Positions 1 through 64,000 of a stretch of DNA of 64,000 bases are shown piece by piece (within the stretch, counting starts at the first letter, position 1; every line of letters starts with the position of its first letter). Both the position numbers and the translations under genes were made by a program. The stretch comes from Sulfuritalea sp. Its GTDB lineage: Bacteria > Pseudomonadota > Gammaproteobacteria > Burkholderiales > Rhodocyclaceae. The stretch is taken from the NCBI GenBank assembly GCA_021738385.1, contig JAIPCF010000006.1, forward strand, positions 1-64,000, in the 5' to 3' direction. The notes under the pieces are model-generated. The model had not been told where the DNA came from and searched no databases. It saw nothing but the letters and a program-made list of their open reading frames with translations.

Positions 1-562
1 GGCGTGCCGCTTAAATATGAGGCGTCCCGATCATCACCGGCTTCATGTAAAGAAAGACGGGAGATTTAAATGCAAAAAGGCTTGAGTACCAGATCCATTG
101 ATTTCTTCATCAATCGCTTCAATGGAGCCACTCAATCGCCTACCGGATTTCTTGATATCAGGCGTCTCGTTTCTTTCGCTCCTGAATTTTTTCATACTCC
201 TTTCATCAAATTGTTGTTTCCTGCGCAGTCAGTTCGAGCGTCCTGGCCTCATCAGCCGGCGACAGATTACGCCGTGCTTTGGCACGATTGCGCGTACTGA
301 GCGGTGCAGGCAGGAGCGGTCAATTTTGCCTAATGCCAAGTGCTATGCGGGGGTAGAGCCATATCGCACTTGGCGGCTTATGTAAATGGTATGTTTGTGC
401 GTTTGTCATTGCTGGTTTCTAAGCGAAGTGATAGGCGGATAAACGTGAGGAATTCGTCGCTTTGTATTTACTAGGAGCGTTGGATAATCCGTGCTAGCCC
501 AGACGGGTTGCAGTAAAAAGTAGTGGTGGTTCTTTCCTGTTAAATAGTTAAGGAGGTTCAAC

Positions 563-1132
563 ATGGCTGATGCGAAGAAAGCCAAGAAGCCGGTCGCAAA
601 GAAGGCTGCGGCTAAGCCCGCCGCTAAGAAGTCTGCGGCTCCGAAGAAACCGGCTGTAAAAAAGCCGGCTGTAAAGAAGGCGGCTGCCAAGCCCGCTGCA
701 AAGAAAGCCGCGCCGAAAAAGGCTGCTGCCAAACCTGCTGCGAAGAAAGCTGTCGCCAAGAAGCCTGCGGCAAAGAAAGCTGTTGCCAAGAAGCCTGCGG
801 CAAAGAAGCCTGCACCAAGGAAGGCCGCGGCAAAGCCAGCAGCCAAAAAGCCAGTAGCCAAGCCGGCAGCCAAAAAGCCAGCAGCCAAAAAGCCAGCGGC
901 CAAAAAGCCAGTAGCCAAAAAGCCAGCGGCCAAAAAGCCAGCGGCCAAAAAGCCAGCGGCCAAAAAGCCAGCGGCCAAAAAGCCAGTAGCCAAGCCGGCA
1001 GCCAAGCCCGCCGCGAAAAAGGCCGCGCCGAAAAAAGCTGCTGCAAAGCCCTCCACGGCAGCTGCTCCCGGTATCAAGTCGTCGCTGAACCCAGCGGCAG
1101 CCTGGCCCTTTCCCACCGGTTCCCGTCCCTGA
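563..1132 (+). CDS. Histone H1-like Lys/Ala/Pro-rich DNA-binding protein (AlgP/HctB-like)
   Basis: 189 aa, almost entirely AAKKPAAKKPVAKK repeats; RBS aaggagg just upstream of the ATG. Confidence 0.85.
   Translation: MADAKKAKKPVAKKAAAKPAAKKSAAPKKPAVKKPAVKKAAAKPAAKKAAPKKAAAKPAAKKAVAKKPAAKKAVAKKPAAKKPAPRKAAAKPAAKKPVAKPAAKKPAAKKPAAKKPVAKKPAAKKPAAKKPAAKKPAAKKPVAKPAAKPAAKKAAPKKAAAKPSTAAAPGIKSSLNPAAAWPFPTGSRP
838..995 (+). repeat. Short tandem repeat (about 15-bp unit gccaaaaagccagcg) within the histone H1-like gene
   Basis: Near-identical consecutive units encoding AAKKP/VAKKP. Confidence 0.85.
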
Positions 1133-1191
1133 CGGTTGCATCGGCGTCTGACAATAGTCCTTCCGGGCTCTGTCGGCGCTCAGTGGTTCGC

Positions 1192-1226
1192 AAGCACGCG
1201 TTGTTAGCTCAGCGCGTGCTTTTTTC
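1192..1226 (+). terminator. Rho-independent terminator
   Basis: aagcacgcg-ttgttagctcag-cgcgtgctttttt: 9-bp stem followed by a T run. Confidence 0.85.
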
Positions 1227-1284
1227 GCATTATCGAACCATAGCCATAAACATTGATCCGGCGTGACTAGTTAATAGCCGGGAA

Positions 1285-2451
1285 TCAGGTTTTTCGCGAG
1301 TCCAGGAATCCTGATATGCGGTCAAGCGCCTTCTCGATCTGCTGCTGTTCGACCGTATAGGCAAATCGCATGTGGCTCTCGGGCGCGTTGCTGCCAAAAT
1401 CCAGACCTGGCGTCGCAGCAACGCCCACTTCCGTAAGCAGTTTTTCCGCAAACTGGAAACTGTCTTCAGCGAGTTCTCGGCAGTCTGCATATACATAGAA
1501 AGCGCCGCGTGGCTCGGCTTCGATCCGAAAGCCCAGCTTGCGCAAACCCGGTACAAGAATGTCTCGACGTGCGGCGAATTCCTGGCGGCGGGCTTCAAGG
1601 ATCGCAATGGTTTCCGGATGGAAGGCTGCCAGCGCGGCATGCTGGGCAATTGTAGAGGGGGCGATGTAGATGTTCTGCGCCAGCTTTTCTATTTCCCGTA
1701 TGTATCGATCTGGCGCTACCAGCCATCCCAGGCGCCAGCCTGTCATGCCAAAGTATTTGGAGAAGCTGTTGATGACGAAAACCTCGTCACTGTATTCAAG
1801 GGCGGATGGTGTTTCGATGCCGTAGCTCAGTCCATGATAGATCTCGTCAACCAGCAGCGCGCCGCCTTTGGTCGAAGCGATCAACGCAAACTCTTTTAGC
1901 GTAGCCGGATCGATCAAGGTTCCGGTTGGATTTGCAGGTGATGCGACCAGTAACCCGTGCGTACGTTCCGTCCACATCCCGGAAACCTGATCGGGTGTGG
2001 GCTGATACTGGTTTGAAGCGTTAACCGGGAGAGAAATCGGCTTGCCCTCGAACAGACGAACGAAGTGCCTGTTACAGGGGTAGCCGGGGTCGGGCAACAG
2101 CCATTCGTCGCCGGGATTGACCAATACGCCTAACGCGAGGGCCAGGGCGCCTGATGCACCGGCAGTTACCACAACTCGTTCCGGTGAAATCGCGAGTCCA
2201 TAGCGCGTCCGATAGAAATCGCTGATTGCTTCTCGCAGCGGGCGAATTCCAAGTGCTGCTGTGTAATGCACATGCCCACCGGCGAGAAAGGATTGGGCTG
2301 CGTCAAGAATAGGTTTGGCGGTTGCGAAATCAGGTTCGCCAACCTCCAGATGGATGATTGATCTGCCCTCAGCTTCCAATGCCTGGGCGCGCGCCATCAG
2401 TTCCATCACATGGAAGGGTTCGATCTGAGTCATGCGGGTAGCGAGGTTCAT
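1285..2451 (-). CDS. Pyridoxal phosphate-dependent aminotransferase (class I/II)
   Basis: 388 aa; SPANPTGT, NSFSKYFGMTGWRLGW PLP-lysine region. Confidence 0.9.
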   Translation of the reverse strand: MNLATRMTQIEPFHVMELMARAQALEAEGRSIIHLEVGEPDFATAKPILDAAQSFLAGGHVHYTAALGIRPLREAISDFYRTRYGLAISPERVVVTAGASGALALALGVLVNPGDEWLLPDPGYPCNRHFVRLFEGKPISLPVNASNQYQPTPDQVSGMWTERTHGLLVASPANPTGTLIDPATLKEFALIASTKGGALLVDEIYHGLSYGIETPSALEYSDEVFVINSFSKYFGMTGWRLGWLVAPDRYIREIEKLAQNIYIAPSTIAQHAALAAFHPETIAILEARRQEFAARRDILVPGLRKLGFRIEAEPRGAFYVYADCRELAEDSFQFAEKLLTEVGVAATPGLDFGSNAPESHMRFAYTVEQQQIEKALDRISGFLDSRKT

Positions 2452-2754
2452 TCAGATATTCAGAGGTAGAAGAAGTACAGGGGCGTCAAGCTTGCCATCA
2501 TATTGAAATACCCCTTGCGAAAGACAACGACCACCGTGCTGGATGCAGGGTGGTCGCCAGGTGAAAGTCGTGCTGTTTGCCTATTTCCGAATCGTTTTCT
2601 GTGTCGAATTCCAATACGGCAAGAATTCGCCGTGGCGCGAAAAGCGTACTTTGCTTTTCTGTACTGCTGCGCAGGAGTTTGATCAGACGGCCTGCGAAGC
2701 GGAATACCAAATCTGCAAAGCTGAGCGTATTTCACTCGACTGTCTTGTAGCGTA

Positions 2755-2778
2755 GCGCTTCGTCAGCGCCGACTTTCA
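2755..2778 (-). repeat. 25-bp dispersed motif copy A (partial), overlapping the pckG stop codon
   Basis: TGAAAGTCGGCGCTGACGAAGCGC on minus strand. Confidence 0.6.
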
Positions 2779-4608
2779 GTCCACCATGGAAAGTTCGAAA
2801 AGCTCACGCTTGAGAGTCAAGGATCTCGGCATGCGGCTCTTCAGCTTGTCGAACCACTCGGCATGCAGTTTCAGTTCTTCGCGCCAGGCGGTGGTGTCCA
2901 CTTCGGTAAGATGCTCGAACTGGGCCTTGCTGATTTCATTGCTGCCGCTCCAGTCAAGATCTTCGAAACGAGGCATCCAGCCTAGAGCAGTTTGCTTTGC
3001 ATCGGCTTTTCCAGCACAACGACCAACGACCCATTTCAGTACCCGCATGTTTTCGCTGAATCCGGGCCAGATGAATCTGCCGTCGGCGTCCTGGCGGAAC
3101 CAATTCACCGTAAAGATACGCGGGGCATCCGTGATCTGATGTCCTATGCGTAGCCAGTGATTGAAGTAGTCACCCATGTGATAGCCGCAGAACGGCAGCA
3201 TCGCAAATGGATCGCGGCGCACCACGCCCTGTTGCCCGACGGCTGCGGCCGTGGTCTCGGAGCCGAGGGTCGCAGCCATATAAACCCCGAAATTCCAGTT
3301 GAAGGCCTCGAACACGAGTGGCACGGTCGTCGAACGGCGTCCGCCAAAAATGAATGCGGAGATCGGGACACCTATGGGACTCTCCCAATTCTCGTCAATC
3401 GACGGACACTGGCTGGCGGGAGCGGTAAAGCGAGAATTTGGGTGAGCCGCTTTGCGACCGGTTTCCTTGCCGATTTGCGGCGTCCAGTCTTGCCCTTGCC
3501 AGTCGACGCAGTGGGCTGGCGGCTCTTTGCTCATACCTTCCCACCAAACATCGCCGTCGTCGGTTAGCGCGACATTGGTGAAAATGACGTTTTCCTTGAG
3601 AGTCGCCATCGCGTTGAAGTTGGTCTTTTCGCTGGTACCTGGGGCAACACCAAAAAATCCGCTTTCCGGATTGATGGCGTAGAGACGCCCATCTTTGCCC
3701 GGCTTGATCCAGGCGATGTCGTCGCCGACGGTTGTGACCTTCCAGCCCCCGAGGCTTTCGGGCGGAATCATCATGGCGAAATTGGTCTTGCCGCAGGCCG
3801 AAGGGAAAGCGCCCGCGACGTAGGTCTTTTCACCCTCGGGCGATTCGACGCCAAGAATCAGCATGTGTTCTGCAAGCCAACCCTCGTCACGAGCCATGGT
3901 GGACGCGATGCGCAGTGCAAAACATTTCTTGCCAAGCAACGCGTTGCCGCCATAGCCCGAGCCAAAGGACCAGATTTCGCGCGTCTCGGGAAAGTGGCAA
4001 ATGTATTTGGTCTTGTTGCAGGGCCACTTGACGTCGGCCTGACCGGCTTCCAGCGGATGGCCAACGCTGTGCAGGCATGGGACAAAGACGCCATCGCTGC
4101 CGAGTTGGTCAAGCACCGCGCGGCCCATGCGGGTCATGATGCGCATATTGACCACCACGTAGGGGCTGTCCGAAAGTTCGATTCCGATATGCGCGATTGG
4201 TGAGCCGATCGGACCCATGGAGAATGGGACCACGTACATCGTGCGACCACGCATGCAGCCCTTGAACAGGCCGCGCAGCGTTTCCTTCATCTTGTCCGGA
4301 TGCTCCCAATTGTTGTTGGGGCCAGCATCTTCAGCATCCGGTGTGCAGACATAGGTGCGGTCTTCAACCCGGGCGACATCTGACGGATCGGACAAGACGA
4401 GATAGGAATTCTTGCGCTTCTCAGGGTTTAGCTTGATGGCGCTGCCGGCTGAAACCATCTGGGTGAAAAGACGGTCGGCTTCCTCCTGCGAGCCATCGCA
4501 CCAGCAGATATCGTCAGGCTGGGTGAGCGCTGCAACTTCGGCAACCCATGCGCTCAATTTGGCATGTTTGACGTAGGCAGGGGAAACGGTTTGGGTAGGC
4601 TGATTCAT
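2776..4608 (-). CDS. pckG: Phosphoenolpyruvate carboxykinase (GTP)
   Basis: 610 aa; [14 protein letters not shown]-loop-like motif and family-typical sequence throughout. Confidence 0.95.
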
Positions 4609-4958
4609 TTCGCGAAAATCTCCACTCTGATTTGAATTCGCGCCGGTCAGCCGGGTGGTCGCAATGTGAGGCGATCGACGGGGCCTTCGGCAGTCCGCAG
4701 GCTAGGGGCTAAATGGCCCGGGTCGCGGAGCTAAATTGAAAGCAATTATCCCACAATCGAAGTTCTGAATTCTTGATGGAACGATGGGTGGCAAGCAAGC
4801 CACTGAATACTGGGCCTGTTCATTGATCGGATACAAAAAGTTTGTGAAACGAATAGCGCGGATTGGATGCACTCGCCGGGCCATTCATTAACCAGAGAAC
4901 CGTTTCAGTCTCATCGGAGCCACAACCCACAATTGCACCGTGAAACCGTCGTATGCGG

Positions 4959-4983
4959 AAAAGTCGGCGCTGGCGACACGGCG
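4959..4983 (+). repeat. 25-bp dispersed motif copy B
   Basis: AAAAGTCGGCGCTGGCGACACGGCG. Confidence 0.9.
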
Positions 4984-5037
4984 ATACAATTGCTACCGAC
5001 GCAATTTGCGACTCAAGCAAACAGGAGAAGTCACTAA

Positions 5038-7320
5038 ATGGATGAAAGCATTCGCGCGGCTGCGCTGGAATACCATCGCAACCCCAAACCGGGCAAGATC
5101 GCGGTAACCCCGACCAAGGCATTAACCAATCAGGCCGACCTCTCGCTGGCCTACTCGCCCGGTGTTGCCGCTGCCTGCGACGAGATCGTGCGCGATCCCG
5201 CAACGGCGGCTCTGTATACCTCGCGCGCGAATTTGGTTGCAGTCGTCACCAATGGTACGGCGGTACTGGGCCTGGGCAATATCGGGCCACTGGCCGGCAA
5301 GCCGGTGATGGAAGGCAAAGGGGTGTTGTTCAAGAAATTCGCCGGCATTGATGTTTTCGATATCGAGATTGCCGAGAACGATCCAGAAAAACTGGTCGAC
5401 ATCATTGCCTCGCTGGAGCCGACTTTCGGCGGTATCAATCTTGAAGATATCAAGGCACCGGAATGTTTCTACGTTGAAGCTCGCCTGCGCGAGCGCATGA
5501 AAATACCGGTATTCCATGATGATCAGCACGGAACAGCGATTATTGCCAGTGCCGCGGTGCTCAACGGCATGCGCGTTGTCGGCAAGGATATTTCCAAGAT
5601 CAAGCTGGTCTGTTCAGGCGCCGGAGCAGCGGCGATTGCCTGTCTGGATTTGCTGGTCAGTCTCGGGCTGGATCCCGGAAATGTTTTCGCAGTCGATAGC
5701 AAGGGTGTGATCCACAGCGGGCGAGAAGGGCTCGATGCCTCCAAGGCACGCTATGCACAGACGACGGAAGCCAGGACCTTGGCCGAAGTTACGGTTGACG
5801 CTGATGTGTTCCTGGGATTGTCGACAGCGGGTGTATTGAAGCCCGAAATGGTCAAAACCATGGCGCGCGATCCGTTGATTCTGGCCATGGCAAATCCCGA
5901 CCCCGAAATTCTCCCTGAACATGCCAAGGCGGTTCGTCCCGACGCGATTCTAGGTACCGGGCGATCCGACTATCCGAATCAGGTCAACAATGTCTTGTGC
6001 TTTCCTTTCATGTTTCGCGGTGCCCTGGATGTCGGCGCGACGACCATCAACGAGGCCATGAAAGTTGCCGCTGTGAGGGCCATCGCGGATCTGGCGCACG
6101 CCGAGCAGTCCGAGGTGGTAACAGCTGCCTACGGCACCGAGGACTTGTCTTTTGGTCCTGAATACCTGATTCCCAAACCCTTCGATCCCCGGCTCATCAT
6201 CAAGATAGCCCCGGCGGTGGCGCAAGCGGCAATGGATTCCGGTGTCGCCACGCGGCCGATCGAAGACATGGAAGCCTACATTCATCGATTGAACGATTTT
6301 GTCTATCACACGGGACTCTTGATGCGTCCGGTGTTTATTGCCGCCAAGAACACGCCGGCGCGCGTGGTTTTTTGCGAAGGCGAGGACGAGCGTGTGCTGC
6401 GCGCAGTGCAAACCGTATGTGATGAAGGTCTGGCGCGACCGATCCTGATCGGGCGCCCCGAAGTGGTTGAGCACAGCATCACCCGTCATGGTCTGCGCAT
6501 TCGTCCCGGTACCCATTTCGAACTGATCAGTCCGGATTCTGATCCGCGCTACAAGGAATTGTGGCAGGACTACTACGCTTTGACCTCACGCAAGGGGATC
6601 AGTGTCGAATACGCCAAGCGCGAGATGAGGCGGCGCACCACGCTGATCGGTGCCATGCTGGTGCGGCACAACTACGCAGATGCGATGCTCTGCGGCACAT
6701 TTGGCAAGCACTCGTTGCATCTGCGCTACATCGACGACGTGATCGGCAGGAAGTCCGGGATCGGAAGTTACTACACCATGAATATGCTGATCCTGCCGCG
6801 ACGGATTCTGTTTATGGGTGATACGTACATCAACTACGATCCAACCGCGGAACAACTGGCAGAAATGACCTTGCTGGCTGCCGACGAAGTCGCGCGCTTC
6901 GGTCTGGCGCCCAAAGTCGCGCTGCTGTCGCATTCAAGTTTTGGCACCGAGGACACGCCTACCGCGATCAAGATGCGGCGTGCGCTAAAAATCTTGCGAG
7001 AAGTTGCGCCGGATCTGGAAGTCGATGGCGAAATGCACGGCGATGCCGCACTTTCTGAAGATATCCGGCACCAGGTGTTTCCAGATTCAACGCTTAAAGG
7101 TCAGGCCAACTTGCTGATCATGCCGACGCTGGACGCTGCAAACATCGCATTCAATCTGATCAAAACAGCCGCAGGCGACGGGTTGACGGTAGGACCCATG
7201 CTGCTCGGCGCGGCCCGTCCGGTGCATATCATGACGCCGACTGCCACGGTGCGTCGCATTGTGAATGTCACCGCCCTGCTGTCGGTTGAAGCGGAGCAAT
7301 TGGCAAAGTCCGGCGCCTGA
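5038..7320 (+). CDS. maeB: NADP-dependent malic enzyme with C-terminal phosphotransacetylase-like domain
   Basis: 760 aa; N-terminal malic enzyme ([22 protein letters not shown]) and C-terminal PTA-like domain. Confidence 0.93.
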
Positions 7321-7426
7321 ATCAGGGTATGCCAACTTTTCAACCGGCTTTCTGGCAATCGCATCGTTTTGCGACTGCGCTAATAGGACAGGCAGGAATG
7401 GGGAACTACCGGGGCGCAAGTCGATC

Positions 7427-8563
7427 ATGACCACGGCGCGCACCGCCTTGATTCTGACCGGTGGCGGTGCGCGTGCAGGCTATCAGGTCGGCGTGCTCAA
7501 GGCGGTTCGTGAACTGCTGCCAGAGGCTCACCGCAATCCATTTCCCATTCTGTGCGGCACTTCGGCCGGCGCGCTCAACGCGGCGTCAATGGCGGTATGG
7601 GCCGAGGATTTCTCCGCCGGTGTCGACAACCTGTTGAACGTCTGGGGAAACTTCACCGTGGATCAGGTGTATCGGGCCGATCCGCTAAGCATGGGTATCT
7701 CGGCCGCACGCTGGGTTTCCACATTGGCGCTTGGCTGGCTGACCAGGCAATCCCCACGCTCACTGCTTGACAATTCGCCGCTGCGTCAGTTGTTGAGCGA
7801 TAGCCTCGACTTCAGCCGTATCGGAAGGGCGATTGATAGCGGTGCTCTGCATTCGGTCAGCATAACTTGTTCCGGCTACTCAACAGGACAGGGTGTCAGT
7901 TTTTTCCAGGGAAGAGAAGGTATTGAACCCTGGCGCCGCAGTCAGCGAGTCGGCGCCCCGACAAAAATCGGGCTCGATCATTTGATGGCATCCAGCGCCA
8001 TTCCCTTCATTTTCCCGGCGGTACGCATCAACCGCGAATGGTTTGGTGACGGGTCGATGCGGCAGGTCGCGCCGGTCTCGCCAGCAATCCACCTGGGTGC
8101 CGACAAAATTCTGGTGGTTGGCGCCGGCCGTCGGATTGATGAAAATACACGTCCGAGAACCAGTATCTATCCGTCATTGGCGCAAATTGCAGGGCATGCA
8201 CTGTCAAGCATATTTCTCGACAGCATGTCGGTCGATCTGGAGCGGATGAGTCGCATCAACAATACCCTGTCGCTGATTCCGGAAGAAGTCCGTCGCGAGA
8301 AGGGAATGAGCCTGCGTCCTATCGAGGTATTGAACATCGCTCCGTCGCAGCGTCTTGATCACTTGGCGGCGAAGCATGCCAAGGCTTTGCCATGGCCTGT
8401 ACGCACCATGCTGCGAGGTTTTGGCGCAATGAATCGAAATGGTGGCGCCCTGACCAGTTATCTACTTTTTGAGCCAGCCTATACGAAGGCCTTGATTGAG
8501 TTGGGCTATGCGGATACTCTAGCGCGCCGCGAAGAAGTCTGTCAGTTTCTGGAAGTTTCTTAA
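7427..8563 (+). CDS. Patatin-like phospholipase family protein
   Basis: GGGARAGYQVGVLKA oxyanion region, GTSAGALNA nucleophile, DGS; start moved to MTTARTALILTGG. Confidence 0.88.
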   Translation: MTTARTALILTGGGARAGYQVGVLKAVRELLPEAHRNPFPILCGTSAGALNAASMAVWAEDFSAGVDNLLNVWGNFTVDQVYRADPLSMGISAARWVSTLALGWLTRQSPRSLLDNSPLRQLLSDSLDFSRIGRAIDSGALHSVSITCSGYSTGQGVSFFQGREGIEPWRRSQRVGAPTKIGLDHLMASSAIPFIFPAVRINREWFGDGSMRQVAPVSPAIHLGADKILVVGAGRRIDENTRPRTSIYPSLAQIAGHALSSIFLDSMSVDLERMSRINNTLSLIPEEVRREKGMSLRPIEVLNIAPSQRLDHLAAKHAKALPWPVRTMLRGFGAMNRNGGALTSYLLFEPAYTKALIELGYADTLARREEVCQFLEVS

Positions 8564-8678
8564 TGCTGTAGATTAGGTTAGGCATTTAACTCATTTATTT
8601 ATAACAATAATTTCCTTTACAATAAATCAAAATCAAGTTAGCATTAGTCGCAATCGACCGTTCCCGGGAGGGGTTTTC

Positions 8679-9638
8679 TTGAAAAATGCACTGCTAGTAT
8701 TCTTGATCGCCGGGATTGTTGGCGTTGCTACCACGCCAGCCGCTGCCGATGCAGCGCCGAAAAAGAAAACCGCAACGGCGAAGAAACACACACCGCGCGC
8801 GGCAAAATCTGCGCGAATTAAAAAGACACTGCATACCCGAACCGCGAAGCGAGGCGCATCCCTTGACGATGCCCAGCACTTGGCCGTGCGCTCGTCCGCC
8901 GCTTTGGTGCTCGATCAAGCAACGGGCAAGGTACTTTTCGAGAAAAACCCTGGTGCCGTATTGCCGATTGCTTCGATCACCAAACTGATGACAGCGATGG
9001 TGGTGCTTGATGCCAAGCCTGATCTCAGGGAAGTGCTGAAGATCGGCACAGATGATATCGACACTCTCAAGGGCACCCGGTCCAAGTTGCGCGTGGGCAC
9101 GCAACTCGAGCGTGAAGAGATGCTCCGTCTGGCTTTGATGTCTTCAGAAAATCGTGCCGCATCGGCCTTGTCGCGACATTACCCCGGTGGTCGCGACGCA
9201 TTTGTAGCAGCCATGAACGCCAAGGCAGAATCTTTGCATCTGGTCGATACGCGTTTCGAGGATCCGACCGGATTAACCGCGGCCAATGTCTCAAGTCCGC
9301 GTGACCTGGCAAAGATGGTGGATGCCGCTCATCAATATCCGCTGATTCGTGAATTTTCCACAGCGACTGAGGGAGAAGTGAGTATTGCCGGCCGTTCACG
9401 CCACTTCCACAATACCAATACGCTGGTGAACAATAGAAACTGGGAAATCGGCCTGTCCAAAACGGGCTATATCAGCGAGGCAGGAAAGTGTCTGGTCATG
9501 CAGGCATGGCTCAACAACAAGCCCACAATCATTGTATTGCTCGATTCCTGGGGTCGGATGACCCGTATCGGTGATGCCAATCGAATCAAGCACTGGATGG
9601 AGAGTGCCGCGCTGGCAAGCGACGGACGTCCAGGCTGA
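8679..9638 (+). CDS. pbpG: D-alanyl-D-alanine endopeptidase / serine-type carboxypeptidase (PbpG-like)
   Basis: TTG start; signal peptide; SITKLMTAM (SxxK), SEN, KTG motifs. Confidence 0.85.
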   Translation: MKNALLVFLIAGIVGVATTPAAADAAPKKKTATAKKHTPRAAKSARIKKTLHTRTAKRGASLDDAQHLAVRSSAALVLDQATGKVLFEKNPGAVLPIASITKLMTAMVVLDAKPDLREVLKIGTDDIDTLKGTRSKLRVGTQLEREEMLRLALMSSENRAASALSRHYPGGRDAFVAAMNAKAESLHLVDTRFEDPTGLTAANVSSPRDLAKMVDAAHQYPLIREFSTATEGEVSIAGRSRHFHNTNTLVNNRNWEIGLSKTGYISEAGKCLVMQAWLNNKPTIIVLLDSWGRMTRIGDANRIKHWMESAALASDGRPG

Positions 9639-9658
9639 AATCTCGTCACGGGTGATTC

Positions 9659-9683
9659 GGGCCGCCTGCGGGCGGCCTTTTTA
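9659..9683 (+). terminator. Rho-independent terminator after pbpG-like gene
   Basis: gggccgcc-tgc-gggcggcc-ttttt. Confidence 0.8.
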
Positions 9684-9835
9684 TTGCCAGGCTCCCGGTT
9701 GATGGCGCGGCCAACAGAGCGGCGCGCAGCCCGCACGGAAGAGCGGACAGGCTGCTAAAATCGTCGGCACACAAAACTGCCCGCCAAGCCGCCGCTGAAG
9801 ACCCGCGAGCAGCGTTTTCTTAAGCCTCTTGATTT

Positions 9836-10804
9836 TTGTTGATCGGTCATCCCGTGAGCCAGACTCCTTTCCCTGCAACTCCCCCGGAACGCATCGTCAT
9901 TGCCACCCGTGAATCCCGCCTGGCCTTATGGCAGGCCGAGCACGTACGCGAATTGTTGCAGCGCTTGTATCCGACCTGTCAGGTCGAGTTGCTTGGCATG
10001 ACCACTCGCGGCGATCAGATTCTCGATCGGCCCTTGTCCAAGGTTGGCGGCAAGGGACTTTTTATCAAGGAACTTGAAGCTGCACTACTTGATGGTTCGG
10101 CAGATATCGCCGTTCACTCAATGAAGGACGTGCCGATGCAACTTGAGCCCGAGTTTTCTTTGGTCGCCATCGGTCCGCGCGAAGTGCCGCTGGATGCGCT
10201 GGTCTCAAGCAAGTACGCCAGTCTCGACGACATGCCGCCCGGTGCCGTGGTCGGCACCTCAAGCCTGCGACGTGAGGCTCAACTGCATGCGCGCTATCCG
10301 TATCTTGCCGTGACACCCTTGCGAGGCAATCTTGATACCCGTTTGCGCAAACTCGATGAAGGCCAGTTCGATGCCATTATTCTGGCAGCTGCGGGCCTCA
10401 AGCGTCTGGGGCTGGGTGATCGCATTCGCGCGGTACTGCCCGCCGAGGATTCGTTGCCGGCGGTTGGGCAGGGGGCACTGGGTATCGAGGCGCTGGCTTC
10501 GCGCCCTGAAGTCGCGGCCTGGGTCGCACCCTTGAATGATCCGGATACCGCAGTCTGCGTTCGCACCGAGCGCGCCGTGTCACGAGCGCTGGCGGGTAGC
10601 TGCGAAGTGCCTCTGGGCGCTTATGCTGAAATTCGCGTCGATGGCGTTTACTTGCGCGGTTTCGTGGCTTCACCCGATGGCACGCGCATGGCCCATGCCG
10701 AACTGACCGGCTCCGCTGCCGATCCTGAAGCGCTGGGCCTGCAACTGGCAAACGAACTGCGCGGGCAGGGTGCCGCCGAAATTCTCGCGGCGTTAGCCAG
10801 CTAA
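9836..10804 (+). CDS. hemC: Hydroxymethylbilane synthase (porphobilinogen deaminase)
   Basis: [41 protein letters not shown]; the true start may be the downstream GTG at 9854. Confidence 0.95.
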
Positions 10805-10806
10805 GC

Positions 10807-11586
10807 ATGTCGCTGGTGGGTCGCCATGTCGCGGTCACACGCCCGGCGGGGCAGGCTGCACATCTTGCCACTGCACTGACGGAGCAAGGAGCGATACCGG
10901 TTTTCTTCCCGGTTCTGGAGATTCGCGATCTCGAAGATGTAACGCCAGTGCTTGACGCGGCAATTCGTCTTGATACCTATGACCTGGCGGTGTTTGTCAG
11001 CCCCAACGCAATCGAAAAAGCGCTTGCGCTGATTCTGCCGCGTCGCGCCTGGCCCAGCGCATTGCGAGTGGCGGCACTGGGCAAAAGCAGCGAACGCGCA
11101 CTGGCGCGCCATGGCATTCACGAAGTGATTTCACCGCCCTTGCGCTTCGATTCGGAAGCGTTGCTCGATCTGCCGGAACTGACTGATGTACGAGGCCGGC
11201 ACATAATTATTTTTCGCGGCGATGGAGGTCGTGAGTTGCTCGGCGATACGCTCAAGGCTCGTGGTGCGACCATCGATTACGTGACTTGTTACCGCCGCAG
11301 CCAGCCGAAACTTGATCCGGCACCTTTGCTCAAGCTCTGGGAAGAGGGGCGGCTAGACGCCGTAACTCTGACCAGCAGCGAAGGACTGCGCAATTTCTAT
11401 AATATGCTCGGACGCTTGGGGCAGGCTTGGCTGAAGAAGACACCTGCTTTCGTGCCGCATCAACGTATTGCGGAGCAGGCGCGGGCACTGGGCCTCGTTC
11501 GGGTGATACCTACCGAACCAGGCGATGACGGATTGATGGCCGGACTCATGCAATACTTCGCACATGGATACTCCAATACAGACTGA
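10807..11586 (+). CDS. hemD: Uroporphyrinogen-III synthase
   Basis: 259 aa; position after hemC; HemD-like sequence (DLAVFVSPNAI, VTLTSSEGLRNF). Confidence 0.88.
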   Translation: MSLVGRHVAVTRPAGQAAHLATALTEQGAIPVFFPVLEIRDLEDVTPVLDAAIRLDTYDLAVFVSPNAIEKALALILPRRAWPSALRVAALGKSSERALARHGIHEVISPPLRFDSEALLDLPELTDVRGRHIIIFRGDGGRELLGDTLKARGATIDYVTCYRRSQPKLDPAPLLKLWEEGRLDAVTLTSSEGLRNFYNMLGRLGQAWLKKTPAFVPHQRIAEQARALGLVRVIPTEPGDDGLMAGLMQYFAHGYSNTD

Positions 11587-12655
11587 TTTGCCACCTCCGG
11601 CTGAATTACCCCCTCCGGCTGAGTCACCTCCTCCTGCCCGTCCTGCATGGTGGTCAGCGCAGCGACTTTTGGTGGTCATTGTTCTGGTGGCTGCGATAGG
11701 AGCCATTGCGGCCGTGTGGGTGGATAACCGCATGAGGGTTGCCGACCTTCAACAAGATATCGCCCGCCGCCTGGCCGATGGTGACACCATGGCCAAGGAA
11801 GGAAAGATACTGGCACGCAATAATCAGGAAACGCTGGCTGCTCTGCAGGCCAAGATTGGCGCTCTCGAAGCAAAACTTGCCGAGACACAGAGTCAATCCG
11901 TTGCCCTGGAAGCGATGTACCAGGAAATTTCAAGCACTCGCGACGAGCGTGTATTGGTTGAAGTTGAACAAGCGGTAGCGATCGCCATGCAGCAACTTCA
12001 GTTCGCGGGCAATGTCGAGGCGGCGCTGATCGCATTGCAGGGCGCCGAAACGCGCCTGGAGCGCTCGGTTCAGCCGCAGTTCCTGCCGATCAAAAAGCTG
12101 ATCGCACGAGATATTGCGCGACTCAAGGCCACACCGGGCGCCAACATCAACAACCTGTCCCTGAAAATAGAAAGCGTTGTCGCGATAGTTGACGAGCTTC
12201 CGCTGGCCTATGTACAACGTCCGAAAGCCGAGCCGGCAAAGCGGGGGGAGGCTCCGGCAAAGCCAGCCAGTGTCGACTACTGGCGCGCGTTGGCGACTGA
12301 GATTTGGGGCGAAATCAAGCAACTGGTTCGTATTGAACGTATCGATCAGGGCGATCCGGCGTTGCTTGCACCTCACCAAAGCTTCTTTCTGCGTGAAAAC
12401 CTCAAGTTGCGCCTGCTCAACGCCCGTTTGGCACTGTTGCAAAGAGATGGCAAAGTATTTCGCGAAGAAATCCGCCAGTCGCAAGCGCAAGTCGATCGCT
12501 ATTTTGACAGTCGCGCCAAGCCGGTACAGCTTGCGAAGTCGACTCTAAAAGAACTGATGACCACCAATGTCAGTTTTGAGATGCCGGGTCTGGCTGAAAC
12601 CCTCACTGCCCTGCACAATCTGAAGTTCGCGCGAGAGCGCGGCGCGGGTAAATAG
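11564..12655 (+). CDS. hemX: HemX-like membrane protein (uroporphyrinogen-III C-methyltransferase family)
   Basis: Pro-rich N-terminus, one TM, coiled coil, YWRALATEIWGEIKQLVRI; overlaps hemD. Confidence 0.88.
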   Translation: MDTPIQTDLPPPAELPPPAESPPPARPAWWSAQRLLVVIVLVAAIGAIAAVWVDNRMRVADLQQDIARRLADGDTMAKEGKILARNNQETLAALQAKIGALEAKLAETQSQSVALEAMYQEISSTRDERVLVEVEQAVAIAMQQLQFAGNVEAALIALQGAETRLERSVQPQFLPIKKLIARDIARLKATPGANINNLSLKIESVVAIVDELPLAYVQRPKAEPAKRGEAPAKPASVDYWRALATEIWGEIKQLVRIERIDQGDPALLAPHQSFFLRENLKLRLLNARLALLQRDGKVFREEIRQSQAQVDRYFDSRAKPVQLAKSTLKELMTTNVSFEMPGLAETLTALHNLKFARERGAGK

Positions 12656-12662
12656 AACGGCT

Positions 12663-13847
12663 ATGCGCGCCATATTCTGGTTGTTGATTCTCTCCGGGCT
12701 GGCGGTCGGTATCGCGCTCGCCGCAATTTACAATGAGGGTTACGTGTTGCTGGTGCTGCCACCCTGGCGTGCGGAAATATCGCTCAACCTGTTTCTGGTT
12801 GCGGCGGTTCTTGGGTTTTTAGTCGTCTATCTGTTGACGCGAGCAGTCAGCTTTACGCTGGGTCTGCCGAGCATGGTGGCGGCATACCGACGTCGGCGCC
12901 AGAAAGAAAAAGCGTCACGTGCATTGCGCGACGCGTGGCGATTGCTGCAGGAAGGCCGTTACGGACACGCCATGCGTGCCGCTGAAAAGTCACCGGTGGA
13001 GCCTGAAACGTCGGGAATGCTGGCGCTTGCGGGATGGCGCGCGGCCCACGCCATGCGCGACAGCGCGAGCACCAGTGAATGGGCAGAGCGGTTGCGCAGC
13101 CATGACGACGACAGCCTGCGCGCTGCTCGCTTGATGACTGAGGCGGAACTCGCGATTGCAGATCGTCGCTTCGAGGATGCGCAGACTGCCTTGCGGCAGC
13201 TGAACAAAAAAGAAGGTCGTCACATTGCGGCTTTGCGATTGAGCCTGCGCGCGGAGCAAGGTTTGGGCAACTGGCGTGAAGTGGCCCGCCTGGTGCGCCA
13301 GTTGCAGAAGCACAAAGCCTTGACCCCGGAACAGGCGGCCCCAATCCGCAGTCGGGCGGTGCGCGAGGCCCTGCGCGGATTGGGCAACGACCCCTCGGCA
13401 CTCATGCGCTACTGGCGTGAGCTAGATGACAGCGACCGCGCCGAAGCATCGCTCGCACAGGAAACAGCGCATGCACTTGCTGCATCGGGCGATTGCCGCG
13501 AAGCCCAGCGCGTGATCGAAGACGCGCTCAACGACAACTGGGATTCCGCGCTGGCGTTGGCCTATGGCCAATGCGGCCAACCCGGCGAGCCGGCTGGTGA
13601 TGTGCTCGGGCGCATCGCGCAGGCCGAAAAATGGCTTGCACACCATCCGCGTGACGGTGCCCTGTTACTGACGCTGGGCCGCTTGTGCCGCCAGCAACAG
13701 TTGTGGGGCAAGGCACGCAGCTATCTCGAAGCGGCGCTGGCCGTCGCACCCTCACGCGCCGCGCATGTCGAACTTGCGCAGTTGCTCGACCAACTCGAAG
13801 AGTCGGCGCTGGCAGTACGGCACTACCGCGAAGCGGCCGTGCTCTAA
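12663..13847 (+). CDS. hemY: HemY-like heme biosynthesis-associated TPR protein
   Basis: Two N-terminal TMs plus TPR-like region; hemCDXY order. Confidence 0.88.
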   Translation: MRAIFWLLILSGLAVGIALAAIYNEGYVLLVLPPWRAEISLNLFLVAAVLGFLVVYLLTRAVSFTLGLPSMVAAYRRRRQKEKASRALRDAWRLLQEGRYGHAMRAAEKSPVEPETSGMLALAGWRAAHAMRDSASTSEWAERLRSHDDDSLRAARLMTEAELAIADRRFEDAQTALRQLNKKEGRHIAALRLSLRAEQGLGNWREVARLVRQLQKHKALTPEQAAPIRSRAVREALRGLGNDPSALMRYWRELDDSDRAEASLAQETAHALAASGDCREAQRVIEDALNDNWDSALALAYGQCGQPGEPAGDVLGRIAQAEKWLAHHPRDGALLLTLGRLCRQQQLWGKARSYLEAALAVAPSRAAHVELAQLLDQLEESALAVRHYREAAVL

Positions 13848-13994
13848 GGAAGTCGGTCAGCTTACAGAGCCTCACCAGGAAGGCGCTCAGCGTGCCTGGG
13901 ATTCCGCTTCGCGGGCAACTCTGATGAAGCACCGCGCAGCAGGGCGATCGAGAACAAGACTCTTTCCTGACCGTTGCGGATGGTGACGCGGCGC

Positions 13995-14474
13995 CTAAGC
14001 TTCGGTTTCACGCAACGCCGAACCGTGACGCAGATAATGATTGACCCGCGCCTCCCAGTCCTGCATGAATTTCACAAAATAGTCTTCCGTGAAGGAAGCT
14101 ACAAAAGCATCGCCTTCGGGGCCGAGGCTGGTGTGCGAATAAGTGATGACCGCTTCCGAGCCATCTTCAGCAGGACGAAGCTGAATCGTCAGCCGGCAGG
14201 CCGTCACCGCTGGCGTGATCTTGATCATCTCGACAAAGCCCGCCGCCGTTTCGTGGCGTGTGATGTACCAGATGGCTTCGTGCGGCTCGGCTGCCGTCGT
14301 GAAAACGCAATCGGGCTCGGCGAGGCCCGAGTCTGAAACGACCAGATGCGGGTCCCAGCCCTCTATCCAGTCCGCCTCGCGAACCGGACAAAGCAACGGG
14401 AAAACATCAGCCGGCTTGCCGATGAGGTGTTGGATATAGCTGCGGGTGACGCGATTGGGTTGAATGATGTTCAT
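13995..14474 (-). CDS. SRPBCC-family (START-like) protein
   Basis: 159 aa; IQHLIGKPADVFPLLCPVREADWIEGW. Confidence 0.65.
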   Translation of the reverse strand: MNIIQPNRVTRSYIQHLIGKPADVFPLLCPVREADWIEGWDPHLVVSDSGLAEPDCVFTTAAEPHEAIWYITRHETAAGFVEMIKITPAVTACRLTIQLRPAEDGSEAVITYSHTSLGPEGDAFVASFTEDYFVKFMQDWEARVNHYLRHGSALRETEA

Positions 14475-14614
14475 GAGGCCGAATCGGAATCCCTGTCAGA
14501 AAGTAAAAATGCCAGCCTGCGCATTCAATCAAGATTGAATCGGCACAGCCGGAGCTGTGCCAGCTGCAACTGCAACCGAAACAAATCCAGGCAGCGCCGA
14601 CCCGGTACGAGCAT

Positions 14615-15118
14615 TTACCTCAGGATGTCCTCGATCGCATCGACCACCATGCCGGTGCCAACCGCGATCATCAAAATATCACCAGCGACCTGGACATAGC
14701 GATGCTTTGGCGGAGGCGCCGGGAGTTTCACGCGCAGCTCTTTCGGCAGTTCGTAGTAAATGACTTCCTTGTCCAGCGGCTTGCCTTTTTGCCACTTTTT
14801 CGCCTGCCCAGGTGGAAGGCAGCCATTTTTCTTCTTGGCCAGTCCCGGTGGGCATTTGCCCTTGTGCTTCCGCTTTTCGTAGTATTCGCTGACAGACCGT
14901 CGATCATCATCGCTCCAGCCGAACGCAACCGCCCCGCCACGTTTGTCAGCGTCATGGCCACGACTTTCCTGATTTTTCTCTTCTTGTTGTCCCTTTCCGT
15001 TCTTGTTCTTGTTGCCTGCCCAGTCCGGCTTGTTGGCATAAGCCCCACTGCCCATCAGAGCGAGAGCCACGCCAACGATCGCAAATCGAAGCGACGTTAT
15101 TCCGAAATGCATCTTCAT
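14615..15118 (-). CDS. Secreted RcnB/CigR-like small protein
   Basis: Signal peptide, basic linker, CPPGLAKKKNGCLPPGQAKKW, C-terminal GDILMIAVGTGMVVDAIEDIL. Confidence 0.65.
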   Translation of the reverse strand: MKMHFGITSLRFAIVGVALALMGSGAYANKPDWAGNKNKNGKGQQEEKNQESRGHDADKRGGAVAFGWSDDDRRSVSEYYEKRKHKGKCPPGLAKKKNGCLPPGQAKKWQKGKPLDKEVIYYELPKELRVKLPAPPPKHRYVQVAGDILMIAVGTGMVVDAIEDILR

Positions 15119-15245
15119 GATTTCTCCCTATTGATCAAGTAAACGTGAATGGAAAACGAGCTAAACCAAAAAGCGGGACGCTCCATTGGAGCGGCCGGAT
15201 AGCCTTCAGGTCTTCCCGGTATGTTCATCGGGTAAGTGTCACGGT

Positions 15246-15425
15246 TTATCTCAGAATGCAGTGCTTCGCGTAATCGCCTGCCTCGTTCAGACTCCAGTCC
15301 CCTTTGGGTTTGGCCTTGAGATTCGCACACCATTTTTCACTACCGATTTCCGGCGCGCAGCCCCCGAGAGTCAATGCCAGCATTGCGCTGAGGGCGAGTG
15401 TGATAAATCGCGATGAAATTTTCAT
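15246..15425 (-). CDS. Small lipoprotein (DUF3012-like)
   Basis: Lipobox LTLGGC followed by APEIGSEKWCANLKAKPKGDWSLNEAGDYAKHCI; start moved to MKISSRF. Confidence 0.65.
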   Translation of the reverse strand: MKISSRFITLALSAMLALTLGGCAPEIGSEKWCANLKAKPKGDWSLNEAGDYAKHCILR

Positions 15426-15496
15426 GGGTTGCTGTTCCCTTATGTGAGCGATCGAAGCCTTGCTGCATATTCCACCATGACAAATCTTGCTCTCAT

Positions 15497-16111
15497 TCAT
15501 CTATCGGTAGATGCCAGCTTTGCTCCCAGACCGGCAAATGTGGCAGCGAAGCCACGACGAAGCCAGGACTGAACCTGCCGTGAATCAACCACTGTCTTGC
15601 GGAAAACGTCTGCGACAAAACCATAGATGAGGAAAACAACCAAAGTCATCGCCATAAAGATGGCGCTTAGCAGCGAGAGCTGCGTTAGCGGCTCAGCGGA
15701 ATCCAAGGGAACGAACTGGGGCAAGAAGGCGAGGAAAAAAATGCTCAATTTCGGGTTGAGGATATTCAGCAAGAAGCCCTTTACCATCAGGCCGGACGCC
15801 GTGTTTCTCGACAGGCTTTTATCAACCGCGAACGCCGACGTATCACGCCAGGTGGAATAGGCGATGTAGAACAAGTAGGCAACGCCAGCATATTTCAGGG
15901 CCTGGAAAGCAATCGCGCTGGTGTGCATCACAGCGGCCAGGCCAAGCACTGTCGCCATGAGATGCGGGATGATCCCGGCGGTGCAGCCCAGCGCGGCGAA
16001 TACGCTTGCGTTGCGACCCTGGGCGAGACCGGTCGAGACGGTGTAGATGACTCCCGTGCCCGGAATCAGCACCACAATAAGTGAGGTGAAAAGGAAATCG
16101 ATGCTGATCAT
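15497..16111 (-). CDS. LysE/RhtB family amino-acid exporter
   Basis: 204 aa, multi-TM; LIPGTGVIYTVSTGLAQGRNAS. Confidence 0.88.
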   Translation of the reverse strand: MISIDFLFTSLIVVLIPGTGVIYTVSTGLAQGRNASVFAALGCTAGIIPHLMATVLGLAAVMHTSAIAFQALKYAGVAYLFYIAYSTWRDTSAFAVDKSLSRNTASGLMVKGFLLNILNPKLSIFFLAFLPQFVPLDSAEPLTQLSLLSAIFMAMTLVVFLIYGFVADVFRKTVVDSRQVQSWLRRGFAATFAGLGAKLASTDR

Positions 16112-16207
16112 TCTGTAGGGTTCCCATCTGCTCAGTGGTTTGATTGTGCCGTCAAAAGCCTTGAATCACCAGCGGCACACGGCCAGGTTTGTCAGCGCCG
16201 GCAGAAA

Positions 16208-16837
16208 TCAAGTGTTTAATGCGGGCTCGTCAGTCTTCTCGGTAGCCGATTCGGCAAGCGATAACACATGGCTTTGAATGTCGCGCGGCCACTTGGCCGC
16301 AAATTGGCGCAACCGTTCAAGATCGCCGGCAAACAATGCCCGCGTGGCGTCCTCAAAGCCCGGTCGGTCACCCGCCATGACATTCATAAAGCGATAGGCC
16401 GACTCTTTGGCCTGACGCAAGCGATCCGTTTCCCTATTGGCGCGCAATGCCTGCTCGACAAGTTTGCGCAGCGCGACAGAGGCCCCGCCGGATTGAGTGG
16501 CAAGCCACTCCCAATGTCTTGGCAATAGCGTGACTTCGCGCGCCGTGACTCCCAGCCTGGGCCGCCCGGCCGTTCGCACCGGCGAGGCAGGTGCTTCGGC
16601 ACCGGGTATCGAATTCTGATCCTGGGAGGCAGGCAAGCGCTTGAGAACCGCCGCCAGGGAACCGCGAAGATCGACCTCAACAGAATCGCTGGTAACGGCA
16701 TCAAACACCAGAACACCATCCATCGCATGAGTGTCAAATTTCCGTTTCAACTCCATTGCAACGACGGACGGCGACCCTGAAGCGATCCGCTTGCCCTGAG
16801 AAAAGGCTATCCATGAGGTGTGCCCGGTGGAGTTCAT
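16208..16837 (-). CDS. DUF2239 family protein
   Basis: 209 aa; PRLGVTAREVTLLPRHWEWL, RFMNVMAGDRPGFEDATRALFAGD. Confidence 0.75.
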   Translation of the reverse strand: MNSTGHTSWIAFSQGKRIASGSPSVVAMELKRKFDTHAMDGVLVFDAVTSDSVEVDLRGSLAAVLKRLPASQDQNSIPGAEAPASPVRTAGRPRLGVTAREVTLLPRHWEWLATQSGGASVALRKLVEQALRANRETDRLRQAKESAYRFMNVMAGDRPGFEDATRALFAGDLERLRQFAAKWPRDIQSHVLSLAESATEKTDEPALNT

Positions 16838-16870
16838 TGGCGAAACCCAAAAATTGGAGAGGCGCGATTA

Positions 16871-16913
16871 TATCCGGGTAAAAATGGCCAAGTCAATATT
16901 ACCCGGGTTAAAT
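16871..16913. promoter_or_regulatory. Inverted-repeat, operator-like sites upstream of the DUF2239 gene
   Basis: tatccgggtaaaa and tattacccgggttaaa: near-palindromic TTACCCGGGTTA plus a second CCGGGTAA half. Confidence 0.5.
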
Positions 16914-16945
16914 CAAATCAAGACATTGCTTCGAGCATTTGGCTA

Positions 16946-18031
16946 TCAAGTCAGGAAACGTTCAACCGCGCTCTCATTCCATGCAACGCCCGTTCCCGTC
17001 GCCCCCTCAAGGTTTGTCAGGCCCTTACGAATCTCCAGGGGTTCGTTCATGATCGGGTTCCACCAATCCGCGTATTCGAGCCAGTGAGCCGTCGGTGTCA
17101 GGCATAAAAGCTGCGCGCTGATCTCCGGCCAGAGGTGGTTGGAAAGCCGAATGCCCTTCGTCTGAGCCAGCGCCGCAGCCCGCAACCAGCCCGTTACGCC
17201 GCCGATCTTCATGACGTCCGGCATCATGTAATCGCAGGCCTCGGCATCGATGGCGTGCTGCATATCCAGCGTACCCCACCAGTTTTCGCCGCATTGAATC
17301 GGCGTGGCCGCCTCGCGCGCAACACGTGCGTGCCCGGCGTAGTCATGGGCCAGGGTCGGCTCCTCAACCCAGGTCAGCCCCTCATCATCCAGCACCCGCA
17401 AACGCTGCACCGCTTCGACCGGACTCAGGCACTGGTTGTAATCCACCATGATCGCCACCGAATCTCCAGCCGCCTTGCGCATGGCGCGAATTACCGCCAC
17501 GTCTTCTTCCACGGTGGCATAACCAATTTTTGCCTTGATTCCGGTAAAGCCCTGTTTGGCCCACTGCTGCGCAACCTCGGCCGAGCCTTTGACCCCGTCG
17601 TAGCCCACCGCGCCATAGGCCGGAATCGGCTTTGCAACGCCGCCAAGCAAGTTCACCAGCGGCACGCCGTGGCTGCGCGCGAGCGCGTCCCAAAGCGCCA
17701 TGTCGATGGCGGAAAGCGCGATACCCACCAGGCCTTGAGTACCCAGCAAGCGAAAGCGCCTGGCCAGCCGCTGCTCGAGTTCTGCCGGGGCGAGCGGCTC
17801 GCCCAGAATCAGCGGTTCCAGATTGCGGATCAGTTCAGCCGTGGGCTTCAGCGCGGCGGGCGTGTAGGTAAACACCACGCTGTGGCCGACAACGCCATCG
17901 TCTGTCGTGATATCCGTCAGCACCAGGGGTGACTCCGACACCGTACCCCCGGCGGTCTGGTGCGGGTGCGCCATGGGAACGCGAACGCTGCGCACCTGTA
18001 CCGCGCGTATCTTCGATTTCAACTCATGCAT
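16946..18031 (-). CDS. Mandelate racemase / muconate lactonizing enzyme family protein (enolase superfamily)
   Basis: GIKAKIGY, VDYNQ, EEP, D-V-K metal ligands; start moved to MHELKSK. Confidence 0.88.
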   Translation of the reverse strand: MHELKSKIRAVQVRSVRVPMAHPHQTAGGTVSESPLVLTDITTDDGVVGHSVVFTYTPAALKPTAELIRNLEPLILGEPLAPAELEQRLARRFRLLGTQGLVGIALSAIDMALWDALARSHGVPLVNLLGGVAKPIPAYGAVGYDGVKGSAEVAQQWAKQGFTGIKAKIGYATVEEDVAVIRAMRKAAGDSVAIMVDYNQCLSPVEAVQRLRVLDDEGLTWVEEPTLAHDYAGHARVAREAATPIQCGENWWGTLDMQHAIDAEACDYMMPDVMKIGGVTGWLRAAALAQTKGIRLSNHLWPEISAQLLCLTPTAHWLEYADWWNPIMNEPLEIRKGLTNLEGATGTGVAWNESAVERFLT

Positions 18032-18390
18032 TGCGGAACCCTCCTGGCCAATTCGGCCCAATGCGTGACTCTACGCTGAACGAGCTCCCGGGCATCGAAA
18101 ACGGGATAAACCACTTAGGTTTCATGCGCCCGAAATCTGTTCTGGCGTGACGCCGCAGGCTCTTTTTCGAGTCAAACACGCGTGCCCCGTTGGCGTCGCG
18201 CACGAATACCACCCAATGCCAATATGGCCGGCCGTGCTCAAGGCGCCACTTGACTGACAGCAGGGCCAGATCGGGTAACGATGCCCACAACTGGAAATCC
18301 TGCTCTGCACTGCCGGCTTTGCACCCAAGTGCTCCAGTAGCTTGCTCAGGGAATGGGTTGTTGACCACAAATGTTCGTCGTCTGCCGTAT
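18024..18390 (-). pseudogene. C39-like peptidase relic, N-terminally truncated and frameshifted
   Basis: Frame 1 LWSTTHSLSKLLEHLGAKPAVQSR runs into frame 2 FQLWASLPDLALLSVKWRLEHGRPYWHWVVFVRDANGARVFDSKKSLRRHARTDFGRMKPKWFI; no N-terminal Cys domain upstream. Confidence 0.55.
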
Positions 18391-18408
18391 CGCCATCGCC
18401 GACTTTTT
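18384..18408 (-). repeat. 25-bp dispersed motif copy C
   Basis: AAAAAGTCGGCGATGGCGATACGGC. Confidence 0.9.
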
Positions 18409-18488
18409 ATGGCGATGCCGATTCAATTCGATACTGATCCCTTTTCGCCGGCTCCATATCGGTGCCGTGTCGTGGGTCCCGACGCAGC

Positions 18489-18857
18489 TTACGGTTTCTG
18501 TTCGAACGCTGACATAAGCCTGGCCACAATGGGTTTTGCCTTGTCTACCATCTCCTGAGGACCAAAGTGTGCCTCCAGCCTTTTGATTCCTCTCGACAAT
18601 GAAGGTCCGAGTTCAACGCTCGCCTGATCCAGACTCAGCTTCGACTTCTCAAGCGAAGCCAGGAGATTACGAGACGACTCATTGACATCATGGTCGAGCA
18701 GCGAGTGAAACAAACTTTTTGGAATTCCGATGTGCGCCGCAATTCGATTTCCAAACATGCGTCCGGAACCAGTTCCATATCGCCGCCAAAAGTAGACAAG
18801 CAGCGCGACGATGGTCACGACTCCGACGATTGCGGCTGTAAATATTGTATATATCAA
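18489..18857 (-). CDS. Hypothetical protein with one N-terminal TM segment
   Basis: 122 aa; FTAAIVGVVTIVALLVYFWRRY. Confidence 0.55.
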   Translation of the reverse strand: MIYTIFTAAIVGVVTIVALLVYFWRRYGTGSGRMFGNRIAAHIGIPKSLFHSLLDHDVNESSRNLLASLEKSKLSLDQASVELGPSLSRGIKRLEAHFGPQEMVDKAKPIVARLMSAFEQKP

Positions 18858-18935
18858 ACTCTGCGTGACTCCATGTGAGATTCCAATAGTGAATCGAACG
18901 ACTGGCGTCGCTGCGCCGGCCGCGATGCCCAGCGA

Positions 18936-19043
18936 GACTGTAGAAAATGTCTTGTCATTGCCGCATTTTGCGGTGGACCATTCGGGATATCAAGTTTCAC
19001 AAGCGTGCTTCCTTCAGAACGGATCCCATGGCCCGCTATATGA
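18936..19043 (+). mobile_element. IS left-end relic, copy 1 (upstream region plus first four transposase codons)
   Basis: Aligns by eye with 20016-20117 (ctgtagaaaa...gccgcatt...ggatatcaagt...cggatcccATGGCCCGCTA). Confidence 0.55.
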
Positions 19044-19097
19044 ACAAATTCACTGGGACCAACCACTTTGGGCAGTAGTCCAGTGGAGCATTGACGA

Positions 19098-19122
19098 AAA
19101 AGTCGGCGTTGGTGACACGGCG
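19098..19122 (+). repeat. 25-bp dispersed motif copy D
   Basis: AAAAGTCGGCGTTGGTGACACGGCG. Confidence 0.9.
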
Positions 19123-19216
19123 CTTCTTGGTCGCGACGAAACAAATGTGATGCTGACCCTTTTAGCTTAAAAGTGAGCGGCTGCCGCGCTTTTCGGCAGT
19201 CCGCTCGACCGTAATG

Positions 19217-19987
19217 TTATGAGCCATTTGTAACAGCACCCATCACCGTCTTGAAAAGCTCGTCTGCCCTGTTCGTTGAACCTATAGCTCCCCGCTCACG
19301 AGCCATCTTCTTGTGCTCAGGCAGGTTTGACGCTGCGTAAATCATGAATGGGGTCTTATCGCCCATTCCGCGTAGCTTCTCAAGCAAAACATAGCCTTCT
19401 TGTGGCCCTTCTTTCCTGCCCATGTCAGAGATGATTGCCGCAAATTTATTTGTCTTAAGCAGTTCAAGGGCATCATTGGTCGAGAGCGCCAACGAGAACT
19501 CAATACCCTGAGCCTCGAACGCCTGTCTTTCATAGACGTTGTTTTCTGGCCGATCATCAACCCAAAGTATGCGATTTCTCCACTTCTCATGTTTAAGTTG
19601 ACGTGGCACGTTCGATACAACATTAACAATATCGCGAAGCTGCATTTCCGTGACACCAGCGCTGTTTTCGGGCTGTTTGGCGGAGGCTGCGGCCAACGAA
19701 GCTGCTGTGGCCATTTGGGCTTTTATGAAGTTGTCTTCGTTCTTGAAGTCGGAGGGGCCGTAGAGTTTGTTGTGATGTTTTGCGACGAGCCAAAGGAAGC
19801 CGATGAAAACCAAAACAGGAAAAAACACCATGAAATAAATTAGCGGAACCACATTTTCTGACAAACCAGACCCGAGGCCCACGACGAGAGACGCAAATCC
19901 GTACACGAGCACAATGAAGAGCGCAATGATGCCTAGCGGACTCTTTGTAAAGCCCAAGGCGGATTCAGCGAATTTTCCAGTTTCCAT
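19217..19987 (-). CDS. Membrane-anchored protein with C-terminal response-regulator receiver (REC) domain
   Basis: Two N-terminal TMs; RILWVDDRPENNVYER, AAIISDMGRKEGPQEGY, FMIYAAS (Asp, Thr/Lys-region layout). Confidence 0.75.
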   Translation of the reverse strand: METGKFAESALGFTKSPLGIIALFIVLVYGFASLVVGLGSGLSENVVPLIYFMVFFPVLVFIGFLWLVAKHHNKLYGPSDFKNEDNFIKAQMATAASLAAASAKQPENSAGVTEMQLRDIVNVVSNVPRQLKHEKWRNRILWVDDRPENNVYERQAFEAQGIEFSLALSTNDALELLKTNKFAAIISDMGRKEGPQEGYVLLEKLRGMGDKTPFMIYAASNLPEHKKMARERGAIGSTNRADELFKTVMGAVTNGS

Positions 19988-20015
19988 TGCGACTTTCCTT
20001 ATTGCTCATAACGAA

Positions 20016-20249
20016 GCTGTAGAAAAAGTTCATTCATGCCGCATTCTGCTGTGAACCAATCTGGATATCAAGTGTCATAAGCGTGTCTCGTTCGGAAAGG
20101 ATCCCATGGCCCGCTACAAACACATCGACACCAGCCCGCGCTTCATCCCCGTTGATCTCGAACGGCAACTCTTGCCCGGCACTTTTGAACACGCCCTGAA
20201 CTACCTGGTCGATAAGCAACCAAAAGGGTCAAAGACATTTGATGTTTGA
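20016..20249 (+). mobile_element. Truncated transposase relic (probably IS1182/DUF772-type), copy 2
   Basis: ORF 20106-20249 MARYKHIDTSPRFIPVDLERQLLPGTFEHALNYLVDKQPKGSKTFDV*, truncated after ~40 family-like residues. Confidence 0.65.
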
Positions 20250-20418
20250 GATTTGGGCTGGGTACTTGCGAAGATCGTGGCGGGCGCGGTGGTTTTCCCT
20301 GCGCGGTGGCGGCTATTCCGAACGAATGTCGGCGAGAATAATCCCGATCAATGCCCATGGCAAGTGCGGATGCCATTGCAATCGAGCTGCGGCCTGGCGA
20401 TTGAGCGATGCCAGCTGA

Positions 20419-20443
20419 AAACTCGGCGATGGCGATACGGCGA
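20419..20443 (+). repeat. 25-bp dispersed motif copy E
   Basis: AAAACTCGGCGATGGCGATACGGCG. Confidence 0.9.
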
Positions 20444-20462
20444 GGGAATCAGGTAAACCCCC

Positions 20463-20492
20463 TGGATTCCGGCGGCCGCCGGAATGACGGAG
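20463..20492. repeat. REP-like palindrome
   Basis: ctggattccggcggccgccggaatgacgg; perfect inverted repeat attccggcggccgccggaat. Confidence 0.75.
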
Positions 20493-20497
20493 CCTGA

Positions 20498-20522
20498 AAA
20501 CTCGGCGATGGCGATACGGCGA
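20498..20522 (+). repeat. 25-bp dispersed motif copy F
   Basis: AAAACTCGGCGATGGCGATACGGCG, identical to copy E. Confidence 0.9.
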
Positions 20523-20552
20523 TTGGGTGCCGTCCGCGGTGAATAGCGCCGC

Positions 20553-21557
20553 CTAGATCCAGTCGCGGGCGGGGAGGAAGTCGGTGTAGAGCTTTGCTTC
20601 TGCGCTGTCGGCTTTGGGGGTCCAGTTGTAGCGCCATTTGACGATGGGCGGCAGCGACATCAGGATGGATTCGGTGCGGCCGCCTGATTGCAGGCCGAAC
20701 AGGGTGCCGCGATCCCAGACCAGGTTGAACTCTACATAGCGGCCGCGCCGGTAGGCCTGGAAGTCGCGTTCGCGGTCGCCATAGGGGGCGCCTTTATGGC
20801 GTGCGATGAGCGGTAGGTAAGCAGCGGTGAAATGGTCGCCGACGCTTTGCGTCAGTCCAAAGCAGTGCTCGAAACTACCCTGGTTGAGATCGTCGAAAAA
20901 GATGCCGCCGATGCCGCGCGCTTCGTTGCGGTGTTTGAGAAAGAAATACTCGTCGCACCATTTTTTGAAGCGCGTGTGGTAATCGGCGCCGTAGGGTGTC
21001 AGCGCATCTTTGCAGGTCTGATGAAAATGCGTTGCATCCGCTTCAAAGCCATAGTAAGGCGTGAGGTCCATGCCGCCGCCAAACCACCAGGCTGCCTCCG
21101 CTCCTTCCTTTTCGGCAACGAAGAAACGCACGTTCATGTGCGAGGTGGGGCAATAGGGATTGCGCGGATGCAGTACCAGCGAGACGCCCATGGCCTCCCA
21201 CCGGCGGCCGGCGAGGTCGGGGCGGTGCGCGGTGGCCGAGGCGGGCATGGCCTCGGCCCTGACGTGGGAGAAGTTGACGCCGCCGCGCTCGAAAACCTTG
21301 CCGTCTTCGATCAGGCGGGAAATGCCGCCGCCGCCGGGCCGCCCCAAGGCGGCGGAAGTGTTCGACCCGGAGCGTAGCGAACCATGGTCACCCCCTTCCG
21401 CGGGAAGGGGGTTGGGGGGATGGCTGTTCGCTGCGCCGCCCTGCGGCCGGTCCCAGGCATCGCGCAGGAAGGGCGCACCTTCGACGGCTTCCAGTTCGCC
21501 GACGATGCGATCCTGCAGGCCTGTGAAATAGTCTCGAACCGGTGCGGTGTCCATCAA
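20553..21557 (-). CDS. hemF: Coproporphyrinogen-III oxidase, oxygen-dependent, with ~35-aa insertion
   Basis: 334 aa; [38 protein letters not shown]. Confidence 0.93.
21333..21434. repeat. GC-rich palindromic repeat inserted in frame in hemF
   Basis: Encodes [35 protein letters not shown] between conserved WDRPQGG and [10 protein letters not shown]; hairpin ccccctt-ccgcgg-aaggggg. Confidence 0.65.
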
Positions 21558-22072
21558 GTCTCGGGCAGCTTCATCGCCATCACCTTCTCGCTTTGGCGGG
21601 CGCGGAATGCCAGCAGCTTTTGCGCCAGTTCGCGGCCATAGTTGTCGTTGGCCGTGGCAATGATGGCGATCGCGGTGAGTGCTGCGTTGGCGGCGCCGGC
21701 TTCGCCGATGGCGAAGGTGGCGACAGGAATGCCCTTGGGCATTTGCACGATGGAAAGCAGGGAGTCGAGTCCGTTGAGGTGCTTGGAGGGTACCGGCACG
21801 CCGAGTACCGGCACGATGGTTTTGGCCGCCAGCATGCCGGGCAGGTGGGCAGCGCCGCCGGCCCCGGCGATGATGGCGCGCAGGTCGCGCTCTTCGGCAA
21901 CAGCGGCGTAGTCGAACAGCAGGTCGGGTGTGCGGTGCGCCGACACCACTTTGGCTTCATAGGGCACGCCGAATTCCTTCAGCATGTCGGCGGCGGCTTG
22001 CATCACGGGCCAGTCGGATTCCGAGCCCATGACAATGCCGACCAGGGGTAGTGCTCTGCCCGTAGCGTTCAT
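21554..22072 (-). CDS. purE: 5-(carboxyamino)imidazole ribonucleotide mutase
   Basis: [30 protein letters not shown]. Confidence 0.95.
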
Positions 22073-22956
22073 TTTTTGTCTCCGGAGGCGGTGCGCACGG
22101 TGGTGCGTTCGGCGGCTTCAAGGGTGTTGGTCAGCAGCATGGTGATGGTCATCGGGCCGACGCCGCCGGGCACCGGTGTGATAACGCCGGCCACTTCGCT
22201 GGCGGTTTCAAATTCGACATCGCCGCACAGCTTGCCGACGTTGGGCCCGCTGCTGAAGCGATTCATGCCGACGTCGATCACCGTCGCGCCGGGCTTGATC
22301 ATGTCGCCGGTGATCATCCGTTCCCTGCCTACAGCGGCGATCAGGATGTCGGCGCGGCGAGTGTGGAAGGCCAGGTCTTTGGTTTGCGAATGACAGATGG
22401 TCACGGTGCAGCTTTGCGCCAGCAGCAGCATGGCCATGGGCTTGCCAACGATGTTGCTGCGGCCGACCACCACGACCTCGGCGCCTTTCAATGGGACGTT
22501 GGCGCTTTCCAGCATTTTCATCACGCCATACGGAGTGCAGGGGATGAAGCGCGGGTTGCCTTGCATCAGCGCGCCGACGTTTTCGGCATGAAAGCCGTCT
22601 ACGTCTTTTTGCGGCGAGATGGCCTCGAGCACGGCGTCGGCGTCGAAGTGTTTGGGTAGTGGCAGCTGCACCAGGATGCCATGCACCGTCGGGTCTGCGT
22701 TCAACTCGGCAATGCGTGAAAAAACAGTGGCCGGATCGACGTCGGGTGGATAGACATCCTTGAGCGAGCGCAGGCCGGCCTTTTCGCAGGCGGCCACCTT
22801 GTTGCGCACATATACCGCCGAGGCGGGGTCTTCGCCGACCAGGATCACGGCGAGGCAGGGGGTGACGCCTTTTTGTTGGAGGGCGGCGGCGCGTTCGGCC
22901 AGTTGGCTTCGCACCTCGGCCGAGAGAGCGTTGCCGTCAATGATTCGTGCTGTCAT
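22069..22956 (-). CDS. folD: Methylenetetrahydrofolate dehydrogenase/cyclohydrolase
   Basis: [47 protein letters not shown]; start moved to MTARIIDGN. Confidence 0.95.
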
Positions 22957-23014
22957 GGAGTCTTTCGGTTTGCATTGGGAATGGGGTACAGCATGTTGCG
23001 CGGCTTGTCTGCCA

Positions 23015-23650
23015 TCATGCCGGCGCAGTTTGTTTGTCCGTGGCACCAAGCTGGGATTCTACGGCGGAGCGTCCGGCGGCGAATGCCTGGCGATTGGCTT
23101 CGACCACTTTTGCACCCTTGCGCTCAAATCGCTGGTCGATGCAGCTTAGCAACACCTCCGGCGCGAAGGGCAGGTAGTCGGCAATGGCGCCCAGCATGAC
23201 GGTGTTGCCGAGGCGAATTTCACCCAAGTCGCGGGCAATCGACATGGCATCGAAAGACACCACGCGGCGGCCGGCGGCACGCATTTGGCCGGCTGGATCC
23301 TCTGGGTAGTCGAACAGGCCGAGCTCGACCACCGGCGGCACCAGCTTCGCGTTGTTCACCAGCGCCAGGCCGTCGGGTCGCAAGTAGTGCGACCAACGCA
23401 GGGCTTCGGCGCCTTCAAAGCCGAGCAGTACCTGCACGGTGCCCGGCTCGATCTGCGGCGAGAGTACCTTGGGGCCGAACCGCAGATGCGAGGTGACCAC
23501 CCCGCCGCGCTGGGCCATGCCGGCGACTTCGGTTTTCTTGACATCGTGCCCTTCGGCAATCGCGGCTTCGGCGAGAATTTCGGTAGCCGTCATGACGCCC
23601 TGGCCACCGATGCCGCAGACGAGAATATTGGTGATTTGATCGGAGCTCAT
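23015..23650 (-). CDS. iorB: Indolepyruvate:ferredoxin oxidoreductase beta subunit
   Basis: [36 protein letters not shown]; start at MSSDQ. Confidence 0.88.
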
Positions 23651-25539
23651 GATTTGACGATATGAATAGGGATGTCGTGGCGCGGAACATGCACGATGGC
23701 GTCGGGCGCACAGGGTTGAACACACAGGCCGCAACCGGTGCAGGCCTGAGTGTCGATGTTGACGAAGGCCAGGTCGACTTCGCGTCCCGAAGGTTTGACC
23801 ACGCGGTCGCGCCGCGTGACGTGAATCGCCGGGCAGCCGACCTCGATGCAATTGCCGCAACCCGTGCATTTGTCTTCCTCGACCAGATAGGGGCGGAAGG
23901 GCTTGAACTCTTCAGTCAGCACGCAGGGGCGGCGGCCGATGATCACCGAGGGGCCTTCGACCTTGATCTCGTCGCGCACCGCCTTGAACAAAGTCGGCAG
24001 TTCGTAGGGGTCGACCACTTTGATGCGTTCTGGTGGCACACCCAGCGCCTCGACGATTTTTTCCAGATGCACGCGCGGCGCGGTCTTGCCGTGGATGTCC
24101 TTGCCCGAGGCCGGTGTGGCCTGGCCGCCGGTCATGCCGGTGGTGTTGTTGTCCAGCAGCAGGACAGTGACATTGCCCTGGTTGTAGGTGATGTTGAGCA
24201 GGCCCTGCATGCCCATGTGCATGAAGGTCGAATCGCCGATCACGGCAAGGATGCGTTTGTTCTTGTCGACTTCTCCACGGCCCTTGTCCATGCCCAGCGC
24301 TACGCCCATGGTCGCGCCCATGCAGATGGTAGTGTCCAGCGCGTTCCAGGGATGGCCGGCACCGAGGGTGTAGCAGCCGATGTCGCCGGAGATGATGAGG
24401 TTCTTGATTTGCGACAGGGTGTAGTAGATGCCCATGTGCGGGCAGGAGGCGCACAGGGTGGGCGGCCGCGGGAATACCTTCAGCGGCGCGTCGGCCACGG
24501 CGGGTGGCGGTACGGCCTTGCCCAGCAGGCGGTCCACCGCCGGCAGCAGGACTTGTGGCGAGAGCTCGCCGATGCGCGGCAGGACATCTTTGCCGTGACA
24601 GGCAATGCCGGCGGCCTTGATTTCGGTTTCGAGCAACTGTTCGGTTTCCTCGACCACCAGCAAGTGATCGCACATCGCCGCTAGCGCTCGTACTTTTTCC
24701 GGCGGCCAGGGATAGGAAAAGCCCAGCTTCAGCACCGGCGCGTCAGGAAAGGTTTCCTTGACATGCATGTAGGCCGGGCCCGAGGCGACAAAACCGACGC
24801 GGCGGTCGTTGCCCGCTTCAAGGATATTCAATGGTGTGGTTTCCGAAAACTCCCGCAGGGTGTCGTCACGCTTGAACAGATTGGGAATGCGCTGCTTGGC
24901 GTGCGCCGGTACCATCACCCAGCGCTGTGGATTTTTGACGAATCCGGCCGGTTCGTGCGCTTCGCGTTCAGCCACGGTGACCAGCGCCTTGACGTGGCAG
25001 ATGCGCGTGGTGAGTCGTAGCAGCACGGGCGTCTCGTACTGCTCGGAAAGCGCATAGGCGAACTTGGTCATCTCGTAGGCTTCTTGCGAATCGGCCGGCT
25101 CCAGCACCGGGATGTGGGCGAAGCGGCCCCAGTAGCGCGAGTCTTGCTCGTTTTGCGAGGAGGACATACCGACGTCGTCGGCGACGGCGATCACCAGGCC
25201 GCCGTTGACACCGGTGATGGTCATGGTCATCAGACAATCGCTGGCGACGTTTAGGCCGACGTGCTTCATCGCGCAAAACGCCCTTGCCCCGGTCATCGAA
25301 GCACCCAGGGCAACTTCCATCGAGACCTTTTCATTGACCGACCATTCGGCGTGAAGATCGGGATAGCGCGCCAGCGATTCGATGATTTCGGTGGCCGGCG
25401 TACCGGGGTAGGCGGCTGCGACGCGCACGCCCGATTCCCAGACAGCGCGGGCGACGGCTTCGTTGCCGGAAAGCAGCAAGCGGCTGGCAGCGGGTGGCGG
25501 AGCGGGTGAATGGGTGGTTTGTGGCATGACTGCGGCCAT
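23647..25539 (-). CDS. iorA: Indolepyruvate:ferredoxin oxidoreductase alpha subunit
   Basis: TPP-binding GDSTFMHMG..LLDNNTTGMTGGQ and two 4Fe-4S motifs CTGCGNCIEVGCP, CTGCGLCVQPCAP; start at MAAVMPQ. Confidence 0.92.
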   Translation of the reverse strand: MAAVMPQTTHSPAPPPAASRLLLSGNEAVARAVWESGVRVAAAYPGTPATEIIESLARYPDLHAEWSVNEKVSMEVALGASMTGARAFCAMKHVGLNVASDCLMTMTITGVNGGLVIAVADDVGMSSSQNEQDSRYWGRFAHIPVLEPADSQEAYEMTKFAYALSEQYETPVLLRLTTRICHVKALVTVAEREAHEPAGFVKNPQRWVMVPAHAKQRIPNLFKRDDTLREFSETTPLNILEAGNDRRVGFVASGPAYMHVKETFPDAPVLKLGFSYPWPPEKVRALAAMCDHLLVVEETEQLLETEIKAAGIACHGKDVLPRIGELSPQVLLPAVDRLLGKAVPPPAVADAPLKVFPRPPTLCASCPHMGIYYTLSQIKNLIISGDIGCYTLGAGHPWNALDTTICMGATMGVALGMDKGRGEVDKNKRILAVIGDSTFMHMGMQGLLNITYNQGNVTVLLLDNNTTGMTGGQATPASGKDIHGKTAPRVHLEKIVEALGVPPERIKVVDPYELPTLFKAVRDEIKVEGPSVIIGRRPCVLTEEFKPFRPYLVEEDKCTGCGNCIEVGCPAIHVTRRDRVVKPSGREVDLAFVNIDTQACTGCGLCVQPCAPDAIVHVPRHDIPIHIVKS

Positions 25540-25811
25540 GGTGATCTCTCGCAAAAAGAAAAAAATCGACCGGCGCCGGGGAGTAGCCCCAAGCCGATCA
25601 TGGACAAGCGGAACCTGTCGGATTATCCGGATTTGAGACGTGGGCGTCCACATTGGTGTGGTCTGCGCATTTGTTCTGGGCGCGGTGGCGGCGGAGATAA
25701 AGCGGGGCGATTGCCGCGACAGGAGCTTTTATGAACAAATTGAAACTGTCGACTTATAATCCGACAAAAATACTCAAGTATTAACCCCCAACCCCAAACA
25801 GAGAGAGAAAA

Positions 25812-26141
25812 ATGATCAATGTAAATGGCCGTGAAATCGAAACCGATGCCGAGGGCTACCTGGCCTCGCTTGATGACTGGAGTGAAGAGGTGGCGCAGCA
25901 CCTCGCCGAGCGCGACCAGCTCGCACTTGCCGATGAGCACTGGCAAGTGGTGCGCTGGATTCGCGAGTACTACGCGGAGAACGGCACGGCGCCGAATTTG
26001 CGCGTGATGTCGAAACTGATCGGCGGCTCGCTTGGCGAGCAGTTCGGTGACAAAAAATACCTGTTCGATCTGTTTCCCTATGGCCCCGCCAAGCAGGCCG
26101 CGCGCTATGCCGGCATGCCCAAGCCCACGGGCTGCGTTTAA
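25812..26141 (+). CDS. tusE: TusE/DsrC family sulfur-relay protein (single C-terminal Cys, TusE type)
   Basis: C-terminus FPYGPAKQAARYAGMPKPTGCV; the DsrC-specific upstream Cys is replaced. Confidence 0.88.
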   Translation: MINVNGREIETDAEGYLASLDDWSEEVAQHLAERDQLALADEHWQVVRWIREYYAENGTAPNLRVMSKLIGGSLGEQFGDKKYLFDLFPYGPAKQAARYAGMPKPTGCV

Positions 26142-26160
26142 GGGGCTGCCAGAGACGTCT

Positions 26161-26185
26161 CGCCGTCTCGCCGGCGCCGACTTTT
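26161..26185 (-). repeat. 25-bp dispersed motif copy G
   Basis: AAAAGTCGGCGCCGGCGAGACGGCG. Confidence 0.85.
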
Positions 26186-26213
26186 GTTGCGCGCTGCAGC
26201 GGCCAGGCGGACT

Positions 26214-27227
26214 TCAGCCATCCAGGGTGAGCACCGCCGCTCCCTGAAATTCACCGCGACGTAGGTGCGTCAGCGCCAGGTTGGCCTGATCGAGAGGGAA
26301 GCGGTGCACTTCGGTGCGCACTGGAATACGCGGTGCGAGTTCGAGGAATTCGAGGCCGTCGCGTCGCGTCAGGTTGGCGACCGAGCGGATGCTGCGCTCG
26401 CCCCAAAGAATGTCATAGGGGAAGCCCGGAATATCGCTCATGTGAATGCCGGCACAAACCACGCAACCGCCTTTTCCGAGATGAGTTAGCGCTGTCGGTA
26501 CCAGGGGTCCTGCTGGCGCAAAAATCAACGCGGCGTCGAGACTTGCTGGGGGCATCTGGCCGGCGTCGCCAGCCCAGACCGCGCCCAGGCTGCGCGCAAA
26601 CTCCTGACTGGCCGTGTCACCGGGACGGGTGAAGGCCATGAACTCACGACCTTGATGGCGCAGTACCTGGGCGACGATATGGGCTGCAGCGCCAAAGCCG
26701 TAAATGCCGATCCGCTTTCCCTCGCCGGCCAGACGCAGGGCGCGGTAGCCGATCAGGCCGGCGCAAAGCAGGGGCGCCAGTTCTGCGGCATCGTCGGCTG
26801 CATCGTTGTCGGCAGGCAACGGGAAGCAGTAGCGCGCATCGGCAACGGTGTACTCGGCGTAGCCACCGTGAATCTGATAGCCGGTGAAGCGCGCGGCATC
26901 GCACAAATTCTCGCGCCCGTTGCTGCAGAAAACGCATTCACCACACGTCCAGCCAAGCCAGGGAACGCCTACCCGCTGTCCAATCGCGAATCCAGCTACT
27001 TGCTCGCCGATACCGACCACGCGGCCGACAATTTCGTGGCCCGGAATCACCGGCAGCATCGGATGCGGTAGCTCGCCGTCGATCAGATGCAGATCGGTGC
27101 GACAAACGCCGCAGGCTTCAACCTTGATCAGCAAAGTGCCCGATCCAGGTGTTGGCACGGGTAATTCGACTCCGCGCAGTGCTTCGCCGGGTCGATCGAG
27201 AATCATGGCGCGCATGGTCTTTGCCAT
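26214..27227 (-). CDS. Zinc-dependent alcohol dehydrogenase family protein
   Basis: CGVCRTDLH, GHEIVGRV, CGECVFCSNGRENLCD. Confidence 0.9.
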   Translation of the reverse strand: MAKTMRAMILDRPGEALRGVELPVPTPGSGTLLIKVEACGVCRTDLHLIDGELPHPMLPVIPGHEIVGRVVGIGEQVAGFAIGQRVGVPWLGWTCGECVFCSNGRENLCDAARFTGYQIHGGYAEYTVADARYCFPLPADNDAADDAAELAPLLCAGLIGYRALRLAGEGKRIGIYGFGAAAHIVAQVLRHQGREFMAFTRPGDTASQEFARSLGAVWAGDAGQMPPASLDAALIFAPAGPLVPTALTHLGKGGCVVCAGIHMSDIPGFPYDILWGERSIRSVANLTRRDGLEFLELAPRIPVRTEVHRFPLDQANLALTHLRRGEFQGAAVLTLDG

Positions 27228-27271
27228 ATCGCTGGTCCGCCCCGTCAGCGCGGTGCGTTGACCGAGGCCGC

Positions 27272-27511
27272 CTAGGTGGAGACGGTGATGATCTCTATGT
27301 GGTTTCGGTTAACGTCGATGAATGGCGCGACCAGAACCTGTCGTCCCGCGACGGCGGCTTCGTAGATTTCGGCGTCCATTACCGCGACGAACTCTCTGGA
27401 TTCCTGCATGAAGTCAGTGACGCGCGCACCAGGTAAAAGGTCGATATAGCCCTTGATGCGGAAGGTCCCCGTCAGGATCGTCACCTTGGTTTTGTTTTCA
27501 TGTGTGCTCAC
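27272..27511 (-). CDS. Small conserved hypothetical (DUF6812-like)
   Basis: GTG start MSTHENKTKVTILTGTFRIKGYIDLLPGARVTDFMQESREFVAVMDAEIYE. Confidence 0.5.
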   Translation of the reverse strand: MSTHENKTKVTILTGTFRIKGYIDLLPGARVTDFMQESREFVAVMDAEIYEAAVAGRQVLVAPFIDVNRNHIEIITVST

Positions 27512-27668
27512 GAGCCATTCTCCTCTGAATGAAATTGTTTCAACATGTTCCGCGTTCGGTTGTGTCAAACGCGGAACCCAAAGTTGTTTCCGTCGCGGCA
27601 AGCTCTTCCGTATTTCGATGATACAGCCATATTTCGGGTCGGCGAAGTGTTGTGTAGGGGCTCCAGAT

Positions 27669-28418
27669 TTACCTGCTTTCGGGATTTCCGATCAGCGGCA
27701 CGAAGGCTACCGGCAGCACGTGTTTCATTTCAAGCTGACCATCATTCTGCTTCGTGATGACCACCAGATTCTGCGCGGAATGCGGCTCGCCAACGGGTAT
27801 CACGAGACGCCCCCCCGGCTTGAGCTGCCCGACCAGCGCCGCGGGGATACGGCTTGCCGCCGCAGCCACCAGAATTGCGTCGTAAGGTCCATGCTGCGGC
27901 CAGCCCAGCCAGCCGTTGCCTACCTGAATTTCGACGTTGTCGTAGCCCAAACGCCGCAATCGTTCGTTTGCGTCCTTGGCGAGCGATTCGACGATCTCGA
28001 TCGTGTAAACCCGTTTCACCAATCTGGACAGAATAGCGGCCTGATATCCCGATCCGGTGCCGATTTCCAGCACGACATCGTCGGGTCCCGGCTGGATCAA
28101 GTCGGTCATCAGGGCCACGATGTAGGGTTGCGAGATGGTCTGGCCGTGGCCGATCGGCAGCGGGCGATTGGCATACGCGCCAAACTGGAGCTCGTCCGGC
28201 ACGAATCGGTGGCGCGGTACCTCGCGTAATGCGTTCATCACCCTCGGATCCAGCGCTTCGCGATCGGTGGCGAGACGCGTGGCCCGGGTCTCTTCGCGAA
28301 TTTCCTCGAGCAGAAGATCCATATCCTTGCTGATATCGTTGCTCACAAATTGCCTTTCCGCGACGGTACCCTGAACCACTGATTGCCTGAGCGCTGCAAC
28401 AATTTGCTCAGCTTGCAC
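27669..28418 (-). CDS. pcm: Protein-L-isoaspartate O-methyltransferase
   Basis: RHRFVPDELQFGAYANRPLPIGHGQTISQPYIVALMT, LEIGTGSGYQAAIL. Confidence 0.93.
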   Translation of the reverse strand: MQAEQIVAALRQSVVQGTVAERQFVSNDISKDMDLLLEEIREETRATRLATDREALDPRVMNALREVPRHRFVPDELQFGAYANRPLPIGHGQTISQPYIVALMTDLIQPGPDDVVLEIGTGSGYQAAILSRLVKRVYTIEIVESLAKDANERLRRLGYDNVEIQVGNGWLGWPQHGPYDAILVAAAASRIPAALVGQLKPGGRLVIPVGEPHSAQNLVVITKQNDGQLEMKHVLPVAFVPLIGNPESR

Positions 28419-28680
28419 CGCGCGGGTCAGTTTGGTAAACCCGAAGAATTCAGGGGGATTATCGGCAGTGATTCATGCTTAAATGATTTTGCTCTATGAA
28501 AAAATCATCCGTGTTTCTGTGGGACTTGATGTTGGATCAAGGTGTTGGCTCAACTCAGATGAGCAGCGTTTTTGCATTGCGTACCGAGCGTACCGCGTGT
28601 TTCAAAAGTGAGTCAAATAGTGCAAACGCATGTCAATCGCTGGTTCATTTGATGAGAGTGAAATCAACAGGAGGAACAGG

Positions 28681-28827
28681 ATGAATAATTCATTTACTTT
28701 CCATGAACTTCGTTCCGCGATTCGCGCCTGGCGCCGCTACGGATTTTTCTCTCTCAACCCGAGAGAAGCAGAAATAATTGATTCCGTGTATTCACGGCTG
28801 GCCTTGCGGCCACTGCGCAGAACCTAG
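28681..28827 (+). CDS. Small hypothetical protein (48 aa)
   Basis: Strong RBS (aggaggaacagg ATG); MNNSFTFHELRSAIRAWRRYGFFSLNPREAEIIDSVYSRL. Confidence 0.4.
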   Translation: MNNSFTFHELRSAIRAWRRYGFFSLNPREAEIIDSVYSRLALRPLRRT

Positions 28828-28857
28828 AATAGCATCGGCCAGCGCCGAGTGAAGGTG

Positions 28858-29964
28858 CTAGTTCTCGAGCGTCTCCGCTTCACCCTGCAAGGCGAGATTC
28901 TCTAGCTCTTGCAATACCTGAACGCTGGCCTGCTCCATGGCATTGCCGCTGGCCACGGCTTCCAGGTAGCGCCCGGAACGGAAATGGTTGACGGCGTCGC
29001 GCCCGGCCACGTGTACCCGCTTGTGAGGCTCCTCGATCTTGCCGTAAGCCGCGAGTTTGGAGAAGCTGTCACGTCCATCGCCCTCGTAGTACCACTTGCC
29101 GAGCCGGCACACCGTGTGGCTGGAAAAGTCTTCTGCCGTTTTCGGCGAGAGTCCCATCAGCACTTTGTAGATTTCGAGCTTGTAGATCAGGTGATCGACC
29201 TTGGCAACTTCGACAAACGTGCGCAGCGCCGCGCCGCGGATGGTCGAGCGCGCTTTGTCCGACGTGGCGATCAGCGTTTGCATGGTTCCGGTGGCGACTT
29301 CGGCATCGCCTTCGAACGCCTTGGACTGCTCGGGTGAAACTTCCATCGCGGCAGTGGCATTTTTAGTCACCTCCTGGATGGTTGTGACCAAGGAAGAAAT
29401 GTCGGCCGTTGCACCCGAGGTGCGCTCGGCGAGTTTGCGTACTTCGTCGGCGACCACCGCGAAGCCGCGGCCTTGTTCGCCGGCTCGCGCCGCCTCGATC
29501 GCGGCGTTGAGCGCCAGCAAATTGGTCTGATCGGCGATTTCCTTGATCAGTCCGACAATGCCGCCGATCTTGGCCGCTTGGTCGCTGAGCTGACTGACGA
29601 TCTCGCTGACCTGTTGCGTATTGGTCGTCATGGCGCGGACGTTTTCACAAACGGTATTGACTGCCGCGAGGTTTTCAGAGGCCTGGGTGGATGCGCTGTC
29701 GGCCGACGCCGCTTCTGCCTTCATGGCATTCGCCAGTTGTGACAGGGACTGCTGCGAACCGCCTGCGGTTTCGGCAAAAACCATCAAGTTGTCAAACAGG
29801 CCGGAGTGAAAATCCAGCTGCACTTTCACGTTTGGGTCGGTGTCCTGCTGTGTTGCGCGTTCCTGCTGAATTTGGGCGCGCTCGCTGGCAATCGTCTTCT
29901 CCAGATCAAGCATTCGCTGCTTGAGTTCTGCGTTCTCTTGTTTGAGTCTTCCATTCCAGAACAT
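28858..29964 (-). CDS. Soluble methyl-accepting chemotaxis protein with C-terminal CZB (zinc-binding) domain
   Basis: MA hairpin [43 protein letters not shown]-like [20 protein letters not shown]; no TM. Confidence 0.85.
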
Positions 29965-30231
29965 GATGCCTCCCTCCATGGCGCTCGTTGTGCCTAGCCT
30001 GTATTTCGACCTTAAGATCTATATCTTTAGTATGTAGGATGCACAATAGCAGAGTGGCATGCAATGCGCTTGAGTGCGCTTTGTGCAATGAAGCGAGCGA
30101 GTTGCGGCCTGGCCCTCGCTCATCTGATCAGGGCGGATGGCAAATACGTTCGTATTCGATGGGGTGACCCCGGGCGGCGCCCGATGGCGGGTCTGGGGAG
30201 ATTGCCCCTTGCTTCCCGGGCAAGGGGGTGT

Positions 30232-31854
30232 TTAGATCTCCTCTGCTTCCATCTTGATGGCGCCACAGGGACATTCGGTGACGCACATGCCGCAACCCTT
30301 GCAATAGTCGTAGTTGAACTCGAAGCGCTTGCCAGGGCCAAGTTTGATCACTGCATTGTCCGGGCAGACGCCATAGCAGTTGTCGCACTCGAAGCAGTTG
30401 CCGCAGGACAGGCAGCGCCTGGCTTCGAACAGTGCGTTGGTTTCGTCGAGCCCACCCTGAACTTCATCAAAGGTGGATTGGCGGCGGATGATGTCGAGCA
30501 TGGGCCGCACAGTTTTTGGCGCGTCGGCGTAGTACCAGGTATTGAGCCGCTCAAAATGCGCCAGCTCATGCTTGGGTGGCGCCTGATAGCTGGATGCCTT
30601 AAGCCATGCATCTATATTGCGGGCGGCTTTCTTGCCATGACCGATGGCGACAGTGACGTTGCGTTCGGCGGGAACCATGTCGCCACCCGCGAAGATGCCC
30701 GGGTGGCCGGTCATCATGTTGGGGTCGACCTTGACGACGCCGTCGTTGACTTCCAGTCCGGGGACGTCGTTCAACAAAGCCAGATCGACATCCTGTCCAA
30801 GCGCCAGCACCACCGAGTCGGCGTCCATGGTCTCGAATTCACCCGTGGGTTGCGGAAAGCCTTTGTCGTCTAGCGCCATTTTCTCGATGGTGATAGAGCT
30901 TTCGCCGGCCTGCTTGATGGTCGACAGCCACTTGACCATGATGCCTTCTTGCAATGCTTCCTCGATTTCAAAATCGTGGGCGGGTGCCTTTTCACGCGTT
31001 CGGCGATAAACGATGATGGGCTCGGCTCCCATGCGCTTTGCGGTGCGGGCGACGTCAATCGCTGTATTGCCACCGCCATAAACGATTACGCGACGGCCGA
31101 GCATGGGTTTGTCCTGGCCTTCCATGCTGCGCAGCACTGAGATCGCATCGACAATTTTTGCTGCGTCACCGGCCGGGATCATGGCACGCTTGCCGATGTG
31201 AGCGCCTACGGCGAGAAACGCCGCGTCGAATTTTCCTGCCTTCATGCTGGCAAGAATGTTGTCGACTTTAGAATTCAGCTTGACCTCGACACCGAGATCG
31301 ACGACGCGCTGCATTTCCGCGTCGAGTACTTCGCGCGGCAGGCGATACTTTGGGATACCGAAACGCATCATGCCGCCCATGAAGGGCCCGGCGTCATGCA
31401 CCGTGACGCGATGACCGAGTCGACGCAAGTGATAGGCAGCTGACATGCCCGAGGGACCGGCACCCACGATCAGCACGTGCTTGCCGGTATCGGCCTCGGG
31501 CGGCGCCAGTTTCCAGCCTTGTTTGATCGCTTCATCGCCGAGAAAACGCTCCACCGAGTTGATACCCACCGGGGCATCCAGCTTGGCGCGATTGCAGACG
31601 TCTTCGCAACTGTGATAGCAGACGCGGCCCATGGTGGCGGGAAAGGGGTTGTCTTTGGTCAGGTGTCGCCAGGCTTTTTCGTAGTTGCCGGATTCGGCAT
31701 GAAACAGCCACCCCTGTATGTCTTCGCCGGCTGGGCACTGATTGTTGCAAGGGGGCAGTCGGTCGAGATACACCGGGCGCGAGGTGCGCCAGGAACCGGT
31801 GTGATTGGCCAGCGACGAGCCCGGATTGAGAGTAATTGCAAATGGCTTGTCCAT
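30232..31854 (-). CDS. NAD(P)-binding GltD-like flavoprotein with C-terminal ferredoxin domain, electron-transfer subunit of 2-oxoacid oxidoreductase (PadH-like)
   Basis: CNNQCPAGEDIQGW, GAGPSGMSAAYHLRRLGH, CLSCGNCFECDNCYGVCPDNA, CKGCGMCVTECPCGAI; start at MDKPFAI. Confidence 0.82.
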   Translation of the reverse strand: MDKPFAITLNPGSSLANHTGSWRTSRPVYLDRLPPCNNQCPAGEDIQGWLFHAESGNYEKAWRHLTKDNPFPATMGRVCYHSCEDVCNRAKLDAPVGINSVERFLGDEAIKQGWKLAPPEADTGKHVLIVGAGPSGMSAAYHLRRLGHRVTVHDAGPFMGGMMRFGIPKYRLPREVLDAEMQRVVDLGVEVKLNSKVDNILASMKAGKFDAAFLAVGAHIGKRAMIPAGDAAKIVDAISVLRSMEGQDKPMLGRRVIVYGGGNTAIDVARTAKRMGAEPIIVYRRTREKAPAHDFEIEEALQEGIMVKWLSTIKQAGESSITIEKMALDDKGFPQPTGEFETMDADSVVLALGQDVDLALLNDVPGLEVNDGVVKVDPNMMTGHPGIFAGGDMVPAERNVTVAIGHGKKAARNIDAWLKASSYQAPPKHELAHFERLNTWYYADAPKTVRPMLDIIRRQSTFDEVQGGLDETNALFEARRCLSCGNCFECDNCYGVCPDNAVIKLGPGKRFEFNYDYCKGCGMCVTECPCGAIKMEAEEI

Positions 31855-31855
31855 G

Positions 31856-32869
31856 TCAGCGCGTCTCCGTTTCCAGCAATCCGTACCTGCGTATATTTTT
31901 GTCTGCCTGCGCCTGAATCCTTGCAATGGTTTCGACCGCCGGATTTTTGCCAAACAGGTGAGCAAAGCGCTTTTGCGGACGCAAATAGTCCTCGACCGGG
32001 AGCGGGCGCCGTATCGCCAGCGCCGACTTTACTTCGCCATGCTCGGCTTCGAATACCGGGAAAATACCGGTTTCCTTGGCGAGGCGGGCGATGCGAATGG
32101 TGTCGTGCGAGGCGGTTCCCCAGCCCAGCGGGCAGGGCACCAGAATATGAATATAGCGCGCACCACGCATGCCCATCGCCCGCGTTACCTTGTACTCCAG
32201 ATCACGCAAATCAGCCACAGTTGCGGTAGCGACGTAAGGGATTTCATGCGCCATGGCAATGGCCGGGACGAACTTGCCCTGGCCGAACGGGTTGCCCGGC
32301 TCGGGTCCGAGCGGCATGGTGGTTGCCGTGCGTGCTGACGAGGGGGTCGCCGAACTGCGCTGTACGCCGGTGTTCATGTAACCGCCGTTGTCGTAGCAGA
32401 TGTAGAGCACGTCGTCGTTGCGCTCGAACATGCCGGACAGGCAGCCAAATCCAATATCGGTGGTACCGCCGTCACCGCCTTGCGCTACCACGCGCGTGTC
32501 GCCTCCCTGGCCTTTTTGCTTCTTGATCTTGATCGCGGCGGCAATGCCGGTGGCTACGGCCGCAGCGTTGCCGAACAGGGAATGAATCCAGGGAATCTGC
32601 CAGGAGGTTTCCGGGTACGGCGTGGAGAAAACTTCCAGGCAGCCGGTGGCGTTGGCAGCAATCAGTTGGTTTTTGCTGGCGATCATTGCTGCGTCAATGG
32701 CGTAACGCGCACCGAGCGCCTCGCCGCAGCCCTGGCAGGCACGATGGCCGGAATTCAGCGAGTTGGTTCGTTGCATGTTGGCTTGCACGCTGCGATCTTC
32801 CGGCGCCAGCAAGCGGTTGCCGACGGTAAAGGTGCCGGTCTGGTAGAAGCTGATGGGTTGTAGCGACAT
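31856..32869 (-). CDS. 2-oxoacid:acceptor oxidoreductase beta (TPP) subunit
   Basis: GHRACQGCGEALGARY, GGDGGTTDIGFGCLSG, YDNGGYMNTGVQRS. Confidence 0.88.
   Translation of the reverse strand: MSLQPISFYQTGTFTVGNRLLAPEDRSVQANMQRTNSLNSGHRACQGCGEALGARYAIDAAMIASKNQLIAANATGCLEVFSTPYPETSWQIPWIHSLFGNAAAVATGIAAAIKIKKQKGQGGDTRVVAQGGDGGTTDIGFGCLSGMFERNDDVLYICYDNGGYMNTGVQRSSATPSSARTATTMPLGPEPGNPFGQGKFVPAIAMAHEIPYVATATVADLRDLEYKVTRAMGMRGARYIHILVPCPLGWGTASHDTIRIARLAKETGIFPVFEAEHGEVKSALAIRRPLPVEDYLRPQKRFAHLFGKNPAVETIARIQAQADKNIRRYGLLETETR
32007..32031 (-). repeat. 25-bp dispersed motif copy H, inside oxidoreductase beta-subunit CDS
   Basis: TAAAGTCGGCGCTGGCGATACGGCG; translated KSALAIRR. Confidence 0.88.
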
Positions 32870-32880
32870 TGTGGCGGCTC

Positions 32881-34134
32881 CTAGGCGATTTTCGAAGCGA
32901 CGGTGCCGAGGTCGCGCAGCATGGCTTCCGCCGCAGGGCCCGAGCGTCGGGTCTGCTTTTCGCGTTCAAGCTGCCGGTTGACGACTTTCCAGTCGAGATC
33001 GAGGAAGGTGACCAGTTCAAGTTCGTCGCGGCCTGCCTTTTCGAAGAGCGTGGCGAGCGATTTTTTAGTAATTGCGCGTCCACCCAGGCCGGCCACCACG
33101 GTGTAGCCCTTGAGTCCCATTCCGGTGACAGCCATGCGCACATCGGTCGCGACAATACCGCCGCTACCGACGGCAAGGCTCTTTTCCAGAACCAGGAAGC
33201 GTTTGCAGTTTTTCAACGCAGCGGCGACGGCGACGAGCGGGAAGGGTCGGAATGAAGTGATGCCCAGCACGCCAATCTTGTGTCCCGCCTCGCGCATGTC
33301 ATCCACGGTGTCCTTGATGGTGCCCAGCACCGAACCCATGGCTATCACTATGGTTTCCGCATCGTCGGCTTTGTAGGTATGCGTCAGCCCACCGGTATCG
33401 CGGCCAAAGACTTTCTTGAATTCATCCGCCAGTTGCGGAATGCGTTCCAGCGCCTGCATTTGTTTGGCATGAGCCAGATAGCGTACTTCCATGAAGGCTT
33501 CGGGCCCGACCATGGCGCCGATCGACACCGGTTCGGCGGGGTCGAGTACCTGTCGTGGTTCGTACGGCGGCAGAAAATCGTCGACCTGCGCCTGCGTCGG
33601 TATGTCGGCACGCTCGTAGGCATGGGTGAGGATGAAGCCGTCCATGCACACCATCACCGGTAGTGAAAGCTCTTCGGCCAGTTTGAAGGCCTGGATGTGC
33701 AGATCGAGCGCTTCCTGATTGGTTTCGGCAAAGAGTTGTATCCAGCCGCAATCGCGTTGTGACAGTGAATCTGAGTGATCATTCCAGATATTGATCGGTG
33801 CGCCGATGGCGCGGTTGGCCACGGTCATTACAATCGGCAGGCCCAAACCAGACGCGTTGTAAACCGCTTCGACCATGAACAGCAAGCCTTGCGACGCGGT
33901 CGCCGTATAGGTTCGTGCGCCCGCGGCAGACGAGCCGATGGCCACCGACATCGCGGCAAATTCGGATTCGACATTGATGAATTCGCAATCCTTCAGTTCG
34001 CCCGACTTGACCATCTCCCCCAGGCCTTCAACGATGTGGGTCTGCGGCGAGATGGGGTAGGCGCAAATCACTTCGGGCCGGCAGAGTGCAACGGCCTCTG
34101 CAACGGCATGGGAACCTTCACACTGTTTAAGCAT
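32881..34134 (-). CDS. 2-oxoacid:acceptor oxidoreductase alpha subunit
   Basis: EGSHAVAEAVALCRPEVICAYPISPQTHIVE, ARTYTATASQGLLFM; start at MLKQCEG. Confidence 0.88.
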   Translation of the reverse strand: MLKQCEGSHAVAEAVALCRPEVICAYPISPQTHIVEGLGEMVKSGELKDCEFINVESEFAAMSVAIGSSAAGARTYTATASQGLLFMVEAVYNASGLGLPIVMTVANRAIGAPINIWNDHSDSLSQRDCGWIQLFAETNQEALDLHIQAFKLAEELSLPVMVCMDGFILTHAYERADIPTQAQVDDFLPPYEPRQVLDPAEPVSIGAMVGPEAFMEVRYLAHAKQMQALERIPQLADEFKKVFGRDTGGLTHTYKADDAETIVIAMGSVLGTIKDTVDDMREAGHKIGVLGITSFRPFPLVAVAAALKNCKRFLVLEKSLAVGSGGIVATDVRMAVTGMGLKGYTVVAGLGGRAITKKSLATLFEKAGRDELELVTFLDLDWKVVNRQLEREKQTRRSGPAAEAMLRDLGTVASKIA

Positions 34135-34723
34135 TGGCGGCCTCCTGGCGACGCGCTTCTTCCATTTCAGCGCGCACAATATCGTAAGCCTCGGAGGCCC
34201 CCGCGATATTTCCGGCGGCGACTTTTTCCGAGAATTTGGCGTTGATCGCCTTGATCACCGATTCGAGGCGAATGACTCCGGACACGGCAGCGAAACCACC
34301 CAGCAAAGGCACGTTGGGCATCGGGCGGCCAACGTGTTTCCTGCTCAGGTCGGTGGCGGCAACAGTGCATAGGCGTTCATGCGGCCAGTCACGAACGTAG
34401 TCGCCGAGCCCCAGCTCTTCAAAGCTCTTGTTGGTATTGATCAGGATGTAGCCGCCTTTCTTCAAGCCGGCGAAGACGTCGACCTGATGCAGCAGGGTCG
34501 GGTCTTGAATGATCAATGCATCGGGCTCCATGATGGGCTCGCGCAGCCGGATTTCCTGATCGGCGATTCGGCAAAAAGCCACCACCGGTGCGCCGGTGCG
34601 CTCGGAGCCGAAACTGGGGAAAGCTTGCGCGTGACGACCCTCCTCGAACGCTGCAATCGAAAGCATCTCAGCAGCTGTCACAACACCTTGGCCGCCGCGG
34701 CCGTGGATACGAACCTGGAACAT
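34127..34723 (-). CDS. 2-oxoacid:acceptor oxidoreductase gamma subunit
   Basis: MFQVRIHGRGGQGVVTAAEMLSIAAFEEGRHAQAFPSFGSERTGAPV. Confidence 0.9.
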   Translation of the reverse strand: MFQVRIHGRGGQGVVTAAEMLSIAAFEEGRHAQAFPSFGSERTGAPVVAFCRIADQEIRLREPIMEPDALIIQDPTLLHQVDVFAGLKKGGYILINTNKSFEELGLGDYVRDWPHERLCTVAATDLSRKHVGRPMPNVPLLGGFAAVSGVIRLESVIKAINAKFSEKVAAGNIAGASEAYDIVRAEMEEARRQEAANA

Positions 34724-34903
34724 GATTTCTCCCTCGTTTTGCCCTGCAAGAGAATATCAGAGGACAGAAGTTGAAAGGATGCCCCTACAACGTTTCACAG
34801 GTTTTGCGCTGCGTCAATAAAGTGTTCAGCTAAAGTGTTCAGTCTTTCGCCCGCACTGCCTGTAACGGTAGAATTGCCCCTTTACCCGCGATCAGGCTGA
34901 AGA

Positions 34904-35971
34904 ATGAAGCACATCACCGATGACGTCCGCATCCGAGAGATCAAGGAACTTTCACCTCCCGCCCATCTTTCGCGCGAGTTTCCAACTACCGATGCGGCTG
35001 CAGAAACGACTTTTCAGGCGCGGCAGGCGGTGCACCGGGTACTGCATGGCGCCGATGACAGAGTGGTGGTTGTGGTTGGTCCCTGCTCGATTCACGATTA
35101 TGCAGCGGCCATCGAATATGCTCAAAAACTCCGCCAGGAAGCGGATCGTTTTTCAGCCGATCTGCTGATTCTGATGCGGGTGTATTTCGAAAAGCCGCGA
35201 ACCACAGTGGGCTGGAAGGGACTGATCAATGATCCGCGCATGGACGGCAGTTTCAAAATCAACGAGGGTCTGCGTCTGGCGCGCAAGCTGCTGTGGGAGG
35301 TCAATGAGCTCGGCTTGCCTTGCGCTACGGAATTCCTCGATACCATCACGCCGCAATACACCGCCGATCTGATCAGTTGGGGCGCCATCGGCGCACGAAC
35401 CACTGAGTCGCAAGTGCATCGAGAATTGGCATCAGGCCTGTCGTGTCCGGTGGGTTTCAAGAACGGTACCGATGGCAACATGCGTATCGCAGTCGATGCG
35501 ATCAAGGCGGCGGCAAGCCCGCATCATTTTTTGTCGGTGACCAAGGCCGGTCATTCCGCGATCGTTTCCACCAATGGCAACGAGGATTGCCACGTGATTC
35601 TGCGTGGCGGCAAAACGACAAATTACGAGGCAGCGGGAGTAGAAACCGCTTGCGCCGAACTTGGCAAAGCCGGTCTCGCGGCGCGGGTCATGGTGGATTT
35701 TTCGCACGCCAACAGCAGTAAGCAGTTCAAACGCCAGATTGATGTTGCCAAGGATGTCGCAGCGCAACTGGGTGCCGGAGAAGAACGCATTTTCGGCGTC
35801 ATGATCGAATCTCACCTCAAGGAAGGCCGGCAGGATCTGGTGCCGGGCAAACCCATCGAGTACGGCGTCTCGGTGACTGATGCCTGTTTGGGCTGGAAAG
35901 ACACGCTGCTCGTGCTGGACATACTCTCCAAGGCCGTGCAGGCGCGTCGCCTGACACTGGCCGAGCGCTAG
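34904..35971 (+). CDS. aroG: 3-deoxy-7-phosphoheptulonate synthase (class I)
   Basis: VVVGPCSIHD, RVYFEKPRTTVGWKGLINDPRMDGSF, GIMIESHL-like GVMIESHLKEGRQD. Confidence 0.95.
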   Translation: MKHITDDVRIREIKELSPPAHLSREFPTTDAAAETTFQARQAVHRVLHGADDRVVVVVGPCSIHDYAAAIEYAQKLRQEADRFSADLLILMRVYFEKPRTTVGWKGLINDPRMDGSFKINEGLRLARKLLWEVNELGLPCATEFLDTITPQYTADLISWGAIGARTTESQVHRELASGLSCPVGFKNGTDGNMRIAVDAIKAAASPHHFLSVTKAGHSAIVSTNGNEDCHVILRGGKTTNYEAAGVETACAELGKAGLAARVMVDFSHANSSKQFKRQIDVAKDVAAQLGAGEERIFGVMIESHLKEGRQDLVPGKPIEYGVSVTDACLGWKDTLLVLDILSKAVQARRLTLAER

Positions 35972-36132
35972 GCGGGCATAACTCAAGTTGTCGGAGGTCG
36001 TGAGCAAAATCCAATTCTTTAACCATCTGGGACACGGGGAACTCGGGGCACGACAAAGCTCTTGTTTTTCCCCGCGCCCCCCGTGTTTACCGTGATAAAT
36101 GCTTTTCCGGCTATGCCGGTTTTAGGAATGCC

Positions 36133-37662
36133 ATGACCGGCCGCCTGTTTGCGGCGCTACTGGCCGTTACGCTGGTTTTCCGGTTCTGGCTGGCGGCGGC
36201 GTTTCCTATCACGGGTGACGAGGCCTATTTCATTTGGTGGGGCTGGAAGCCCGACTGGGGGTTCTACGACCATCCGCCGATGATCGGCTGGTGGTTGGCC
36301 GTCTTGCTGCAAATCGCCGAGGTCGAGTGGTGGCTGCGTTTGCCGTCCATCCTGTTGCCGGCCGTGCTGGCGCTCGGTACATACTGGGCGCTACCGCGCG
36401 TGATCGACGGACCGGGTGAAGAGCGGAGATTATGGGCGGCGACTCTGGTGCTACTGGCTCCGGTAAATGTCTGGAACGTGTTCATAACCACCGATACACC
36501 GCTGATCTATTTCAGCGTGCTCTCCGGCCTGGCATGGATTCGGGCTTCACATGACGACTCGCCACGCTGGTATGTCATTGCAGGCGCACTGTTGGCCGGT
36601 GCCGTGCTTTCGAAATACTTTGCGGCGATCCTGGGTTTTGCCTATCTGGTGGATGTGCTGCGCCGGCGCACACGTGGTGCGTTTGCCGGGCTGGTCATCG
36701 CCTATGCCTGTACGTTGCCGGCATTGGCCCTGATGGCATGGTGGAACAGCGGCAACTGCTGGCCCAACTACATGTTCAATTTCGTCAATCGCCATGGAGA
36801 TGCCGGCTGGTCGCTGAAGACACCGCTGCTGTATGTCGTGACGCTTGCGTACGTACTCGGTCCGCCGGTGTTGTGGCTGGTTTGGCGACATCTGCGTTCG
36901 GAACGCCGTATCGTCAGCGCCGAGTTTTCCTATTCCGTGTCGCTCGGCACGCTGGCCTGGCTGCCATTCCTGCTGTTTGCCGGCCTGTCGCTGGTCAAAC
37001 AGATAGGCCTGCACTGGCTGCTTTCCTTTGTGCCTTTTACCCTGATCTGGTTGACATTGCGGCTGTCTCCCGCAAGTCTGCGTCGACTCGGGTTGTTTTT
37101 TGCTGGCTTCGCAACACTTCACATTGCCGGCATCCTGGTGGTTTCCCGCCTGCCCCTGGAGACCTGGCAAGAAACCCGGCTCTATGACGGCATCGTGTTG
37201 ACCTTCGAGCATCAGCCGCTGGCGCGTGAACTCGAGCCCAATTTCAAGAGCGAGCGCGGCGAGCGAGTGTTGGCAATGGATGGGTATTCGAATGCGGTGA
37301 CGCTGGGCTATAACCTGCGCAGATATGTGGTGGTGTTCGGCGAGGCTTCGAGTCACGCCCGGCATGACGACTTGATGACGGATTTCCGCACTCTGGAAGG
37401 ACGCGATTTTCTGATATTGCGTAAGTCGCAACCCAATGTTGACGATTACCGTCGATACTTCCGTCAGGTCAGCGTGGATAGCTTCGAGGTCCGCGGCGCA
37501 AAATTCTGGCGCGTAAAGGGCGATGGCTTCGACTACGCAGCCTATCGCGACGGGGTGCTGGCGTCGGTCCGTCAGAAGTACTATGCAATTCCGGCCTGGC
37601 TGCCGCAAACTGCGTGCTATATGTGTGATCGTTACTTTCCAGGGCAAACATGTCGTCGCTGA
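36133..37662 (+). CDS. Glycosyltransferase family 39 / ArnT-like membrane protein
   Basis: 509 aa, multi-TM; DEAYFIWWGWKPDWGFYDHPPMIGWW. Confidence 0.85.
   Translation: MTGRLFAALLAVTLVFRFWLAAAFPITGDEAYFIWWGWKPDWGFYDHPPMIGWWLAVLLQIAEVEWWLRLPSILLPAVLALGTYWALPRVIDGPGEERRLWAATLVLLAPVNVWNVFITTDTPLIYFSVLSGLAWIRASHDDSPRWYVIAGALLAGAVLSKYFAAILGFAYLVDVLRRRTRGAFAGLVIAYACTLPALALMAWWNSGNCWPNYMFNFVNRHGDAGWSLKTPLLYVVTLAYVLGPPVLWLVWRHLRSERRIVSAEFSYSVSLGTLAWLPFLLFAGLSLVKQIGLHWLLSFVPFTLIWLTLRLSPASLRRLGLFFAGFATLHIAGILVVSRLPLETWQETRLYDGIVLTFEHQPLARELEPNFKSERGERVLAMDGYSNAVTLGYNLRRYVVVFGEASSHARHDDLMTDFRTLEGRDFLILRKSQPNVDDYRRYFRQVSVDSFEVRGAKFWRVKGDGFDYAAYRDGVLASVRQKYYAIPAWLPQTACYMCDRYFPGQTCRR
36904..36928 (-). repeat. 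25-bp dispersed motif copy I, inside GT39 CDS
   Basis: AAAACTCGGCGCTGACGATACGGCG; sense translation RRIVSAEF. Confidence 0.85.
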
Positions 37663-38558
37663 GTGCGTCGCGCCTGCCCGCATGGCTGAGGTTATTGCGC
37701 CCCCATCAATGGCTGAAGAATGGATTTGTGTTCGTCGGCCTGTTGTTCGGGCATGCAGGTGCCGATCCGATCAAACTTGGCCAGGCGCTGGCGGCATTCG
37801 CCGCTTTCAGCCTGCTGGCTTCCGCCGTGTATGTGATGAACGATCTGATCGATCGCGAGCAGGATCGCCTGCACCCGAAAAAGCGGAACCGGCCGTTGGC
37901 TGCGGGTACGATCGGTGTCGGTACGGCTGTTGCCTTGGGGATGGCTTGTCTGCTGGCTGGCGGTGCCATTGCTGTCCTGTTTGCCGGATCGGCACCCTGG
38001 ATTTTTCTCGTCTATGTGGCACTCAACGTCTGCTATAGCCTGGGGCTCAAGCATGTGGTCATCCTCGATGTGTTTATCATCGCCTCCGGCTTCATGTTGC
38101 GCATTCTTGCAGGCACGCTGGGTCTGGACATCGCTCCTTCGCAATGGTTGTTGCTTTGCGGGTTGATGTTGACGCTGTTTCTGGGCTTTGCCAAGCGTCG
38201 GGCTGAACTCAATGCGCTGCCCACGGACAGCGCCAGTCATCGCCGGGTGCTGGAACATTACACCGAGCCAATGCTCGATCAGTTCATCGGCATCGCTGCT
38301 GCCGGCACCGTAATTTCCTATGCGCTGTATACCGTCAGCGCCGAAACCGTGGCTTTGCATGGGACGCGAGGATTGATCGCGACCGTACCTTTCGTGCTGT
38401 ATGGCATGCTGCGCTATCTCTGGCGCCTGCACCGACGGAGCGGTGGTGGCGACCCGGTGCAGGAATTGCTGAACGACCCGCATCTGCTGGTGGCGATAGT
38501 CGGGTGGTTGTTGTTGGTCATTGCTCTGCTGGGCGGAGCTATAATGCCAAGGCCATGA
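37650..38558 (+). CDS. UbiA-family prenyltransferase (decaprenyl-phosphate phosphoribosyltransferase-like)
   Basis: LLRPHQWLKNGFVFVGLLFGH, NDLIDREQDRLHPKKRNRPLA. Confidence 0.85.
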   Translation: MSSLSASRLPAWLRLLRPHQWLKNGFVFVGLLFGHAGADPIKLGQALAAFAAFSLLASAVYVMNDLIDREQDRLHPKKRNRPLAAGTIGVGTAVALGMACLLAGGAIAVLFAGSAPWIFLVYVALNVCYSLGLKHVVILDVFIIASGFMLRILAGTLGLDIAPSQWLLLCGLMLTLFLGFAKRRAELNALPTDSASHRRVLEHYTEPMLDQFIGIAAAGTVISYALYTVSAETVALHGTRGLIATVPFVLYGMLRYLWRLHRRSGGGDPVQELLNDPHLLVAIVGWLLLVIALLGGAIMPRP

Positions 38559-39085
38559 GTTCAATCGATAATGTTACTGCTGCGGAGTATTTGGGCGATG
38601 CGCTGCCCTTTGTCGACCGCATCCGGGAGATCATCGAGGTCATTCAGCTCTTCGAGGATTTCGAAGTCGACGAACTCGAAGGGCTCGCCCGCTACATGCG
38701 TGTTTATCGCGCGCCGGCGGGTACGGAAATCATTCATGAGGGTGATGAAGGCGATTTCATGCTGCTGCTGCTTGACGGCAGTGTGGAAATCGTCAAAAAG
38801 GATGTGCGCGGTCTACCTCAGATCGTTGGCTCCGCCGGACCGGGCAAGACCCTGGGTGAAATGTCCCTGATTGACGGCGAGCCGCGTTTTGCCAGCTGCG
38901 TTGCGCTCAGCACGGTCGAGGTTGCGGTGCTTGATCGCGAAGGCCTGTCGCGCATTATTGCCGAAGAGCCGAGTATCGGCGTCAAGTTGCTGATGGAGCT
39001 GCTGATGCTGCTCAATCAGCGGCTGCGCAATATCACCGGCCAGCTTATGGATTGCCAGGAAGCGCGGCGTTCGCGGATTCGCTAG
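38555..39085 (+). CDS. Cyclic nucleotide-binding domain protein
   Basis: LARYMRVYRAPAGTEIIHEGDEGDFMLLLLDGSVEIVKK...GEMSLIDGEPRFASC; start at MSSIDNV. Confidence 0.82.
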   Translation: MSSIDNVTAAEYLGDALPFVDRIREIIEVIQLFEDFEVDELEGLARYMRVYRAPAGTEIIHEGDEGDFMLLLLDGSVEIVKKDVRGLPQIVGSAGPGKTLGEMSLIDGEPRFASCVALSTVEVAVLDREGLSRIIAEEPSIGVKLLMELLMLLNQRLRNITGQLMDCQEARRSRIR

Positions 39086-39144
39086 TCGTTTTCGCCAATA
39101 CTCAGGGCGCCTCGGCGTAGCCTGTCGGAGCGCCTGGCAAAGTA

Positions 39145-39759
39145 TCAGCCCGCTACCTCACTCAGTGAGAACACTTCAGGATTGTCTCCGTGATCGAGCA
39201 AAAGCGCACGTACCCGCGCTTGCCAGCATTCGCGGAACTCGGTTGCTTCTTCCCCGGTCGCGCTACCTGCCAGACACTTCTTCATCAATTCACTCGTCTG
39301 CGGCGCGAAGGGAACGCTGTGTAATTGCGCGGCAACGTCCACAGCGACACCGTTGTCGATGCGCGTGTAGCGTATCTCCTCTGTGATGTCTGACGAAAAA
39401 TAGAGCAATTCGCGTCGGTCAAAGCGACCGCCGATGCCCTTGAAGCCGGCGTCTTGCGTGGCACCCGTCAGCATCGAAACAACATTGGCCATTACCCCGG
39501 TGACGCCTGACAACCGGTCTCCCCGGAACTGAACACGAATGCCGCCACGTTCGGGCAATGCGTCAGGATACAGATACGCCAAGGCTTTCAGTGTCATCCA
39601 GTAGGCCGCAGCTACGGTAGGACAGGAATGACCGGCCAGTTTTACTGCATCAAGGTAGTGGTACTCAATGCAGCCATGCTCCGCCGCGCCGAGAAACTCT
39701 GCAAGCGGATCAATTACGACCAGGCTTCGCACCTCGCCGAAGAAGGACGGCGTCTGCAC
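39145..39759 (-). CDS. FmdE-like protein (formylmethanofuran dehydrogenase subunit E family)
   Basis: YHYLDAVKLAGHSCPTVAAAYWMTLKAL. Confidence 0.6.
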   Translation of the reverse strand: MQTPSFFGEVRSLVVIDPLAEFLGAAEHGCIEYHYLDAVKLAGHSCPTVAAAYWMTLKALAYLYPDALPERGGIRVQFRGDRLSGVTGVMANVVSMLTGATQDAGFKGIGGRFDRRELLYFSSDITEEIRYTRIDNGVAVDVAAQLHSVPFAPQTSELMKKCLAGSATGEEATEFRECWQARVRALLLDHGDNPEVFSLSEVAG

Positions 39760-39765
39760 TGTGGC

Positions 39766-40017
39766 TTACTGCGTTTTGACGAAGTCGATCACGATATCGC
39801 CGGGCTCGCGCTGCTTGTAGGTGATCTCCACCGCTTCGCCGTAGCGTTGTACGAGCTGATCGAGCAGGGGCAGGGGGTCGTGATCGTTGACGAAGCGCAT
39901 CGTTTCGCCGGCGCGCAAGGCATCGAGCGCGCCAAAAATGGCGGCATGGCGAAAACGCTTGGCAATGCCACGGGCATCGAACGGGTAAATTGAATCGGGC
40001 GAGATATGGATGTGCAT
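39766..40017 (-). CDS. DUF2249 family protein
   Basis: FDARGIAKRFRHAAIFGALDALRAGETMRFVNDHDPLPLLDQLVQRYG; start at MHIHISPD. Confidence 0.75.
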   Translation of the reverse strand: MHIHISPDSIYPFDARGIAKRFRHAAIFGALDALRAGETMRFVNDHDPLPLLDQLVQRYGEAVEITYKQREPGDIVIDFVKTQ

Positions 40018-40049
40018 GACGTGAATCCTTGGGGTTGGGATGGCATCAA

Positions 40050-40089
40050 TATGTAGCATCCACTAGAATAATGAATTGATATAAATCAT
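40050..40089 (-). promoter_or_regulatory. FNR/Dnr-type promoter for the DUF2249/FmdE-like pair
   Basis: Minus strand ATGAT-TTAT-ATCAA (40076-40089) and -10-like TACATAT about 30 nt from the dyad centre: class II FNR spacing. Confidence 0.65.
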
Positions 40090-40570
40090 TTATAAATCAT
40101 AAACTTAAAACCATACTAAAAAAGTAGGCTTTAAGTGATTCGAAACATGTCAAAAAGCTCAAATACTTTTTTTGAGCGCAGCGGCTTGTCTAGTCTGGGG
40201 CCGGTACCTGGCAAAACCTGAACCGAATTCAATTCGGTCACCAATAGGCCAAATCGTCAGGGCATGTTTGCCGCAGCGCAGCAAATTAAGCCTAAAGTAT
40301 TACGCATTGATTGCCGATAGACAGTTTGTCCGGGATTTGCATTTGTCCTGAAAATCTCTATTACTTTTGTGGGATGATAGTCAGGGGCGGTAATCCTGTT
40401 TTCAAGGCTTTGCGAGAGAGTGGTAGCGGGGGAAGTTTGCGGCTCGGAATGTTGAGGCGAAGGCTTAGTCCCGGGAAATTGGCACGACGCGAGCGTGAGC
40501 GCGGCCTTGAGTCCGATGACGCCGGTTTGCGTTGCAGAACGAGCCTGATCAGTGGAGGAGAATATAAAAA

Positions 40571-42367
40571 ATGAGCGGTTTTTGGGATCTGCACGAATCT
40601 ATAGAAAAGAGCTTCTGGAATTCCTTGACCAAAAAATTGAGCAGCTTTTTGCTGATTGCTCTGGTCGATCTCTTCTATCTTGGTATCTATGTGAAGCTGA
40701 GCCGCGACATTCAAGCTCAGCTGGCGGCGGGAAAAATTCCGGCGGAATTGGCACAGCAGATAAACGCCACGCTGGATTCGGGATTCTGGATGATGGTAGT
40801 GCTTACCATCGCTGTAGTTCTCTGGACCGTTCTCCAAATACTCTATTTGCGCTTTCTGATTGTCCGTCCGATCCGCGAAATAACCAACATTTTCGATCAG
40901 ACGGCGAAAGGGGACGGTGACTTCACCGGGGCTCTACCTCTGACCACTCATGACGAGCTGCGAGACATGGCTGTTTCGTACAATCGCTTTTCGGGAAAAA
41001 TGCGGCAGATCATCAGCGATGTCCGCAAGATGAGCGTGAAAATCTCGCAGAATGCCGAACAGGTCAAAGCGCGGGTGGATGAAACCGGGAAAACCGCCCG
41101 TGAGCAGGGAGACGTCACTGAAACGGTTTTTACCGCCAGCGTCGAAACCACCAAGGTTATCGAGGAAGTCTCCAACGCTACCCAGGTCATCTCGAGTTCC
41201 ACCACCACCAATCTGGACAACGCCCGTATCTCTCTTGGCGAAATGCAGGAAATCGCCGTCAAGATCAATACTGTGAGTGACAAAGTTCTGCGCTTCAATC
41301 AGACGGTTGATGATCTTTCGCGGCGCTCGGAAAGCGTCAATCAGGTGGCATCACTGATACGCGAGGTATCCGATCAAACCAACCTGCTGGCGTTGAATGC
41401 GGCCATCGAGGCCGCGCGGGCAGGTGAACAAGGCAGAGGTTTTGCGGTTGTGGCGGATGAAGTGCGAAAGCTCGCCGAGCGGGTCAAGTCCGCCACCAGC
41501 GAAATCACCGGAAACATCGACGCCATGCGCAGCTTGGTGTCTACCACACGGGTGGAAAACGACGAGATCAATGCCGACGTGGAGCAAACCCGGGAAGTGG
41601 TGGACCGCTCCGCCGTCCAGTTTCATCACATGGTCAGCGAGTTCGAGCAGACCGGAGAGCAACTGCTGCACATCGCATCAAGCATGGAGCAGTTGTCGGC
41701 TACCAACAGCCAGGTGCATGACAGCGTTCGGGTGATTCATGGCCTGTCGAAACAGGTGTTGAGCCACATGCAGGATTCCGAGACGCGGACGGAGGATTTG
41801 ACGAAGTCCACCGAGAACGTGCAGGAACTTGTTTCTCGATTCAAGATCGGCACGGGCGCGTTCGACTTCGCGGTTGGGCATATCCAGAAGTTTCAGGCTG
41901 GCATCCAGTCGCAACTGCAGCAGATGGCAGACAGCGGCATCAACGTATTCGACAAAAACTATCAGCCTTTCGGCAAAACCAAGCCGCAAAAATACAAACT
42001 GTCCTGGGGCGACGAGTTCTCGAAGCGTTGTCAGCCGATACTGGAGGATTGCCTGAATACGCTTCCGCATTGCATTTACGCGGTTGCAGTCAACACCGAT
42101 GGCTACCTCTCGGCCCACAATTTGAAGTTCTCCAAGCCGTTGACCGGGGACGACAACGTGGACCTGATCGGCAATCGTACCTGTCGGAAATTCGAGGCAC
42201 CGGGTGAATTGCGCGCCGCGCGTAATACTTCATCTGTTTTGCTCAGAACCTTTATTCGGGATACTGGTGAGTTGCTGTGTGACATCTGCGTACCCATCAT
42301 GGTTAACGGCCAGTTGTGGGGCAACGTTCGGGTGGGCGTGACGTCGGACTCGCTGATGGCCGATTAG
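40571..42367 (+). CDS. Methyl-accepting chemotaxis protein with C-terminal Cache-like sensor domain
   Basis: N-terminal TMs, HAMP-like, MA hairpin [27 protein letters not shown]-terminal [23 protein letters not shown]. Confidence 0.85.
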
Positions 42368-42490
42368 GCCAAAGTCTTCCAGAGGCGGCCCTGGATGCCG
42401 CCCGGCTGTTCTGACTTTTTGCAAGATGCATGTCGACTCGACTTCCCCAACAGGCGGGCAAGATTTGGAGCTTTTTTCGTGGAAGCCGCG

Positions 42491-42515
42491 AAAAGTCGGT
42501 GTTGGTAATACGGCG
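42491..42515 (+). repeat. 25-bp dispersed motif copy J, next to SLC13 relic
   Basis: AAAAGTCGGTGTTGGTAATACGGCG. Confidence 0.85.
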
Positions 42516-42519
42516 ATTG

Positions 42520-42697
42520 ATAGAAGATGATATTCATCGTCACCATCATTGCAGCGATGAACAACACGATCATGATGAAGCCAGCGCGCAGGAAATAGCG
42601 ACGCGGTATCCGCCGGGGCCATTGATCAGCGCCTTGAGCTAATGGGTCGGCAGCAGGAAAGAGTTCGAAGCGGCGAGCGCCGATATTTGATGCCGGA
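42520..42697 (-). pseudogene. SLC13-type anion permease C-terminal relic
   Basis: [30 protein letters not shown][frameshift]LRAGFIMIVLFIAAMMVTMNIIF, collinear with the C-terminus of the 46263-48185 gene. Confidence 0.75.
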
Positions 42698-42702
42698 AGC
42701 CT

Positions 42703-43254
42703 TCAGGCGTTCTTGCCCTTTTGCCAGAGAACATCGCTGCCGCCGGCGGCCTTGTTCAGCCATCGGCCAAGAACGAAGAGCAGATCGGATAGACGATTCA
42801 GGTATTGCCGGCTGGTGTCGGATACCGGTTCCTCGGCAGCAAGAGCCACAGTGACGCGTTCTGCGCGACGGCACACGGTGCGCGCCAGATGGGTCAGCGC
42901 CGCGGCTCGATTGCCGCCGGGCAGGATGAACTCCTTGAGTGGTCCCAGATCGGCGTTGAAACGGTCGATTGCGGCTTCCAGTCGTGCCGGCTGTGTGGCT
43001 TTCAGCAAGGCAGAACCGGGGATGCACAATTCGCCGCCGAGATCGAACAGGTCGTGCTGGATGCCGGTAAATAGCGCGCGCACGTCGGCTGGCAGATCCT
43101 CGCAAAGGATCACGCCTAGCAGCGAGTTGAGTTCATCAACGTCGCCCATGGCGGCGACGCGGGCGGAGTTCTTGGTGGTGCGTGAGCCGTCGCCGAGGCC
43201 GGTGGTGCCGGCGTCTCCGGTGCGGGTGTAGATTTTCGAAAGGCGATGTCCCAT
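42703..43254 (-). CDS. Cob(I)alamin adenosyltransferase (PduO type)
   Basis: [35 protein letters not shown]. Confidence 0.93.
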
Positions 43255-43310
43255 GGCGGGTTCCCTGTAGTTGGGTGTGCCCCGATTATGACTCAGAGTG
43301 GTGACAGCCT

Positions 43311-45881
43311 CTAACCCGAGACGCTATGATCGGTTTGCTTTACCTCGCCCGCGAGCAACACAGGAATAGTCGCATTTCGCGTCACTTGATCGCTGACACT
43401 GCCCAAAAGTTTGCGGCTGAGGTCGCTACGAATATGGCGATACAGAACGATCAGATCGGCTCCGGTGTCTGTTGCGGCGGCAAGGATGCTGTCGGCAATG
43501 CGGCCCGGTTTGACGATCAATTCTGCTTCGATGCCTTCGACCTTCAGGTCTGCGATGGCAAGTCGAGCTTCATCCGCGATGGCCACCGGCAATTCTCCAC
43601 TGCTATCCGGCACCGAGAACAGCGTTATAGGCAGTCGCGCCGGCTTGGCCAGTTGGCCAGCCAGGGCGCACGCCGCGACGGACTCTTCACTGCCATCAAA
43701 CGGGACCAGAATACGCCTCTTCCACAGCCTGTTTCCGGGTGCCACCACCAATATATGGCAAGGTGCATTGGCAAGAACGCGTTGTGCCACCGGGCCCAGC
43801 TCGGCGGACACGAATGGAATCATGTGGCGTCCAATTACCAGCAGCTGGGTATGCGCCGCGTTGGCCGCAGCATGGACCTCCTGCGCCAGATCACTGCCTT
43901 GTCGCGTGATGAACTCGCAATGCACGTCTGCAGCGATTGCAGCAGTGTGAATCGTGGCGAGGCGCGCGGCCACCGTTTCCAATTGTTTCTCTTCGATGGC
44001 GACGCCTGTAACGTCTAGCGTTACGCCAAACTGACGCGCCAGGGCAATGGCCAGATCACGTGTTTCTGCCGCCATTTCGCTATCGTCGGCGGCGAGCATT
44101 AGCCGCAGGCGCCTGTCCCCGTCGGGTAGGCGGCCGGAGTGACAGGCGGCAAAAATACGTGTCTTGCATGTTCGACAGATTTCGGGGTCGAGCGTCCAGT
44201 AGAGGGCATCGGTGGGATTGGTCTTGACCGCGAAGAAGGCGCCTTCGCCAATCTGGCTGTCGTAGCCGCCCTGGCGCAGCAACTGGTAGGCGGCATCCTT
44301 CATGCGGTAAAAGTACAGGCCACCACCCATGCGCCGCCGCCGGCGTGCTTCCTGGGCGAACATTTCGGCCCCCGCAACGTCGATGAAGTTCATGCCCAGC
44401 GAGACCACCAGCACCGATTTTTGCCGCGGGTTGTCCGCATCAATCTGCTGCAAGGCTTTCTGGATGTGGTCGACGGCACCGAAGTAGGCTGAACCGTTGA
44501 TGCGCAGTACCCGCAATTGAGGACATTCGCGCTTGCCGCGCGCCTGGACGAAATGGTAGCCGCTGGCATCCACTACCGGCACTACGGGTTCAATGCCGGG
44601 TCGCGAGGTGCGATGCAAGTACATCAAAAGGGACAGCAGCACGCCACCGACAATGCCGGCCTCCAGATTCATCAGCGTGCCGATCAGCGTAACCCAGAGA
44701 ATGGCCGATTCGGACTTGCTTGTATTCCAGATCGAAGCAATATGGTGAAAATCAATCAGCCCCCAGGCAACGAGGAAGAGGATGCCGGCCATCGCCGCAT
44801 TGGGCAGGTAGGCGGCGAGCGGGGCCACTGCGAGCAGGATCAGGATCAGGATCAGCGAGGCGAAGATCGTTGCCAGCGGCGTGCGCGCCCCGGCTTCGTA
44901 ATTCACCCCAGAGCGGTTGAACGAACCCGACGAGGCATAACCGGAGAAGAACGCACCGAAGATATTCGACAGCCCCTGACCGATGAATTCCTGGTTGCCG
45001 TTGATGCGCTGTTCCGAGCGGGTGGCGATGGCACGCGCTATGGAGACCGCTTCGGTCAGGGCAAGCATGGTAATAATCAGCGCCGGACCGAAGGTCTTTT
45101 TCAGGGCCTCGAATGAAAAGTCCGGCAGGGAGAGTGGCGGCAGACCGGCGGGCAAAGCACCTACGGTCTTGATGCCTGTCTCGGCCTGACCAAGCCAGAA
45201 GTTGATGACAAAGGCGATCAGGCTGCCGCCGATCATCGCCGCGATCATGTAGGGAAATTTTTTCCAATAGCGGCGGGTGGCGATGCCGGTAGCCAGCGTG
45301 GCGACGCCGACGAAAGTGACCCAGGGGTTGATCTGGTCGAGCTGAACAAAAAATTGGTGCAGGACTTCGTAAAAGGGCACGCCGCGCGGAATGTCGATAC
45401 CGAAGAAGCTGCGGATCTGGCTGGCTGCGATCAGCACGGCAGCCCCACTGGTGAAGCCGATCACCACGGTATGAGAAATGAAGTTGACCAAGGCGCCCAT
45501 GCGGGCAAGCCCAAGCGCAAGCTGAAAGATGCCGACCTGCAGCGTGAGCGTCAGGACCAGGCCGATATATTGCGGCGTGCCGGGTTCGGCAAGGTGGTGG
45601 ATCGCGGCGTAAATGGCGATCGAGATTGCTGTGGTCGGGCCGGAGACGAGATGCCACGACGATCCGAACAGGGCGGCGACGATGGCCGGGACCATGGCCG
45701 CGTACAACCCGTATTGGGGAGGCAGACCGGCGATGGTGGCGAAGGCCACACCCTGAGGCAGAACAATCAGTGCGCCCGTGAAGCCGGCCAAAAGATCCTC
45801 GCGCAGCGAAAGCCGTGTGACCATCGGCCACCAAAGAATGAAAGGGAATAGCTTGCCCAGTTGTCCGGCTATAGGGTTCAT
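43311..45881 (-). CDS. SulP family anion transporter with STAS and tandem universal-stress-protein-like domains
   Basis: SulP core LVSGPTTAISIAIYA; STAS-like VLVVSLGMNFIDVAGAEMF; Usp-like LVIGRH..VLANAPCHILVVAP and ILVPFDGSEESVAACALA; start at MNPIAGQ. Confidence 0.88.
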   Translation of the reverse strand: MNPIAGQLGKLFPFILWWPMVTRLSLREDLLAGFTGALIVLPQGVAFATIAGLPPQYGLYAAMVPAIVAALFGSSWHLVSGPTTAISIAIYAAIHHLAEPGTPQYIGLVLTLTLQVGIFQLALGLARMGALVNFISHTVVIGFTSGAAVLIAASQIRSFFGIDIPRGVPFYEVLHQFFVQLDQINPWVTFVGVATLATGIATRRYWKKFPYMIAAMIGGSLIAFVINFWLGQAETGIKTVGALPAGLPPLSLPDFSFEALKKTFGPALIITMLALTEAVSIARAIATRSEQRINGNQEFIGQGLSNIFGAFFSGYASSGSFNRSGVNYEAGARTPLATIFASLILILILLAVAPLAAYLPNAAMAGILFLVAWGLIDFHHIASIWNTSKSESAILWVTLIGTLMNLEAGIVGGVLLSLLMYLHRTSRPGIEPVVPVVDASGYHFVQARGKRECPQLRVLRINGSAYFGAVDHIQKALQQIDADNPRQKSVLVVSLGMNFIDVAGAEMFAQEARRRRRMGGGLYFYRMKDAAYQLLRQGGYDSQIGEGAFFAVKTNPTDALYWTLDPEICRTCKTRIFAACHSGRLPDGDRRLRLMLAADDSEMAAETRDLAIALARQFGVTLDVTGVAIEEKQLETVAARLATIHTAAIAADVHCEFITRQGSDLAQEVHAAANAAHTQLLVIGRHMIPFVSAELGPVAQRVLANAPCHILVVAPGNRLWKRRILVPFDGSEESVAACALAGQLAKPARLPITLFSVPDSSGELPVAIADEARLAIADLKVEGIEAELIVKPGRIADSILAAATDTGADLIVLYRHIRSDLSRKLLGSVSDQVTRNATIPVLLAGEVKQTDHSVSG

Positions 45882-46262
45882 TAGGGGAGGATCGATCAGT
45901 ACTGCTATGGTCGGCGAATTGACCATATTAGCAGACCTGAATATTTGGTCCCAATCGGGACAGCGGTGTTTCAAAGATACGGCGACTTGATCCGAAGATA
46001 AAAAACCTGTGACCAGAAGAGTCCCCGCTATTGTTAGGATGGATGGGTTTGTCGAAACGGCTGCTGCGGATTCAGGCGAGGGAACCTCAAAGTCAGCCAA
46101 ACGTTAACACTCAGATGCAGCGTTCCTCGTAATTGACACGATGTGATTGCGTGCGTGACGCAGCTAACACCTCGCCCGATGGCTGGGTGCGCAGTCACTC
46201 GCACTCAATGCATAGAATTGCCGGCAGCCATGAAGTCTAGGATCAACCTGAAAGATGGAAAC

Positions 46263-48185
46263 ATGAAGAAAGTAGTAGCAGCCGCGATTTTCATTTCATT
46301 GGCCATTGCGGCAGCGACGGTCGCGCCGAACATGGAGATCGCCATCGTGTTCTCCATTCTGCTGCTGACGATCTATCTGTTTGCCTTTGAGGTGGTCGGG
46401 GTTGACGTCGCCGCCGTCAGCATTCTGGTGATTCTCGGCCTGATCAGCCACTTTGGCGGAGCGTTCGGCATGGCCAAGCCACTGGTGCCGGCTACCGAAC
46501 TATTCCGCGGCTTCTCCAGCAATGCGGTGATGTCCATCATTGCCGTGATGATCATCGGCGCCGGACTGGACAAGACCGGCCTCATGGGCAAGGTGGCCGG
46601 CACCATCCTGAAGTACGCCGGGCGTACCGAAGCGCGCGTCATTCCCGCGATTTCCGGCAGCGTCGGCTTCATTTCCAGCTTCATGCAGAACGTCGGCGCT
46701 GCGGCGCTGTTCCTGCCCGTGGTTAGCCGCATCTCGGCGCGCACCGGGCTTGCCATGTCGCGCCTGCTTATGCCGATGGGTTTCTGCGCAATCCTCGGCG
46801 GTACCATTACGATGGTCGGCTCAAGTCCGCTGATCCTGCTCAACGACCTGATCCTTACGTCGAATCAGGCACTGCCGGCAGCGCAGCAAATGAAAACCTG
46901 GTCGCTGTTCTCGGTGACGCCTGTTGGCCTAGCGCTGTTGACTACCGGAATCGCTTATTTCGTTCTGGCCGGGCATTTCGTGTTGCCGGGAAAGGCCGCT
47001 GACACAACAAGCAGCGGAACCGATGCAATGGATTATTTCCAGCGGCTCTACGGCCTAGACTATGCCCTCTACGAAATGGTCGTGCTGGCCGACAGTCCGG
47101 TGGTCGGCAAGGTCATTAATGATATCGAGGGGCCAAACTGCCTGCGTGTGATAGCAATCCTGCGCGGCAGCGACGACTTGCGCATGGGACCGGCGCGCGA
47201 TATCGAGATCCCCGCTGGCAGCATCCTCGGTCTACTTGGTGCGCCCGAGCGACTGCGCGAGTTTGCGGCAAAAAACGGACTGGAACTGCGCGATCATCTC
47301 GAAACCTTTGTCGAACAGCTGGCGCCGACCAAGGCGGGCATCGCCGAGGTGGTGATTCCGCCCGGCTCCAACCTGATCGGCAAGAGCGCGCGCGATGTCT
47401 GGATGCGCAAGGTGTTCGGCATATCCATGACGGCGCTGCATCGCGGTGGCGAAACGCTGCGCCTGGGTGACGGCATCCGTGACATGCCGCTGCAGGCCGG
47501 CGACGCACTGGTGGTGCATACCGGTTGGGACGCGCTGACCCACCTGAAAAAGAACAGAAATTTCGTCGTCATCACCACCGAGTATCCGCACGAGGAACTG
47601 CGGCCGAACAAGGTCAAGCCGGCGCTGGCCTTCTTCGGCGTCACGCTGGTGCTGATTCTGTTTACCGACATCCGGCTCTCGATTGCGCTGATGGCCGGCG
47701 CCGTCGGTATGATCCTCGCCGGGGTGCTCAAGATCGAAGAGGCCTACCAGGCGGTGAGCTGGAAATCGGTGTTTCTTCTGGCCAGCCTGATACCGCTCGG
47801 GCTCGCGGTGGAAACCAGCGGAACGGCGGCATGGATTGCGCAGCAGACGCTGGCCTTGCTCGGTGATACTTCGGTCTGGGTGATCCAGCTGGCGATCGCA
47901 GTGCTTGCCACCTTCTTCACGCTGGTAATGTCGAATGTCGGCGCGACGGTGTTGCTGGTGCCGCTGGCGGTGAATATCGCGATCGGCGTCGGCGCAAATC
48001 CAGCGGTGTTCGCGCTGACCGTGGCTCTGGCCACCTCCAATTCCTTCTTCCTGCCGACCCACCAGGTCAATGCCCTGATCATGGGGCCGGCCGGTTACCG
48101 CGTCGCTGATTTCATGCGAGCGGGTGGAGTCATGTCCGTGCTTTTTATCGTGGTGCTGATGGTAATGATGAATCTGTTGTTCTAG
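46263..48185 (+). CDS. SLC13 family permease with TrkA-C-type domains
   Basis: AALFLPVVSRISARTG, SNSFFLPTHQVNALIMGPAGYRVADF; start at MKKVVAA (uncertain). Confidence 0.88.
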   Translation: MKKVVAAAIFISLAIAAATVAPNMEIAIVFSILLLTIYLFAFEVVGVDVAAVSILVILGLISHFGGAFGMAKPLVPATELFRGFSSNAVMSIIAVMIIGAGLDKTGLMGKVAGTILKYAGRTEARVIPAISGSVGFISSFMQNVGAAALFLPVVSRISARTGLAMSRLLMPMGFCAILGGTITMVGSSPLILLNDLILTSNQALPAAQQMKTWSLFSVTPVGLALLTTGIAYFVLAGHFVLPGKAADTTSSGTDAMDYFQRLYGLDYALYEMVVLADSPVVGKVINDIEGPNCLRVIAILRGSDDLRMGPARDIEIPAGSILGLLGAPERLREFAAKNGLELRDHLETFVEQLAPTKAGIAEVVIPPGSNLIGKSARDVWMRKVFGISMTALHRGGETLRLGDGIRDMPLQAGDALVVHTGWDALTHLKKNRNFVVITTEYPHEELRPNKVKPALAFFGVTLVLILFTDIRLSIALMAGAVGMILAGVLKIEEAYQAVSWKSVFLLASLIPLGLAVETSGTAAWIAQQTLALLGDTSVWVIQLAIAVLATFFTLVMSNVGATVLLVPLAVNIAIGVGANPAVFALTVALATSNSFFLPTHQVNALIMGPAGYRVADFMRAGGVMSVLFIVVLMVMMNLLF

Positions 48186-49921
48186 TCAGCCACGATGCCC
48201 AGCTGCGTCAGTGCCGCCTTCAGTCCGTCGATGCGGCTTGGAAGTATGTGCGCGGGTTCAAGCTGTGCCAGTACTCCGTGTGTATCCAGCAGCGCCATCA
48301 CCTTGACTTTGCCGCCAATGAGAAAAGTGGCTCGTCCCTTGCCCTGGGTGCGTTGGATCATGTCCTCGATGCTGCGGGTGGTGGTGTAGTCGATGCTGGA
48401 AACGTCGGAAAGGTCAAGCACCAGAGCGTCGTATCCATCGAATTCCGCCAGACGTCTCACCATGTGCTTGGCGGCGCCGAAGCTCATCGGACCGCCCAGG
48501 TGGTAGAGCAGGATGCGTCCCCGCGCCGACGCCAGAAGAGCCCGTTCTTCGGCACTCAGCGGCGCTTCGTCATGTGGTTCGGTGATGGCCGTGATGCTGG
48601 CCAGTTGCATATCGGTGACTCGTTTCAACATCACCATGCTGGCCATGATCATGCCGACCGCGACGGCCGTTATCAGGTCGACGAAAACAGTGAGGAAGAA
48701 TACCGTGAGCATCATCATCGTTCCCGCCAGCGCCATCTTGCGCAGACGCCGGAGGTAGTCCCAGTCAATGATGTCGGTGCCAACTTTGACGAGAATTCCG
48801 GCCAGCACGGCATGCGGAACATAGCGGGCGAGCGCGCCAGCGCCGAGCACGATCGCCAGCAACACCAGCGCATGCACCATGCCTGATATTGGTGTCAGGC
48901 CACCGGCGCGGACATTCACCACCGTACGCATGGTCGCGCCAGCGCCTGGAAGCCCGCCCAGCAGTCCTGCGACCGCATTGCCGACGCCCTGTCCGATCAG
49001 TTCGCGATCGGAGTCATGGTTGGTTCGGGTAATGTTGTCGGCAACCAGCGAAGTCAGCAGCGAGTCAATGGAGCCCAGAACGGCGAGTGTCAGCGCGGAC
49101 TTGAGCATGTCGGCGGCGAGGCTAATATCAATGTGCGGAAACTGTATTGCCGGCAGCCCGGTGGGAATGTCGCCCAGGATGCTTGCCTGACCCAGTAAGT
49201 AAAGCGTTTTCCCCTCAATCTCTCGGCTGACGATGTCGCCGCCCGTGACAAGGAACAAGCCGAGGGTGCCTGCGATGAGCGCCAGCAGCGGCGCCGGGAG
49301 AATGCGGTTGAAGCGTTTAGGCCAGAGGTATACGACCAGGAGCGTGGCGCCGCCCAGCACGGCTGCGCCGGGCGCAATATTGGCTAACACTTGGGGCAGA
49401 TCGCGCACCGCCGCCATCGGGCCGGACGCGGTGACATGACCGAGAAGCGGCCCGAGTTGAAGCAGGATGATGATCACGCCTATCCCGGTCATGAATCCTG
49501 AAATCACTGGTGCAGGCACCAGGTTGATGTACTTGCCGAGCTTGAGGACGCCGAACAGTATCTGAAAGCCTCCGCCCAGTATTACCACGGTGAAGGCCAG
49601 CGCCGCGCCCTTGCCCGGATCGTCGGGATAGAGCGAGGTGTATTGCATGAATACGGCGGCCATGACCACGGTCATCGGTCCGGTGGGACCTGAAACCTGG
49701 GACGGTGTTCCGCCCAGCATTGCTGCAAAAAGGCCGACGCAAATGGCGCCGTACAATCCAGCTACCGGCCCGGCCCCGGAGGCGACGCCGAAAGCCAGGG
49801 CCAGCGGCAAGGCCACCACTGCCGCCGTAACACCGCCAAACAGGTCTCCGCGCAGATTGTCGAAGCGCAGGCCATGAATGGCGCGCTTTGCTGTTTCTTT
49901 CCATCCAGTCAATTTTTCCAT
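48182..49921 (-). CDS. SulP family anion transporter with STAS domain
   Basis: 579 aa; VSGPTGPMTVVMAAV; STAS DALVLDLSDVSSIDYTTTRSIEDM. Confidence 0.92.
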   Translation of the reverse strand: MEKLTGWKETAKRAIHGLRFDNLRGDLFGGVTAAVVALPLALAFGVASGAGPVAGLYGAICVGLFAAMLGGTPSQVSGPTGPMTVVMAAVFMQYTSLYPDDPGKGAALAFTVVILGGGFQILFGVLKLGKYINLVPAPVISGFMTGIGVIIILLQLGPLLGHVTASGPMAAVRDLPQVLANIAPGAAVLGGATLLVVYLWPKRFNRILPAPLLALIAGTLGLFLVTGGDIVSREIEGKTLYLLGQASILGDIPTGLPAIQFPHIDISLAADMLKSALTLAVLGSIDSLLTSLVADNITRTNHDSDRELIGQGVGNAVAGLLGGLPGAGATMRTVVNVRAGGLTPISGMVHALVLLAIVLGAGALARYVPHAVLAGILVKVGTDIIDWDYLRRLRKMALAGTMMMLTVFFLTVFVDLITAVAVGMIMASMVMLKRVTDMQLASITAITEPHDEAPLSAEERALLASARGRILLYHLGGPMSFGAAKHMVRRLAEFDGYDALVLDLSDVSSIDYTTTRSIEDMIQRTQGKGRATFLIGGKVKVMALLDTHGVLAQLEPAHILPSRIDGLKAALTQLGIVAD

Positions 49922-49958
49922 TCTGCAATCATATCTTCAGTACGCTTGTCGCGGGTGC

Positions 49959-49983
49959 AACTTCTCGGCGTTGGTGATACGGC
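49959..49983 (+). repeat. 25-bp dispersed motif copy K
   Basis: aacttcTCGGCGTTGGTGATACGGC. Confidence 0.8.
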
Positions 49984-50000
49984 AAATTAGCCTCCGCCGT

Positions 50001-51191
50001 TCAGTCCGGGCGAAGCAACATCTCGCGAGTCAGGCTGCGTACATCGGTCTGGCCGCACAAGGCCAGGGCGGTAGTCATTTCGCTGCGCATCGAAGACAGC
50101 ATATGGGCGACACCGGCTTCACCGCGAGCCGCGACTGCATAGCCCCAGGCGCGGCCGAGCATGCAGGCTTTGGCGCCGAGCGCCAGCGCCTTGACGACGT
50201 CAAGGCCATTGCGCACTCCGCCGTCCATCAATACTTCAAGCTTGTCGCCGACGGCGTCTACCACTCGCGGCAACATATCGGCGCTGGCCTCAACGCCATC
50301 AAGCTGGCGCCCGCCGTGGTTGGAAACGACGATGCCGTCGGCACCGTGCACGGCGGCCAGGCGCGCATCATCCACATCGAGTATTCCCTTGAGCAGGATC
50401 TTGCCCGGCCAGTTTTCGCGCACCCAGGCCAGGTCGGCCCAGGTGATGCGCGGATCGAACTGGCTATCCACCCAGGCCTTGAATTCCGGCAGGCTGCGCG
50501 CGTCGGGCACTGCCGTTGTCAGGTTGCCGAACATCAGCGGCTTGCCCCGCATGGCGACATCCAGCAACCAGCGTGGATGCGAGATTAAATCCCAGGCCTT
50601 GGTCAGCTTGCCCGTCAGCGATTGGGCGCCGGCCATGCCGTTGCGGATGTCGCGATAGCGCGTGCCCATCACCGCCAGATCGACGGTCAGCACCAGAACC
50701 GGGCAACCCGCTGCCTGCGCGCGAATCATCAGGTCCTTTGCATAGCTCCGGTCACGCATTATGTAGAGCTGGTACCAGAACGGGGCGTTGGTCGCCGCGC
50801 GAACTTCCTCAATCGAGCATATGGATACGGTCGATTCGCAGAATGCGACACCCGCTTGTTCTGCGGCACGTGCCGCCTGTACCTCGGCCCTGCGTGCCAT
50901 GACGCCGGCCAACCCAAGCGGAGCCAGCACCAGGGGCAGATCAAGATCTTGTCCCAGCACGTGTGTGCCCAGATTCAATTGCGAGACATCGCGCATGACG
51001 CGCTGACGCAGCCGCACGCGCTGCAAGGACCGCAGATTTTCGTTCGCGGTGCGCTCGTCATAGGCGGCGCCATCAAGGTAATCAAACAGGTGTCGCGGCA
51101 GACGCCTGCGCGCCAGTTTCCGGTAGTCGCTTACGGTCGCCGGGGCGAGTCCGAGTCCGGCAGTTTCATGGTTCGTCATCTGATCCCCCAA
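50001..51191 (-). CDS. lldD: FMN-dependent alpha-hydroxy-acid dehydrogenase (L-lactate dehydrogenase-like)
   Basis: LVLAPLGLAGVMARRAEVQAARAAE, VVSNHGGRQLDG, DGGVRNGLDVVKALALGAKACMLGR. Confidence 0.92.
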   Translation of the reverse strand: MGDQMTNHETAGLGLAPATVSDYRKLARRRLPRHLFDYLDGAAYDERTANENLRSLQRVRLRQRVMRDVSQLNLGTHVLGQDLDLPLVLAPLGLAGVMARRAEVQAARAAEQAGVAFCESTVSICSIEEVRAATNAPFWYQLYIMRDRSYAKDLMIRAQAAGCPVLVLTVDLAVMGTRYRDIRNGMAGAQSLTGKLTKAWDLISHPRWLLDVAMRGKPLMFGNLTTAVPDARSLPEFKAWVDSQFDPRITWADLAWVRENWPGKILLKGILDVDDARLAAVHGADGIVVSNHGGRQLDGVEASADMLPRVVDAVGDKLEVLMDGGVRNGLDVVKALALGAKACMLGRAWGYAVAARGEAGVAHMLSSMRSEMTTALALCGQTDVRSLTREMLLRPD

Positions 51192-51377
51192 GTTTTTCGC
51201 ATATTACCGTTCCCGGCCCGGCGGGTGCGGCAGATACCAGGAACAGGGCTTGCGGCAGTGCCGCAAAAACTGGATGCCTCGTCTCCCAAAATGCATTGTT
51301 TCCTGTTTGGTTGGGTGAAACTCGGCTACCATGCAATTACCTCGGCATGCCTATCCATAAAGTTATAGATCCCTGCC

Positions 51378-54300
51378 ATGACAACGATCAACGACAAGGC
51401 TGCAGCACAGCAACTGCGAGAGTATGAGCTGATCTTTCAGCATGCGCAGGTCGGCATCCTTGTGGTTCGCGATCGCGTCATTCAGCACTGCAATCCGCGC
51501 CTCGAAAAACTTCTTGGCTATGGACCCGGTGAACTGATCGGACAGAACACCCGGCTCTTCTATCAGAGTGATCAGGCTTGGCGCGATACAGGTCAGCGTG
51601 CCTATCCGGTAATAGCTGAAACCGGTAGTTTTACCGGAGAGGTGGAGTTCCGACGTCGCGACGGCGGCGTGATCTGGTGCCAGATCATCGGTAGCCTGGT
51701 CAATCATGATAATCCGGACGAGGGCCATCTCTGGCTCTATAACGATCTCACCGAGAAACGTCAGGCCGAGAATGAGCTGAATGCGCTGCTGCAAGAGCAG
51801 ATGCTTATTTTCGAGCGCGCACATACCGGCATCATGTTTGTGCGCGACCGGGTGATCCTGCGCTGTAACCCCCGCTTTGAGGCCATGTTCGGGCATTCGC
51901 CGGGCGTGTTGATCGGACAATCGACTCGCGTGCTTTTCCCCGACGAGAAAACCTGGGCTGAAAATGGCGAGCGGGTCTACGCGATTCTTAGCGAGACTGG
52001 CGTCTTTGATGACAACCTGGACTACGTGCGTGGCGACGGTTCGCCGATCTGCTGCCATGTCATCAGCAGCCTGCTTGAAGCGGGCAACCCGGCAGCGGGC
52101 ACGGTCTGGTTGTATGAGGACATCACCGCTCGCCGCGCCACGGAGCAGGCGCTGGCTCAAAGCCACTGGGAGCAGCAGCTGATTTTCGACAATGCGTTGA
52201 TTGGAATTTCTTATCAACGCAATCGAACAATCTTGCGCTGCAATCACCGGCTCGAGGAAATGTTTGGCTATGCGCAGGGGGAACTCGCCGGAAAGTCTGC
52301 GCGAGTGATGTTCACCAGCGAGAGCGACTGGGCAGAGACCGGCCGTCGCATTTACCGCGAAACCGGTGGCGCAAAGACCTTTGACGGAGAAATTCACTAC
52401 TGCAAGCGTGACGGCACACCATTTTGGGTTCGTGTCATCGGCCGCACTGTCGATGTCGCGGATGGCAGCGAGACCTGGATCTGGACCTACGATGACATCA
52501 CCGCGCGCCGCGCGGCCGAGGAGGCGCTGACCAAAAATGCCGCAGAGTACGCGCTGATTTTCGACAACGCGCTGATTGGTATTTCCTATCATCGCAACCG
52601 CGTCATTCAGCGCTGCAATCCGCGTTTCGAGGAGATACTGGGCTACGGACCGGGCGAACTCGCCGGCAAGTCAACCCGGATCTACTACGCCAGTGATGAA
52701 GACTGGGAGGCAATGGGTCGTCACGTGTTCGGTGCGGATACCCATCGACAAACCTTCGAGGATGAACTCTGCTTCTATCGGCGTGATGGATCGCCGGTTT
52801 GGGTTCATGTCATCGGCCGCACTGTTGACTCCCCCGATGGTGAAACCTGGATCTGGATTTACGACGACATTACCGCCCGCCGTGCCACGGAGCGGGCACT
52901 GGAAGTGAGCCATCAGGAACAGCAGCTGATTTTCGACAATGCGCTGATCGGCATTGCCTACATGCGCGACCGGGTACTGCTTCGCTGCAACAGGACATTC
53001 GAAGAAATTTACTGTTTCGCGCCGGGCGAACCCATCGGCAAGACCACGCGCTTGATGTTCTTCAGCGAAGAAGATTTCGAGAACATCGGACATCGCTTGC
53101 AAGCTGCTGGTGAGCAGGGCCAGGGATTCTCCGAAGAAGTTCGTTACCAGCGGCAAGACGGAACGCCTATCTGGGTGCGCGTCAATGGACAGCCGATTCA
53201 GGAGGCCCAGGGCCAGGTCTGGATCTGGACTTGTCAGGATGTCACCCGGCAACACCAGGCAGAGGAAGCGCTGCGCCTGAGTTATCGTGAGATGGAGCAA
53301 CGGGTGGCCGAGCGCACCGCAGAAGTCTCGCGGCAATTGAACTTCATGGAACAGTTGATTGAGTCGATTCCCGGTCCGGTGTTCTACAAGGATAGAGGCG
53401 GGCGCTATCTGGGTTTCAATCAGCGCTATCTTGAGTTTCTGGGAATGCCTCGCGACAAGTTGCTTGGCGCCACGGTATATGACATCGCGCCCAAAGAACT
53501 TGCCGATCGCTACAAAGCTGCCGATGATCAATTGTTCAATAAGCCTGGCGCGCAAGTGTATGAGACACAGGTTCAGCCGGCCAATGGCGAGCGGCGCGAC
53601 GTCTTGTTCCACAAGGCCACGTTTTCAGACGCCGACGGCCGCGTGGGCGGACTCATCGGCGTGATGTTCGACATTACCGAGCGCAAGCGCATGGAAGAGC
53701 GGATGCAGCAGGCTGCAACCGTTTTTGACACCAGTCTGGAGGGCATCACCATCACCGCGTCGGATGGTTCGATCATTGCCGTTAACCGTGCTTTCACCGA
53801 GATCACGGGTTACAGCGAGAGCGAAGTGATAGGGCGCAATCCGCGGATTTTGCAGTCGGATCGACAGGAGCCGAGCTTCTATCGCGAGATGTGGGACACC
53901 ATTGGTCGTGAGGGTCGCTGGCAGGGTGAGCTTTGGAACAAGCGCAAGGATGGCAGCCTGTACCCGGAATCGCTGACCATCAGTGCCGTCAAAGACGCTA
54001 CCGGCAGGCTTATGCACTTTGTCGGTGTTTTTTCCGACATCACAGAGATCCGGCGGGCCAATGATCTGCTCGCTCATCAGGCCCACCATGATCATCTTAC
54101 GGGCCTGCCAAACCGCCTGCTGCTGGAAGACCGGCTGCATGGCGCTTTGCTGCGTGCCCAGCGCGAACAGTCGCAGGTGGCGGTGATGTTTATCGATCTG
54201 GACCGCTTCAAGAACATTAACGACAGCCTCGGCCACAACGTTGGCGATACTGTTTTACGCGAAGTGGCCAGACGTTTCGGCAACTTGATACGCGAGTCGG

Positions 54301-55361
54301 ATACGGTTGCACGGATGGGAGGTGATGAGTTCCTGATTGTGATGGAGGGCATTCACGATCCGACCATGGTTTCGCGTATTGCCGACAAGATTCTGGAAGA
54401 TCTGCGCCTGAATCCGGTGGTTCTGGAGCAGGAGTTCTATGTCGGTGCCAGTATCGGCATTGCCTTCTTTCCGCAGGATGGTGGCGATTCAACAAATTTA
54501 ATAAAGAGTGCCGATGCGGCGATGTATCGTGCAAAAGAGCGGGGACGCAATACCTACGAGTTTTTTACCCGGGAACTGATGCAGTCCTCGCTCGATCGCT
54601 TCAGGATGGAAACCGATCTGCGGCGCGCCATCGAACGCGACGAGCTGTTGATCTATCTTCAGCCGCAGTTCTCACTCAAGACCGGCGAACTGCTTGGGGC
54701 GGAGGCCTTGGTGCGCTGGCTGCATCCGCAAAAGGGTTTGGTGATGCCGGCAAGGTTCATCCCGCTGGCGGAAGAATCGGGTCTTATCGTTGCGCTGGGT
54801 GAATGGGTGCAGCACGCCGCCTGTGCCCAATGGGCGGCTTGGGCGGCGGCCGGGCTCAGACCGGGTGTCCTGTCGATCAATGTTTCGGGGGTCGAATTCC
54901 GTCGCGGACAGATCCAGGGCATGGTGCGTGAAGTGCTCGAGGAAACCCGTCTGTCGCCTGCGCTGCTGGAACTGGAAATCACCGAAAGTGCAATCATGAG
55001 CCAGGTGGAAAACAGCGTTCAGGTGCTGCATGATCTTCGCGAGATGGGGATCAATCTGGCGATTGACGATTTCGGTACCGGTTATTCTTCTTTGGCCTAC
55101 CTCAAGCGCTTGCCTCTCGATAAGCTGAAGGTTGACCAGAGCTTCGTGCGGGGGCTCCCTGGCGATTCCGAAGATGGTGCGATTGTCCAAGCCGTCATCG
55201 CACTTGGACACAGCCTGCAACTGAAAGTTATCGCCGAAGGCGTGGAAACCGAGCGTCAGCGCGAGTTTCTGATCGTCGCGGGTTGCGATGAGATGCAGGG
55301 CTATCTGCGTGGCAAGCCAATGCCGGTTGCAGATTTCAACGGCAAATTTCTCGGCGTTTGA
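51378..55361 (+). CDS. Diguanylate cyclase/phosphodiesterase with seven PAS domains
   Basis: Five ~125-aa paralogous PAS units plus two divergent PAS; GGDEF and EAL signatures intact (MGGDEFLIV, LGAEALVRW). Confidence 0.95.
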   Translation: MTTINDKAAAQQLREYELIFQHAQVGILVVRDRVIQHCNPRLEKLLGYGPGELIGQNTRLFYQSDQAWRDTGQRAYPVIAETGSFTGEVEFRRRDGGVIWCQIIGSLVNHDNPDEGHLWLYNDLTEKRQAENELNALLQEQMLIFERAHTGIMFVRDRVILRCNPRFEAMFGHSPGVLIGQSTRVLFPDEKTWAENGERVYAILSETGVFDDNLDYVRGDGSPICCHVISSLLEAGNPAAGTVWLYEDITARRATEQALAQSHWEQQLIFDNALIGISYQRNRTILRCNHRLEEMFGYAQGELAGKSARVMFTSESDWAETGRRIYRETGGAKTFDGEIHYCKRDGTPFWVRVIGRTVDVADGSETWIWTYDDITARRAAEEALTKNAAEYALIFDNALIGISYHRNRVIQRCNPRFEEILGYGPGELAGKSTRIYYASDEDWEAMGRHVFGADTHRQTFEDELCFYRRDGSPVWVHVIGRTVDSPDGETWIWIYDDITARRATERALEVSHQEQQLIFDNALIGIAYMRDRVLLRCNRTFEEIYCFAPGEPIGKTTRLMFFSEEDFENIGHRLQAAGEQGQGFSEEVRYQRQDGTPIWVRVNGQPIQEAQGQVWIWTCQDVTRQHQAEEALRLSYREMEQRVAERTAEVSRQLNFMEQLIESIPGPVFYKDRGGRYLGFNQRYLEFLGMPRDKLLGATVYDIAPKELADRYKAADDQLFNKPGAQVYETQVQPANGERRDVLFHKATFSDADGRVGGLIGVMFDITERKRMEERMQQAATVFDTSLEGITITASDGSIIAVNRAFTEITGYSESEVIGRNPRILQSDRQEPSFYREMWDTIGREGRWQGELWNKRKDGSLYPESLTISAVKDATGRLMHFVGVFSDITEIRRANDLLAHQAHHDHLTGLPNRLLLEDRLHGALLRAQREQSQVAVMFIDLDRFKNINDSLGHNVGDTVLREVARRFGNLIRESDTVARMGGDEFLIVMEGIHDPTMVSRIADKILEDLRLNPVVLEQEFYVGASIGIAFFPQDGGDSTNLIKSADAAMYRAKERGRNTYEFFTRELMQSSLDRFRMETDLRRAIERDELLIYLQPQFSLKTGELLGAEALVRWLHPQKGLVMPARFIPLAEESGLIVALGEWVQHAACAQWAAWAAAGLRPGVLSINVSGVEFRRGQIQGMVREVLEETRLSPALLELEITESAIMSQVENSVQVLHDLREMGINLAIDDFGTGYSSLAYLKRLPLDKLKVDQSFVRGLPGDSEDGAIVQAVIALGHSLQLKVIAEGVETERQREFLIVAGCDEMQGYLRGKPMPVADFNGKFLGV

Positions 55362-55526
55362 ATTTGCCGGACCGATTCTGCTGAAGGCGGAAGCAAAGTC
55401 CCTATTTCTGCGATGCCAACCCGGGAAAACCTGTACTTCGGGCGTTGAATTGCCGGGCAACGCCGATGAAGCGGCCATAAAAAATTTGGAAGCGCAGAAG
55501 CCATCGGTATCGCTATGCTTGGAAGC

Positions 55527-56990
55527 ATGTCGCAACGGCTGACCCTATCTCGTGCTGCTCACTTGCTGGGCATTTCGCGCGTAGCTTTGCAAAAACGCAT
55601 ACGCGAGGGCGAACTGCCGTCTTTTGACGGCATGGTGACCGTCGACGAACTGCAACGCGGCTGGCCGGAATTGAATTTGGAGGAATCCGGCAGCTTCGAA
55701 AAAACCCGGGAAATTCGTGAGGATGCATTTGCCAGACGCTTGCGTGAACGCGTACTACCGACCCAGGAAGCGCTCGCGCAGCGCTTGTTTGCGCAAGGGC
55801 AGGAACTGGCCGAATTGCAGCGTACCCTGACGCGTTATCACACCCTGTTCGAATTGATACAAGTCAGGCTCGCGGCTTCACCGCCGCCTGCAGCAGAAGA
55901 TATTGGAAGGCTGCTCGATGAAGGTATGGCGCAGGCGCTGGGAGCACCTGCTCCCGAGCACGACATGGCCGCGCTCGATGCTATGCTGCGCGTCATGTCG
56001 GCGCACGTTACGGTCAGACCATCCGGTCGCGAATTCTTTGTCGAAGGTTCGGAAACGCTGCTGAAAGCGGCCTTGCGCGCCGGTTTGTCGCCCAATTATG
56101 GTTGTGGCAACGGTGTATGCGGGTTGTGCAAGGCGCGCGTGGTGGAAGGCGATGTGCGCACCGTGTCACCCTCCGACTATCGATTTACAGAGGCCGAAAA
56201 GGCGCAGGATCACGTCCTGATGTGCGCCTGTACAGCGCTCAGTTCCGATCTTGTGCTGGAGGTGCTGGAGGCAGGCGCACCGGAAGATATTCCCGAGCAG
56301 CGCATCGTCGCTAAAGTGCGCAGCATTGAGGTGCTGAGCGACGACGTAATGCGCTTGCATTTGCAAACTCCGCGCAGCAATCGCCTGCGTTTTCTGGCGG
56401 GCCAGCGTGTCACCCTGGGTGTCAGCGCCGACGTGGCCGGGGGCAGCGACCTGCATGGCGAATTGCCGGTAGCGAGTTGCCCCTGCGATGACCGCAACCT
56501 GATATTTCATGTCAGCCGTGCGCACAGCCGTCCCGCCAGCGCCGACTTTTCACGGTACGTTTTCGATGGCAAGGCCAAACCCGGTGACGAAGTTTCCGTG
56601 TGGGGCCCATGGGGCCGGTTTGTATTGGAAGAAGGTTCCCCGCGCCCACTGGTATTCATCGCCATTGACACGGGCTTCGCACCCATCAACAGCCTGCTCG
56701 AACATGCCATGGCGGTGGATGCCGCAGAGACCATCACGCTTTACTGGGCGAGTTCAAGGCCGGGCGGCCAGTATCTTCCCAAGCAGTGTCGTGCCTGGGA
56801 AGAGGCGCTGGACGAGTTCAGCTATCAGGCGCTGGCTGTTGATGAATTGCCGGCGGCACTTGCGGCACATTCAGCTTTGCCGGGATGCGATGTCTACCTC
56901 GCTGGTGCGGCGGAACAGGTAGAGCAATTGGCCACGGCCCTGCTTGCAGCGGGTGTGCCTCCGCAACAGTTGCATGTCGAGTCGCTTTGA
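55527..56990 (+). CDS. HTH - 2Fe-2S ferredoxin - flavin/NAD(P)H reductase fusion protein
   Basis: LTLSRAAHLLGISRVALQKRIREGELPSFDG (HTH), YGCGNGVCGLCKARVVEG..HVLMCACTA (2Fe-2S), reductase VWGPWGRFVL, FIAIDTGFAPINSLLEHA. Confidence 0.85.
   Translation: MSQRLTLSRAAHLLGISRVALQKRIREGELPSFDGMVTVDELQRGWPELNLEESGSFEKTREIREDAFARRLRERVLPTQEALAQRLFAQGQELAELQRTLTRYHTLFELIQVRLAASPPPAAEDIGRLLDEGMAQALGAPAPEHDMAALDAMLRVMSAHVTVRPSGREFFVEGSETLLKAALRAGLSPNYGCGNGVCGLCKARVVEGDVRTVSPSDYRFTEAEKAQDHVLMCACTALSSDLVLEVLEAGAPEDIPEQRIVAKVRSIEVLSDDVMRLHLQTPRSNRLRFLAGQRVTLGVSADVAGGSDLHGELPVASCPCDDRNLIFHVSRAHSRPASADFSRYVFDGKAKPGDEVSVWGPWGRFVLEEGSPRPLVFIAIDTGFAPINSLLEHAMAVDAAETITLYWASSRPGGQYLPKQCRAWEEALDEFSYQALAVDELPAALAAHSALPGCDVYLAGAAEQVEQLATALLAAGVPPQQLHVESL
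56527..56550 (-). repeat. 25-bp dispersed motif copy L, inside HTH-ferredoxin-reductase CDS
   Basis: AAAAGTCGGCGCTGGCGGGACGGC; sense translation SRPASADF. Confidence 0.82.
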
Positions 56991-57021
56991 CATCTTTTCA
57001 ACTCATCTTGACCCACTCATC

Positions 57022-57390
57022 ATGACTCAAGCGCAGCGAATCATTTCCATTCAGGCACAGGGTATCGATCCCGAACTCGACGCCTGTACCTCGGCCGAAC
57101 CCTTCGCACTGATGGTGCTCGGTGACAGCATGGAGCCCGAGTTTCTCGAGGGTGAAATCATTCTGATCGAGCCCGAGGGATTGGCTACCGACGGCTCGTT
57201 CGTTCTCGCTCAACTGGATGGTGAATGGATTTTTCGCCAGTTGAAACGGCAGGATGAAGGCTGGCGCTTGCAGGCCCTGAACCCGACCTATCCCGGTGCG
57301 AACATTTCAGGTCTCGACGCGGTCAAAGGAGTCATCATCCAGAAATCAAAACCCGGAAATCGCCGGGCAACCAAGCGTTACGTGGAGTAA
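57022..57390 (+). CDS. S24/LexA-like peptidase domain protein without HTH
   Basis: ALMVLGDSMEPEFLEGEIILIEPEG; start at MTQAQR. Confidence 0.8.
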   Translation: MTQAQRIISIQAQGIDPELDACTSAEPFALMVLGDSMEPEFLEGEIILIEPEGLATDGSFVLAQLDGEWIFRQLKRQDEGWRLQALNPTYPGANISGLDAVKGVIIQKSKPGNRRATKRYVE

Positions 57391-57395
57391 GTCCG

Positions 57396-57629
57396 ATGCC
57401 GTACTACATTTATCGCGTCACATCACTGGGACCGGTTCCCCGGTTGGAGAAACTCGCCCAGTTCGAAGTCTTCAAGGAGGCCTCGCAGGAGGCCAAACGC
57501 CTGCGGCGTGACACTGATCTTGGGGAGGGCGTAGCCATCAAGACCATCTTCGCGGAAACCGAGTTGCAAGCCGAAGATCTGCTCAGCCAGCCGCGCGGAG
57601 AAGAACCGATGACGGGAGAGGATTACTAG
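57396..57629 (+). CDS. Small conserved hypothetical protein
   Basis: 77 aa, 5 nt after the previous gene; MPYYIYRVTSLGPVPRLEKLAQFEVFKEASQEAKRLRRD. Confidence 0.7.
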   Translation: MPYYIYRVTSLGPVPRLEKLAQFEVFKEASQEAKRLRRDTDLGEGVAIKTIFAETELQAEDLLSQPRGEEPMTGEDY

Positions 57630-57633
57630 CGCC

Positions 57634-58086
57634 GTGGTTGACGAAGCAGCCTTTCGTCATGCCCGAGGAGAGATCAATCGGCTGCCCTGTATTTTTGAGC
57701 GTGCGCTGGCCGCGCGTCATGCGGCATGCGAACTGGCGGTGTCGCACCAGATAGCCGAGCGAGAAACGGTAGCGTGCGCCCAGCCGGTGGCGCGGGCGGT
57801 TTGTGCGCAGATGTTGGCGCTTCTTAGAGAAAAGTCTGCTTTTGCACTGGGTCTGGCTGGCACCCGGCGCATATTGCCGCATGCGATGGTGATGAAGATT
57901 CAGTGCGGTGGGCTGGATGGATTGAAAGCCTTGCTGGACGCCGACGCGATCGCACCGGACATACGCCGGCTGGTTCGGATGGCACAAGAACAATTCGGTG
58001 ATCTGGAAAAGCTGCCATTTTCCGAAATCGTGCAAGGGGTGGCGGCCTGGAAGCCGCGCCGTCGCCATGGCAGGGCGCCCGGATGA
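57634..58086 (+). CDS. Hypothetical cysteine-containing protein
   Basis: 150 aa, GTG start; C-x12-C-x15-C-x8-C plus MKIQCGGLDGL; tightly packed in operon. Confidence 0.65.
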   Translation: MVDEAAFRHARGEINRLPCIFERALAARHAACELAVSHQIAERETVACAQPVARAVCAQMLALLREKSAFALGLAGTRRILPHAMVMKIQCGGLDGLKALLDADAIAPDIRRLVRMAQEQFGDLEKLPFSEIVQGVAAWKPRRRHGRAPG

Positions 58087-59144
58087 TCGCCGACATGGCA
58101 GCGCTGGTGAGCGCGGTGCAAACCAATTGCGATATCGCCGATGCACGCCACGCGCGCGATGTCAGCCTGTGCACCTATCTGCTTGGCATGCGCGAGTTCT
58201 ACCGTTGGGAACACGAACTGCCCTGCGGTGAGTCGCCACCGCGCGACGACGTCGGGCGCTGGATCGCTGAACGCGAGGCACGCTGGGAGGACATTGCCGA
58301 GGAAGACTTCGTCGCGCTACCGGTGGCCGGACAAAGCTTCGAGCCCTTTGCCGCGCAGCAGGTCAATGACGCGCTGGCTGGCAGCGGACTGGTCTATGGC
58401 GCGGGCCTGGGACGGTTTCACAAGCCACACTTCTTTCTTGGCAGACTTGATCGCGATGAACAGCGCGGCAGTGCGCGGCTTCTGGTTTGCGGCTGCGAAT
58501 ACGCCCGCGATGTATCGGCCATTCCAGCTGCCTCGCAAGGTACGACGATGATCGTGCGCCGCGAAGCTCTGCGTCAGTGGCTTTGGGAAAAGGCCGAAGG
58601 ATGGAATCTCAAACAGCGCGACGGCGCGCTGAAATCAGCCTTGCTCGCCTACGGCTTCGACGTCGATCCGGTGGCCGCCATTGAACGCATGGTCGATGGC
58701 GAAATTGAAACACTGGTCTTGCATGAAGAGGGCGAGATTGCCGCCGGGCATTTGCTAGGCGATTGCTGGCCGTCAATGCTGGCGAGTTTCAGTGGCAAGC
58801 GCGCGGAACTGCTGGCTCGCGCGGTGCGAGACAACCTGGCGGATTGCCTGGTGACGCTACCGACATTGCTGCAGAGAGGTCGCCATGACTCGTTGCATTT
58901 CTGGTTCTCCACATTCGATGGTCTGCGTCGCGAACTGTTTCCAAGCCTGGTCACGGCATATACGGAGACAAAAGTCGGCGATGGTGACACGGCGAAGAAT
59001 GCCAGCTTGATAAGCATGGCAGAGCTGGAAGCTGCCGCCGAGGTGGGAGCAGTTCAGTTTGCGACACTTGGTCGGCGCCTTCTGGAGCTGGACGAGCCTG
59101 AGATTGAGGAACTGTCGCTTGAGGCGGCCGCGATTGCGCTTTAG
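58083..59144 (+). CDS. Hypothetical protein, last gene of the HTH-reductase/S24 operon
   Basis: 353 aa; 4-nt overlap with upstream gene. Confidence 0.7.
   Translation: MIADMAALVSAVQTNCDIADARHARDVSLCTYLLGMREFYRWEHELPCGESPPRDDVGRWIAEREARWEDIAEEDFVALPVAGQSFEPFAAQQVNDALAGSGLVYGAGLGRFHKPHFFLGRLDRDEQRGSARLLVCGCEYARDVSAIPAASQGTTMIVRREALRQWLWEKAEGWNLKQRDGALKSALLAYGFDVDPVAAIERMVDGEIETLVLHEEGEIAAGHLLGDCWPSMLASFSGKRAELLARAVRDNLADCLVTLPTLLQRGRHDSLHFWFSTFDGLRRELFPSLVTAYTETKVGDGDTAKNASLISMAELEAAAEVGAVQFATLGRRLLELDEPEIEELSLEAAAIAL
58970..58994 (+). repeat. 25-bp dispersed motif copy M, inside hypothetical CDS 58083-59144
   Basis: AAAAGTCGGCGATGGTGACACGGCG; sense translation KVGDGDTA. Confidence 0.88.
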
Positions 59145-59366
59145 ATAGAGACTTGCGTACTACAGCAAGTTCAACAAACGGGTATTGCTCGTGATATTCG
59201 ACGTAACAACCCGCCTTCAAAGACTGAAAGCAGCCTGGTTCTGAAGGCTTTGTGAACCCCGTGCAAGGTGCCGACTTGTATGTGCCGGCAGTGCCAAATC
59301 CAGGACTATTGGGGCGAAAAAATGCCGGCTCGCAATCGAGCCGCCATTCAGTATGTTGATGAATGA

Positions 59367-59771
59367 TTACTTGCTGCTAAGGCATTTCTTCATGAACATC
59401 TTGTAGTCATCACCCTTCTTGCCCTTGCCCTGTCCAGCACAGACCTTCATCCTGTTTTGCTGCGCAGTTGGCCCAGCCGTGGGTCCCGGTTTAGGCATTG
59501 GTTTCATCTCTGGCTTCGGCATCGGCTTCACGTCAGGCATTGGCTTGGGCATCATCCCCGGCTTGGGCGGCATCGGCTTCGGCATCACCTGCGGCCCGGC
59601 GCCTCCCTGCATGCATTTCTTGACGAATGCGCTCTTGGCGGCGCCGGCCAGCGGCTTACCACTCTTGCTGACAGCCTTGGCTTCACAGTCTCCCATACCC
59701 GCCTTTGGGGCCTGGGCATACGAACCAGCGGCAAACAATGTCGCGGCAATGGCTATGATCAGTTTCTTCAT
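59367..59771 (-). CDS. PsiF-repeat secreted protein with MPKP-rich linker
   Basis: Signal peptide; two Cys-flanked PsiF-like units (MGDCEAKAVSKSGKPLAGAAKSAFVKKCMQ and MKVCAGQGKGKKGDDYKMFMKKCL). Confidence 0.72.
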   Translation of the reverse strand: MKKLIIAIAATLFAAGSYAQAPKAGMGDCEAKAVSKSGKPLAGAAKSAFVKKCMQGGAGPQVMPKPMPPKPGMMPKPMPDVKPMPKPEMKPMPKPGPTAGPTAQQNRMKVCAGQGKGKKGDDYKMFMKKCLSSK

Positions 59772-59904
59772 TTCTGACTACCTCCTGATTGGAATTAATC
59801 TTTGTCGCGGCGATTGCCACATTTGATTTAACGCTACGAAAATCGAATTGGTTGACTTCCGTTCACATTCCAATGGTGTTGCACCGGAATGCGAACGCCG
59901 GATA

Positions 59905-61431
59905 CTACCGGACTTTCCAGGTCCAGGAACCGCCGACGCCGATATCCACCGGCGAAATACCGGCACCAACGGTACCGCTCACACCGAAGCCCTGGAACTG
60001 GGTAAAGCTCTCATCAAATGACACGTCAACCGCCGCGCCGACAATCTTGCTCGGCGGCCCGCCCGAGGCGCCGACACTCCAGCCCCACCCTTCAAAGCTG
60101 TCGGCGGACACTTTGGGGAAGAAGCCCGCGCCCAGCGATGCACCGCCGGCGACGTTGGTCACCAGTTGCGGCCCCAAACTCACGTAGAAGCCGGTGTGGC
60201 CCTTGTAGTCCGTGATGATCGACAGCGTCAATCCTGCTCCGACACCGTAAGCGGCAGATGCCGAAAGGTTATAGGCCATGAAGAAATGTTCCGGCGCGGC
60301 CTGTGCTTCGCGGATGAAGAAGCCCTGATCGAGGAAGGCTGACTTTCCGGCGAAGTTGGGACGCAATCCGAGATCGGCGAGTTTCTTGTCCATCTGGGAA
60401 GCTGATGCAGTGCAGAAGTTGCTTTCACTGAACAAGTCCTTGACCTTGCCGGCCGTCGATTTCATTTGCGCTTCCAGGCGTTTCATTTCATCGATCACGT
60501 CTTTTGACGCATTGATGCCATTCGCGGCAAGGTTTAGAACCTCGTTCTTTTTCCCGGCGTTCTTGAACAGGCCCTTTTGCGCATTGGTCTTCGCCATCAG
60601 GTCTGACATGACTTTCTCGAAGTTGGGCAGGCCGGGCATTCCGGGTACGGCAGGCAGCTTGATCTTGGTGGCTCCTTTGAGTGCGGCCATGGTGGCCTTG
60701 CACACTTCGGCGCTCAGTCCGTTGAGAACAAATTCGCCGGCTTTGACCACATATTTACCGGCCTCGACCACCGTGTGGCCGACAACCTTGCCGCCCTTGA
60801 TGACTTCTTCACCAACGACCTTACCGCCGACAACGATTTCGCGGCCGACCACTTGGCCGCCTTTGACGATGAACTTGCCGCCCTCCACGGTCTTGGTAGC
60901 GACGACTTTGCCAGCCTCGACGGTTTGCGTGGCGACGATCTTGCCACCCTTGACAACGACACGTCCCACCACCTTGCCGTTTTTCACGACCTCATGCGTA
61001 ACCGTATCGCCTGATTTGCTGACTTCCTTCCCGATTGTTTCGCTGGTATCGACAACCGAGTCGCCGACCTTGTGTGCCGTCTTGTCAACCGCGTGAAACG
61101 TATCGCCGGCCGCTTTTGCCGCACCTTTGCCGACGGTTGTCGCTGCACCGGCTACCGCGCCTGCGGCAACGGCAGCACCGCCTGCCACCGCTCCGCCGAC
61201 TTTCTTGGCCGTACTGGTAGTTCCTTTGACAACTGTCTTGGTGGTTGTCTCGACAGCCGAGGCGCCCTTTTTCGCAGTACTCGAAACGGTCGAGGCGCCC
61301 TTCTTGACTCCTTTTTTTGCCTTGTCAATTATGTTCGCATGAGCCTGAATCGATCCGAAACAAAATGCGCATGAAATCAGCAGCGCAAATAAGCGCTGGA
61401 ATGTTTTTGACGCCATGATTATTACCTCCAC
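59905..61431 (-). CDS. Secreted repeat protein with ~10-11-aa GGKVVG-type repeats and beta-rich C-terminal domain
   Basis: Signal peptide; KVVGRVVVKGGKIVATQTVEAGKVVATKTVEGGKFIVKGGQVVGREIVVGGKVVGEEVIKGGKVVGHTVV. Confidence 0.75.
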   Translation of the reverse strand: MEVIIMASKTFQRLFALLISCAFCFGSIQAHANIIDKAKKGVKKGASTVSSTAKKGASAVETTTKTVVKGTTSTAKKVGGAVAGGAAVAAGAVAGAATTVGKGAAKAAGDTFHAVDKTAHKVGDSVVDTSETIGKEVSKSGDTVTHEVVKNGKVVGRVVVKGGKIVATQTVEAGKVVATKTVEGGKFIVKGGQVVGREIVVGGKVVGEEVIKGGKVVGHTVVEAGKYVVKAGEFVLNGLSAEVCKATMAALKGATKIKLPAVPGMPGLPNFEKVMSDLMAKTNAQKGLFKNAGKKNEVLNLAANGINASKDVIDEMKRLEAQMKSTAGKVKDLFSESNFCTASASQMDKKLADLGLRPNFAGKSAFLDQGFFIREAQAAPEHFFMAYNLSASAAYGVGAGLTLSIITDYKGHTGFYVSLGPQLVTNVAGGASLGAGFFPKVSADSFEGWGWSVGASGGPPSKIVGAAVDVSFDESFTQFQGFGVSGTVGAGISPVDIGVGGSWTWKVR

Positions 61432-61659
61432 AGGGAAAATTAATCAGATCGAGGCACGATCCAAAGGTGGATGTGACCATCAAAAATGTTGTCAATGAAA
61501 AACTTCAAAATAAAAATAGTACTGCTCTTTGTCGGGCTAGTGTAGATAATTATCTATCGGTCATTGGCTGCTGCACTTTCGAAGCGGGCATTTACACAAA
61601 ACGGAAAGTCCCGCGGCGAAATCTTTCAATTGCCGATTTTTCAGTACAAGCTTCCGCGC

Positions 61660-61905
61660 TCGATCTTGAGTTTCCACGTATAAGTGTTCGAGACTGCTAC
61701 ATCGCCGGAGATCAAACCCAGACCGATCGTCCCGCTGGTGCCGAACCCCCGGCACTGCTGGTATTTTGACCTTTAACCCGGCGCTGACCACACGCATCAG
61801 AGTCTTGCACCTTGGGTTCGAAAAGCCATCGAACGCGATCTCTCCCGCTTTGATTACATACTGACCACCGGCCACCACGTTGTGGCCGACGATCTTTTCC
61901 GGTTA
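61660..61905 (-). pseudogene. Internally deleted relic of a paralogue of the 59905-61431 repeat protein
   Basis: KIVGHNVVAGGQYVIKAGEIAFDGFSNPRCKTLMRVVSAGLKVKIPAVP, then in another frame GFGTSGTIGLGLISGDVAVSNTYTWKLK; in-frame TAA upstream. Confidence 0.7.
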
Positions 61906-62126
61906 GACAATGATTGCAGCCTCTTTTTCCCGTTATCAGCTGGCGAGTGTGCTCGATGTTTGCGGCTGTCTTGTTAACGGAATTCCGCGATGAGACGGCA
62001 AGTCAGACCGGCAACGGCGAGGTGTCAATAGAAAAACCCGGACCGCATGCCAAGAAAGAACAACGGCATCACATACCAGATCCCCGAAAATGCCGCTGTC
62101 CGACTATTAATGCGGCTACTCGTCTG

Positions 62127-64000
62127 CTACTCCTCGAGTTCCCGCACCATTTCTGAAAGCGAAGTGACGATGTCCGACAGGCCGACCGAAAGGTTGATCA
62201 GGATGCGCTGGCCAAGCTCGGGGTGCCGGCGGCAGATTTGCCGGAAGTCTTCACCATCCAGACGCCAGCACACGCTGCGGGTTTCGGCGATCACGTCGGC
62301 ACCGCGCGGCCGGCCAGTGAGCATGCCGACTTCGCCGAAGCTGACGCCGGGACCGAAGCTTGAGAAACGCAACACGCGCCCTTCGATTTGCCGCGACACA
62401 GTGGCCCGTCCGGCAGCGAGCAGATATAGAAAATCGCTTGCATCGCCTTCGCGAACGATGTGTGATCCGGCTTCAAACTCTTCGCGGTGCAGCAGTGCTT
62501 CCAGTTGGGCTCTTTCGTCAGGTTGAATACCTTTGAGAATATCGAAGACTTCAAGCGGGTATTCGGTTCCCTCGTCCATGCTGATGCCCGCCTTCAGCAG
62601 TAGAATTTCCTCTGCATGCGTCACAGCGCTGTCGGTATCGTCGAAACATCGGCCATCGGCGATCAAGCTTGCACCTCCAAGGTTTTCTAGCGACTTGCGT
62701 ATTGGCGAGCCCTGGCCGACATAGGCCAGCAGAAGCGTGCACTGGGTCCGTGTCAGCGCCTTGTCCAACTGATTCAGGGCAACGACGCCACTGCCATCGA
62801 TACTGTCAGCCCGCTTGAGATCAAGCACGAGTATCTGGCAGCCTGCGGTGGCGCGCTCCAAATGGTCGGTGAGTTGTTCGACCGATCCGAAAAAGATCGC
62901 TCCTTGCACCTGAACCAGAACGATGCGCTCCGCCAGTTGACTTAGCACGCGTTGATGCGCGGAGGGGCGCGTGGTACGTGAGTGGAGATGCGTTCCGGTG
63001 AGGGTGCGGCGCACGATGTTTTTCGAGGCGTCGCGGACAAAAATCACAAACGACAAGCTCATGCCGGTGATGAGCGCCGGCACAACCCCGAAAACGACGA
63101 CGATCAGCGTGACGGAAATAACGACTGCAATCGTGGCGAGAAGGTCGGAGTCGATACCCTGTCGCTGGCGCCCGATTAGCAAGAGCAAGTTTTTGCTCCA
63201 ACCGTCCAGCTGGGTCAGTGTGGTCGCGACCACCACGCCTGCCATGACGGATACCGGAATATGGCCGATCACGTTGCCCAGTCCAACGGCGCAAGCCGCC
63301 AGCATCAGACCATGGGCGAGATTGGCGGCACGCCCGCGCCCACCGTTGTTCAATACGTAGCGGGTGATTGAAGGTGATCCGCCGGTAGGCAGTCCTCCCA
63401 TCACGCCCGAGGCCACGTTGCCCAGACCCTGTAGCAGCAACTCGCGATTGCTATCCGGACGGACGCCAGTCACTGAACCCGATGCCGAGATGCTGATCAA
63501 GGATTGCAGTGAGGCGATCATTGCAATCATGATCGCTGTGGCGAGCAGATCGGGAGCAATCTCCGCGAAAGCGTCGCTGCGAAGCAAACCTGACAAGGTG
63601 TCGAACTGTGGCGTCAGGGGCAGTTCCAGCGCGCTGGTTCCCACCACGCGACCCAGATCTGTTCCAGGAAACAGTGCCATGGCGGACCAGTAGAGCGCAC
63701 TGCCCAGCACGATTCCCCATAAGGCGGCCGGACCCCATTTCAACCAGCGGGGAAGTACCGAGGTGATCAGCAGGGCCGCCAAACCCAACACGGCCGCACC
63801 AAAGTGAGGAGTGGATAGGCCCTGCACAATTCGCCATGTTGCCGACCAGTTCTGTTCACCCAGCATGGCGGGTATCTGAACCAGCAGTAAAAGTACCGCG
63901 AAACCGTTGATGAAACCGGCAATCACCGGATAGGGAATGAAGCGGACGAACTTGCCCAGTCGGGAAAGACCAAGGACGGCCTGAAAGGCACCCGCAAGCA
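62127..64000 (-). CDS. SulP family transporter with STAS and C-terminal cyclic nucleotide-binding domain (5' end outside window)
   Basis: Frame stays open to the window edge (LAGAFQAVLGLSRLGKFVRFIPYPVIAGFINGF); STAS ILVLDLKRADSIDGSGV; cNMP EAGSHIVREGDASDFLYLLAAG..GEVGMLTGRPRGADVIAET. Confidence 0.92.
   Translation of the reverse strand, partial: LAGAFQAVLGLSRLGKFVRFIPYPVIAGFINGFAVLLLLVQIPAMLGEQNWSATWRIVQGLSTPHFGAAVLGLAALLITSVLPRWLKWGPAALWGIVLGSALYWSAMALFPGTDLGRVVGTSALELPLTPQFDTLSGLLRSDAFAEIAPDLLATAIMIAMIASLQSLISISASGSVTGVRPDSNRELLLQGLGNVASGVMGGLPTGGSPSITRYVLNNGGRGRAANLAHGLMLAACAVGLGNVIGHIPVSVMAGVVVATTLTQLDGWSKNLLLLIGRQRQGIDSDLLATIAVVISVTLIVVVFGVVPALITGMSLSFVIFVRDASKNIVRRTLTGTHLHSRTTRPSAHQRVLSQLAERIVLVQVQGAIFFGSVEQLTDHLERATAGCQILVLDLKRADSIDGSGVVALNQLDKALTRTQCTLLLAYVGQGSPIRKSLENLGGASLIADGRCFDDTDSAVTHAEEILLLKAGISMDEGTEYPLEVFDILKGIQPDERAQLEALLHREEFEAGSHIVREGDASDFLYLLAAGRATVSRQIEGRVLRFSSFGPGVSFGEVGMLTGRPRGADVIAETRSVCWRLDGEDFRQICRRHPELGQRILINLSVGLSDIVTSLSEMVRELEE

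Follow-up and report, generated by a model that had tools for sequence, protein, structure and literature searches.

The window, a 64,000-nucleotide stretch of Sulfuritalea sp. DNA (contig JAIPCF010000006.1), carries copies of a dispersed motif of about 25 bp, located both within and between genes. The 25-mer AAAAGTCGGCGNTGGYGAYACGGCG is matched with no more than three mismatches by 11 of these copies, against a mean of 0.00 in 100 dinucleotide shuffles, and a position-weight scan adds a further copy at 13798. These copies, together with a partial one, are given below with their coordinates, strand and setting; the matrix named in the first line is that of G002, a closed congeneric genome described further on.

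2753..2777, minus strand: partial copy, 5′ half only (GAAAGTCGGCGCTGACGAAGCGCTA; 18.2 bits, G002 matrix), at the 3′ edge of gene 2776-4608
4959..4983, plus strand: exact-consensus copy (0 mismatches, 40.6 bits), intergenic, upstream of the malic enzyme/PTA gene 5038-7320
13798..13822, plus strand: copy inside gene 12663-13847 (31.8 bits); the G002 orthologue has the motif at identical codons, with no gap
18383..18407, minus strand: copy where no gene was called with confidence (1 mismatch)
19098..19122, plus strand: copy where no gene was called with confidence (0 mismatches)
20418..20442, plus strand: intergenic copy, the first of a direct pair 79 bp apart (1 mismatch)
20497..20521, plus strand: intergenic copy, the second of the direct pair, partner of 20418 (1 mismatch)
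26161..26185, minus strand: intergenic copy between convergent ORFs (2 mismatches)
32007..32031, minus strand: copy inside the thiamine-pyrophosphate (TPP) enzyme gene 31856-32869 (PF02775), read as KSALAIR; used for the orthologue comparison
36904..36928, minus strand: antisense copy inside the PMT_2 glycosyltransferase gene 36133-37662 (2 mismatches)
42491..42515, plus strand: copy between convergent genes, which may lie in a short ORF (2 mismatches, 26 bits)
56526..56550, minus strand: antisense copy inside the Fer2-domain gene 55515-56990 (3 mismatches, 33 bits)
58970..58994, plus strand: copy inside the DUF6866 gene 58083-59144 (0 mismatches)

The first-pass annotation of this DNA had claimed at least 13 copies. 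Its coordinates are correct to within two bases, and the 11 copies with at most three mismatches stand; the copy at 2755 is a half match, that at 13798 had been overlooked, and site 49959, which scores 21.6 bits by the window-derived matrix but below 16 bits by the larger matrix, is doubtful as a motif copy.

Scanning the genome from which the window comes (3.34 Mb, 82% complete) with the same tolerance of three mismatches recovered 564 copies (261 on the plus and 303 on the minus strand), and the reversed-pattern control returned 0 matches. Copies are present in all 24 of the other congeneric genomes sampled; the counts range from 21 to 578 and mostly fall between 230 and 578, with G004 at the upper limit (578 copies) and G016 (21) and G021 (94) as low-copy congeners. 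The genome-wide scan, which the first-pass annotation had proposed as a check on its motif, thus yields a very large excess over background. Among named genomes, the exact motif is found mainly in Sulfuritalea, Rugosibacter, Sulfurisoma and other Rhodocyclaceae; some motif loci, Sulfuritalea MAGs among them, share 89-90% identity with G002.

The anatomy and placement of the sites were defined in G002 (3.80 Mb, one contig), of which 1.6 Mb was sampled evenly; sites were scored with a refined weight matrix at a cut-off of 16 bits, and gene calls came from a simple hexamer model. In this sample 310 sites reach 16 bits, which corresponds to about one per 5 kb; a cut-off of 10 adds 13 sites, a cut-off of 20 removes 8, and control matches number 0-1. 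The consensus is RRRAGTCGGCGCTGGCGRYACGGCGAYY, with information confined to positions 0 to 28 and empty flanks; since information ends at these two positions, there is no larger element around the motif. The sites show no strand bias overall (160 plus, 150 minus; p 0.61) and no consistent bias along the chromosome, and no ori/ter pattern was found; a replication signal, like the segregation signal that had been listed among the possible roles, is unsupported by strand or position in G002.

Genes contain 216 of the 310 sites (70%), a further 7 lie on gene edges, and the remaining 87 are intergenic, which, given that 91% of G002 DNA is coding, amounts to an intergenic enrichment (p 4e-23). The highest density is that of convergent intergenic DNA (31 sites in 17.5 kb), where sites often lie <30 bp from a stop codon; intragenic sites are distributed evenly over gene length. 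The statement that the motif is not a codon-phase effect holds insofar as sites occur in all six combinations of strand and frame, but these are unevenly occupied (same-strand phases 6/24/81, opposite-strand phases 36/5/64), with three of the six classes dominating. An origin in a codon repeat or a protein motif was rejected on the same evidence of all frames and both strands, despite these dominant classes. Spacing is slightly more regular than random (variance/mean 0.92), close pairs are below random expectation, and a single plus-minus pair separated by <60 bp was found in the 1.6 Mb.

Beside the GTCGGCG form, genomes of three further genera carry fixed dialects of the motif: GTCGACG in G084, GTCAG(C/T)C in G152 and GTCAGTC in G049. 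The dialects share the frame AAAGTC-N12-ACGSCG, and controls at equal matrix score gave 0 matches in G084 and 0 in G152. Across 131 genomes of the family, AAAGTC-N12-ACGNCG is abundant in genera g1, g24, g26, g54, g62, g80 and g82 and in one g35 species, occurs at a lower level in g39 and g61, and is near background in the remaining genomes. An order-wide scan of 120 genomes from about 50 other families gave background levels, save in G299, which is slightly raised and has several copies clustered on one contig. On a gyrB tree, the carrier label needs 4 changes, compared with a shuffle average of 10; carriers cluster, and most of them fall into two strongly supported groups. Genus g45 (G068), with zero copies, lies inside one of these groups, and g61, with the GACG dialect, is nested among GGCG carriers. 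This distribution fits inheritance accompanied by dialect shifts and losses, and several gains may also have taken place. These scans establish a genome-wide, sharply bounded, dialect-forming sequence family that is limited to a set of Rhodocyclaceae genera. Two other k-mer excesses were discarded as repeats: ACAACCTCTAC, repeated within one stretch of G083, and CACAGAGGA, a local repeat in G154.

Sites are missing from some parts of the chromosome. Among the 80 20-kb pieces of G002, 3 are site-free; their gene content includes conjugation genes (TraG_N, TraC_F_IV and TraI_2), a type I restriction system and a cluster of E2/ThiF/JAB defence genes. In the same genome, site density in compositionally atypical genes is about half that in mid-range genes. 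At least 120 viral contigs bear copies; in viral contigs chosen by one copy, extra copies occur at 0.052/kb, compared with 0.139/kb in host DNA under the same ascertainment, a depletion that is only 2.7-fold, weaker than hoped, in contigs that may include host flanks. The DUS of Neisseria are likewise scarce in acquired DNA, and a nucleoid signal could produce the same pattern.

The main rival explanation is of this latter kind: the sites would bind a chromosome-organising or nucleoid protein every few kb, as a dense analogue of matS, SBS or parS. A long and specific motif that is spread chromosome-wide with even spacing on both strands, and that is absent from acquired islands, is what such a protein would call for. 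It would not account as readily for sites without an ori/ter or strand pattern, about two thirds of them intragenic and in permissive positions, or for a count that is reduced to 21 in G016 and 94 in G021 and to none in the nested g45 (G068); moreover, the dialect shifts point to less stability than one would expect of a structural site. On balance, we consider a nucleoid-protein site unlikely. We also think it improbable that the motif serves no uptake pilus and is instead read by an undescribed protein, which would use hundreds of 25-bp sites in genus dialects to label the core chromosome as the cell's own in processes such as recombination, segregation or defence; genome-wide addresses of this class would, if the reading is true, be new.

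A signal like Chi or KOPS, marking recombination hotspots or directing translocation and read by a helicase-nuclease or a translocase, would also be present in hundreds of core-DNA copies, and the island deficit would likewise be expected. Chi and KOPS are about 8 bp long and are oriented with replication, whereas the present motif is about 25 bp and has no strand bias. What Chi, KOPS and matS have in common with it is a short motif repeated over the chromosome; the sites described here lack polarity and an ori/ter distribution, are much longer, and are missing in sister genera. Such a signal is thus very unlikely.

The origin of individual sites was analyzed at orthologous loci. In the TPP gene of the window (31856-32869), compared across 16 genomes, the motif lies at identical codons in 5 genera; at the same position, G084 has the local GTCGACG dialect, G004 has no motif match, and in the non-carrier genera the codons are unrelated and no indel is present. 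At this gene, sites clearly arise by substitution, not insertion. A wider survey, in which G002 genes were compared with other loci, found the motif in 33 orthologues (22 of them without nearby gaps), weak or dialect matches in 4, and no motif in 29, of which 14 are gap-free; here too, orthologues have the motif or a dialect form at matching codons. Gaps occur near the site in 26 of the 66 comparisons, and insertion may have taken place at sites within such gapped regions. Some of the compared loci had been chosen because they bear the motif, and these anchors were removed for the conservation test; in the small sample that results, sites occupy less conserved parts of genes (flank identity of 0.69, compared with 0.76 for random windows). 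Compared between genera, the sites themselves show no higher conservation than windows drawn at random from the same genes. Sites turn over between genera, being either kept or lost.

These comparisons bear on the parasitic repeat that had been suggested from the window, that is, a minimal, self-inserting interspersed element similar to REP or MITE. Such elements also have many dispersed copies, and the high copy number, the sites in gapped orthologue regions and the 79-bp local duplication at 20418/20497 could be read in this way. The motif, however, has no inverted repeat, and the lack of information outside 28 bp leaves no element body; the site in the TPP gene was formed by substitution at the same codons and rewritten to the local dialect, with no indel, and 216 of the 310 sites are intragenic, where inserting 25 bp would disrupt the reading frame. 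We regard a repeat of this type as highly improbable. Least credible is a transcription terminator or regulatory RNA element, for which the peak in convergent intergenic DNA near stop codons and a strand that ends in TTTT could be cited, but for which the consensus forms no hairpin beyond that of shuffles (z -0.86 and -0.05 for the two strands), the window has no Rfam match at gathering score, and most sites are intragenic in either strand; the regulatory RNA role listed earlier is not supported by structure.

Components of the transformation machinery are widespread in these genomes. ComEC scores above the family cut-off in 39 of 40 genomes, G016 and non-carriers included, and is a fragment in G021; DprA is found in 13 of the 14 genomes examined, with no dprA match in G004 (578 copies). 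A ComP_DUS-family pilin (PF16732) is present in 41 of 42 genomes, carriers and non-carriers alike, and in G002 its gene adjoins that of a GspH/FimT-type pilin; the dialect carrier G084 has no PF16732 or PF12019 match. Loss of competence genes was rejected as the cause of the low count in G016, where ComEC, DprA and the ComP_DUS-family and GspH pilins are all present. Since the competence genes and the ComP_DUS pilin are equally present in non-carriers and in G016, they provide no genomic link from the motif to uptake: the machinery is available in carriers, yet it does not discriminate carriers from non-carriers.

Comparison with known systems reveals the strongest likeness to the DUS of Neisseriaceae, for which ComP is the receptor. 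Copy numbers of both run from hundreds to thousands, on either strand, in genic and intergenic DNA and at permissive core positions; both are rare in acquired DNA and form genus-level dialects around a conserved part, in carriers with type IV minor pilins and ComEC. DUS are located in the core genome at permissive positions (PMC2397512), and the less conserved gene regions occupied here match those reported for DUS and USS (PMC2397512). The eight DUS dialects described in Neisseriaceae (Frye et al. 2013, PMC3630211) are the closest parallel to those of Rhodocyclaceae. The two sequences are unrelated and differ in length (25-28 bp here, 10-12 bp in DUS) and in density (~1 per 5 kb here, about 1 per 1 kb in DUS). 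The CTG core that is required in DUS is not conserved here; other dialects have different bases in place of CTG at positions 12-14, whereas AAAGTC and ACGSCG are conserved. Inverted pairs at terminators are not in excess here.

The USS of Pasteurellaceae are similar in being a long, extended motif found chromosome-wide, on both strands and in permissive regions; USS likewise have preferred reading frames. The H. influenzae uptake model uses a 31-bp USS (PMC7811141). The Hin-USS AAGTGCGGT loosely resembles AAAGTCGG, a resemblance that may be due to chance. The second half of the present motif is G+C-rich (TGGCGRYACGGCG), in contrast to the A/T tracts of USS, its density is lower, and dialects with AAAGTCAG are without the USS core GCGG; neither of the USS cores AAGTGCGGT and ACAAGCGGT with flanking A/T tracts was found in the G002 consensus.

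We conclude that the motif is probably an uptake sequence for natural transformation in Rhodocyclaceae, similar in its working to DUS and USS. The support for an uptake sequence consists of its abundance, sharp length and even spread over two strands, substitution at one locus, the dialects, the absence from three island-type stretches, and the presence of comEC, dprA and minor pilin genes. Extracellular DNA would be bound at its 25-28 bp sites by a cell-surface receptor, probably a minor type IV pilin, and drawn in by the pilus; a single strand would then enter the cell through ComEC and be recombined with the chromosome by DprA and RecA. Preferential uptake of DNA with good sites would lead recombination to copy sites into homologous places, such that shared DNA would come to hold a site about every 5 kb and newly acquired islands would have few. 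A shift in receptor preference would cause the sites of a lineage to drift to a new dialect, and where specificity is lost, perhaps in G016, sites would decay. Receptor binding, uptake preference and molecular drive are what we infer from these observations. Counting against an uptake sequence are a density ~5× below that of DUS or USS, the absence of the Neisseria-type arrangement in inverted pairs, competence genes and a ComP_DUS pilin that are just as common in non-carriers and present in G016, the missing pilin matches in G084 and dprA match in G004, the modest depletion in viral contigs, the turnover of sites between genera, and the gaps near sites in 26 of 66 orthologue comparisons. Of the roles that the first-pass annotation had listed, the evidence favors the uptake signal and leaves segregation, regulatory RNA and a parasitic repeat unsupported.

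The annotation had not recognized the motif as a named element, and no match to a described family was found: the window has 0 Rfam matches, and no paper describing the motif came to light. A literature search, which most subscription journals lay outside, returned no report of competence or uptake in these bacteria, nor of uptake sequences in Sulfuritalea or Rhodocyclales, and the string AAAAGTCGGCG occurred in unrelated papers only. According to PMC12616744, discrimination at the DNA uptake step is known solely from Neisseriaceae and Pasteurellaceae. If confirmed, Rhodocyclaceae would be the third family with sequence-specific DNA uptake, and the motif would be a self-recognition tag for taking up the DNA of kin.

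Two copies of the candidate DNA-uptake motif lie in direct orientation at positions 20418 to 20521 of the window, with a spacing of 79 bp. A dyad, CTGGATTCCGGCGGCCGCCGGAATGACGG, is found between them, and the pair together with this dyad could possibly represent a REP-like hairpin or a local duplication. The top k-mer excess of the window is due to a separate region, an Ala/Lys-rich ORF region (563 through 1132) that contains about 11 to 16 copies of a 15-bp tandem repeat, GCCAAAAAGCCAGCG; by composition, this region is histone H1-like. Several closely placed copies of another repeat, CCACAGAGGACACAGAGG, which bears no relation to the motif, are present in genome G154 (L271).

The closed genome of a congener, G002 (3.80 Mb, one contig), includes stretches without the motif. 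One, at 1.93 to 1.99 Mb of C1 (L186-L187), is probably an integrative conjugative element and has genes for F-type conjugation as well as a type I restriction system. Another, at 470 to 490 kb of C1 (L155), is probably a defence island and encodes an AAA ATPase along with a Prok-E2/ThiF/JAB protein.

At least 120 viral contigs (L279-L398) carry a motif copy, and some carry several, these counts pooling the host flanks of proviruses with phage genes. Copies of the motif or of its dialects (genus-specific spelling variants) are clustered in two genomes otherwise nearly devoid of them: G121 (C1, 1461 to 1502 kb) and G299, a genome of the same order (C45, 4.7 to 12 kb). Both clusters are possibly segments gained from a motif carrier; for G299, MAG contamination is an alternative. 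A second congener, G016, has only 21 motif copies despite the presence of comEC, dprA, and minor pilins, and has likely lost specificity recently.
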